Positions 1-64,000 of a DNA stretch of 64,000 nucleotides are shown piece by piece. Source of the DNA: Sipunculus nudus. Taxonomy: Eukaryota > Annelida > Sipuncula > Golfingiida > Sipunculidae. The stretch lies in the NCBI GenBank assembly GCA_026874595.1, contig CM049320.1, positions 1,042,001-1,106,000 of the forward strand. Direction: 5' to 3'. Below the pieces are notes generated by a model. That model did no database searches. It saw nothing but the letters and a program-made list of their open reading frames with translations, and was not told the DNA's origin. The first letter of the stretch is position 1. Each line of letters starts with the position of its first letter. Made by a program: the position numbers and the translations under genes.

Positions 1-1499
1 AGCAAGTACATGTTATACTGAGCATCCTATATGTCATGTGTCAGAGCTTTAGCTGAATAGCAAGTAGATCTAATACTGAGCATCCTATATGTCATGTGTC
101 AGAGCTTTAACTGAATAGCAAGTAGATGTAATACTGAGCATCCTATATGTCATGTGTCAGAGCTTTAACTGAATAGCAGGTACATGTAAAACTGAGCATC
201 ATATATGTCATGTGTCAGAGCTTTAACTGAATAGCAAGTACATGTTATACTGAGCATCCTATATGTCATGTGTCAGAGCTTTAACTGAATAGCAAGTACA
301 TGTTATACTGAGCATCCTATATGTCATGTGTCAGAGCTTTAACTGAATAGCAAGTACATGTAGTACTGAGCATCCTATATGTCATGTGTCAGAGCTTTAA
401 CTGAAGAGCAAGTACATGTTATACTGAGCATCCTGTATGTCATGTGTCAGAGCTTTAACTAAATTGCAAGTACATGTTATACTGAGCATCCTATATGTCA
501 TGTGTCAGAGCTTTAACTGAACAGCAAGTACATGTAATACTGAGCATCCTATATGTCATGTGTCAGAGCTTTAACTAAATTGCAAGTAGATGTAATACTG
601 AGCATCCTATATGTCATGTGTCAGAGCTTTAACTGAAGAGCAAGTACATGTTATACTGAGCATTCTATATGTCATGTGTCAGAGCTTTAGCTGAACAACA
701 AGTACATGTTTTACTGAGCATCCTATATGTCATGTGTCAGAGCTTTAACTGAACAACAAGCACATGTGGTACTTAGCATCCTATATGTCATGTGTCAGAG
801 CTTTAGCTGAACAGCAAGTACATGTTATACTGAGCATCCTTTATGTCATGTGTCAGAGCTTTAGCTGAATAGCCGGTACATGTGGTACTAAGCACCCTAT
901 ATGTCATGTGTCAGAGCTTTAACCGAATAGCAAGCACATGTGGTACTGAGCATCCTATATGTCATGTGTCAGAGCTTTAGCTGAACAACAAGTACATGTT
1001 ATACTGAGCATCCTATATGTCATGTGTCAGAGCTTTAACTGAACAGCAAGTACATGTAGTACTGAGCATCCTATATGTCATGTGTCAGAGCTTTAACTGA
1101 ACAACAAGTACATGTTATACTGAGCATCCTATATGTCATGTGTCAGAGCTTTAACTGAATAGCAAGTAGATGTTTTACTGAGCATCCTATATGTCATGTG
1201 TCAGAGCTTTAACAGAAGAGCAAGTACATGTTATACTGAGCATCCTATATGTCATGTGTCAGAGGTTTAACTGAACAGCAAGTACATGTAGTACTGAGCA
1301 TCCTATATGTCATGTGTCAGAGCCTTAACTGAACAGCAAGTACATGTTATACTGAGCATCCTATATGTCATGTGTCAGAGCTTTAACTGAATAGCAAGTA
1401 GATGTAATACTGAGCATCCTATATGTCATGTGTCAGAGCTTTAACTGAATAGCAAGTACATGTTATACTGAGCATCCTATATGTCATGTGTCAGAGCTT

Positions 1500-4400
1500 T
1501 TACTGAATAGCAAGTAGATGTAATACTGAGCATCATATATGTCATGTGTCAGAGCTTTAACTGAATAGCAAGTACATGTGGTACTGAGCATCATATATGT
1601 CATGTGTCAGAGCTTTAACTGAACAACAAGTACATGTAGTACTGAGCATCCTATATGTCATGTGTCAGAGCTTTAACTGAAGAGCAAGTACATGTTATAC
1701 TGAGCATCCTATATGTCATGTGTCAGAGGTTTAACTGAAGAGCAAGTACATGTAGTACTGAGCATCCTATATTTCATGTATCAGAGCCTTAACTGAATAG
1801 CAAGTAGATGTAATACTGAGCATCCTATATGTCATGTGTCAGAGCTTTAACTGAACAACAAGTACATGTAGTACTGAGCATCCTATATGTCATGTGTCAG
1901 AGCTTTAACTGAACAACAAGTACATGTAGTACTGAGCATCATATATGTCATGTGTCAGAGCTTTAACTGAACAACAAGTACATGTGGTACTGAGCATAAT
2001 ATATGTCATGTGTCAGAGCTTTAACTGAACAACAAGTACATGTAGTACTGAGCATCCTATATGTCATGTGTCAGAGCTTTAACTGAAGAGCAAGTACATG
2101 TTATACTGAGCATCCTATATGTCATGTGTCAGAGCTTTAACTGAACAGCAAGTACATGTAGTACTGAGCATCATATATGTCATGTGTCAGAGCTTTAACT
2201 GAACAACAAGTACATGTTATACTGAGCATCCTATATGTCATGTGTCAGAGCTTTAACTGAATAGCAAGTAGATGTAATACTGAGCAGCCTATATGTCATG
2301 TGTCAGAGCTTTAACTGAAGAGCAAGTACATGTTATACTGAGCATCCTATATGTCATGTGTCAGAGGTTTAACTGAATAGCAAGTACATGTAGTACTGAG
2401 CATCCTATATTTCATGTATCAGAGCTTTAACTGAATAGCAAGTAGATGTAATACTGAGCATCCTATATGTCATGTGTCAGAGCTTTAACTGAATAGCAAG
2501 TACATGTTATACTGAGCATCCTATATGTCATGTATCAGAGCTTTAACTGAATAGCAAGCACATGTGGTACTGAGCATCCTATATGTCATGTGTCAGAGCT
2601 TTAGCTGAACAGCAAGTACATGTTATACTGAGCATCATATATGTCATGTGTCAGAGCTTTAGCTGAACAGCAAGTACATGTTATACTGAGCATCATATAT
2701 GTCATGTGTCAGAGCTTTAGCTGAACAGCAAGTACATGTTATACTGAGCATCATATATGTCATGTGTCAGAGCTTTAACTGAATAGCAAGTACATGTTAT
2801 ACTGAGCATCCTATATGTCATGTGTCAGAGCTTTAACTGAATAGCAAGTACATGTGATACTGAGCATCATATATGTCATGTGTCAGAGCTTTAACTGAAT
2901 AGGAGGTACATGTAATACGGAGCATCATATATGTCATGTGTCAGAGCTTTAACTGAATAGCAAGTAGATGTAGTACTGAGCATCCTATATGTCATGTGTC
3001 AGAGCTTTAACTGAACAACAAGTACATGTTATACTGAGCATCCTATATGTCATGTGTCAGAGCTTTAACTGAACAGCAAGTACATGTAGTACTGAGCATC
3101 CTATATGTCATGTGTCAAAGCTTTAACTGAACAGCAAGTACATGTAATACTGAGCATCCTATATGTCATGTGTCAGAGCGTTAAGTGAATTGCAAGTAGA
3201 TGTAATACTGAGCATCCTATATGTCATGTGTCAGAGCTTTAACTGAAGACCAAGTACATGTTATACTGAGCATCCTAAATGTCATGTGTCAGAGCTTTAG
3301 CTGAACAACAAGTACATGTTTTACTGAGCATCCTATATGTCATGTGTCAGAGCTTTAACTGAACAACAAGCACATGTGGTACTGAGCATCCTATATGTCA
3401 TGTGTCAGAGCTTTAGCTGAACAGCAAGTACATGTTATACTGAGCATCCTATATGTCATGTGTCAGAGCTTTAGCTGAATAGCCGGTACATGTGGTACTA
3501 AGCACCCTATATGTCATGTGTCAGAGCTTTAACTGAATAGCAAGCACATGTGGTACTGAGCATCCTATATGTCATGTATCAGAGCTTTAGCTGAACAACA
3601 AGTACATGTTATACTGAGCATCCTATATGTCATGTGTCAGAGCTTTAACTGAACAGCAAGCACATGTGGTACTGAGCATCCTATATGTCATGTGTCAGAG
3701 CTTTAGCTGGACAGCAAGTACATGTTATACTGAGCATCATATATGTCATGTGTCAGAGCTTTAACTGAAGAGCAAGTACATGTAGTACTGAGCATCCTAT
3801 ATTTCATGTATCAGAGCTTTAACTGAATAGCAAGTAGATGTAATACTGAGCATCCTATATGTCATGTGTCAGAGCTTTAACTGAATAGCAAGTACATGTG
3901 GTACTGAGCATCATATATGTCATGTGTCAGAGCTTTAACTGAACAACAAGTACATGTAGTACTGAGCATCCTATATGTCATGTGTCAGAGCTTTAACTGA
4001 AGAGCAAGTACATGTTATACTGAGCATCCTATATGTCATGTGTCAGAGGTTTAACTGAAGAGCAAGTACATGTAGCACTGAGCATCCTATATTTCATGTA
4101 TCAGAGCCTTAACTGAATAGCAAGTAGATGTAATACTGAGCATCCTATATGTCATGTGTCAGAGCTTTAACTGAACAACAAGTACATGTAGTACTGAGCA
4201 TCCTATATGTCATGTGTCAGAGCTTTAACTGAACAACAAGTACATGTAGTACTGAGCATCCTATATGTCATGTGTCAGAGCTTTAACTGAACAACAAGTA
4301 CATGTGGTACTGAGCATAATATATGTCATGTGTCAGAGCTTTAACTGAACAACAAGTACATGTAGTACTGAGCATCCTATATGTCATGTGTCAGAGCTTT

Positions 4401-5100
4401 AACTGAAGAGCAAGTATATGTTATACTGAGCATCCTATATGTCATGTGTCAGAGCTTTAACTGAACAGCAAGTACATGTAGTACTGAGCATCATATATGT
4501 CATGTGTCAGAGCTTTAACTGAACAACAAGTACATGTTATACTGAGCATCCTATATGTCATGTGTCAGAGCTTTAACTGAATAGCAAGTAGATGTAATAC
4601 TGAGCAGCCTATATGTCATGTGTCAGAGCTTTAACTGAAGAGCAAGTACATGTTATACTGAGCATCCTATATGTCATGTGTCAGAGGTTTAACTGAATAG
4701 CAAGTACATGTAGTACTGAGCATCCTATATTTCATGTATCAGAGCTTTAACTGAATAGCAAGTAGATGTAATACTGAGCATCCTATATGTCATGTGTCAG
4801 AGCTTTAACTGAATAGCAAGTACATGTTATACTGAGCATCCTATATGTCATGTATCAGAGCTTTAACTGAATAGCAAGCACATGTGGTACTGAGCATCCT
4901 ATATGTCATGTGTCAGAGCTTTAGCTGAACAGCAAGTACATGTTATACTGAGCATCATATATGTCATGTGTCAGAGCTTTAGCTGAACAGCAAGTACATG
5001 TTATACTGAGCATCATATATGTCATGTGTCAGAGCTTTAGCTGAACAGCAAGTACATGTTATACTGAGCATCATATATGTCATGTGTCAGAGCTTTAACT
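1500..5100. repeat. Higher-order repeat: 40-monomer offset (2,320 bp)
   Basis: The segment about 1,500-2,780 recurs at about 3,820-5,100, shifted by exactly 40 monomers. Shared diagnostic variants include GTACTGAGCATCATATATGT at 1,581 and 3,901, and the rare TGAGCAGCC variant at 2,281 and 4,601. The copies also share the variant CAGAGGTTTAAC and the ATTTCATGTATCAG monomer. I saw scattered substitutions between copies (for example near 1,939/4,259 and 2,093/4,413) but no length change. A related offset of 45 monomers (2,610 bp) links about 480-1,000 with 3,090-3,600, for example at 691 and 3,301. Confidence 0.9.
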
Positions 5101-6894
5101 GAACAGCAAGTACATGTAGTACTGAGCATCCTATATGTCATGTGTCAGAGCTTTAACTGAACAACAAGTACATGTTATACTGAGCATCCTATATGTCATG
5201 TGTCAGAGCTTTAACTGAACAACAAGTACATGTGGTACTGAGCATCCTATATGTCATGTGTCAGAGATTTAACTGAACAACAAGTACATGTTATACTGAG
5301 CATCCTATATGTAATGTGTCAGAGCTTTAACTGAACAGCCAGTACATGTAGTACTATGCATCCTATATTTTATATGTCAGTGCTTTAGATGAATACCAGG
5401 TACATGTTATACTGAGCATCCTATATGTCATGTGTCAGAACTTTAACTGAACAACAAGTACATGTGGTACTGAGCATCCTATATGTCATGTGTCAGAGCT
5501 TTAACTGAACAGCAAGTACATGTAGTACTGAGCATCCTTTATGTCATTTGTCAGAGCTTTAGCTGAACAACAAATACATGTTATACTGAGCATCCTATAT
5601 GTCATGTGTCAGAGGTTTAACTGAACAACAAGTACATGTGGTACTGAGCATCCTTTATGTCATGTGTCGGAGCTTTAACTGAACAACAAGTACATGTGGT
5701 ACTAATCATCCTATATGTCATGTGTCAGAGTTTTCACTGAACAACGAGTACATGTTATACTGAGCATCCTATATGTCATGAGTCAGAGCTTTAACTGAAT
5801 AGCAAGCACATGTGGTACTGAGCATCCTATATGTCATTTGTCAGAGCTTTAGCTGAACAGCAAGTACATGTTATACTGAGCATCATATATGTCATGTGTC
5901 AGATCTTTAACTGAACAGCAAGTACATCTAGTACTGAGCATCCTATATGTCATGTGTCAGAGCTTTAACTGAAAAACAAGTACATGTGGTACTGAGCATC
6001 CTATATGTCATGTGTCAGAGCTTTAGCTGAATAGCAGGTACATGTAGTACTGAGCATCCTATATGTCATGTGTCAGAGCTTTAACTGAACAACAAGTGCA
6101 TGTGGTACTGAGCATCCTATATGTCATATGTCAAAGCTTTAGCTGAATAGCAGGTACATGTTATACTGAGCATCATATATGTCATGTGTCAGAGCTTTAA
6201 CTGAACAGCAAGCACATGTAGTACTGAGCATCCTATATGTCATGTGTCAGAGCTTTAACTGAACAACAAGTACATGTAATGCTGAGCATCCTATATGTCA
6301 TGTGTCAGAGCTTTAGCTGAATAGCAGGTACATGTTATACTGAGCATCATATATGTCATGTGTCAGAGCTTTAACTGAACAGCAAGTACATGTAGTACTG
6401 AGCATCCTATATGTCATGTGTCAGAGCTTTAACTGAACAGTAAGTACATGTTTTACTGAGCATCCTATATGTCATGTGTCAGAGCTTTAACTGAATAGCA
6501 AGTAGATGTAATACTGAGCATCCTATATGTAATGTGTCAGAGCTTTAACTGAACATCAAGTACATGTGGTACTGAGCATCCTATATGTCATGTGTCAGAG
6601 CTTTTGCTGAATAGCAGGTACATGTTATACTGAGCATCATATATGTCATGTGTCAGAGCTTTAGCTGAATAGCAAGTAGATGTAATACTGAGCATCCTAT
6701 ATATCATGTGTCAGAGCTTTAGCTGAACAACAAGTACATGTAATACTGAGCATCCTATATGTCATGTGTCAGAGCTTTAGCTGAATAGCAGGTACATGTG
6801 GTACTGCGCATCCTATATGTCATGTGTCAGAGCTTTAACTGAACAACAAGTACATGTTATACTGAGCATCCTAAATGTCATGTGTCAGAGCTTT

Positions 6895-9800
6895 AATTGA
6901 CCAGCAAGTACATGTTATACTGAGCATCCTGTATGTCATATGTCAGAGCTTAAACTGAATAGCAAGTACATGTAATACTGAGCATCCTATATGTAATGTG
7001 TCAGAGCTTTAATTGAGCAACAAGTACATGTTATACTGAGCATCCTTTATGTCATATGTCAGAGCTTTAACTGAATAGCAAGTAGATGTAATACTGAGCA
7101 TCCAATATGTAATGTGTCAGAGCTTTAACTGAATAGCAAGCAGATGTAATACTGAGCATCCTATATGTCATGTGTCAGAGCTTTAACTGAACAACAAGTA
7201 CATGTGGTACGGAGCATCCTATATGTCATGTGTCAGAGCTTTAACTGAACAAAAAGTACATGTTATACTGAGCATCCTATATGTCATGTGTCAGAGCTTT
7301 AACTGAATGGCAAGCACATGTGGTACTGAGCATCCTATATGTCATGAGTCAGAGCTTTAGCTGAACAACAAATACATGTTATACTGAGCATCATATATGT
7401 CATGTGTCAGAGCTTTAACTGAACAGCAAGTACATGTAGTACTGAGCATCCTATATGTCATGTGTCAGTGCTTTAACTGAACAACAAGTACATGTAATAC
7501 TGAGCATCCTATATGTCATGTGTCAGAGCTTTAACTGAAGAGCAAGTACATGTAGTACTGAGCATCATATATGTCATGTGTCAGAGCTTTAACTGAACAG
7601 CAAGTACATGTTTTACTGAGCATCCTATATGTCATGTGTCAGAGCTTTAACTGAACAGCAAGTACATGTAATACTGAGCATCCTATATGTCGTATGTCAG
7701 AGCTTTAACTGAACAGCAAGTACATGTAGTACTGAGCATCCTATATGTCATGTGTCAGAGCTTTAACTGAACAGCAAGTACATGTAATACTGAGCATCCT
7801 ATATGTCATGTGTCAGAGCTTTAAGTGAATTGCAAGTAGATGTAATACTGAGCATCCTATATGTCATGTGTCAGAGCTTTAACTGAAGAGCAAGTACATG
7901 TTATACTGAGCATCCTATATGTCGTATGTTAGAGCTTTAACTGAACAGCAAGTACATGTAGTACTGAGCATCCTATATGTCATGTGTCAGAGCTTTAACT
8001 GAACAGCAAGTACATGTAATACTGAGCATCCTATATGTCATGTGTCAGAGCTTTAAGTGAATTGCAAGTAGATGTAATACTGAGCATCCTTTATGTCATG
8101 TGTCAGAGCTTTAACTGAAGAGCAAGTACATGTTATACTGAGCATCCTATATGTCATGTGTCAGAGCTTTAACTGAACAGCAAGTACATGTAATACTGAG
8201 CATCCTATATGTCATGTGTCAGAGCTTTAACTGAAGAGCAAGTACATGTTATACTGAGCATCCTATATGTCGTATGTCAGAGCTTTAACTGAACAGCAAG
8301 TACATGTTATACTGAGCATCATATATGTCATGTGTCAGAGCTTTAGCTGAACAGCAAGGACATGTTATACTGAGCATCATATATGTCATGTGTCAGAGCT
8401 TTAACTGAACAGCAAGTACATGTTATACTGAGCATCCTATATGTCATGTGTCAGAGCTTTAACTGAACAACAAGTGCATGTGGTACTGAGCATCCTATAT
8501 GTCATATGTCAAAGCTTTAGCTGAATAGCAGGTACATTTTATACTGAGCATCATATATGTCATGTGTCAGAGCTTTAACTGAACAGCAAGTACATGTAGT
8601 ACTGAGCATCCTATATGTCATGTGTCAGAGCTTTAACTGAACAACAAGTACATGTAATGCTGAGCATCCTATATGTCATGTGTCAGAGCTTTAGCTGAAT
8701 AGCAGGTACATGTTATACTGAGCATCATATATGTCATGTGTCAGAGCTTTAACTGAACAGCAAGTACATGTAGTACTGAGCATCCTATATGTCATGTGTC
8801 AGAGCTATAACTGAACAGCAAGTACATGTTTTACTGAGCATCCTATATGTCATGTGTCAGAGCTTTAACTGAATAGCAAGCAGATGTAATACTGAGCATC
8901 CTATATGTAATGTGTCAGAGCTTTAACTGAACATCAAGTACATGTAGTACTGAGCATCCTATATGTCATGTGTCAGAGCTATAACTGAACAGCAAGTACA
9001 TGTTCTACTGAGCATCCTATATGTAATGTGTCAGAGCTTTAGCTGAATAGCAGGTACATGTGGTACTGCGCATCCTATATGTCATGTGTCAGAGCTTTAA
9101 CTGAACAACAAGTACATGTTATACTGAGCATCCTATATGTCATGTGTCAGAGCTTTAGCTGAATAGCAGAAACTTGTGATACTGAATATCCTATATGTCA
9201 TGTGTCAGAGCTTTAATTGAACAGCAAGTACATTTAATGCTGAGCATCCTATATGTCATGTGTCAGAGCTTTAATTGAACAGCAAGTACATGTAATACTG
9301 AGCATCCTATATGTAATGTGTCAGAGCTTTAATTGAGCAACAAGTACATGTTATACTGAGCATCCTTTATGTCATATGTCAGAGCTTTAACTGAATAGCA
9401 AGTAGATGTTATACTGAGCATCCAATATGTAATGTGTCAGAGCTTAAACTGAATAGCAAGCAGATGTAATACTGAGCATCCTATATGTCATGTGTCAGAG
9501 CTTTAACTGAACAACAAGTACATGTGGTACGGAGCATCCTATATGTCATGTGTCAGAGCTTTAACTGAACAAAAAGTACATGTTATACTGAGCATCCTAT
9601 ATGTCATGTGTCAGAGCTTTAACTGAATAGCAAGCACATGTGGTACTGAGCAGCCTATATGTCATGTGTAAGAGCTTTAGCTGAACAGCAAGTACATGTT
9701 ATACTGAGCATCATATATGTCATGTGTCAGAGCTTTAACTGAACAGCAAGTACATGTAGTACTGAGCATCCTATATGTCATGTGTCAGAGCTTTAACTGA

Positions 9801-12800
9801 ATAGCAAGTACATGTGATACTGAGCATCATATATGTCATGTGTCAGAGCTTTAACTGAATAGGAGGTACATGTAATACGGAGCATCAAATATGTCATGTG
9901 TCAGAGCTTTAACTGAATAGCAAGTAGATGTAATACTGAGCATCCTATATGTCATGTGTCAGAGCTTTAACTGAATAGCAAGTACATGTAATACTGAGCA
10001 TCATATATTTCATGTGTCAAAGCTTTAACTGAACAACAAGTACATGTTATACTGAGCATCCTATATGTCATGTGTCAGAGCTTTAACTGAATGGCAAGCA
10101 CGTGTGGTACTGAGCATCCTATATGTCATGAGTCAGAGCTTTAGCTGAACAGTAAGTAGATGTAATACTGAGCATCCTATATGTCATGTGTCAGAGCTTT
10201 AAGTGAATTGCAAGTAGATGTAATACTGAGCATCCTATATGTCATGTGTCAGAGCTTTAACTGAAGAGCAAGTACATGTTATACTGAGCATCCTATATGT
10301 CGTATGTTAGAGCTTTAACTGAACAGCAAGTACATGTAGTACTGAGCATCCTATATGTCAAGTGTCAGAGCTTTAACTGAACAGCAAGTACATGTAATAC
10401 TGAGCATCCTATATGTCATGTGTCAGAGCTTTAAGTGAATTGCAAGTAGATGTAATACTGAGCATCCTATATGTCATGTGTCAGAGCTTTAAGTGAATTG
10501 CAAGTAGATGTAATACTGAGCACCCTATATGTCATGTGTCAGAGCTTTAACTGAAGAGCAAGTACATGTTATACTGAGCATCCTATATGTCATGTGTCAG
10601 AGCTTTAACTGAACAGCAAGTACATGTAATACTGAGCATCCTATATGTCATGTGTCAGAGCTTTAAGTGAATTGCAAGTAGATGTAATACTGAGCATCCT
10701 ATATGTCATGTGTCAGAGCTTTAACTGAAGAGCAAGTACATGTTATACTGAGCATCCTATATGTCGTATGTCAGAGCTTTAATTGACCAGCCAGTACATG
10801 TTATACTGAGCATCCTGTATGTCATATGTCAGAGCTTAAACTGAATAGCAAGTACATGTAATACTGAGCATCCTATATGTAATGTGTCAGAGCTTTAATT
10901 GAGCAACAAGTACATGTTATACTGAGCATCCTTTATGTCATATGTCAGAGCTTTAACTGAATAGCAAGTAGATGTAATACTGAGCATCCAATATGTAATG
11001 TGTCAGAGCTTAAACTGAATAGCAAGCAGATGTAATACTGAGCATCCTATATGTCATGTGTCAGAGCTTTAACTGAACAACAAGTACATGTGGTACGGAG
11101 CATCCTATATGTCATGTGTCAGAGCTTTAACTGAACAAAAAGTACATGTTATACTGAGCATCCTATATGTCATGTGTCAGAGCTTTAACTGAATGGCAAG
11201 CACATGTGGTACTGAGCATCCTATATGTCATGAGTCAGAGTTTTAGCTGAACAACAAATACATGTTATACTGAGCATCATATATGTCATGTGTCAGAGCT
11301 TTAACTGAACAGCAAGTACATGTAGTACTGAGCATCCTATATGTCATGTGTCAGTGCTTTAACTGAATAGCAAGTACATGTAATACTGAGCATCCTATAT
11401 GTCATGTGTCAGAGCTTTAACTGAAGAGCAAGTACATGTAGTACTGAGCATCATATATGTCATGTGTCAGAGCTTTAACTGAACAGCAAGTACATGTTTT
11501 ACTGAGCATCCTATATGTCATGTGTCAGAGCTTTAACTGAACAGCAAGTACATGTAATACTGAGCATCCTATATGTCGTATGTCAGAGCTTTAACTGAAC
11601 AGCAAGTACATGTAGTACTGAGTATCCTATATGTCATGTGTCAGAGCTTTAACTGAAGAGCAAGTACATGTTATACTGAGCATCCTATATGTCATGTGTC
11701 AGAGCTTTAAGTGAATTGCAAGTAGATGTAATACTGAGCATCCTATATGTCATGTGTCAGAGCTTTAACTGAAGAGCAAGTACATGTTATACTGAGCATC
11801 CTATATGTCGTATGTTAGAGCTTTAACTGAACAGCAATTACATGTAGTACTGAGCATCCTGTATGTCATGTGTCAGAGCTTTAACTGAACAGCAAGTACA
11901 TGTAATACTGAGCATCCTATATGTCATGTGTCAGAGCTTTAAGTGAATTGCAAGTAGATGTAATACTGAGCATCCAATATGTCATGTGTCAGAGCTTTAA
12001 CTGAAGAGCAAGTACATGTTATACTGAGCATCCTATATGTCATGTGTCAGAGCTTTAACTGAACAGCAAGTACATGTAATACTGAGCATCCTATATGTCA
12101 TGTGTCAGAGCTTTAACTGAAGAGCAAGTACATGTTATACTGAGCATCCTATATGTCGTATGTCAGAGCTTTAACTGAACAGCAAGTACATGTTATACTG
12201 AGCATCATATATGTCATGTGTCAGAGCTTTAGCTGAACAGCAAGTACATGTTATACTGAGCATCATATATGTCATGTGTCAGAGCTTTAGCTGAACAGCA
12301 AGTACATGTTATACTGAGCATCATATATGTCATGTGTCAGAGCTTTAACTGAACAGCAAGTACATGTAGTACTGAGCATCCTATATGTCATGTGTCAGAG
12401 CTTTAACTGAAGAACAAGTACATGTTATACTGAGCATCCTATATGTCATGTGTCAGAGCTTTAACTGAACAACAAGTACATGTGGTACTGAGCATCCTAT
12501 ATGTCATGTGTCAGAGCTTTAACTGAACAACAAGTACATGTTATACTGAGCATCCTATATGTAATGTGTCAGAGCTTTAACTGAACAGCAAGTACATGTA
12601 GTACTATGCATCCTATATTTTATACGTCAGAGCTTTAGCTGAATAGCAGGTACATGTTATACTGAGCATCCTATATGTCATGTGTCAGAGCTTTAACTGA
12701 ACAACAAGTACATGTGGTACTGAGCATCCTATATGTCATGTGTCAGAGCTTTAACTGAACAACAAGTACATGTTATACTGAGCATCCTATATGTCATGTG

Positions 12801-15060
12801 TCAGAGCTTTAACTGAACAGCAAGTACATGTAGTACTGAGCATCCTTTATGTCATGTGTCAGAGCTTTAGCTGAACAACAAGTACATGTTATACTGAGCA
12901 TCCTATATGTCATGTGTCAGAGCTTTAACTGAACAACAAGTACATGTGGTACTGAGCATCCTATATGTCATGTGTCAGAGCTTTAACTGAACAACAAGTA
13001 CATGTGGTACTAATCATCCTATATGTCATGTGTCAGAGTTTTAACTGAACAACAAGTACATGTTATACTGAGCATCCTATATGTCATGAGTCAGAGCTTT
13101 AACTGAACAGCAAGTACATCTAGTACTGAGCATCCTATATGTCATGTGTCAGAGCTTTAAATGAACAACGAGTACATGTGGTACTGAGCATCCTATATGT
13201 CATGTGTCAGAGCTTTAGCTGAACAGCAAGTACATGTTATACTGAGCATCATATATGTCATGTGTCAGATCTTTAACTGAACAGCAAGTACATCTAGTAC
13301 TGAGCATCCTATATGTCATGTGTCAGAGCTTTAAATGAACAACGAGTACATGTGGTACTGAGCATCCTATATGTCAAGTGTCAGAGCTTTAGCTGAATAG
13401 CAGGTACATGTTATACTGAGCATCATATATGTCATGTGTCAGAGCTTTAACTAAACAGCAAGTACATGTAGTACTGAGCATCCTATATGTCATGTGTCAG
13501 AGCTTTAACTGAACAACAAGTACATGTTATACTGAGCATCCTATATGTCATGTGTCAGAGCTTTAACTGAACAACAAGTGCATGTGGTACTGAGCATCCT
13601 ATATGTCATATGTCAAAGCTTTAGCTGAATAGCAGGTACATTTTATACTGAGCATCATATATGTCATGTGTCAGAGCTTTAACTGAACAGCAAGTACATG
13701 TAGTACTGAGCATCCTATATGTCATGTGTCAGAGCTTTAACTGAACAACAAGTACATGTAATGCTGAGCATCCTATATGTCATGTGTCAGAGCTTTAGCT
13801 GAATAGCAGGTACATGTTATACTGAGCATCATATATGTCATGTGTCAGAGTTTAACTGAACAGCAAGTACATGTAGTACTGAGCATCCTATATGTCATGT
13901 GTCAGAGCTATAACTGAACAGCAAGTACATGTTTTACTGAGCATCCTATATGTCATGTGTCAGAGCTTTAACTGAATAGCAAGCAGATGTAATACTGAGC
14001 ATCCTATATGTAATGTGTCAGAGCTTTAACTGAACATCAAGTACATGTAGTACTGAGCATCCTATATGTCATGTGTCAGAGCTATAACTGAACAGCAAGT
14101 ATATGTTTTACTGAGCATCCTATATGTCATGTGTCAGAGCTTTAACTGAATAGCAAGCAGATGTAATACTGAGCATCCTATATGTAATGTGTCAGAGCTT
14201 TAACTGAACAACAAGTACATGTTATACTGAGCATCCTATATGTCATGTGTCAGAGCTTTAGCTGAATAGCAGAAACTTGTGATACTGAATATCCTATATG
14301 TCATGTGTCTGAGCTTTAATTGAACAGCAAGTACATTTAATGCTGAGCATCCTATATGTCATGTGTCAGAGCTTTAATTGAACAGCAAGTACATGTTATA
14401 CTGAGCATCCTATATGTCATGTGTCAGAGCTTTAACTGAATAGCAAGTACATTTAATACTGAGCATCCTATATGTCATGTGTCAGAGCTTTAAATGAATA
14501 GCAAGTACATTTAATGCTGAGCATCCTATATTTCATGTGTCAGAGCTTTAACTGAACAGCAAGTACATGTTATACTGAGCATCCTATATGTCATGTGTCA
14601 GAGATTTAACTGAATAGCAAGTACATTTAATACTGAGCATACTATATGTCATGTGTCAGAGCTTTAATTGACCAGCAAGTACATGTTATACTGAGCATCC
14701 TGTATGTCATATGTCAGAGCTTAAACTGAATAGCAAGTACATGTAATACTGAGCATCCTATATGTAATGTGTCAGAGCTTTAATTGAGCAACAAGTACAT
14801 GTTATACTGAGCATCCTTTATGTCATATGTCAGAGCTTTAACTGAATAGCAAGTAGATGTAATACTGAGCATCCAATATGTAATGTGTCAGAGCTTAAAC
14901 TGAATAGCAAGCAGATGTAATACTGAGCATCCTATATGTCATGTGTCAGAGCTTTAACTGAACAACAAGTACATGTGGTACGGAACATCCTATATGTCAT
15001 GTGTCAGAGCTTTAACTGAACAAAAAGTACATGTTAAACTGAGCATCCTATATGTCATGT
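6895..15060. repeat. Higher-order repeat: 67-monomer offsets (3,886 bp), three copies
   Basis: The unusual monomer start AATTGACCAG occurs at 6,895, 10,781 and 14,666, with spacings of 3,886 and 3,885 bp. That is 67 monomers each time; the missing base is explained by a one-base deletion in a CAGAGTTTAAC monomer near 13,848. The monomers that follow keep the same order in each copy (CTGTATGTCATATGTCAG, then a TTAAACTG monomer, then AATTGAGCAACAAG, then ATCCAATATGTAATG). The first pair matches for about 1.5 kb (6,895-8,440 with 10,781-12,330). The third copy diverges after about 400 bp and there resembles the block near 9,300-9,660. Confidence 0.88.
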
Positions 15061-18000
15061 GTCAGAGCTTTAACTGAATAGCAAGCACATGTGGTACTGA
15101 GCAGCCTATATGTCATGTGTCAGAGCTTTAGCTGAACAGCAAGTACATGTTATACTGAGCATCATATATGTCATGTGTCAGAGCTTTAACTGAACAGCAA
15201 GTACATGTAGTACTGAGCATCCTATATGTCATGTGTCAGAGCTTTAACTGAATAGCAAGTACATGTGATACTGAGCATCATATATGTCATGTGTCAGAGC
15301 TTTAACTGAATAGGAGGTACATGTAATACGGAGCATCATATATGTCATGTGTCAGAGCTTTAACTGAATAGCAAGTAGATGTAATACTGAGCATCCTATA
15401 TGTCATGTGTCAGAGCTTTAACTGAATAGCAAGTACATGTAATACTGAGCATCATATATGTCATGTGTCAAAGCTTTAACTGAACAACAAGTACATGTTA
15501 TACTGAGCATCCTATATGTCATGTGTCAGAGCTTTATCTGAATGGCAAGCACGTGTGGTACTGAGCATCCTATATGTCATGAGTCAGAGCTTTAGCTGAA
15601 CAGTAAGTACATGTAATACTGAGCATCCTATATGTCATGTGTCAGAGCTTTAAGTGAATTGCAAGTAGATGTAATACTGAGCATCCTATATGTCATGTGT
15701 CAGAGCTTTAACTGAAGAGCAAGTACATGTTATACTGAGCATCCTATATGTCGTATGTTAGAGCTTTAACTGAACAGCAAGTACATGTAGTACTGAGCAT
15801 CCTATATGTCAAGTGTCAGAGCTTTAACTGAACAGCAAGTACATGTAATACTGAGCATCCTATATGTCATGTTTCAGAGCTTTAAGTGAATTGCAAGTAG
15901 ATGTAATACTGAGCATCCTATATGTCATGTGTCAGAGCTTTAACTGAAGAGCAAGTACATGTTATACTGAGCATCCTATATGTCATGTGTCAGAGCTTTA
16001 ACTGAACAGCAAGTACATGTAATACTGAGCATCCTATATGTCATGTGTCAGAGCTTTAATTGAAGAGCAAGTACATGTTATACTGAGCATCCTATATGTC
16101 GTATGTCAGAGCTTTAACTGAACAGCAAGTACATGTAATACTGAGCATCCTATATGTCATGTGTCAGAGCTTTAACTGAAGAGCAAGTACATGTTATACT
16201 GAGCATCCTATATGTCATGTGTCAGAGCTTTAACTGAACAGCAAGTACATGTAATACTGAGCATCCTATATGTCATGTGTCAGAGCTTTAACTGAAGAGC
16301 AAGTACATGTTATACTGAGCATCCTATATGTCGTATGTCAGAGCTTTAACTGAACAGCAAGTACATGTAATACTGAGCATCCTATATGTCATGTGTCAGA
16401 GCTTTAACTGAAGAGCAAGTACATGTTATACTGAGCATCCTATATGTCATGTGTCAGAGCTTTAACTGAACAGCAAGTACATGTAGTACTGAGCATCCTA
16501 TATGTCATGTGTCAGAGCTTTAACTGAACAGCAAGTACATGTAATACTGAGCATCCTATATGTCATGTGTCAGAGCTTTAAGTGAATTGCAAGTAGATGT
16601 AATACTGAGCATCCTATATGTCATGTGTCAGAGCTTTAACTGAAGAGCAAGTACATGTTATACTGAGCATCCTATATGTCATGTGTCAGAGCTTTAGCTG
16701 AACAACAAGTACATGTTTTACTGAGCTTCCTATATGTCATGTGTCAGAGCTTTAACTGAACAACAAGCACATGTGGTACTGAGCGTCCTATATGTCATGT
16801 GTCAGAGTATTAGCTGAACAGCAAGTACATGTTATACTGAGCATCCTGTATGTCATGTGTCAGAGCTTTAACTGAATAGCAAGTACATGTAATACTGAGC
16901 ATCCTGTATGTCATGTGTCAGAGCTTTAATTGAATAGCAAGTACATTTAATACGGAGCATCCTGTATGTCATGTGTCAGAGATTTTACTGAATAGCAAGT
17001 ACATGTAATACTGAGCATCCTGTATGTCATGTGTCAGAGCTTTAACTGAATAGCAAGTAGATGTAATACTGAGCATCCTGTATGTCATGTGTCAGAGCTT
17101 TAACTGAATAGCAAGTAGATGTAATACTGAGCATCCTGTATGTCATGTGTCAGAGCTTTAACTGAATAGCAAATAGATGTAATACTGAGCATCCTATATG
17201 TCATGTGTCAGAGCTTTAGCTGAATAGCAAGTAGATGTAATACTGAGCATCCTATATGTCATGAGTCAGAGCTTTAGCTGAATAGCAAGTAGATGTAATA
17301 CTGAGCATCCTATATGTCATGTGTCAGAGCTTTAACTGAATAGCAAGTAGATGTAATACTGGGCATCCTATATGTCATGTGTCAGAGCTTTAACTGAATA
17401 GCAAGTACATGTTATACTGAGCATCCTATATGTCATGTGTCAGAGCTTTAGCTGAATAGCAAGTACATGTAATACTGAGCATCCTATATGTCATGTGTCA
17501 GAACTTTAACTGAATAGCAAGTACATGTTATACTGAGCATCCTATATGTCATGTGTCAGAGCTTTAGCTGAATAGCAAGTAGATGTAATACTGAGCATCC
17601 TATATGTCATGTGTCAGAGCTTTAACTGAATAGCAGGTACATGTAAAACTGAGCATCCTATATGTCATGTGTCAGAGCTTTAACTGAATAGCAAGTACAT
17701 GTTATACTGAGCATCCTATATGTCATGTGTCAGAGCTTTAACTGAACAGCAAGTACATGTAGTACTGAGCATCCTATATGTCATGTGTCAGAGCTTTAAC
17801 TGAACAACAAGTACATGTTATACTGAGCATTCTATATGTCATGTGTCAGAGCTTTAACTGAACAACAAGTACATGTGGTACTGAGCATCCTATATGTCAT
17901 GTGTCAGAGCTTTAACTGAACAACAAGTACATGTTATACTGAGCATCCTATATGTAATGTGTCAGAGCTTTAACTGAACAGCAAGTACATGTAGTACTAT

Positions 18001-19134
18001 GCATCCTATATTTTATATGTCAGAGCTTTAGCTGAATAGCAGGTACATGTTATACTGAGCATCCTATATGTCATGTGTCAGAGCTTTAACTGAACAACAA
18101 GTACATGTGGTACTGAGCATCCTATATGTCATGTGTCAGAGCTTTAACTGAATAGCAAGCACATGTGGTACTGAGCATCCTATATGTCATGTGTCAGAGC
18201 TTTAGCTGAACAGCAAGTACATGTTATACTGAGCATCATATATGTCATGTGTCAGATCTTTAACTGAACAGCAAGTACATCTAGTACTGAGCATCCTATA
18301 TGTCATGTGTCAGAGCTTTAACTGAACAACAAGTACATGTGGTACTGAGCATCCTATATGTCATGTGTCAGAGCTTTAGCTGAATAGCAGGTACATGTTA
18401 TACTGAGCATCATATATGTCAGGTGTCAGAGCTTTAACTAAACAGCAAGTACATGTAGTACTGAGCATCCTATATGTCATGTGTCAGAGCTTTAACTGAA
18501 CAACAAGTACATGTTATACTGAGCATCCTATATGTCATGTGTCAGAGCTTTAACTGAACAACAAGTGCATGTGGTACTGAGCATCCTATATGTCATATGT
18601 CAAAGCTTTAGCTGAATAGCAGGTACATGTTATACTGAGCATCATATATGTCATGTGTCAGAGCTTTAACTGAACAGCAAGTACATGTAGTACTGAGCAT
18701 CCTATATGTCATGTGTCAGAGCTTTAACTGAACAACAAGTACATGTAATGCTGAGCATCCTATATGTCATGTGTCAGAGCTTTAGCTGAATAGCAGGTAC
18801 ATGTTATACTGAGCATCATATATGTCATGTGTCAGAGCTTTAACTGAACAGCAAGTACATGTTATACTGAGCATCCTATATGTCATGTGTCAGAGCTATA
18901 ACTGAACAGCAAGTACATGTTTTACTGAGCATCCTATATGTCATGTGTCAGAGCTTTAACTGAATAGCAAGCAGATGTAATACTGAGCATCCTATATGTA
19001 ATGTGTCAGAGCTTTAACTGAACATCAAGTACATGTGGTACTGAGCATCCTATATGTCATGTGTCAGAGCTTTAGCTGAATAGCAGGTACATGTTATACT
19101 GAGCATCATATATGTCATGTGTCAGAGCTTTAGC

Positions 19135-22100
19135 TGAATAGCAAGTAGATGTAATACTGAGCATCCTATATATCATGTGTCAGAGCTTTAGCTGAACAAC
19201 CAGTACATGTAATACTGAGCATCCTATATGTCATGTGTCAGAGCTTTAGCTAAATAGCAAGTACATGTTATACTGAGCATCCTATTTGTCATTTGTCAGA
19301 GTTTAACTGAACAGCAAGTACATTTAATACTGAACATCCTATATGTCATGTATCAGAGCTTTAGCTGAATAGTAAGTACATGTTATACTGAGCATCATAT
19401 ATGTCATGTGTTAGAGCTTTAACTGAATAACAAGTACATGTTCTACTGAGCATCCTATATGTAATGTGTCAGAGCTTTAGCTGAATAGCAGGTACATGTG
19501 GTACTGCGCATCCTATATGTCATGTGTCAGAGCTTTAACTGAACAACAAGTACATGTTATACTGAGCATCCTATATGTCATGTGTCAGAGCTTTAGCTGA
19601 ATAGCAAGAAACTTGTGATACTGAATATCCTATATGTCATGTGTCAGAGCTTTAATTGAACAGCAAGTACATTTAATGCTGAGCATCCTATATGTCATGT
19701 GTCAGAGCTTTAATTGAACAGCAAGTACATGTTATACTGAGCATCCTATATGTCATGTGTCAGAGCTTTAACTGAATAGCAAGTACATTTAATACTGAGC
19801 ATACTATATGTCATGTGTCAGAGCTTTAAATGAATAGCAAGTACATTTAATGCTGAGCATCCTATATGTCATGTGTCAGAGCTTTAACTGAACAGCAAGT
19901 ACATGTTATACTGAGCATCCTATATGTCATGTGTCAGAGATTTAACTGAATAGCAAGTACATTTAATACTGAGCATACTATATGTCATGTGTCAGAGCTT
20001 TAATTGACCAGCAAGTACATGTTATACTGAGCATCCTGTATGTCATATGTCAGAGCTTAAACTGAATAGCAAGTACATGTAATACTGAGCATCCTATATG
20101 TAATGTGTCAGAGCTTTAATTGAGCAACAAGTACATGTTATACTGAGCATCCTTTATGTCATATGTCAGAGCTTTAACTGAATAGCAAGTAGATGTAATA
20201 CTGAGCATCCAATATGTAATGTGTCAGAGCTTAAACTGAATAGCAAGCAGATGTAATACTGAGCATCCTATATGTCATGTGTCAGAGCTTTAACTGAACA
20301 ACAAGTACATGTGGTACGGAGCATCCTATATGTCATGTGTCAGAGCTTTAACTGAACAAAAAGTACATTTTATACTGAGCATCCTATATGTCATGTGTCA
20401 GAGCTTTAACTGAATAGCAAGCACATGTGGTACTAAGCAGCCTATATGTCATGTGTCAGAGCTTTAGCTGAACAGCAAGTACATGTTATACTGAGCATCA
20501 TATATGTCATGTGTCAGAGCTTTAACTGAACAGCAAGTATATGTAGTACTGAGCATCCTATATGTCATGTGTCAGAGCTTTAACTGAATAGCAAGTACAT
20601 GTGATACTGAGCATCATATATGTCATGTGTCAGAGCTTTAACTGAATAGGAGGTACATGTAATACTGAGCATCATATATGTCATGTGTCAGAGCTTTAAC
20701 TGAATAGCAAGTAGATGTAATACTGAGCATCCTATATGTCATGTGTCAGAGCTTTAACTGAATAGCAAGTACATGTAATACTGAGCATCATATATGTCAT
20801 GTGTCAAAGCTTTAACTGAACAACAAGTACATGTTATACTGAGCATCCTATATGTCATGTGTCAGAGCTTTAACTGAATGGCAAGCACGTGTGGTACTGA
20901 GCATCCTATATGTCATGAGTCAGAGCTTTAGCTGAACAGTAAGTACATGTAATACTGAGCATCCTATATGTCATGTGTCAGAGCTTTAAGTGAATTGCAA
21001 GTAGATGTAATACTGAGCATCCTATATGTCATGTGTCAGAGCTTTAACTGAAGAGCAAGTACCTGTTATACTGAGCATCCTATATGTCGTATGTTAGAGC
21101 TTTAACTGAACAGCAAGTACATGTAGTACTGAGCATCCTATATGTCAATTTTCAGAGCTTTAACTGAACAGCAAGTACATGTAATACTGAGCATCCTATA
21201 TGTCATGTGTCAGAGCTTTAAGTGAATTGTAAGTACATGTAATACTGAGCATCCTATATGTCATGTGTCAGAGCTTTAACTGAAGAGCAAGTACATGTTA
21301 TACTGAGCATCCTATATGTCATGTGTCAGAGCTTTAACTGAACAGCAAGTACATGTAATACTGAGCATCCTATATGTCATGTGTCAGAGCTTTAACTGAA
21401 GAGCAAGTACATGTTATACTGAGCATCCTATATGTCGTATGTCAGAGCTTTAACTGAACAGCAAGTACATGTAATACTGAGCATCCTATATGTCATGTGT
21501 CAGAGCTTTAACTGAAGAGCAAGTACATGTTATACTGAGCATCCTATATGTCATGTGTCAGAGCTTTAACTGAACAGCAAGTACATGTAATACTGAGCAT
21601 CCTATATGTCATGTGTCAGAGCTTTAACTGAAGAGCAAGTACATGTTATACTGAGCATCCTATATGTCGTATGTCAGAGCTTTAACTGAACAGCAAGTAC
21701 ATGTAATACTGAGCATCCTATATGTCATGTGTCAGAGCTTTAACTGAAGAGCAAGTACATGTTATACTGAGCATCCTATATGGCATGTGTCAGAGCTTTA
21801 ACTGAACAGCAAGTACATGTAGTACTGAGCATCCTATATGTCATGTGTCAGAGCTTTAACTGAACAGCAAGTACATGTAATACTGAGCATCCTATATGTC
21901 ATGTGTCAGAGCTTAAAGTGAAATGCAAGTAGATGTAATACTGAGCATCCTATATGTCATGTGTCAGAGCTTTAACTGAAGAGCAAGTACATGTTATACT
22001 GAGCATCCTATATGTCATGTGTCAGAGCTTTAACTGAACAGCAAGAACATGTAATACTGAGCATCCTATAGGTCATGTGTCAGAGCTTTAAGTGAATTGC

Positions 22101-25100
22101 AAGTAGATGTAATACTGAGCATCCTATATGTCATGTGTCAGAGCTTTAACTGAAGAGCAAGTACATGTTATACTGAGCATCCTATATGTCGTATGTCAGA
22201 GCTTTAACTGAACAGCAAGTACATGTAGTACTGAGCATTCTATATGTCATGTGTCAGAGCTTCAACTGAACAGCAAGTACATGTAATACTGAGCATCCTA
22301 TATGTCATGTGTCAGAGCTTTAAGTGAATTGCAAGTAGATGTAATACTGGGCATCCTATATGTCATGTGTCAGAGCTTTAACTGAAGAGCAAGTACATGT
22401 TATACTGAGCATCCTATATGTCGTATGTCAGAGCTTTAACTGAACAGGAAGTACATGTAGTACTGAGCATCCTATATGTCATGTGTCAGAGCTTTAACTG
22501 AACAGCAAGTACATGTAATACTGAGCATCCTATATGTCATGTGTCAGAGCTTTAAGTGAATTGCAAGTAGATGTAATACTGAGCATCCTATATGTCATGT
22601 GTCAGAGCTTTAACTGAATAGCAAGTAGATGTAATACTGAGCATCCTATATATCATGTGTCAGAGCTTTAGCTGAACAACCAGTACATGTAATACTGAGC
22701 ATCCTATATGTCATGTGTCAGAGCTTTAGCTAAATAGCAAGTACATGTTATACTGAGCATCCTATTTGTCATTTGTCAGAGTTTAACTGAACAGCAAGTA
22801 CATTTAATACTGAACATCCTATATGTCATGTATCAGAGCTTTAGCTGAATAGTAAGTACATGTTATACTGAGCATCATATATGTCATGTGTTAGAGCTTT
22901 AACTGAATAACAAGTACATGTTCTACTGAGCATCCTATATGTAATGTGTCAGAGCTTTAGCTGAATAGCAGGTACATGTGGTACTGCGCATCCTATATGT
23001 CATGTGTCAGAGCTTTAACTGAACAACAAGTACATGTTATACTGAGCATCCTATATGTCATGTGTCAGAGCTTTAGCTGAATAGCAAGAAACTTGTGATA
23101 CTGAATATCCTATATGTCATGTGTCAGAGCTTTAATTGAACAGCAAGTACATTTAATGCTGAGCATCCTATATGTCATGTGTCAGAGCTTTAATTGAACA
23201 GCAAGTACATGTTATACTGAGCATCCTATATGTCATGTGTCAGAGCTTTAACTGAATAGCAAGTACATTTAATACTGAGCATCCTATATGTCATGTGTCA
23301 GAGCTTTAATTGAATAGCAAGTACATTTAATGCTGAGCATCCTATATGTCATGTGTCAGAGCTTTAACTGAACAGCAAGTACATGTTATACTGAGCATCC
23401 TATATGTCATGTGTCAGAGATTTAACTGAATAGCAAGTACATTTAATACTGAGCATACTATATGTCATGTGTCAGAGCTTTAATTGACCAGCAAGTACAT
23501 GTTATACTGAGCATCCTGTATGTCATATGTCAGAGCTTAAACTGAATAGCAAGTATATGTAATACTGAGCATCCTATATGTAATGTGTCAGAGCTTTAAT
23601 TGAGCAACAAGTACATGTTATACTGAGCATCCTTTATGTCATATGTCAGAGCTTTAACTGAATAGCAAGTAGATGTAATACTGAGCATCCAATATGTAAT
23701 GTGTCAGAGCTTAAACTGAATAGCAAGCAGATGTAATACTGAGCATCCTATATGTCATGTGTCAGAGCTTTAACTGAACAACAAGTACATGTGGTACGGA
23801 GCATCCTATATGTCATGTGTCAGAGCTTTAACTGAACAAAAAGTACATGTTATACTGAGCATCCTATATGACATGTGTCAGAGCTTTAACTGAATAGCAA
23901 GCACATGTGGTACTAAGCAGCCTATATGTCATGTGTCAGAGCTTTAGCTGAACAGCAAGTACATGTTATACTGAGCATCATATATGTCATGTGTCAGAGC
24001 TTTAACTGAACAGCAAGTATATGTAGTACTGAGCATCCTATATGTCATGTGTCAGAGCTTTAACTGAATAGCAAGTACATGTGATACTGAGCATCATATA
24101 TGTCATGTGTCAGAGCTTTAACTGAATAGGAGGTACATGTAATACGGAGCATCATATATGTCATGTGTCAGAGCTTTAACTGAATAGCAAGTAGATGTAA
24201 TACTGAGCATCCTATATGTCATGTGTCAGAGCTTTAACTGAATAGCAAGTACATGTAATACTGAGCATCATATATGTCATGTGTCAAAGCTTTAACTGAA
24301 CAACAAGTACATGTTATACTGAGCATCCTATATGTCATGTGTCAGAGCTTTAACTGAATGGCAAGCACGTGTGGTACTGAGCATCCTATATGTCATGAGT
24401 CAGAGCTTTAGCTGAACAGTAAGTACATGTAATACTGAGCATCCTATATGTCATGTGTCAGAGCTTTAAGTGAATTGCAAGTAGATGTAATACTGAGCAT
24501 CCTATATGTCATGTGTCAGAGCTTTAACTGAAGAGCAAGTACCTGTTATACTGAGCATCCTATATGTCGTATGTTAGAGCTTTAACTGAACAGCAAGTAC
24601 ATGTAGTACTGAGCATCCTATATGTCAATTGTCAGAGCTTTAACTGAACAGCAAGTACATGTAATACTGAGCATCCTATATGTCATGTGTCAGAGCTTTA
24701 AGTGAATTGCAAGTACATGTAATACTGAGCATCCTATATGTCATGTGTCAGAGCTTTAACTGAAGAGCAAGTACATGTTATACTGAGCATCCTATATGTC
24801 ATGTGTCAGAGCTTTAACTGAACAGCAAGTACATGTAATACTGAGCATCCTATATGTCATGTGTCAGAGCTTTAACTGAAGAGCAAGTACATGTTATACT
24901 GAGCATCCTATATGTCGTATGTCAGAGCTTTAACTGAACAGCAAGTACATGTAATACTGAGCATCCTATATGTCATGTGTCAGAGCTTTAACTGAAGAGC
25001 AAGTACATGTTATACTGAGCATCCTATATGTCATGTGTCAGAGCTTTAACTGAACAGCAAGTACATGTAATACTGAGCATCCTATATGTCATGTGTCAGA

Positions 25101-26094
25101 GCTTTAACTGAAGAGCAAGTACATGTTATACTGAGCATCCTATATGTCGTATGTCAGAGCTTTAACTGAACAGCAAGTACATGTAATACTGAGCATCCTA
25201 TATGTCATGTGTCAGAGCTTTAACTGAAGAGCAAGTACATGTTATACTGAGCATCCTATATGTCATGTGTCAGAGCTTTAGCTGAACAGCAAGTACATGT
25301 AGTACTGAGCATCCTATATGTCATGTGTCAGAGCTTTAACTGAACAGCAAGTACATGTAATACTGAGCATCCTATATGTCATGTGTCAGAGCTTTAAGTG
25401 AAATGCAAGTAGATGTAATACTGAGCATCCTATATGTCATGTGTCAGAGCTTTAACTGAAGAGCAAGTACATGTTATACTGAGCATCCTATATGTCATGT
25501 GTCAGAGCTTTAACTGAACAGCAAGAACATGTAATACTGAGCATCCTATAGGTCATGTGTCAGAGCTTTAAGTGAATTGCAAGTAGATGTAATACTGAGC
25601 ATCCTATATGTCATGTGTCAGAGCTTTAACTGAAGAGCAAGTACATGTTATACTGAGCATCCTATATGTCGTATGTCAGAGCTTTAACTGAACAGCAAGT
25701 ACATGTAGTACTGAGCATCCTATATGTCATGTGTCAGAGCTTCAACTGAACAGCAAGTACATGTAATACTGAGCATCCTATATGTCATGTGTCAGAGCTT
25801 TAAGTGAATTGCAAGTAGATGTAATACTGGGCATCCTATATGTCATGTGTCAGAGCTTTAACTGAAGAGCAAGTACATGTTATACTGAGCATCCTATATG
25901 TCGTATGTCAGAGCTTTAACTGAACAGCAAGTACATGTAGTACTGAGCATCCTATATGTCATGTGTCAGAGCTTTAACTGAACAGCAAGTACATGTAATA
26001 CTGAGCATCCTATATGTCATGTGTCAGAGCTTTAAGTGAATTGCAAGTAGATGTAATACTGAGCATCCTATATGTCATGTGTCAGAGCTTTAAC
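19135..26094. repeat. Tandem duplication of a 60-monomer unit (2 x 3,480 bp)
   Basis: About 19,135-22,614 and 22,615-26,094 are adjacent copies offset by exactly 3,480 bp (60 x 58). Both carry the ATATATCATGTGTCAG monomer, the GAACAACCAGTAC monomer, the CAGAGTTTAAC one-base deletion, the AGCAAGAAACTTG one-base insertion and the AATTGACCAG marker (20,002 and 23,482). Reading the two side by side I found about 13 substitutions and no indel, roughly 99.6% identity, so this is among the youngest expansions here. The similarity stops at both ends at monomer-phase boundaries, as expected from unequal exchange between aligned monomers. Confidence 0.93.
20900..25300. repeat. Local 4-monomer alternation (232 bp)
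   Basis: At about 21,250-21,800 and again at 24,730-25,270, two monomer types alternate. One is GAAGAGCAAG with ACATGTTATAC and the other is GAACAGCAAG with ACATGTAATAC. Every second GAAGAG monomer ends TGTCGTATGTCAG instead of TGTCATGTGTCAG, so the true period is four monomers (232 bp). The same alternation is seen at about 15,960-16,440, 31,020-31,640 and 37,100-37,620. It is the shortest clear higher-order period in the array. Confidence 0.85.
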
Positions 26095-29000
26095 TGAAGA
26101 GCAAGTACATGTTATACTGAGCATCCTATATGTCATGTGTCAGAGCTTTAGCTGAACAACAAGTACATGTTTTACTGAGCTTCCTATATGTCATGTGTCA
26201 GAGCTTTAACTGAACAACAAGCACATGTGGTACTGAGCGTCCTATATGTCATTTGTCAGAGCTTTAGCTGAACAGCAAGTACATGTTATACTGAGCATCC
26301 TGTATGTCATGTGTCAGAGCTTTAACTGAATAGAAAGTACATGTAATACTGAGCATCCTGTATGTCATGTGTCAGAGCTTTAACTGAATAGCAAGTACAT
26401 TTAATACGGAGCATCCTGTATGTCATGTGTCAGAGATTTTACTGAATAGCAAGTACATGTAATACTGAGCATCCTGTATGTCATGTGTCAGAGCTTTAAC
26501 TGAATAGCAAGTAGATGTAATACTGAGCATCCTGTATGTCATGTGTCAGAGCTTTAACTGAATAGCAAGTAGATGTAATACTGAGCATCCTGTATGTCAT
26601 GTGTCAGAGCTTTAACTGAATAGCAAATAGATGTAATACTGAGCATCCTATATGTCATGTGTCAGAGCTTTAGCTGAATAGCAAGTAGATGTAATACTGA
26701 GCATCCTATATGTCATGTGTCAGAGCTTTAGCTGAATAGCAAGTAGATGTAATACTGAGCATCCTATATGTCATGTGTCAGAGCTTTAACTGAATAGCAA
26801 GTAGATGTAATACTGGGCATCCTATATGTCATGTGTCAGAGCTTTAACTGAATAGCAAGTACATGTTATACTGAGCATCCTATATGTCATGTGTCAGAGC
26901 TTTAGCTGAATAGCAAGTACATGTAATACTGAGCATCCTATATGTCATGTGTCAGAACTTTAACTGAATAGCAAGTACATGTTATACTGAGCATCCTATA
27001 TGTCATGTGTCAGAGCTTTAGCTGAATAGCAAGTAGATGTAATACTGAGCATCCTATATGTCATGTGTCAGAGCTTTAACTGAATAGCAGGTACATGTAA
27101 AACTGAGCATCATATATGTCATGTTTCAGAGCTTTAACTGAATAGCAAGTACATGTTATACTGAGCATCCTATATGTCATGTGTCAGAGCTTTAACTGAA
27201 CAGCAAGTACATGTAGTACTGAGCATCCTATATGTCATGTGTCAGGGCTTTAACTGAACAACAAGTACATGTTATACTGAGCATCCTATATGTCATGTGT
27301 CAGAGCTTTAACTGAACAACAAGTACATGTGGTACTGAGCATCCTATATGTCATGTGTCAGAGCTTTAACTGAACAACAAGTACATGTTATACTGAGCAT
27401 CCTATATGTAATGTGTCAGAGCTTTAACTGAACAGCAAGTACATGTAGTACTATGCATCCTATATTTTATATGTCAGAGCTTTAGCTGAATAGCAGGTAC
27501 ATGTTATACTGAGCATCCTATATGTCATGTGTCAGAGCTTTAGCTGAACAGCAAGTACATGTTATACTGAGCATCATATATGTCATGTGTCAGATCTTTA
27601 ACTGAACAGCAAGTACATCTAGTACTGAGCATCCTATATGTCATGTGTCAGAGCTTTAACTGAACAACAAGTACATGTGGTACTGAGCATCCTATATGTC
27701 ATGTGTCAGAGCTTTAGCTGAATAGCAGGTACATGTTATACTGAGCATCATATATGTCATGTGTCAGAGCTTTAACTAAACAGCAAGTACATGTAGTACT
27801 GAGCATCCTATATGTCATGTGTCAGAGCTTTAACTGAACAACAAGTACATGTTATACTGAGCATCCTATATGTCATGTGTCAGAGCTTTAACTGAACAAC
27901 AAGTGCATGTGGTACTGAGCATCCTATATGTCATATGTCAAAGCTTTAGCTGAATAGCAGGTACATGTTATACTGAGCATCATATATGTCATGTGTCAGA
28001 GCTTTAACTGAACAGCAAGTACATGTAGTACTGAGCATCCTATATGTCATGTGTCAGAGCTTTAACTGAACAACAAGTACATGTAATGCTGAGCATCCTA
28101 TATGTCATGTGTCAGAGCTTTAGCTGAATAGCAGGTACATGTTATACTGAGCATCATATATGTCATGTGTCAGAGCTTTAACTGAACAGCAAGTACATGT
28201 AGTACTGAGCATCCTATATGTCATGTGTCAGAGCTATAACTGAACAGCAAGTACATGTTTTACTGAGCATCCTATATGTCATGTGTCAGAGCTTTAACTG
28301 AATAGCAAGCAGATGTAATACTGAGCATCCTATATGTAATGTGTCAGAGCTTTAACTGAACATCAAGTACATGTGGTACTGAGCATCCTATATGTCATGT
28401 GTCAGAGCTTTAGCTGAATAGCAGGTACATGTTATACTGAGCATCATATATGTCATGTGTCAGAGCTTTAGCTGAATAGCAAGTAGATGTAATACTGAGC
28501 ATCCTATATATCATGTGTCAGAGCTTTAGCTGAACAACAAGTACATGTAATACTGAGCATCCTATATGTCATGTGTCAGAGCTTTAGCTAAATAGCAAGT
28601 ACATGTTATACTGAGCATCCTATTTGTCATTTGTCAGAGTTTAACTGAACAGCAAGTACATTTAATACTGAACATCCTATATGTCATGTATCAGAGCTTT
28701 AGCTGAATAGTAAGTACATGTTATACTGAGCATCATATATGTCACGTGTTAGAGCTTTAACTGAATAACAAGTACATGTTCTACTGAGCATCCTATATGT
28801 AATGTGTCAGAGCTTTAGCTGAATAGCAGGTACATGTGGTACTGCGCATCCTATATGTCATGTGTCAGAGCTTTAACTGAACAACAAGTACATGTTATAC
28901 TGAGCATCCTATATGTCATGTGTCAGAGCTTTAGCTGAATAGCAGAAACTTGTGATACTGAATATCCTATATGTCATGTGTCAGAGCTTTAATTGAACAG

Positions 29001-31019
29001 CAAGTACATTTAATGCTGAGCATCCTATATGTCATGTGTCAGAGCTTTAATTGAACAGCAAGTACATGTTATACTGAGCATCCTATATGTCATGTGTCAG
29101 AGCTTTAACTGAATAGCAAGTACATTTAATACTGAGCATCCTATATGTCATGTGTCAGAGCTTTAAATGAATAGCAAGTACATTTAATGCTGAGCATCCT
29201 ATATGTCATGTGTCAGAGCTTTAACTGAACAGCAAGTACATGTTATACTGAGCATCCTATATGTCATGTGTCAGAGATTTAACTGAATAGCAAGTACATT
29301 TAATACTGAGCATACTATATGTCATGTGTCAGAGCTTTAATTGACCAGCAAGTACATGTTATACTGACCATCCTGTATGTCATATGTCAGAGCTTAAACT
29401 GAATAGCAAGTACATGTAATACTGAGCATCCTATATGTAATGTATCAGAGCTTTAATTGAGCAACAAGTACATGTTATACTGAGCATCCTTTATGTCATA
29501 TGTCAGAGCTTTAACTAAATAGCAAGTAGATGTAATACTGAGCATTCAATATGTAATGTGTCAGAGCTTAAACTGAATAGCAAGCAGATGTAATACTGAG
29601 CATCCTATATGTCATGTGTCAGAGCTTTAACTGAATAGCAAGTAGATGTAATACTGAACATCCAATATGTCATGTGTCAGAGCTTTAACTGAACAACAAG
29701 TACATGTGGTACGGAGCATCCTATATGTCATGTGTCAGAGCTTTAACTGAACAAAAAGTACATGTTATACTGAGCATCCTATATGTCATGTGTCAGAGCT
29801 TTAACTGAATAGCAAGCACATGTGGTACTGAGCAGCCTATATGTCATGTGTCAGAGCTTTAGCTGAACAGCAAGTACATGTTATACTGAGCATCATATAT
29901 GTCATGTGTCAGAGCTTTAACTGAACAGCAAGTACATGTAGTACTGAGCATCCTATATGTCATGTGTCAGAGCTTTAACTGAATAGCAAGTACATGTGAT
30001 ACTGAGCATCATATATGTCATGTGTCAGAGCTTTAACTGAATAGGAGGTACATGTAATACGGAGCATCATATATGTCATGTGTCAGAACTTTAACTGAAT
30101 AGCAAGTAGATGTAATACTGAGCATCCTATATGTCATGTGTCAGAGCTTTAACTGAATAGCAAGTACATGTAATACTGAGCATCATATATGTCATGTGTC
30201 AAAGCTTTAACTGAACAACAAGTACATGTTATACTGAGCATCCTATATGTCATGTGTCAGAGCTTTAACTGAATGGCAAGCACGTGTGGTACTGAGCATC
30301 CTATATGTCATGAGTCAGAGCTTTACCTGAACAACAAATACATGTTATACTGAGCATCCTATATGTCATGTGTCAGAGCTTTAACTGAACAGCAAGTACA
30401 TGTAATACTGAGCATCCTATATGTCATGTGTCAGAGCTTTAACTGAAGAGCAAGTACATGTAGTACTGAGCATCATATATGTCATGTGTCAGAGCTTTAA
30501 CTGAACAGCAAGTACATGTAGTACTGAGCATCCTATATGTCATGTGTCAGAGCTTTAACTGAACAGCAAGTACATGTAATACTGAGCATCCTATATGTCG
30601 TATGTCAGAGCTTTAACTGAACAGCAAGTACATGTAGTACTGAGCATCCTATACGCATGTGTCAGAGCTTTAACTGAACAGTAAGTACATGTAATACTGA
30701 GCATCCTATATGTCATGTGTCAGCGCTTTAAGTGAATTGCAAGTAGATGTAATACTGAGCATCCTATATGTCATGTGTCAGAGCTTTAACTGAAGAGCAA
30801 GTACATGTTATACTGAGCATCCTATATGTCGTATGTTAGAGCTTTAACTGAACAGCAAGTACATGTAGTACTGAGCATCCTATATGTCATGTGTCAGAGC
30901 TTTAACTGAACAGCAAGTACATGTAATACTGAGCATCCTATATGTCATGTGTCAGAGCTTTAAGTGAATTGCAAGTAGATGTAATACTGAGCATCCTATA
31001 TGTCATGTGTCAGAGCTTT

Positions 31020-34000
31020 AACTGAAGAGCAAGTACATGTTATACTGAGCATCCTATATGTCATGTGTCAGAGCTTTAACTGAACAGCAAGTACATGTAA
31101 TACTGAGCATCCTATATGTCATGTGTCAGAGCTTTAACTGAAGAGCAAGTACATGTTATACTGAGCATCCTATATGTCGTATGTCAGAGCTTTAACTGAA
31201 CAGCAAGTACATGTAATACTGAGCATCCTATATGTCATGTGTCAGAGCTTTAACTGAAGAGCAAGTACATGTTATACTGAGCATCCTATATGTCGTATGT
31301 CAGAGCTTTAACTGAACAGCAAGTACATGTAATACTGAGCATCCTATATGTCATGTGTCAGAGCTTTAACTGAAGAGCAAGTACATGTTATACTGAGCAT
31401 TCTATATGTCATGTGTCAGAGCTTTAACTGAACAGCAAGTACATGTAATACTGAGCATCCTATATGTCATGTGTCAGAGCTTTAACTGAAGAGCAAGTAC
31501 ATGTTATACTGAGCATCCTATATGTCGTATGTCAGAGCTTTAACTGAACAGCAAGTACATGTAATACTGAGCATCCTATATGTCATGTGTCAGAGCTTTA
31601 ACTGAAGAGCAAGTACATGTTGTACTGAGCATCCTATATGTCATGTGTCAGAGCTTTAACTGAACAGCAAGTACATGTAATACTGAGCATCCTATATGTC
31701 ATGTGTCAGAGCTTTAAGTGAATTGCAAGTAGATGTAATACTGAGCATCCTATATGTCATGTGTCAGAGCTTTAACTGAAGAGCAAGTACATGTTATACT
31801 GAGCATCCTATATGTCATGTGTCAGAGCTTTAACTGAACAGCAAGTACATGTAATACTGAGCATCCTATATGTCATGTGTCAGAGCTTTAAGTGAATTGC
31901 AAGTAGATGTAAAACTGAGCATCATATATGTCATGTGTCAGAGCTTTAACTGAATAGCAAGTACATGTTATACTGAGCATCCTATATGTCATGTGTCAGA
32001 GCTTTAACTGAATAGCAAGTACATGTTATACTGAGCATCCTATATGTCATGTGTCAGAGCTTTAACTGAATAGCAAGTACATGTGATACTGAGCATCATA
32101 TATGTCATGTGTCAGAGCTTTAACTGAATAGGAGGTACATGTAATACGGAGCATCATATATGTCATGTGTCAGAGCTTTAACTGAATAGCAAGTAGATGT
32201 AATACTGAGCATTCTATATGTCAATGTGTCAGAGCTTTAACTGAATAGCAGGTACATGTAATACTGAGCATCCTATATGTCATGTGTGAAAGCTTTAACT
32301 GAACAACAAGTACATGTTATACTGAGCATCCTATATGTCATGTGTCAGAGCTTTAACTGAATGGCAAGCACATGTGGTACTGAGCATCCTATATGTCATG
32401 AGTCAGAGCTTTAGCTGAACAACAAGTACATGTTATACTGAGCATCATATATGTCATGTGTCAGAGCTTTAACTGAACAGCAAGTACATGTAGTACTGAG
32501 CATCCTATATGTCATGTGTCAGAGCTTTAACTGAACAAAGAGTACATGTTATACTGAGCATCCTATATGTCGTATGTCAGAGCTTTAACTGAACAGCAAG
32601 TACATGTAGTACTGAGCATCCTATATGTCATGTGTCAAAGCTTTAACTGAACAGCAAGTACATGTAATACTGAGCATCCTATATGTCATGTGTCAGAGCT
32701 TTAAGTGAATTGCAAGTAGATGTAATACTGAGCATCCTATATGTCATGTGTCAGAGCTTTAACTGAAGAGCAAGTACATGTTATACTGAGCATCCTGTAT
32801 GTCATGTGTCAGAGCTTTAGCTGAACAACAAGTACATGTTTTTCTGAGCATCCTATATGTCGTGTGTCAGAGCTTTAACTGAACAACAAGCACATGTGGT
32901 ACTGAGCATCCTATATGTCATGTGTCAGAGCTTTAGCTGAACAGCAAGTAGATGTAATACTGAGCATCCTATATGTCATGTGTCAGAGCTTTAGCTGAAT
33001 AGCAAGTAGATGTAATACTGAGCATCCTATATGTCATGTGTCAGAGCTTTAACTGAATAGCAAGTAGATGTAATACTGGGCATCCTATATGTCATGTGTC
33101 AGAGCTTTAACTGAATAGCAAGTACATGTTATACTGAGCATCATATATGTCATGTGTCAGAGCTTTAACTGAATAGCAAGTAGATGTAATACTGGGCATC
33201 CTATATGTCATGTGTCAGAGCTTTAACTGAATAGCAAGTAGATGTAATACTGAGCATCCTATATGTCATGTGTCAGAGCTTTAACTGAATAGCAAGTAGA
33301 TGTAATACTGGGCATCCTATATGTCATGTGTCAGAGCTTTAGCTGAATAGCAAGTAGATGTAATACTGAGCATCCTATATGTCATGTGTCAGAGCTTTAA
33401 CTGAATAGCAAGTAGATGTAATACTGAGCATCCTATATGTCATGTGTCAGAGCTTTAGCTGAATAGCAAGTAGATGTAATACTGAGCATCCTATATGTCA
33501 TGTGTCAGAGCTTTAACTGAATAGCAAGTAGATGTAATACTGGGCATCCTATATGTCATGTGTCAGAGCTTTAACTGAATAGCAAGTAGATGTAATACTG
33601 AGCATCCTATATGTCATGTGTCAGAGCTTTAACTGAATAGCAGGTACATGTAATACTGAGCATCATATATGTCATGTGTCAAAGCTTTAACTGAACAACA
33701 AGTACATGTTATACTGTGCATCCTATATGTCATGTGTCAGAGCTTTAACTGAACAGCAAGTAGATGTAATACTGAGCATCCTATATGTCATGTGTCAGAG
33801 CTTTAAGTGAATTGCAAGTAGATGTAATACTGAGCATCCTATATGTCATGTGTCAGAGCTTTAACTGAAGAGCAAGTACATGTTATACTGAGCATCCTAT
33901 ATGTCGTATGTCAGAGCTTTAACTGAACAGCAAGTACATGTTATACTGAGCATCCTATATGTCATGTGTCAGAGCTTTAACTGAACAACAAGTGCATGTG

Positions 34001-37000
34001 GTACTGAGCATCCTATATGTCATATGTCAAAGCTTTAGCTGAATAGCAGGTACATGTTATACTGAGCATCCTATATGTCATGTGTCAGAGCTTTAACTGA
34101 ACAGCAAGTACATGTAATACTGATCATCCTATATGTCATGTGTCAAAGCTTTAAGTGAATTGCAAGTAGATGTAATACTGAGCATCCTATATGTCATGTG
34201 TCAGAGCTTTAACTGAAGAGCAAGTACATGTTATACTGAGCATCCTATATGTCGTATGTCAGAGCTTTAACTGAACAGCAAGTACATGTAGTACTGAGCA
34301 TCCTATATGTCATGTGTCAGAGCTTTAACTGAACAGCAAGTACATGTAATACTGAGCATACTATATGTCATGTGTCAGAGCTTTAAGTGAATTGCAAGTA
34401 GATGTAATACTGAGCATCCTATATGTAATTAGTCAGAGCTTTAACTGAAGAGCAAGTACATGTTATACTGAGCATCCTATATGTCATGTGACAGAGCTTT
34501 AGCTGAACAACAAGTACATGTTTTACTGAGCATCCTATATGTAATGTGTCAGAGCTTTAACTGAACAACAAGCACATGTGGTACTGAGAATCCTATATGT
34601 CATGTATCAGAGCTTTAGCTGAACAGCAAGTACATGTTATACTGAGCATCCTGAATGTCATGTGTCAGAGCTTTAACTGAATAGCAAGTACATGTAATAC
34701 TGAGCAACCTGTATGTCATGTGTCAGAGCTTTAACTGAATAGCAAGTAGATGTAATACTGAGCATCCTGTATGTCATGTGTCAGAGCTTTAACTGAATAG
34801 CAAGTAGATGTAATACTGAGCATCCTGTATGTCATGTGTCAGAGCTTTAACTGAATAGCAAATAGATGTAATACTGAGCATCCTATATGTCATGTGTCAG
34901 AGCTTTAGCTGAATAGCAAGTAGATGTAATACTGAGCATCCTATATGTCATGTGTCAGAGCTTTAGCTGAATAGCAAGTAGATGTAATACTGAGCATCCT
35001 ATATGTCATGTGTCAGAGCTTTAACTGAATAGCAAGTAGATGTAATACTGGGCATCCTATATGTCATGTGTCAGAGCTTTAACTGAATAGCAAGTACATG
35101 TTATACTGAGCATCCTATATGTCATGTGTCAGAGCTTTAGCTGAATAGCAAGTACATGTAATACTGAGCATCCTATATGTCATGTGTCAGAACTTTAACT
35201 GAATAGCAAGTACATGTTATACTGAGCATCCTATATGTCATGTGTCAGAGCTTTAGCTGAATAGCAAGTAGATGTAATACTGAGCATCCTATATGTCATG
35301 TGTCAGAGCTTTAACTGAATAGCAGGTACATGTAAAACTGAGCATCATATATGTCATGTGTCAGAGCTTTAACTGAATAGCAAGTACATGTTATACTGAG
35401 CATCCTATATGTCATGTGTCAGAGCTTTAACTGAACAGCAAGTACATGTAGTACTGAGCATCCTATATGTCATGTGTCAGGGCTTTAACTGAACAACAAG
35501 TACATGTTATACTGAGCATCCTATATGTCATGTGTCAGAGCTTTAACTGAACAACAAGTACATGTGGTACTGAGCATCCTATATGTCATGTGTCAGAGCT
35601 TTAACTGAACAACAAGTACATGTTATACTGAGCATCCTATATGTAATGTGTCAGAGCTTTAACTGAACAGCAAGTACATGTAGTACTATGCATCCTATAT
35701 TTTATATGTCAGAGCTTTAGCTGAATAGCAGGTACATGTTATACTGAGCATCCTATATGTAATGTGTCAGAGCTTTAACTGAACAACAAGTACATGTGGT
35801 ACTGAGCATCCTATATGTCATGTGTCAGAGCTTTAACTGAACAACAAGTACATGTTATACTGAGCATCCTATATGTCATGTGTCAGAGCTTTAACTGAAC
35901 AGCAAGTACATGTAGTACTGAGCATCCTTTATGTCATGTGTCAGAGCTTTAGCTGAACAACAAGTACATGTTATACTGAGCATCCTATATGTCATGTGTC
36001 AGAGCTTTAACTGAACAACAAGTACATGTGGTACTGAGCATCCTATATGTCATGTGTCAGAGCTTTAACTGAACAACAAGTACATGTGGTACTTATCATC
36101 CTATATGTCATGTGTCAGAGTTTTAACTGAACAACAAGTACATGTTATACTGAGCATCCTATATGTCATGAGTCAGAGCTTTAACTGAATAGCAAGCACA
36201 TGTGGTACTGAGCATCCTATATGTCATGTGTCAGAGCTTTAGCTGAACAGCAAGTACATGTTATACTGAGCATCATATATGTCATGTGTCAGATCTTTAA
36301 CTGAACAGCAAGTACGTCTAGTACTGAGCATCCTATATGTCATGTGTCAGAGCTTTAACTGAACAACAAGTACATGTGGTACTGAGCATCCTATATGTCA
36401 TGTGTCAGAGCTTTAGCTGAATAGCAGGTACATGTTATACTGAGCATCATATATGTCATGTGTCAGAGCTTTAACTAAACAGCAAGTACATGTAGTACTG
36501 AGCATCCTATATGTCATGTGTCAGAGCTTTAACTGAACAACAAGTACATGTTATACTGAGCATCCTATATGTCATGTGTCAGAGCTTTAACTGAACAACA
36601 AGTGCATGTGGTACTGAGCATCCTATATGTCATATGTCAAAGCTTTAGCTGAATAGCAGGTACATGTTATACTGAGCATCATATATGTCATGTGTCAGAG
36701 CTTTAACTGAACAGCAAGTACATGTAGTACTGAGCATCCTATATGTCATGTGTCAGAGCTTTAACTGAACAACAAGTACATGTAATGCTGAGCATCCTAT
36801 ATGTCATGTGTCAGAGCTTTAGCTGAATAGCAGGTACATGTTATACTGAGCATCATATATGTCATGTGTCAGAGCTTTAACTGAACAGCAAGTACATGTA
36901 GTACTGAGCATCCTATATGTCATGTGTCAGAGCTATAACTGAACAGCAAGTACATGTTTTACTGAGCATCCTATATGTCATGTGTCAGAGCTTTAACTGA

Positions 37001-40000
37001 ATAGCAAGCAGATGTAATACTGAGCATCCTATATGTAATGTGTCAGAGCTTTAACTGAACATCAAGTACATGTGGTACTGAGCATCCTATATGTCATGTG
37101 TCAGAGCTTTAACTGAAGAGCAAGTACATGTTATACTGAGCATCCTATATGTCATGTGTCAGAGCTTTAACTGAACAGCAAGTACATGTAATACTGAGCA
37201 TCCTATATGTCATGTGTCAGAGCTTTAACTGAAGAGCAAGTACATGTTATACTGAGCATCCTATATGTCGTATGTCAGAGCTTTAACTGAACAGCAAGTA
37301 CATGTAATACTGAGCATCCTATATGTCATGTGTCAGAGCTTTAACTGAAGAGCAAGTACATGTTATACTGAGCATTCTATATGTCATGTGTCAGAGCTTT
37401 AACTGAACAGCAAGTGCATGTAATACTGAGCATCCTATATGTCATGTGTCAGAGCTTTAACTGAAGAGCAAGTACATGTTATACTGAGCATCCTATATGT
37501 CGTATGTCAGAGCTTTAACTGAACAGCAAGTACATGTAATACTGAGCATCCTATATGTCATGTGTCAGAGCTTTAACTGAAGAGCAAGTACATGTTATAC
37601 TGAGCATCCTATATGTCATGTGTCAGAGCTTTAACTGAACAGCAAGTACATGTAGTACTGAGCATCCTATATGTCATGTGTCAGAGCTTTAACTGAACAG
37701 CAAGTACATGTAATACTGAGCATCCTATATGTCATGTGTCAGAGCTTTAAGTGAATTGCAAGTAGATGTAATACTGAGCATCCTATATGTCATGTGTCAG
37801 AGCTTTAACTGAAGAGCAAGTACATGTTATACTGAGCATCCTATATGTCATGTGTCAGAGCTTTAACTGAACAGAAAGTACATGTAATACTGAGCATCCT
37901 ATATGTCATGTGTCAGAGCTTTAAGTGAATTGCAAGTAGATGTAAAACTGAGCATCATATATGTCATGTGTCAGAGCTTTAACTGAATAGCAAGTACATG
38001 TTATACTGAGCATCCTATATGTCATGTGTCAGAGCTTTAACTGAATAGCAAGTACATGTTATACTGAGCATCCTATATGTCATGTGTCAGAGCTTTAACT
38101 GAATAGCAAGTACATGTGATACTGAGCATCATATATGTCATGTGTCAGAGCTTTAACTGAATAGGAGGTACATGTAATACGGAGCATCATATATGTCATG
38201 TGTCAGAGCTTTAACTGAATAGCAAGTAGATGTAATACTGAGCATTCTATATGTCAATGTGTCAGAGCTTTAACTGAATAGCAGGTACATGTAATACTGA
38301 GCATCCTATATGTCATGTGTGAAAGCTTTAACTGAACAACAAGTACATGTTATACTGAGCATCCTATATGTCATGTGTCAGAGCTTTAACTGAATGGCAA
38401 GCACATGTGGTACTGAGCATCCTATATGTCATGAGTCAGAGCTTTAGCTGAACAACAAGTACATGTTATACTGAGCATCATATATGTCATGTGTCAGAGC
38501 TTTAACTGAACAGCAAGTACATGTAGTACTGAGCATCCTATATGTCATGTGTCAGAGCTTTAACTGAACAAAGAGTACATGTTATACTGAGCATCCTATA
38601 TGTCGTATGTCAGAGCTTTAACTGAACAGCAAGTACATGTAGTACTGAGCATCCTATATGTCATGTGTCAAAGCTTTAACTGAACAGCAAGTACATGTAA
38701 TACTGAGCATCCTATATGTCATGTGTCAGAGCTTTAAGTGAATTGCAAGTAGATGTAATACTGAGCATCCTACATGTCATGTGTCAGAGCTTTAACTGAA
38801 GAGCAAGTACATGTTATACTGAGCATCCTGTATGTCATGTGTCAGAGCTTTAGCTGAACAACAAGTACATGTTTTTCTGAGCATCCTATATGTCGTGTGT
38901 CAGAGCTTTAACTGAACAACAAGCACATGTGGTACTGAGCATCCTATATGTCATGTGTCAGAGCTTTAGCTGAACAGCAAGTAGATGTAATACTGAGCAT
39001 CCTATATGTCATGTGTCAGAGCTTTAGCTGAATAGCAAGAAGATGTAATACTGAGCATCCTATATGTCATGTGTCAGAGCTTTAACTGAATAGCAAGTAG
39101 ATGTAATACTGGGCATCCTATATGTCATTTGTCAGAGCTTTAACTGAATAGCAAGTACATGTTATACTGAGCATCATATATGTCATGTGTCAGAGCTTTA
39201 ACTGAATAGCAAGTAGATGTAATACTGGGCATCCTATATGTCATGTGTCAGAGCTTTAACTGAATAGCAAGTAGATGTAATACTGAGCATCCTATATGTC
39301 ATGTGTCAGAGCTTTAACTGAATAGCAAGTAGATGTAATACTGGGCATCCTATATGTCATGTGTCAGAGCTTTAGCTGAACAGCAAGTAGATGTAATACT
39401 GAGCATCCTATATGTCATGTGTCAGAGCTTTAACTGAATAGCAAGTAGATGTAATACTGAGCATCCTATATGTCATGTGTCAGAGCTTTAGCTGAATAGC
39501 AAGTAGATGTAATACTGAGCATTCTATATGTCATGTGTCAGAGCTTTAACTGAATAGCAAGTAGATGTAATACTGGGCATCCTATATGTCATGTGTCAGA
39601 GCTTTAACTGAATAGCAAGTAGATGTAATACTGAGCATCCTATATGTCATGTGTCAGAGCTTTAACTGAATAGCAGGTACATGTAATACTGAGCATCATA
39701 TATGTCATGTGTCAAAGCTTTAACTGAACAGCAAGTACATGTTATACTGTGCATCCTATATGTCATGTGTCAGAGCTTTAAGTGAATTGCAAGTAGATGT
39801 AATACTGAGCATCCTATATGTCATGTGTCAGAGCTTTAACTGAAGAGCAAGTACATGTTATACTGAGCATCCTATATGTCGTATGTCAGAGCTTTAACTG
39901 AACAGCAAGTACATGTTATACTGAGCATCCTATATGTCATGTGTCAGAGCTTTAACTGAACAACAAGTGCATGTGGTACTGAGCATCCTATATGTCATAT

Positions 40001-43000
40001 GTCAAAGCTTTAGCTGAATAGCAGGTACATGTTATACTGAGCATCCTATATGTCATGTGTCAGAGCTTTAACTGAACAGCAAGTACATGTAATACTGATC
40101 ATCCTATATGTCATGTGTCAAAGCTTTAAGTGAATTGCAAGTAGATGTAATACTGAGCATCCTATATGTCATGTGTCAGAGCTTTAACTGAAGAGCAAGT
40201 ACATGTTATACTGAGCATCCTATATGTCGTATGTCAGAGCTTTAACTGAACAGCAAGTACATGTAGTACTGAGCATCCTATATGTCATGTGTCAAAGCTT
40301 TAACTGAACAGCAAGTACATGTAATACTGAGCATCCTATATGTCATGTGTCAGAGCTTTAAGTGAATTGCAAGTAGATGTAATACTGAGCATCCTATATG
40401 TCATTAGTCAGAGCTTTAACTGAAGAGCAAGTACATGTTATACTGAGCATCCTATATGTCATGTGACAGAGCTTTAGCTGAACAACAAGTACATGTTTTA
40501 CTGAGCATCCTATATGTCATGTGTCAGAGCTTTAACTGAACAACAAGCACATGTGGTACTGAGAATCCTATATGTCATGTATCAGAGCTTTAGCTGAACA
40601 GCAAGTACATGTTATACTGAGCATCCTGAATGTCATGTGTCAGAGCTTTAACTGAATAGCAAGTACATGTAATACTGAGCATCCTGTATGTCATGTGTCA
40701 GAGCTTTAACTGAATAGCAAGTACATTTAATACGGAGCATCCTGTATGTCATGTGTCAGAGATTTTACTGAATAGCAAGTACATGTAATACTGAGCATCC
40801 TGTATGTCATGTGTCAGAGCTTTAACTGAATAGCAAGTAGATGTAATACTGAGCATCCTGTATGTCATGTGTCAGAGCTTTAACTGAATAGCAAGTAGAT
40901 GTAATACTGAGCATCCTATATGTCATGTGTCAGAGCTTTAACTGAATAGCAAGTAGATGTAATACTGGGCATCCTATATGTCATGTGTCAGAGCTTTAAC
41001 TGAACAACAAGTACATGTTATACTGAGCATCCTATATGTCATGTGTCAGAGCTTTAACTGAACAGCAAGTACATGTAGTACTGAGCATCCTTTATGTCAT
41101 GTGTCAGAGCTTTAGCTGAACAACAAGTACATGTTATACTGAGCATCCTATATGTCATGTGTCAGAGCTTTAACTGAACAACAAGTACATGTGGTACTGA
41201 GCATCCTATATGTCATGTGTCAGAGCTTTAACTGAACAACAAGTACATGTGGTACTTATCATCCTATATGTCATGTGTCAGAGTTTTAACTGAACAACAA
41301 GTACATGTTATACTGAGCATCCTATATGTCATGAGTCAGAGCTTTAACTGAATTGCAAGCACATGTGGTACTGAGCATCCTATATGTCATGTGTCAGAGC
41401 TTTAGCTGAACAGCAAGTACATGTTATACTGAGCATCATATATGTCATGTGTCAGATCTTTAACTGAACAGCAAGTACATCTAGTACTGAGCATCCTATA
41501 TGTCATGTGTCAGAGCTTTAACTGAACAACAAGTACATGTGGTACTGAGCATCCTATATGTCATGTGTCAGAGCTTTAGCTGAATAGCAGGTACATGTTA
41601 TACTGAGCATCATATATGTCATGTGTCAGAGCTTTAACTAAACAGCAAGTACATGTAGTACTGAGCATCCTATATGTCATGTGTCAGAGCTTTAACTGAA
41701 CAACAAGTACATGTTATACTGAGCATCCTATATGTCATGTGTCAGAGCTTTAACTGAACAACAAGTGCATGTGGTACTGAGCATCCTATATGTCATATGT
41801 CAAAGCTTTAGCTGAATAGCAGGTACATGTTATACTGAGCATCATATATGTCATGTGTCAGAGCTTTAACTGAACAGCAAGTACATGTAGTACTGAGCAT
41901 CCTATATGTCATGTGTCAGAGCTTTAACTGAACAACAAGTACATGTAATGCTGAGCATCCTATATGTCATGTGTCAGAGCTTTAACTGAACATCAAGTAC
42001 ATGTGGTACTGAGCATCCTATATGTCATGTGTCAGAGCTTTAACTGAACAGCAAGTACATGTAGTACTGAGCATCCTATATGTCATGTGTCAGAGCTATA
42101 ACTGAACAGCAAGTACATGTTTTACTGAGCATCCTATATGTCATGTGTCAGAGCATTAACTGAATAGCAAGCAGATGTAATACTGAGCATCCTATATGTA
42201 ATGTGTCAGAGCTTTAACTGAACATCAAGTACATGTGGTACTGAGCATCCTATATGTCATGTGTCAGAGCTTTAACTGAACAGCAAGTACATGTAATACT
42301 GAGCATCCTATATGTCATGTGTCAGAGCTTTAAGTGAATTGCAAGTAGATGTAAAACTGAGCATCATATATGTCATGTGTCAGAGCTTTAACTGAATAGC
42401 AAGTACATGTTATACTGAGCATCCTATATGTCATGTGTCAGAGCTTTAACTGAATAGCAAGTACATGTTATACTGAGCATCCTATATGTCATGTGTCAGA
42501 GCTTTAACTGAATAGCAAGTACATGTGATACTGAGCATCATATATGTCATGTGTCAGAGCTTTAACTGAATAGGAGGTACATGTAATACGGAGCATCATA
42601 TATGTCATGTGTCAGAGCTTTAACTGAATAGCAAGTAGATGTAATACTGAGCATTCTATATGTCAATGTGTCAGAGCTTTAACTGAATAGCAGGTACATG
42701 TAATACTGAGCATCCTATATGTCATGTGTGAAAGCTTTAACTGAACAACAAGTACATGTTATACTGAGCATCCTATATGTCATGTGTCAGAGCTTTAACT
42801 GAATGGCAAGCACATGTGGTACTGAGCATCCTATATGTCATGAGTCAGAGCTTTAGCTGAACAACAAGTACATGTTATACTGAGCATCATATATGTCATG
42901 TGTCAGAGCTTTAACTGAACAGCAAGTACATGTAGTACTGAGCATCCTATATGTCATGTGTCAGAGCTTTAACTGAACAAAGAGTACATGTTATACTGAG

Positions 43001-45420
43001 CATCCTATATGTCGTATGTCAGAGCTTTAACTGAACAGCAAGTACATGTAGTACTGAGCATCCTATATGTCATGTGTCAAAGCTTTAACTGAACAGCAAG
43101 TACATGTAATACTGAGCATCCTATATGTCATGTGTCAGAGCTTTAAGTGAATTGCAAGTAGATGTAATACTGAGCATCCTATATGTCATGTGTCAGAGCT
43201 TTAACTGAAGAGCAAGTACATGTTATACTGAGCATCCTGTATGTCATGTGTCAGAGCTTTAGCTGAACAACAAGTACATGTTTTTCTGAGCATCCTATAT
43301 GTCGTGTGTCAGAGCTTTAACTGAACAACAAGCACATGTGGTACTGAGCATCCTATATGTCATGTGTCAGAGCTTTAGCTGAACAGCAAGTAGATGTAAT
43401 ACTGAGCATCCTATATGTCATGTGTCAGAGCTTTAGCTGAATAGCAAGTAGATGTAATACTGAGCATCCTATATGTCATGTGTCAGAGCTTTAACTGAAT
43501 AGCAAGTAGATGTAATACTGGGCATCCTATATGTCATGTGTCAGAGCTTTAACTGAATAGCAAGTACATGTTATACTGAGCATCATATATGTCATGTGTC
43601 AGAGCTTTAACTGAATAGCAAGTAGATGTAATACTGGGCATCCTATATGTCATGTGTCTGAGCTTTAACTGAATAGCAAGTAGATGTAATACTGAGCATC
43701 CTATATGTCATGTGTCAGAGCTTTAACTGAATAGCAAGTAGATGTAATACTGGGCATCCTATATGTCATGTGTCAGAGCTTTAGCTGAATAGCAAGTAGA
43801 TGTAATACTGAGCATCCTATATGTCATGTGTCAGAGCTTTAACTGAATAGCAAGTAGATGTAATACTGAGCATCCTATATGTCATGTGTCAGAGCTTTAG
43901 CTGAATAGCAAGTAGATGTAATACTGAGCATCCTATATGTCATGTGTCAGAGCTTTAACTGAATAGCAAGTAGATGTAATACTGGGCATCCTATATGTCA
44001 TGTGTCAGAGCTTTAACTGAATAGCAAGTAGATGTAATACTGAGCATCCTATATGTCATGTGTCAGAGCTTTAACTGAATAGCAGGTACATGTAATACTG
44101 AGCATCATATATGTCATGTGTCAAAGCTTTAACTGAACAACAAGTACATGTTATACTGTGCATCCTATATGTCATGTGTCAGAGCTTTAACTGAACAGCA
44201 AGTACATGTAATACTGAGCATCCTATATGTCATGTGTCAGAGCTTTAAGTGAATTGCAAGTAGATGTAATACTGAGCATCCTATATGTCATGTGTCAGAG
44301 CTTTAACTGAAGAGCAAGTACATGTTATACTGAGCATCCTATATGTCGTATGTCAGAGCTTTAACTGAACAGCAAGTACATGTTATACTGAGCATCCTAT
44401 ATGTCATGTGTCAGAGCTTTAACTGAACAACAAGTGCATGTGGTTCTGAGCATCCTATATGTCATATGTCAAAGCTTTAGCTGAATAGCAGGTACATGTT
44501 ATACTGAGCATCCTATATGTCATGTGTCAGAGCTTTAACTGAACAGCAAGTACATGTAATACTGATCATCCTATATGTCATGTGTCAAAGCTTTAAGTGA
44601 ATTGCAAGTAGATGTAATACTGAGCATCCTATATGTCATGTGTCAGAGCTTTAACTGAAGAGCAAGTACATGTTATACTGAGCATCCTATATGTCGTATG
44701 TCAGAGCTTTAACTGAACAGCAAGTACATGTAGTACTGAGCATCCTATATGTCATGTGTCAGAGCTTTAACTGAACAGCAAGTACATGTAATACTGAGCA
44801 TCCTATATGTCATGTGTCAGAGCTTTAAGTGAATTGCAAGTAGATGTAATACTGAGCATCCTATATGTCATTAGTCAGAGCTTTAACTGAAGAGCAAGTA
44901 CATGTTATACTGAGCATCCTATATGTCATGTGACAGAGCTTTAGCTGAACAACAAGTACATGTTTTACTGAGCATCCTATATGTCATGTGTCAGAGCTTT
45001 AATTGAACAACAAGCACATGTGGTACTGAGAATCCTATATGTCATGTATCAGAGCTTTAGCTGAACAGCAAGTACATGTTATACTGAGCATCCTGAATGT
45101 CATGTGTCAGAGCTTTAACTGAATAGCAAGTACATGTAATACTGAGCATCCTGTATGTCATGTGTCAGAGCTTTAACTGAATAGCAAGTACATTTAATAC
45201 GGAGCATCCTGTATGTCATGTGTCAGAGATTTTACTGAATAGCAAGTACATGTAATACTGAGCATCCTGTATGTCATGTGTCAGAGCTTTAACTGAATAG
45301 CAAGTAGATGTAATACTGAGCATCCTGTATGTCATGTGTCAGAGCTTTAACTGAATAGCAAGTAGATGTAATACTGAGCATCCTATATGTCATGTGTCAG
45401 AGCTTTAACTGAATAGCAAG
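31020..45420. repeat. Three related superblocks at about 31.1, 37.1 and 42.3 kb
   Basis: The monomer AAGTGAATTGC followed by GTAAAACTGAGC begins at 31,890, 37,923 and 42,332. The spacings are 6,033 (104 monomers plus 1) and 4,409 (76 monomers plus 1). The extra base is the one-base insertion in a TGTCAATGTGTCAG monomer carried by all three copies (about 32,223, 38,256 and 42,665). All three continue through the AACAAAGAGTAC monomer, a GTTTTTCTGAGC monomer, a run of GTAGATGTAATAC monomers and a CTGTATGTC run. Further along, the GATTTTACTG marker at 40,761 and 45,228 is 77 monomers plus 1 apart, so the middle copy lacks one monomer near 39,760 that the third copy has near 44,200. Confidence 0.87.
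32940..33660. repeat. Local near-homogeneous run with GAGC/GGGC alternation
   Basis: Monomers of one type (AATAGCAAGTAGATGTAATAC) run almost unbroken here and differ mainly by CTGAGCATC versus CTGGGCATC, plus TTTAACTG versus TTTAGCTG. Matching runs occur at about 38,970-39,660 and 43,380-44,060 inside the copied superblocks. This looks like a recent local amplification of one or two monomers that was later duplicated with its surroundings. Confidence 0.8.
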
Positions 45421-47480
45421 TAGATGTAATACTGGGCATCCTATATGTCATGTGTCAGAGCTTTAACTGAATAGCAAGTACATGTTATACTGAGCATCCT
45501 ATATGTCATGTGTCAGAGCTTTAGCTGAATAGCAAGTACATGTAATACTGAGCATCCTATATGTCATGTGTCAGAACTTTAACTGAATAGCAAGTACATG
45601 TTATACTGAGCATCCTATATGTCATGTGTCAGAGCTTTAGCTGAATAGCAAGTAGATGTAATACTGAGCATCCTATATGTCATGTGTCAGAGCTTTAACT
45701 GAATAGCAGGTACATGTAAAACTGAGCATCATATATGTCATGTGTCAGAGCTTTAACTGAATAGCAAGTACATGTTATACTGAGCATCCTATATGTCATG
45801 TGTCAGAGCTTTAACTGAACAGCAAGTACATGTAGTACTGAGCATCCTATATGTCATGTGTCAGGGCTTTAACTGAACAACAAGTACATGTTATACTGAG
45901 CATCCTATATGTCATGTGTCAGAGCTTTAACTGAACAACAAGTACATGTGGTACTGAGCATCCTATATGTCATGTGTCAGAGCTTTAACTGAACAACAAG
46001 TACATGTTATACTGAGCATCCTATATGTAATGTGTCAGAGCTTTAACTGAACAGCAAGTACATGTAGTACTATGCATCCTATATTTTATATGTCAGAGCT
46101 TTAGCTTAATAGCAGGTACATGTTATACTGAGCATCCTATATGTAATGTGTCAGAGCTTTAACTGAACAACAAGTACATGTGGTACTGAGCATCCTATAT
46201 GTCATGTGTCAGAGCTTTAACTGAACAACAAGTACATGTTATACTGAGCATCCTATATGTCATGTGTCAGAGCTTTAACTGAACAGCAAGTACATGTAGT
46301 ACTGAGCATCCTTTATGTCATGTGTCAGAGCTTTAGCTGAACAACAAGTACATGTTATACTGAGCATCCTATATGTCATGTGTCAGAGCTTTAACTGAAC
46401 AACAAGTACATGTGGTACTGAGCATCCTATATGTCATGTGTCAGAGCTTTAACTGAACAACAAGTACATGTGGTACTTATCATCCTATATGTCATGTGTC
46501 AGAGTTTTAACTGAACAACAAGTACATGTTATACTGAGCATCCTATATGTCATGAGTCAGAGCTTTAACTGAATAGCAAGCACATGTGGTACTGAGCATC
46601 CTATATGTCATGTGTCAGAGCTTTAGCTGAACAGCAAGTACATGTTATACTGAGCATCATATATGTCATGTGTCAGATCTTTAACTGAACAGCAAGTACA
46701 TCTAGTACTGAGCATCCTATATGTCATGTGTCAGAGCTTTAACTGAACAACAAGTACATGTGGTACTGAGCATCCTATATGTCATGTGTCAGAGCTTTAG
46801 CTGAATAGCAGGTACATGTTATACTGAGCATCATATATGTCATGTGTCAGAGCTTTAACTAAACAGCAAGTACATGTAGTACTGAGCATCCTATATGTCA
46901 TGTGTCAGAGCTTTAACTGAACAACAAGTACATGTTATACTGAGCATCCTATATGTCATGTGTCAGAGCTTTAACTGAACAACAAGTGCATGTGGTACTG
47001 AGCATCCTATATGTCATATGTCAAAGCTTTAGCTGAATAGCAGGTACATGTTATACTGAGCATCATATATGTCATGTGTCAGAGCTTTAACTGAACAGCA
47101 AGTACATGTAGTACTGAGCATCCTATATGTCATGTGTCAGAGCTTTAACTGAACAACAAGTACATGTAATGCTGAGCATCCTATATGTCATGTGTCAGAG
47201 CTTTAGCTGAATAGCAGGTACATGTTATACTGAGCATCATATATGTCATGTGTCAGAGCTTTAACTGAACAGCAAGTACATGTAGTACTGAGCATCCTAT
47301 ATGTCATGTGTCAGAGCTATAACTGAACAGCAAGTACATGTTTTACTGAGCATCCTATATGTCATGTGTCAGAGCTTTAACTGAATAGCAAGCAGATGTA
47401 ATACTGAGCATCCTATATGTAATGTGTCAGAGCTTTAACTGAACATCAAGTACATGTGGTACTGAGCATCCTATATGTCA
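34900..47480. repeat. Duplicated flank block at a 179-monomer offset
   Basis: The series around 34,900-37,090 recurs around 45,400-47,480. The diagnostic CAGAACTTTAAC monomer has its variant at 35,191 and 45,575, a distance of 10,384 bp: 179 monomers plus the two one-base insertions lying between them. The following order (GTAAAACTGAGC, CAGGGCTTTAAC, GTACTATGCATCC, ATTTTATATGTCAG, TACTTATCATCC, CAGATCTTTAAC) is preserved. A related series is also present at about 26.9-28.3 kb. Confidence 0.82.
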
Positions 47481-48484
47481 TGTGTCAGAGCTTTAGCTGA
47501 ATAGCAGGTACATGTTATACTGAGCATCATATATGTCATGTGTCAGAGCTTTAGCTGAATAGCAAGTAGATGTAATACTGAGCATCCTATATATCATGTG
47601 TCAGAGCTTTAGCTGAACAACAAGTACATGTAATACTGAGCATCCTATATGTCATGTGTCAGAGCTTTAGCTAAATAGCAAGTACATGTTATACTGAGCA
47701 TCCTATTTGTCATTTGTCAGAGTTTAACTGAACAGCAAGTACATTTAATACTGAACATCCTATATGTCATGTATCAGAGCTTTAGCTGAATAGTAAGTAC
47801 ATGTTATACTGAGCATCATATATGTCACGTGTTAGAGCTTTAACTGAATAACAAGTACATGTTCTACTGAGCATCCTGTATGTCATGTGTCAGAGCTTTA
47901 AGTGAATAGCAAGTAGATGTAATACTGAGCATCCTGTATGTCATGTGTCAGAGCTTTAACTGAATAGCAAATAGATGTAATACTGAGCATCCTATATGTC
48001 ATGTGTCAGAGCTTTAGCTGAATAGCAAGTAGATGTAATACTGAGCATCCTATATGTCATGTGTCAGAGCTTTAGCTGAATAGCAAGTAGATGTAATACT
48101 GAGCATCCTATATGTCATGTGTCAGAGCTTTAACTGAATAGCAAGTAGATGTAATACTGAGCATCCTATATGTCATGTGTCAGAGCTTTAACTGAATAGC
48201 AAGTACATGTTATACTGAGCATCCTATATGTCATGTGTCAGAGCTTTAACTGAATAGCAAATACATGTTATACTGAGCATCCTATATGTCATGTGTCAGA
48301 GCTTTAACTGAATAGCAGGTACATGTGGTACTGAGTATCCTATATGTCATGTGTCAGAGCTTTAACTGAATAGCAAGTACATGTTATACTGAGCATCCTA
48401 TATGTCATGTGTCAGAGCTTTAACTGAATAACAAGTACATGTTATACTGAGCATCCTATATGTCATGTGTCAGAGCTTTACCTG

Positions 48485-50152
48485 GGTGAATGCCTATATG
48501 TGGTGCTCCTTGAAGGAGCAAACAGACGCTGATAATGAGTAGACATATCTGTTCACTTAGATATCGCTGAAGTAGCATATTGTCATAGCACATAAAGTAC
48601 AGAGGTTGATCCTCGAAGGGTAAATCGTGTAAAGAGTAGGACTGATAAGCTCTAAACATTACACACAGGAATTACATTGGTTCCACTTATTATTATGTAT
48701 TAATATTCATTAAAGGTTTAAACACTGGGGAGGGGGGGGGATTGAACCCCCTGTTGTCCTGCTCTTTATCTGCCGCTGATGTAATACTGACCTGTATGAC
48801 ACTTCTTCCTTTTCTGTCCTCATACATTGTAGGTCCGTGTTAAATACAGTGTAAATCATTTATACCTAGTGTGCCCATTCCCGATTTTAGGTGTTGTTGT
48901 TAGTATACTGCATACAGTGGATGTGTTCTATATTTTACAGTGTTTTGCTTTAACTTCATCTATCAAAGAATTTTTCTTTCAACGATAGTTTTCGGTCACA
49001 TTGTAAGACTTTTCAGTCTCAAAATATTTTAGTGATACAAATTGCAAGACATATCAACCCCCTATCGTAATGAACGAATATCCGTAGATAATAAATGAAT
49101 AAATTAAACCAACATTCCCAGATTATTCTTTTTTGTTGTTTATATTTATTCCCCGTTTGTTTCAATTTTAAAGGTTTGCACGTTATCTATTTGGTCTACA
49201 GAGAAGATTTGACCTCACGTTATACGATTCCTACACACATACCATCTATTGTGTCACGGGGCAACTTAACTATAAATTACAGCTATAGTTGGAGCGGTCG
49301 AATCACGCGCCAGTGGTTTCCAAAAGAGTCATATGTCAGCAGGTCAATTCGCATGTAGTGTTATTGTTGTGGTCAGAACTCCAGCGTGCTCCACCAAGAG
49401 AGTGCTTCTGTTGATTCACGACTTGGGAGAAAAACTCCGGTTTGGTTTAACACTATCATTAACCTTGTGGTAACCATATACTTGAGGACTTATAATCACA
49501 TGAGTATTTTTAATGCTCTAACACACGCCTTTTAGGAGCATTTCTATTTTTTCCTGCTTTTCGACTGCTTTTTCGGAAAATAATTGTTCAGTGTATGATT
49601 TATCCTTTATCTTATTCATAATGATAAAATAACTTATATAGCTAAACTCGACTTTAAAATAATGTTCATCGTATTTAAATTATCCACACTGTCTCAATAA
49701 ATGCTGGAATGGAATACCCGGAAATACAAATGTAGAAATACACGTTTTCGAACAAAAAAATCATACCCGAGGTATCATCTGTAAAACAAAGAGTGGTGAT
49801 TTAGATGTAGTCCGGCCGCCACTAGACTCAACCTTGTTTCATGGTCTTAAGTTTTTTTTTCATTTTGGATTTTGTTAGCAAATATGTTAGATGTGAAAAA
49901 TATTGAGGTTGGCATGTGTCTACCTCTGGTAATTTATCCAATTAGCATTAAACAAATTGGCCCCCAAAATAGCACTGACATAGCAAAAATACCCCAAGTA
50001 CCTCAACTAAGACATATATGGTCTATGTATATATGGATTCTGGGGTATTATGACCCAGAACATTAATTTCTCGTATTGTTTTGGTTGTATTGACCACAAT
50101 TTTCAAAATGGCTGTACCTCTATTTGAAAAAAAAATGAGGAAATCATGAATA
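48485..50152. other. Intergenic, no gene recognised
   Basis: AT-rich unique-looking sequence to the right of the satellite. It has a G-run at 48,727-48,740 interrupted by one A. The short open frames here (up to about 87 codons) show no recognisable domain and no codon-like pattern, and one overlaps the satellite junction. I see no tRNA, rRNA or promoter that I can support. Confidence 0.6.
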
Positions 50153-50339
50153 TACAGTGAGACCTGTGCAATAAGACCATCCGTGGGCCAGAAGTGGTCT
50201 TAACTCACGGACTGTCTTAACTCACGGACTGTCTTAACTCACGGACTGTCTTAACTCACGGACAGGTCAGTTATAACCATGTGAATGCTTTCGGTCCCCT
50301 CAGGTGGTCCTGGTGGTCTTTCAGACAGGTCCCACTCTA
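50153..50339. mobile_element. 183-bp MITE of pogo/Tc1-mariner type with TA target duplication
   Basis: The element spans 50,155-50,337. It begins CAGTGAGACCTGT and ends ACAGGTCCCACTC, so the 13-bp terminal inverted repeats match at 11 of 13 positions. TA dinucleotides flank it on both sides (50,153-50,154 and 50,338-50,339), the target site used by Tc1/mariner and pogo transposases. CAGTG-type ends followed by ACCT resemble pogo/Tigger families. There is no coding capacity, so it would depend on a transposase encoded elsewhere. The interior carries a short tandem repeat. Confidence 0.72.
50197..50263 (+). repeat. 17-bp minisatellite, four copies, inside the MITE
   Basis: GTCTTAACTCACGGACT is repeated at 50,197, 50,214, 50,231 and 50,248; the last copy lacks the final T. 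The copies are identical, which points to recent slippage within the MITE. Confidence 0.95.
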
Positions 50340-51018
50340 CTATACTGACCATAAAAATGCTAATTAAACGCTTGGATATAGATGTAGATGATCAAATGTC
50401 CTAAACATCAATTATTATATATGTTATAGGTGAATATTACCCTCTTATCTATATATCTTATCTATCTATATCATATGGCAATCAAAATAAAACAATAAGA
50501 GCGAAATGTGCATAAACAGCAGTTATCTAGGATTTTGGATTTGTGTTATATTTACAACTTCAACAAAGTTTTTTTAGTGCGGGAATGAATGACGACTTAG
50601 ATGAGCATACATTAAATTAATTTAATACACATATAATGGCATATTTACGGAAATTGTAATTTGCTTTAACGGAAATACACCAGTTTTATTATCAGTGTTT
50701 TACTATCGTCGTACAGTACAGTGTTGTACAACAAATATGTAAGAGCCAATGTCTGCCTCCGAGTGTCTATCGCTTACACTTCGCTTTTCGGCCTCAGGTA
50801 CGGTCACTTTAATAGATCGTTGTCTGTTATCTTTTCAGTATACCCCAATACTGAAGTAAAGACGAAAATGACAGTTTATTATTCTTCAATCAAAATTTCA
50901 TGTTGTTTCGATGTATCACTTCTTTTTTATTTTTCAGACTGCGAAGCATGGCATTCATTTTATATACAATGAATATATATCGGCGAGTCGCATGCGATAG
51001 AAAATCGTGTTGTACATT

Positions 51019-51083
51019 CAGTTTACACGGTGCGTTTTTGTCTCATGCGACAGTCGTAAGGAAAAATCGCACCGTCAGAACTG
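51019..51083. repeat. Imperfect 65-bp inverted repeat (foldback)
   Basis: The left arm CAGTTTACACGGTGCG pairs with the right arm CGCACCGTCAGAACTG at 12 of 16 positions, and a T-run and A-run inside extend the stem. A perfect 8-bp inverted repeat, GTCGCATG at 50,987 with CATGCGAC at 51,044, overlaps the left side. It may be a fragment of a foldback or MITE family; no target duplication was identified. Confidence 0.6.
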
Positions 51084-51583
51084 GCCTTAAAAATGGCTCC
51101 TTTGGTTGTATGCTGCCCCACTGGAGCCGAAAAAAGCTATGAGAATCAACAGCCCCGAAAGCCCAGGAAGCAAAAGTGTTAAGTCGTATAAGACTGACGT
51201 CGGTTATATATCAGACTATAAACACAATCTTTTTTTACCTTTTTTTATAACCTCACAATTAGCGATCAACTTTATGTTAACACATACCCTGTCCAAACAC
51301 AGAATATAGATATATCAGAGTGAAGCCGGAAGTCACGGTCCCTTTATAGTGGATATATAAAGCATCTATTACCGCCCACCGGCTGTCAAAAAGCGGAGAA
51401 AGATGAAAACCTGATGAAGTGACAGAACATAACACGAATGACCTTTGTCACGGCTGGTCACAGAGAGACGATTTATTTAGTATTATATTCATGAGAGGTT
51501 GACCATAATATGCGGACCATTTATACACTTTAAAAAATGTTGAATTCTGTGATTGAATATGGTATCACTTCTCGGCTGGTAAG

Positions 51584-51603
51584 GGATATTGCAAGCAATA
51601 TCC
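51584..51603. repeat. Perfect 9-bp palindrome
   Basis: GGATATTGC and GCAATATCC are perfect inverted repeats separated by AA. No T-run or gene end nearby gives it a role. Confidence 0.6.
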
Positions 51604-53564
51604 TTCTTGTCCCAACACGGCCTTTATTTTAAAAATACCAGCAAAATACAAGCATTTCTTAATAAACAGTGATAACCTTCCCCCAGGCTCTCTCGTGACA
51701 CCTTAAAATAAAAGTTTCAATGTAAGCAAGGAGAGAATGGAATCATGACATATCAACAGAGAAACGTTTATGCTGTGAGCCCGGTTAGCACGGACATTTT
51801 TTGTGCTGACGTAAACATGTCATTATATACATATGCCATGTGGAAAGCTATATAAAGGAGACCCCATAACGTCATATATAGCCTTTGAAGGTAAAACACA
51901 CAGCGCTCCCAAGTCTGCATAATGACAGCCCTGAATGTTGGCGTGTTATCCAGATATAAAACACGCCTGTATACCAGTTTAAGATCAAACACAGTGAGAC
52001 CGGAGTGATTGGTAGATCGTGTATGCCTCAGTATGATAATTGATATCTTGTACGAACCTACATGTTCAAGTGGTCATGCTTGAGTGCACAAACTTATTAG
52101 CATCAGATGCAGCAGGAAAATGTGTCATGTTTTTAGATGTCAGGTATATCTCATTTTCTAATTTTCTTCCCGTAAAAATAGTTAAGGCATATCACTCCAA
52201 TGTTGGTACATGTATGTAATTAAAGACATCCCGACCCCTTGAGCCGCATTTCTAACTTCAGGTGTCCGTTTATTAACGGCCACAAAAGCATTCACTAAAA
52301 TGCCACTTTATAACACCGTTTATATGAAAAACCAGCTATTACATATCAACAATTATTTAAAGGTTTTAGCTGAGTACAACGTTTCACAGTATATTCATCC
52401 TGGTTCAAAGTATTCTTATCTAAACTGTTTTATACGTTTCTGTGCGTAAACACAGTGCAATAGTCAACAAACCGCTTTAGAACAAAATATTGACAAATAA
52501 CGTAATATTATAAGCAAATTACAATATAGTCCATGTATATATTTTAGGTGATTGGGTCCCTTTAAGCCCATATTAGTCCAGAAAATACTGTACCTGGCAA
52601 TATCAGACTATTTTTGTGCATAAACTGTCCCAGTCATATCTGTACATGGTCTTCGGATAGGGAAAAGAAAAGTGCTTGCACAAATTCTTCTACAAGAAAA
52701 AAAATACAGTGCACTGATCACATGGGGCATGCGCCCCGTCCATAAATTTAAACGTGACAAATGAATTTTATAAAACAAATTGTCATCTACATCAATTAAT
52801 GTAAACCTTACACTGTTTCTTTCTAATGGATTACGTATCCGTAAATTTTCACATGAAACATTCATTTGAAATATTGATATTCGCGTGATATTTAATGACA
52901 CCCGAAAAATCCAGAAGACGTAAAACTAAATATTAAGCCTTTGTTTCCGGTTAATTAATTAAACCAATATATAGATTTTAAAGAACATTTCTCCATTGCT
53001 TATTTAAAAAAACACAAACCTTTCTATACTCAAATTCATTTGAAGAATTCCGTTCTTAATCAGAAAACAAGCTTTAAGAACGTACTGATCTAATTAAGCA
53101 TTTACTACGGGTGATCACCATAGGTTGTCTTTGCCCAGCTTTCATCTATCAGACCATACAGTCGTCATATGTGTCGCACTGCATTCGAATGTAAATATGA
53201 TGAAAAATTATAATTGACAGTTCGTGCACAAGTGAACGACGTAAACAACGGCATCGGTTAGATGACGGCCGGGATCACAGACAGCCCTGTTTAGTGTCAT
53301 CTGCTTGTGACATTTATGTTGGCGGAGGCATGCGGTCTCTGGGTTTTTTTCTAGGTGTTAAGAACTTATGAATGACATATTGGTATAGTATTGAGCCGAG
53401 GTACGTAGTCCTGCTCCATTCGACGTCAGCCATGACAGGTCCTGTTCTAGTGATTTAATTGCATATGCTTCACCGGTCACGTGGCCAGGCGCGTTCACAC
53501 TCACACGGTCTGTTTGTCGTAGGTGTCTTTAAGTTATGTCTTTAAAGGGATAACGTTTATGTTC

Positions 53565-53678
53565 TTTTTTTTTTTATTTCAACCACGAACACAATACAAA
53601 CATTAACATTACATATGAAACACTTCACATATCAGTCGCATAAAATACATTTGTTTACTATAGTTGGATAAATACATT
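53565..53678 (-). mobile_element. 3' end of the L1/Tx1-like LINE (UTR and poly(A)), separated from its body by an LTR element
   Basis: On the minus strand this reads as LINE 3' UTR that resumes after the inserted LTR retrotransposon and ends in an 11-base A tract (T-run at 53,565-53,575) immediately preceded by AATAAA (53,573-53,578). The CATT at 53,675-53,678 is one copy of the target-site duplication made by the LTR insertion; the other copy is at 60,138-60,141. Removing the LTR element and one CATT joins this piece directly to the UTR downstream of the LINE stop at 60,182. I infer that the two pieces are one element; the terminal poly(A) in the right orientation is the main support. Confidence 0.78.
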
Positions 53679-54169
53679 TGTAGCTGCTTATTTATTCTGG
53701 GAGGAAATTGGGCTTGGGCAGCATGCACTCGCACAATTTAAAGAGATAAAATAACACTTTTTACTGGAATAAAATTTAGAGCCTAAACCTTCAAAATATC
53801 AGGACTGCATATTATTATCTAGACTTATAAATGAAACAGAAAGATACTTACCAGACTAGATAAAAGGACTGCTCTTTGGATGTGGGTGGCTCTTCACCTG
53901 GGTAGCCGACATTGTCGTAAAACTAACCCCAAGGTGAAAAAGAAGCCATATAACCTCTGCCTGCCACAGAGGGCAGGCACAGGGGTCCACTGATCGATGA
54001 TCCAAGAGAGATTGGAATCGCCAGGGCCAGGGGGTTTTATCCCAGAGGGCAAAATCCCTAGCTGCCTGTGATTGGCTATGGGGCATCTCTATATTCACTG
54101 TCAATCGGCGTTTATGCCCCGCCCCTGCATGACCAACTGAGGTCCAGGTCAAAGGGCAAGAATGTTACA
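53679..54169 (-). repeat. 3' LTR (left copy)
   Basis: 491 bp, reading TGTAAC...GCTACA on the minus strand. It aligns without gaps to 59,647-60,137 (offset 5,968) with four substitutions that I counted, clustered in the middle (the CTAACC/CCAACC, TAACCT/TACCCT and TGATCGATG/TGCTTGATG sites). On the minus strand it holds an AATAAA at 53,696-53,691, 12 bases from the LTR end, which may serve as polyadenylation signal. Confidence 0.93.
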
Positions 54170-54182
54170 TCCTTCCCCCCCT
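54170..54182 (-). other. Polypurine tract
   Basis: Minus-strand AGGGGGGGAAGGA abuts the first base of the 3' LTR. In LTR retroelements this RNase H-resistant tract primes plus-strand DNA synthesis, and its position fixes the element's orientation. Confidence 0.88.
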
Positions 54183-55185
54183 ATAGGGAAAATTTTACAC
54201 TTCAGTGGAAAATTTTTGCGATAGCAGTCATAATATCTAGCCTTTGGAAAGGAGGGATTGTTTTTTTTTTTTGTTTGTTGTATGGCCAAAATATGGCTGG
54301 CAGGCTGTGTATAGGCTGTTAGCCGGCTACCCAACCCCTAACTCCCATGTTGGGAGGGGGGAGGTAGGTTTATCCAATGCTACAACAGCGGGTAGGGAGT
54401 GTTCTCTCCCCACACAGTACCTCCAGTGATTAGGGATTTTGCAGTCTGATAGTTGTTTTGAAGGTTCAGGGATTGGGTAATTTTTATTGAACATTCAAAA
54501 ACAATATAAAATATTCAAAGATACATCACTGACATTCAACATGCACCAGGTACAATAAGTTATTAGATGTTACAGTCCATTAGTGAGCCTGGTGGCCATT
54601 AAGGATTTAATAAAATATCAGTCCAGATGGTGGCGCCACAGGCCTCAGTATTTACTCAAGGAGTGCTGCATTTGTAAAAGCGTCCATTATCTGGCTGTAG
54701 TGGAATGTTGGCTCAGGTTGCAGCTTGTTGTAGCAGAAGAGCTGAGCCGGACCACACTGGGAAGGCTGCACTGATGGCTGACAACTGGTTCATGCAAAAA
54801 TAGAGCCTCTGAAAATAAAATTCAAGAGCGGCAGTATCTGTCCTTATGACACAAGTATAATTTTTGCGGCAATAACCTAGACATGAATATTTAAAAAAAA
54901 ATAGCTCTCACAAAAAATTATACATAATCAAACATAAAGAATGATGATAAGCGGCCCCTTGGTAAAACATTAAAACAGTTAAACACTTGAACTAAGTTTT
55001 CAACTATACATTATTAAATAAAATTGACAGCGTTTACATAAAGGGACCCTCCAATAGGCATAATCTGGGCTCATTTCTCCGTTTTATATGGAGTATATAA
55101 AACTAGGGGTAACTATAGTCCCCAAAAGTTGTATAGCCCGAAGATACAAGATTGGCAAAAGTAACCAACGTATCAGATTTTATGG
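54183..55185. other. LTR element interior, 3' part, no gene
   Basis: Lies just inside the polypurine tract. It contains a second C/G-rich stretch (54,320-54,370) and the 10-bp palindrome GTGGCGCCAC at 54,630-54,639, which recurs at 56,645-56,654. Short frames on both strands show no recognisable domains. Confidence 0.6.
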
Positions 55186-55737
55186 ACAGTATTTTCTTTG
55201 TGCCCTGTCAGGCCTCACGACTGTAACGGAATTTATTTAGAGCCCCGTCTGGCTGAAACATGCCCCCTCTTTGGGCTAATTAATATTTCGACCACTGGTC
55301 TACTAATACAGCGAGATTCGCTCACACACTGTATCATCATCTGATCAGTGTTTAGACGTATATGCTTTACCTTCGGGTTAGCTTTTCATAAACAGTATTT
55401 ATTCTGTGCCCTGTTTGGCCTCAAAATACAGACGGTATTTTAAGCCCCGCACGGCCGAAACATGCCCTCTCACTGGGGTGAAATAATAAGACCATTGGTC
55501 GACTTATCTAGCGAGATTCACTCGCACACTGTATCATCATCTGATCAGTGTTTAGACGTATATGCTTTACCTTCGGGTTAGCTTTTCATAAACAGTATTT
55601 ATTCTGTGCCCTGTTTGGCCTCAAAATCTAGACGGTTTTTAAGCCCCGCTCGGCCGAAATATGCCCTCTCACTGGGCTAAAATACGAACTACAACTGACA
55701 AAGTAATAATAATCAAGTAACAGCGAGATTTCTCGCT
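55186..55737. repeat. Internal tandem repeat, about 200 bp, roughly 2.7 copies
   Basis: Copies begin at about 55,186, 55,392 and 55,592, marked by ACAGTATTT followed by TGCCCTG (55,201, 55,407 and 55,607). GTATCATCATCTGATCAGTG recurs at 55,331 and 55,531. Copies 2 and 3 are nearly identical over their first 70 bases; copy 1 is more diverged and about 6 bp longer. Each copy contains an AGCGAG motif, which in the last copy forms a perfect 7-bp hairpin (AGCGAGA TT TCTCGCT, 55,722-55,737). It may be a structural or packaging region of the element; that is inference. Confidence 0.88.
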
Positions 55738-56640
55738 AAATGTAAGATCTCCTTAAATTATCACATGAGAACTTAAGCATAGTAATACATCAAATAATAT
55801 TACTAGATAATTCAACGATTGCACAGTAGTTTTAATCAGTTAAAGAAAGTCTACCTGTAATATACAACCCTTATCCATGACTTTAATTGAGGGGAAAATG
55901 GTAAGCAGTGCTTCCCAAGAATTTGTTAAATCAAAGTTATTTATTACCCTACAAGTATCTAAGAATATAACATTCAAATTAAATATCAGGGTTAGTTACC
56001 TATTCATTAGTGTATTTGAATAATGAGAATTTCCTTCTTTAATTTGCTTCTAGCATTTACCGTTTACTGTTTATATTTTAATACATCATTATTTTATCAT
56101 CAACAATATTATCATTCTGATTATTATCATTATTTATTTCCTTTTTATTAAGCTCTGTAGATTCATAATATGTGTAATAGCTAACTTAGTTTGAAGTTCT
56201 CAGATTTATACCACAACGTTAACATTTCTTCACTCGAATCCTCAGTGAAATATGTATTATAGTGACAAAAAAAAAATGTTCTACCCATCCAGCAATGTAT
56301 ATGTGGTTTGTTGTTTATTTTAAATATCATTACTCTCAAATGCAATATAGAGTGGACATTAACTTGAAGTCAGCTTGTTTATTCATTTTATTTGTGTATT
56401 TATTCAACTTATTTAGTATTTTGGTGTGTTGTTCACCGATTAATATTATTGATAGGATTTCACTGAAATTAACCAAATTAAACATGTTAAGCTTCTAAAT
56501 GAGCGATGTCATTTTAACTGGTGTGTTAGGTATGCACATTTATCTAATTTATTTTAATTACTCCCAATACTTAAGAGAAACAAATTTGTGCTGGTTGATG
56601 TTATAGCTAGGTTTAGATATGATAACAGGTACAATCGTAT
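55738..56640. other. LTR element interior, AT-rich, no gene
   Basis: Very AT-rich, with an ATT/ATC-rich low-complexity patch at about 56,085-56,140. A 78-codon plus-strand frame at 56,262-56,498 lies antisense to the element, shows no known domain and follows a run of A. I consider it chance. Confidence 0.6.
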
Positions 56641-56644
56641 GCAA

Positions 56645-57080
56645 GTGGCGCCACCATACCAGATACAAAATACTCTAGGTGAAAGGTGGTACCCTGTCAC
56701 AATCGAGAACTCTCTAGGCGATACGCAAAACCCACAAGGCAGACATGCAGCCATGTCAGACACCAAAATCACTAGGCAAAAATTGTTTCCATGCCGGAGA
56801 ACATCTCCTTAAAAAGCGACTGGGAACTTTGCCAGCAATAAAACACTGCATAAGAAGGGACAACCATGCCGGGTATCACCCAAGGCAACTGGTATATATT
56901 TTATGCCCTTATATGCCAAACTAAATAAAAACTCAACCAGGAAAAGCACATACTATGCCGGGATATGAACCCTAAAAAGCGACTAGTAAAACTCTCAAGG
57001 TTGAGGCAGAATAAATGGTACTATGCCAGATACTCAGAGATCTAGGCAAATAGGATACCAATAAAAAACCTTCCAGGTGT
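56645..57080. repeat. Degenerate interspersed repeats built on ATGCCGG and CTAGGCAAA
   Basis: A loose series of units, each with ATRCCRGA or ATGCCGGG (56,656, 56,753, 56,791, 56,866, 56,955, 57,023), often followed by CTAGGCAAA-like or AAGGCAA-like words. TAAAAAGCGACT occurs twice (56,810 and 56,973). Spacing is irregular (38-97 bp), so this is a decayed or functionally spaced repeat rather than a clean tandem array. It lies in the middle of the LTR element. Confidence 0.6.
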
Positions 57081-59625
57081 GTCAGACATGTTACATCCAA
57101 GCCTATAGGTAGTTAATTTCACCAGAGAAATTCAAAGTAATACCCATGCATATCTAGTCTAGCAGTATGTGAGGCAGAATAAAATGCCTGTTAATTAAAT
57201 TTATAAGTACCATACTATTTACTTTTGAATTTTGTCTAATCAAGCAGAGTTGTAAATGTTAACCACTATAATTGGAAATAACTAAGTTTGTAAAAGTTTC
57301 ATTTTTAAAATAAGAATTTTATAATTATAATGTAATTAATAATAAAATGTTTATGAACAGTTTAAATAGCTTTGAGATAATAGTCTTCATTTGTTTTAAA
57401 GTTAAATACAAAAACAAAATCTAAAATCAACAAATGAATTTAGTCAAAGTGTAAATAAAATATGAGCATGCCTCAGAGGTAATCCCCTGAGAATTACTAA
57501 ATTTTTATTTAAAAGATTGATCTAGATTATTAAGTACTAATCTGGTTTTATTGTTATATTTTTAACATCATAATTCATTATTAATTGTAACAAGTTATTA
57601 GGATTATCTAAAGGCAAGGGCTAAAAACCTTAAAAGTATCTGCTTGTATCAGTTGGACATATAAAAGAGCCTAACAGAAAAACAGGTCCAATTATTGAAT
57701 AATATTTTATTTAAATGTTATTTTTATTGTTTTTTTTTTTTTATTTTTTTTAGTTTACTAGTTTTATTTATTTATTTTTATTATAATTTGAAGTGGGTTA
57801 CCAGCACATGAAGGCATGTTAAAGGTACAAATTTTCAGGTTGGGTATAAGGTACATGACACATGACATAGGTTCACATGACATCACACCAGGTAACAGGT
57901 GTATCTAAATACCGGTGGTGTGTTAGGTAACTTGTCAGGGCTCCTTTGACAAAGTTTTAGTTTTGATAGCAAATCTCAACTTATCCTACTCAGTATGATA
58001 TAACTCCATATGGGGCACTGAATGCACCTGGATTATTAATCTGACCTGTCAGATAAGGGGATTACCAGCAGGCCCTGTGAGACACAGGTAACTTTGAAAC
58101 CCAAGGGTGATGTTTACAGGGCATGGGATTATGCAATAACCTGTGACCAGAAGATTAAACTTGACCAACGGGTCCGTTTGTTTGGATGACACACTAAAAT
58201 ATATCTACCAGGTGGTGCCCTTTCTGTAATTTAAAATTCGCCAAACAATAGAACACTAGGTGCGGTAAATTAAGGATTTAAAGCCTTGTTTTCAAACCAA
58301 AATGTAGGCTAAATTTCTTTACACAAGAAACCCATTTTGTTTAAACATGAAGATCACTGAATATTGGGTTTTACAATAACATTTGAATGTAGATCAGGCT
58401 TATAAAATATTTTGAACCGACAATACAGATTGAATAATAGGATATTTAATTGATGTTTCTATCAAAATACATTCTCAATAACCAGTTCAGTGGTATTCAT
58501 TCAATATATACATGCATAACATAACAGTTTAAATATTTTCCATTCTACAGTATCTATACATATGCACAAAAGAGAAGCTATGTTACTTCTATTCAAGAGA
58601 CAGCTACGCATAATAAAAGGTTGAGCTGTTACTCTTATTTCAATATAATCCAGCTAATTTAGATCAAGTCCTGAAAGTTGTTATATACATAAAATCTGAT
58701 CAACACATTAATTTTGCAAAGAAAAGGTCATTCATTATAAGTAAAATATGACATATATACAATTGCAGGCACAAGTTGCCTGGCTGTTTGCATGGGGGCA
58801 TGAAATATTTGCGGATTACACTTATGCCCAATGCAATAAGGAAATGCGTGTTACAGCTTTTACACATCCCCTAATGGTACACATAGCACGTTTTATTTCT
58901 CTTGCTTTTACATCTAAGTTACACATATTTTATATACATGATTACAGGACACTTTTTTTTATTTTCTTTTTATTTTATTTATAACCTCCTAGTTGGAACA
59001 CACAGTTCAAGTTTAACACTGTGGGATTTAATTTCAATTAATGACTGAAGTAATTAGAAATACATTGATATTAAGGCTCTCATTTTATAAGAATGTAAAA
59101 CTAATATGACTGGTTTATCCACAATGCTAATTCCCAATAACCGTAGTATTTACTGTAAATTGTACAGATAAAGGTTCAATACTGTGGAATTAGTGTACAC
59201 CTACCAATGAATTTGAATTTAGAAGATGATTATTGAAGCATACACTAGTTGTCTATAATGTATACACCGCGTCATAGCCAAAGAAGAGCAAATTAATATA
59301 ATGGTTTATTAAGAGGAGTCTAAGGTAGTACTAGCCTTTTCAAATAAAATAATACGCATTATACTTTAATAAGAGACGGGCCTACATTTATAAACAGCCC
59401 CTATTCTAGTTCACAAAACGAGTGCACTAAATAAAAAGAATTTTCTTAAGAAATGAAAGTCAAGCATTTTTAAACCTGTTACTATGTTTCCATTTGAATA
59501 GATCGCTTATTTAGCAGAATTTTACAACCTAAGCCCCTTACGTATATACTGATGCTAAAAAACCCAGAATTAACTCAAAATAAGCAATTTATTTACCAGA
59601 ATTCGTCTCCTAGCTGTTAGTAACA
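57081..59625. other. LTR element interior, 5' part, no gene
   Basis: AT-rich, with a T-rich tract at about 57,715-57,785 (A-rich in the element's sense strand). The region 57,800-58,100 has several CAGGT and GGTAC words. No reading frame on either strand shows gag or pol motifs; the longest here is 78 codons at 58,748-58,984, plus strand and with a hydrophobic low-complexity tail. Confidence 0.6.
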
Positions 59626-59626
59626 A

Positions 59627-59644
59627 CCGATGACATGCTCGCCA
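59627..59644 (-). other. Primer-binding site
   Basis: On the minus strand, two bases inside the 5' LTR, the sequence TGGCGAGCATGTCATCGG begins with TGG, complementary to a tRNA CCA end. Position and TGG start fit a tRNA primer site; the tRNA is not identified. Confidence 0.68.
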
Positions 59645-59812
59645 GATGTAGCTGCTTATTTATTCTGGGAGGAAATTGGGCTTGGGCAGCATGCACTCGC
59701 ACAATTTAAAGAGATAAAATAACACTTTTTACTGGAATAAAATTTAGAGCCTAAACCTTCAAAATATCAGGACTGCATATTATTATCTAGACTTATAAAT
59801 GAAACAGAAAGA

Positions 59813-59822
59813 TACTTACCAG
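59813..59822 (-). promoter_or_regulatory. Strong splice-donor consensus in the 5' LTR
   Basis: Minus-strand CTGGTAAGTA is a near-perfect donor, downstream of the promoter boxes and upstream of the primer-binding site. It is conserved at 53,845-53,854 in the 3' LTR. It could let transcripts splice over the interior or into neighbouring sequence; no acceptor has been assigned. Confidence 0.5.
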
Positions 59823-60036
59823 ACTAGATAAAAGGACTGCTCTTTGGATGTGGGTGGCTCTTCACCTGGGTAGCCGACATTGTCGTAAAACCAACCCCAA
59901 GGTGAAAAAGAAGCCATATACCCTCTGCCTGCCACAGAGGGCAGGCACAGGGGTCCACTGCTTGATGATCCAAGAGAGATTGGAATCGCCAGGGCCAGGG
60001 GGTTTTATCCCAGAGGGCAAAATCCCTAGCTGCCTG

Positions 60037-60093
60037 TGATTGGCTATGGGGCATCTCTATATTCACTGTCAATCGGCGTTTATGCCCCGCCCC
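60037..60093 (-). promoter_or_regulatory. GC box and CCAAT box in the 5' LTR
   Basis: On the minus strand GGGGCGGGGC (60,093-60,084) is followed by AGCCAATCA (60,045-60,037), about 45 and 92 bases into the LTR. These are classic RNA polymerase II upstream elements in U3 position. A TATA-like TATATGG follows at about 59,920. Both boxes are identical in the other LTR (54,116-54,125 and 54,069-54,077). Confidence 0.6.
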
Positions 60094-60137
60094 TGCATGA
60101 CCAACTGAGGTCCAGGTCAAAGGGCAAGAATGTTACA

Positions 60138-60141
60138 CATT
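60138..60141. other. Target-site duplication CATT (right copy)
   Basis: Matches 53,675-53,678 on the far side of the LTR element. With TG...CA LTR ends, a 4-bp duplication is what an integrase-type insertion leaves. Confidence 0.8.
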
Positions 60142-60181
60142 CACACAAACAATGAATGAAATACACTGAGTCCATGTAACC
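60142..60181 (-). other. LINE 3' UTR, proximal part
   Basis: Forty bases between the ORF2 stop and the CATT target duplication of the LTR element; the rest of the UTR is at 53,565-53,678. Confidence 0.7.
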
Positions 60182-60763
60182 TTAATTACTTAACATGGAA
60201 GATATACTTCTCCATGTTTCAAAATATCGATTTTTAAAATTTAAATTTTTACTTGCTATATGCTTCTCAATTTCAAAAACATATTTTATTTGTTGCTTTA
60301 CCCTTGTCCATTCTAATTTCACCTGTTCAAGACGAGCAGAATAAATTGAGTATTTAACTAAAATAATAAGTAAATTTAAATCATTTCTGCCCTTTATCTT
60401 TCCAAGTAAGATGTCTCTTTACTTAAAACAATTCTTTCATTATTGTGTTCATTCCACCATTCAGTAAAATGACTCCATAATATAACTAAATGAGGACATA
60501 ACCAAAACATATGTTCTAGATTTTCTACCTCATACTTACAGAAAATACAGCTACTATCTGATTTTATCTTCCACTTAGTTAACCAGTAATTGTTTATTAA
60601 TATATCATGCAATATTCTAAACTGTAAAAAAACGATATTTCACATTAAAACATGTTTTAAATGGAATCAAAAAGACTTCATTCTATTCTATATCTTCATC
60701 GGTATCAACATTTTTACTGATATTTGGAGTTAATTTTAAAAATGAGTGTTTTTGTATATAAAA
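60182..60763 (-). pseudogene. LINE ORF2, C-terminal CCHC zinc-binding domain and tail
   Basis: After the TAA at 60,764-60,766 the same frame continues, meets a second stop (TAG) and shifts near a T-run at about 60,629-60,636. From 60,612 leftward it encodes the reverse-transcriptase-associated zinc-binding domain: a NYWLTKW motif, then C-X2-C-X8-H-X4-C within SSCIFCKYEVENLEHMFWLC. This domain is thought to bind nucleic acid during target-primed reverse transcription. Another frame change near 60,413-60,420 leads into a basic, helical tail that ends at the TAA at 60,182-60,184. The domain is intact at residue level. Confidence 0.8.
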
Positions 60764-62308
60764 TTAATACAACCTTTTTGAATCACATCTTACAAAATTA
60801 AGGTCACGATCGATACACAATTCAGTTGATAATGGTATCTGCGTATGAATATTGGGCACATCAATTAATTCAAGTTTTTTCCTCACAACAGACACTGTTG
60901 CCCTCCACTTCATATATAATCTTGGTAAAACACCCCGTTTTTGCCACTCTCTAAATGGTATTACTTCACCATTTTCATTAAAGAGATCCCTCACAAACCA
61001 TAAACCAGCCTGAAATAAATTAACATAAAAGAAATTGGTTTTTAGATGAGAATTATACCATACAACCTGATCATATACATTTTCAGTATTATACCTAATA
61101 TGATACCAAGCTCTCAGCACTCCAGAATAAAAGGTATCAATTTGCTTTACAGAATTCTTAAGAATGTCCATTGTGTATGAGCAATAAAAAATCATCCCTG
61201 GTAGGGTACAGAATTTTTTCATATTATATTCCCATAATAGTTTCCATGGCCCATAAGTTCCATACAAATATTTCTTAACCCATCTTAGTTTACAAGTATT
61301 AATAATGGCTTCTACATGAGGTGCTTTTAAACCTCCATTTTTAATATCTTGTATAAGAAAATCACGTTTTAATTTCTCTCTCTTTCCTCTCCATATGAAG
61401 TTAAATATAATTGTTTTCAATTTCTGTATGACAAATTTTGGAATACACAAACATGAGAAACAATACTGAAGTTGTGATATTAAAAGTGATTTAACAATTT
61501 GAATTCTACCTATCATTGTCAGATTACGGCATTTCCAGCTATTAACAAGCTTGCTAATTTTGTCGATCTTATCATGAAAATTAAGTTTTTCTGCTTTTTC
61601 TTTACTGTATGAAATTGATATACCAAGGATAGTAAGTGTGTCACCCGGCCATTTAATACCAAATGGTGCATCTTCATTATCTTTTTCTAAACCTAGCCAA
61701 AGCCCTTCTGTGTTTTCCATATTTATTTGCAAGCCAGAAAAATTACCTAATAATTTAATTTCTTTAAATAAACAGGAGGCAGATTTTTTATCTTTGATAA
61801 TTGCTGTAACATCATCAGCATAGCACAACATTTTAATATGGTTATTTTCTATTTGTAAACCCTCAATTTTATCATGTCGATTTATTTTACTTGCCAATGC
61901 TTCTAGTGATAGGATAAATAAATAGGGTGATAAAGGGTCACCTTGTCGGACACCTCTTTCTATCGGTATACGCTCTGAAAGATGTCCATTATTTATTACA
62001 TTACTAAATATGTTGGTATACATCAATTTAATCCAATTTATAAAATATACTCCAAAGTTCATTTTTTTTCTAATATTTGAAACATAAAGGCCCATTCCAA
62101 TGAGTCAAAAGCCTTTTTAAAGTCGATTGCCAATAGTATACCTGGTAAACACTTTTCCTCTGTATATGGTAATAAATCTGATAAAAATCTTGTAATATCA
62201 TGAATGTCTCGACCTTTGGTAAAACCAGACTGGTTATTATTTATTATTTTGGTAAATACTGTATTAATCTATTTGAAAGTGCTTTTGACAGAATTTTATA
62301 ATCCGTAT
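60764..62308 (-). pseudogene. LINE ORF2, reverse transcriptase catalytic core and thumb
   Basis: Catalytic motif A (AIDFKKAFDS) is readable at about 62,105-62,130, its Asp codon at 62,122-62,124. It sits between two frame breaks, one at the TTTT run 62,247-62,250 and one at an 8-base T-run 62,062-62,069. A 443-codon open frame then runs from 62,095 to 60,764. It carries RGVRQGDPLSPYLFI (residues 47-61 after the ERIPIE lead-in), the catalytic YADD (92-95; codons 61,822-61,811), and thumb motifs such as LTMIGRIQIVKSLL. All residues expected at the active site are present, so inactivation is by frame loss, not catalytic mutation. An in-frame TAA ends it at 60,764. Confidence 0.88.
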
Positions 62309-63301
62309 TTAAAGAGAAATTGGCCTCCAGTTTTCTACCTTAAATCGATCTTTTCCTTTATCTAACAGAGTTATTATGGCTTGTCTTTGTAGAGCAGACA
62401 TTTCTCCCTGCTTTTTTGAAAAGTTAAAACTGTCAATCATATTATTACCAAAGATATGCCAAATTTTTTTGTAAAATTCAGCAGGTATTCCATCACTCCC
62501 TGGGCTTTTGTTTGATTTCATAGTATTAAGAGCTTTTAAACATTCTTCAGATGTGAGTGGACCTTCACAAGATAATTTTTCATCCTCCGACAGAATTGAC
62601 ATTTTAAGATCTTTTAAATAATATTTAATATCACCTGGAGTCACCTTTAAATTTGAACTATATAGTTTTGCATGAAATTTTCTTTGAATCTCCAATATAT
62701 GCTTAGGATCTGTCACAACATTTCCATCAAGGTCGATCAACTTATATATATTTTTCTTTGTATAGTTCCGTTTTTCAAGGTTTAGGAAATATTTATTACT
62801 TCTTTCACCATGCTCGTACCATCTGACTTTTGACCTAATAATAGCCCCTTCTATTTTATCATGTTCTATCTTTTCTAATTCATTTTTTATCTGGTTATAG
62901 GATTGTCTCAACTGTTCTTTTACATTTTCATTGGTTTCAGCATCTAATTTTTCTTCATTGATTTTAAGTTCCTCAAATAACTCTTTTTCCCGTTGTGCTT
63001 TATTCTTTTTATTTTTCTTTCCATAGGCAACACAATATTCTTTTATCTCATATTTAATGTCTTCCCATTTTGTTTGGGCATTTGTTATACATTTACATTC
63101 ATTTTGCCATACTTTATTTTGTCTAATTAAATGTGTTATAAAATCACTGTCATCTAAATAAGAAGTATTCATTTTCCAGTAACCTTTACCTCTACTTTCT
63201 TGCTTCATTTCTATTTTAAGTTTAACTGGACTGTGATCAGAATGATAGGCTGCCTCTATACAAATATCATCCACATAATCATATAGTGAGTTGGATATCA
63301 A
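62309..63301 (-). pseudogene. LINE ORF2, endonuclease end, linker and N-terminal reverse transcriptase
   Basis: 330 codons. SDH at residues 21-23 closes the endonuclease active site. A charged, Lys/Glu-rich segment (about 95-155) looks coiled-coil-like and is typical of the linker. WYEHGERSNKYFLNLEKRN (161-179) is the conserved L1/Tx1 motif before the polymerase. NKSPGSDGIPAEFYK (264-278) and the NWRPISL motif (324-330) are early reverse-transcriptase blocks. The first codon in this frame is TTG; the frame really continues upstream from the endonuclease through the TGA noted above. It ends at a TAA (62,309-62,311) produced by a frameshift at a short T/A run, directly after NWRPISL. Confidence 0.86.
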
Positions 63302-63309
63302 CCAGTAGT

Positions 63310-63546
63310 CTAACCTTCAGCGGGTAACTGGATTATTTCTTCTCCATGTATAATTTTTTTATTCGGATATCTCCTCCTCCATACATCAGTTATATCAAAT
63401 GTCTCACATATAGAGTTTAAAATGTTTCTGACTTGGTTTTTATTATCGTGTAATTTGCCTATTTTATCTAATCTATTATCAAGAATAATGTTGAAATCCC
63501 CACCAAGAATAATATTATTTCTCCCTTGTTGGTTTTGCTCCATCAT
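63310..63546 (-). pseudogene. LINE ORF2, endonuclease middle part
   Basis: Continues the endonuclease in a second frame, with the metal-binding GGDFN motif at residues 15-19 of this 78-codon piece. It leaves frame at a 7-base T-run (plus strand 63,354-63,360). An in-frame TGA for the next segment lies at 63,317-63,319. The three endonuclease pieces together have the expected order and total size of about 230 residues. Confidence 0.82.
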
Positions 63547-63554
63547 TCTTTCCT

Positions 63555-63968
63555 TTAAAGTCCTAAAAATATTTTTTGTTCATTTAGACTATTCGGTGCA
63601 TATATATTGATCAACAGAAACGGATTATTTTCAATTATACAATTTAACATAAGCAATCTACCATTTTCATATTTATGAATTTGTTTAACATGAATATCTA
63701 ATTCATTACGAACTAAAATAGCCACACCACGACTATTATTATTCCCATGACTATAATATATCTTTGCACCCCATTCATTCTTCCAAAACGCTTCATTCTG
63801 TTCACTGCTATAAGTCTCTTGAAGAAAAGCTATGTCTGTTTTCTCCTTATGCAGTAATCTAAATAATGATCTTCTTTTCCTGGTTTTATTAAGTCCTCGA
63901 ATATTTAATGTTTTAATATTAAAATTACAGCTGCAACTATTAAACACTTCAAGTAAATATAATATGTT
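63555..63968 (-). pseudogene. LINE ORF2, endonuclease N-terminal part
   Basis: About 130 codons of APE-like endonuclease, which nicks target DNA to prime reverse transcription. Visible motifs are LNIRGLN (residues 14-20 of the 130-codon stretch), the catalytic-Glu motif LQET (42-45), RGVAILVR (73-80) and NIYAPNS (114-120). The frame is open back to a TAA at 63,969-63,971. The first codon of the 130-codon stretch, at 63,947, is GTG and no convincing ATG is seen, so the true ORF2 start is unresolved. The frame is lost at an A-run (plus strand 63,565-63,569), after which the endonuclease continues in another frame. Either an old inactivating deletion or a homopolymer sequencing error would explain it. 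Confidence 0.85.
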
Positions 63969-64000
63969 TTACAGCATACAGAGATATATCAAACATGTCA

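Follow-up and report, generated by a model that had tools for sequence, protein, structure and literature searches.

A 156-kb, single-locus 58-bp satellite of Sipunculus nudus with few founding indels, probably renewed by unequal exchange in whole-unit steps

Introduction

Tandem arrays change both by substitution and by gain or loss of bases within the repeat unit. The balance between the two is at issue, in an extreme form, in a 64,000-nucleotide window of the Sipunculus nudus genome (assembly GCA_026874595.1, contig CM049320.1, here called C15; the window is C15:1,042,001-1,106,000). Its first 48 kb consist of a 58-bp monomer in which substitutions are common and changes of length are very rare. 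An initial annotation made from the window alone took the scarcity of indels, together with the apparent lack of any transposon, as a sign of frequent turnover by unequal exchange or gene conversion, or else of selection on monomer length. We therefore asked how far the regularity extends, how many independent indel events it contains, whether indels are in fact in deficit, and which process best accounts for what is seen. Positions without a contig prefix are those of the window unless they are stated to lie elsewhere on C15.

Results

Tandem Repeats Finder described positions 1 to 48,484 of the window as one array of period 58 with 835.9 copies, 91% matches and 0% indels, which bears out the extent of 48,484 bp and about 836 units given by the initial annotation. 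An independent cyclic alignment placed 2,700 mismatches to the consensus over 48,485 aligned positions in the window (5.6%) and found 11 single-base length variants, namely, six deletions (at 13,850, 19,301, 22,781, 28,639, 30,655 and 47,722) and five insertions (at 19,609, 23,089, 32,223, 38,256 and 42,665), recovering the earlier list to within a few bases. One extra gap at 48,484 marked the end of the array; it was scored as an edge effect and is outside the 11.

These 11 variants, all described on the forward strand, are of only four kinds and lie in five flanking contexts. Deletion of C47 occurs five times, once at 13,850 in a context private to that position and four times (19,301, 22,781, 28,639 and 47,722) in a second context common to all four. 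An A inserted at monomer position 6 is found at 19,609 and again at 23,089, one 60-monomer block downstream. The three insertions of A at monomer position 35 (32,223, with copies at 38,256 and 42,665) likewise have their context in common. The deletion of T34 at 30,655 has one copy in the window and another near C15:1,028,051, in a different context. The matching contexts bear out the suggestion that several indels are common by block duplication, and forward-strand blocks of this kind could be compared position by position. A 60-monomer block at 19,140-22,619 has an adjoining copy at 22,620-26,099 (14 differences in 3,480 bp), a 50-monomer block at 31,840-34,740 has a copy at 42,282-45,182 (8 differences in 2,901 bp), and a 36-monomer block at 34,973-37,060 has a copy at 45,357-47,444 (2 differences in 2,088 bp). 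To the right, the array stops sharply and is followed by nonsatellite DNA (48,485-53,678), in which the two stop-to-stop frames searched (49,095-49,358 and 50,670-50,972) gave no Pfam match.

Because the left edge of the window cuts the array, 48,484 bp is the window's share and not the extent of the array. The satellite at 1-48,484 is the right-hand third, on the forward strand, of an array that runs on leftwards past the window to C15:934,020. The complete array spans 156 kb (C15:934,020-1,090,484, an internal 8.2-kb LINE included), comprises about 2,600 units head to tail. On C15, a 64-Mb scaffold (64,178,801 of the 1,426,538,692 bases that the assembly holds in 153 contigs), it is located about 1 Mb in from one end.

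We searched the whole assembly with probes from the unit and found no second locus with 24- or 32-base probes at up to three mismatches. A 32-base probe gave 2,524 forward matches and no reverse matches, so no units in the opposite orientation were found at up to three mismatches, and all 2,524 of the forward matches fell within C15:934,042-1,090,449, inside the contiguous stretch C15:929,001-1,106,000. With a first 24-base probe, all 2,526 matches in the assembly were inside the array. A second placed 2,463 of 2,464 there, the one other listed match having three mismatches and lying on contig C13; a reversed control pattern also scored one match in each of the two 24-base searches. The 58-bp array is thus a single locus in this assembly, in which gaps, withheld stretches or more diverged copies could hide others.

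A long head-to-tail array of one noncoding unit, found at one genomic locus with these probes, is what is expected of a satellite or large minisatellite. The consensus has stop codons in every one of its six frames, which rules out a coding unit. The window gave no Rfam match at gathering score, and the first two units fold worse than most shuffled versions (z = 1.72; 192 of 200 shuffles were at least as stable). The CENP-B box is a 17-bp motif, and it had no match with up to three mismatches within the window. One 24-mer from the unit had no exact match among viral contigs. Elsewhere in the assembly, cytochrome oxidase gave 11 matches, two of which were inspected. The one on contig C60 has oxidase neighbors and, as in a bacterial gene, a frame that is open in the standard code; its closest named bacterial relatives (80 retained from 582) share 52-58% identity with it and belong to several phyla. 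The one on contig C123 is probably a bacterial cbb3-type subunit, and no mitochondrial copy was recognized.

The view that the array lacks any transposon holds for the part in the window and fails for the array as a whole. A LINE of 8.2 kb lies inside the array at C15:1,028,481-1,036,638, 5.4 kb to the left of the window. It has an endonuclease domain (PF14529, E = 1.9e-8) and a reverse transcriptase domain (PF00078, E = 9e-35) and carries a 13-base duplication, TAATACTGAGCAT, on both sides.

Near-perfect phase, too, is a property of the window's part. We measured each unit from one anchor base to the next, leaving out the unit broken by the LINE. Over the whole array, the length is exactly 58 bp in 2,455 of the 2,577 units measured, and the 122 others are of 35 bp (49 units), 53 bp (25), 55 bp (2), 57 bp (40), 59 bp (5) and 63 bp (1). 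The share of such units is 11/835 (1.3%) in the window versus 111/1,742 outside it (Fisher p = 6e-10). The number of distinct indel kinds tells a different story from the number of variant units: there are 12 kinds over the whole array, 4 in the 835 window units and 10 in the 1,742 outside, with 2 common to both, and kinds per unit did not differ between window and outside (p = 1.0, a comparison of low power). The consensus contains ACTGA twice, at positions 17 and 52, and the 35-bp unit results from a 23-bp deletion whose length is the exact distance between these copies.

To estimate how often these variants arose, we clustered their flanking contexts, dropping a thirteenth row that represented the broken end of the array at the LINE. 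Nine multicopy kinds form one cluster each, one kind forms two, one forms three, and one is single copy. Judged from these contexts, there may have been about 15 founding indel events, the least possible number being 12. The threshold (22 differences per nine units) is reached by 1% to 5% of random pairs and is therefore loose enough for large clusters to join by chance, most of all that of the 23-bp deletion with its 49 copies; the same threshold may also split old indel copies among clusters. The length variants are spread across the array by block duplication.

Block duplication pervades the array. We found 235 duplicated block pairs, overlapping and partly redundant. The largest is a 251-unit tandem duplication in which C15:975,644-989,965 (14,322 bp) has a second copy, with a single difference, at an offset of 14,273 bp to the right; seven more block pairs that we examined had 2 to 14 differences each. 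Mean divergence from the nearest copy, taken in 5-kb bins, is 0 to 0.26% at 964-1,004 kb of C15, versus 0.65 to 1.17% to the left of this core and 0.38 to 3.31% to the right. The core is the youngest part of the array. No regular series of peaks was seen in identity at lags of 1 to 500 units; identity averaged near 0.91, with a maximum of 0.9285 at lag 251, which is the tandem duplication. A centromeric higher-order-repeat satellite is rejected, since there is no regular higher-order period at these lags and the array is at one locus only, not on all or most chromosomes.

Allele frequencies divide the array further. By likelihood, the strongest break is at C15:1,013,583, and the segment on its right breaks again at C15:1,042,291. 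As this second break comes 291 bases into the window, the window holds nearly one domain (291-48,484, forward strand), distinguished by its allele frequencies, for example, more C at position 58 and more A at position 2. The mean pairwise difference between units is 0.088 in the window, 0.057 in the core, 0.060 to the left of the core and 0.075 between the core and the LINE. The share of units of other than 58 bp is 52/705 (7.4%) in the core, 29/524 on its left, 26/420 from the core to the LINE and 4/93 from the LINE to the window. The youngest core, which holds 29 of the 49 units of 35 bp and 23 of the 40 units of 57 bp, thus has the largest share of units of other lengths and the most diverse part, the window, the smallest. 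Variants are distributed unevenly within the core, with just three variant rows in two of its eight 5-kb bins. Indel scarcity, then, does not track turnover. Turnover through whole-unit block copying has direct support from the duplicated pairs, but frequent turnover cannot be drawn from the scarcity of indels.

We next considered whether indels are in deficit at all. The raw ratio of substitutions to indels is 251:1 in the window and 33:1 to the left of the LINE. To collapse duplicates, we linked near-identical contexts in a spanning tree and counted the minimum number of changes on it, each gap being scored once. With limits set at 3, 5, 8, 12 and 18 differences per nine units, the whole array gave 116:2, 211:3, 281:5, 455:7 and 871:15 and the window gave 44:1, 83:2, 99:3, 137:3 and 252:4, that is, 56-70:1 and 33-63:1, respectively. 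Ratios were similar when gap columns were scored like mismatches, a count able to miss long indels. Most controls from the same genome gave 6-17:1, below the collapsed ratio of the array.

The larger control consisted of 25 of the 40 scored copies of a 491-bp long terminal repeat (LTR), for which a first look had given 504 candidates. The spanning tree of these copies gave 140:25, or 140:18 without indels in runs, and there were 14 distinct indel kinds (140:14). Indels were fewer in the array than in this control by the full tree (p = 4e-10 for the whole array, 5e-5 for the window), without run indels (p = 8e-7 and 0.002) and with each indel kind counted once (p = 5e-5 and 0.012). Because LTR-copy indels recur (six are of one kind), this control may overstate indels. 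A small control, the differences between both repeats of 10 elements (five unpaired copies being left out), gave 30:2, against which neither the whole array (p = 0.11) nor the window (p = 0.23) showed a significant deficit. Three other tandem arrays on the same scaffold, compared with their own consensus, gave raw counts of 46:3, 535:43 and 241:14 (12-17:1) and, by kinds, 29:2, 92:25 and 45:11; by kinds, the 58-bp array gave 131:10 to the left of the LINE and 115:4 in the window. The array of 29:2, a neighboring 37-bp minisatellite, is no richer in indel kinds than the 58-bp array to the left of the LINE. An indel deficit therefore remains against the larger control and is not significant against the small one.

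In the 58-bp consensus, the longest run of one base is 3 and the longest internal direct repeat is 5 bp. With no longer run or repeat, slippage should be lower, and we favor this low-slippage sequence context as the reason, perhaps an incomplete one, for the small number of founding indels. The comparison with LTR copies without run indels is still significant, which implies that sequence context, as measured, is not the whole account of the deficit.

Discussion

Taken together, these results make it likely that the array is a one-locus, noncoding satellite propagated by unequal exchange in whole-unit steps, with a monomer poor in slippage sites. Growth and renewal would have proceeded by unequal exchange, or equivalent block copying, in steps of a few dozen to about 250 monomers, with the most recent activity in mid-array. 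Whole-unit steps would preserve phase, and a rare length variant would travel with its block. The window would look near perfect because its domain amplified few founding indels (four kinds in five contexts), whereas the rest of the array would have amplified several, among them the 23-bp deletion that gives the 35-bp unit. That founding indels appear to be rare array-wide would be explained most simply by the lack of longer runs and direct repeats in the monomer, and we infer that sequence context is the main cause. The regular look of the window is thus mostly a local effect.

Three other readings were weighed against this one. An assembler could have made part of the regularity, by polishing that erased true indels or by duplicating or collapsing near-identical blocks. 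The 14.3-kb tandem copy with its single difference has about the usual length of an accurate long read, and the copy number of that block is therefore not trustworthy from the assembly alone. However, to the left of the LINE 107 length variants survive in the assembly, including 58 no larger than 5 bp, and an 87-bp satellite on the same scaffold retains 43 indels in 107 units. The retention of indels in both arrays makes a general erasure unlikely, and we regard an assembly origin of the regularity as improbable. We think still less of selection for a constant 58-bp monomer, of the kind that might act if three units (174 bp) matched nucleosome spacing or if a bound protein needed the phase. 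The preponderance of units of exactly 58 bp and the lower indel count relative to the LTR copies would suit it, as would a median of 4.5 copies for the 12 indel kinds versus 11 for substitution kinds, but these kinds are few and the gap has p = 0.10, or 0.21 after the commonest substitutions are dropped; that 3 × 58 makes 174 is arithmetic and no test. Moreover, three of the other lengths have themselves multiplied, the 35-bp unit to 49 copies, the 53-bp unit to 25 and the 57-bp unit to 40. No CENP-B-box-like site or Rfam match was found in the window, the two units folded showed no stable structure, and the consensus has no open frame. Selection on monomer length, which the initial annotation had offered as an alternative, is thus disfavored, if weakly, by the amplified units of other lengths.

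The remaining reading, to which we give the least credence of the three, is that recombination purges length variants, looped heteroduplexes being rejected or converted so that new indels seldom outlast the first exchanges. It would fit the 455:7 of the array versus 140:25, 140:18 or 140:14 for the LTR copies and the raw ratios of 12-17:1 in the other arrays of the scaffold versus those of the 58-bp array (33:1 to the left of the LINE and 251:1 in the window). On the other hand, established indels are copied freely, the comparison with same-element LTR pairs is not significant, and the 37-bp minisatellite has no more indel kinds in proportion. It is accordingly doubtful, in our judgment, that exchange actively filters new length variants through loop rejection or biased conversion, lowering the indel-to-substitution ratio severalfold beyond the effect of sequence context.

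The array can also be compared with others. Human centromeric higher-order-repeat satellites show layered expansion, with a young core beside older parts and block duplications. The 58-bp array resembles them in its young core flanked by older parts and its block duplications but differs in having no regular period, a single locus and no CENP-B-box-like site in the window. It fits a known kind, that of locus-specific large tandem arrays, and illustrates an ordinary kind of satellite with unusual clarity. The consulted portion of a human survey describes locus-specific variable-number tandem repeat (VNTR) arrays above 10 kb (PMC2588610), which are likewise long tandem arrays at single loci, although in another organism and with units unrelated to the 58-bp one; that portion invokes unequal crossing over for megasatellites and LTR arrays and not for the locus-specific VNTR arrays. 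In Tenebrio molitor, some satellite families are said to be predominantly single-array (PMC13192020), a likeness found in another species with other monomers. As described in PMC7214746, the Responder (Rsp) satellite of Drosophila melanogaster also has a homogenized center and contains transposons, but its unit is of 120 + 120 bp and the satellite is pericentromeric, with transposons at both ends and a tie to segregation distortion, whereas here the unit is of 58 bp, a single LINE lies inside, the array is near a scaffold end and no role is known. Literature queries for 58-bp satellite DNA in bivalves or molluscs and for a combination of five terms for single-locus arrays gave no match.

With its allele-frequency domains, young core, countable founding indels and single LINE insertion, this assembled one-locus satellite offers a clean test of unequal-exchange models. 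It also carries two cautions. In a satellite, the raw numbers of substitutions and indels for the most part record copying, and a window placed at the edge of an array may mislead, as the difference between 251:1 in the window and 33:1 to the left of the LINE, within the same array, makes plain.

Gene conversion, the other process named in the initial annotation, may have a part alongside unequal exchange. Differences between the closest blocks show no clustering inside units (variance/mean of 1.0 to 1.14 at up to 8 differences per nine units), whereas at looser limits they do (1.3 to 2.0), which may reflect gene conversion or wrong pairing. Changes between common alleles are in excess, at 21 of 116 and 31 of 211 versus 10 of 174 possible alternatives (p = 3e-6 and 2e-6, respectively), and this excess, with the clustering, leaves room for either. 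Recent changes are uneven over the 58 positions of the monomer (p = 5e-8), position 9 being the richest.

Sequence variation within the 58-bp array and its LINE insertion

Over the whole array, recent substitutions were spread unevenly along the 58 positions of the monomer. Position 9 was the richest in them, with 16 of 211, and the changes there were chiefly exchanges between C and G, in either direction. Within the LINE insertion that lies in the array to the left of the window (C15:1,028,481-1,036,638), we found two exact copies of a 61-bp direct repeat, ~2.1 kb apart, which look like the flanks of a nested insert.

Elements flanking the array

To the right of the array lies a pair of 491-bp direct repeats (window positions 53679-54169 and 59647-60137), spaced ~6 kb apart and differing from each other at 4 positions. 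They mark a young retrotransposon, of which they are the long terminal repeats; in the interval that separates the two repeats, no stop-to-stop frame fully contained in it exceeds 91 amino acids, and similar pairs are present at other sites in the genome. A second LINE, a remnant on the minus strand with reverse transcriptase and endonuclease domains, occupies window positions 60764-63968. On the other side, 1.7 kb to the left of the array, lies a 37-bp minisatellite of 32.6 copies (C15:931156-932358; positions 2156-3358 of the C15 stretch L001).

Scaffold ends and putative bacterial contigs

The telomere-like hexamer ACCCTA is repeated 78 times in a tract (C15:8385-8850; positions 6885-7350 of the C15 stretch L042) that sits 8.4 kb inward of the scaffold end rather than at the end itself. 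The opposite, right end of C15 (stretches L043 and L016) carries an 87-bp satellite, the unit of which contains a 17-bp sub-repeat; its length variants are numerous, those of 11 and 16 bases being common.

The assembly also seems to include bacterial contigs, derived from either symbionts or contaminants. Nine oxidase genes with open frames of 577 to 578 codons, one of which was examined, were found on eight contigs. Counting the oxidase gene on C123, which we take to be cbb3-like, the contigs carrying such genes are C60, C61, C62, C66, C72, C74, C75, C89, and C123.
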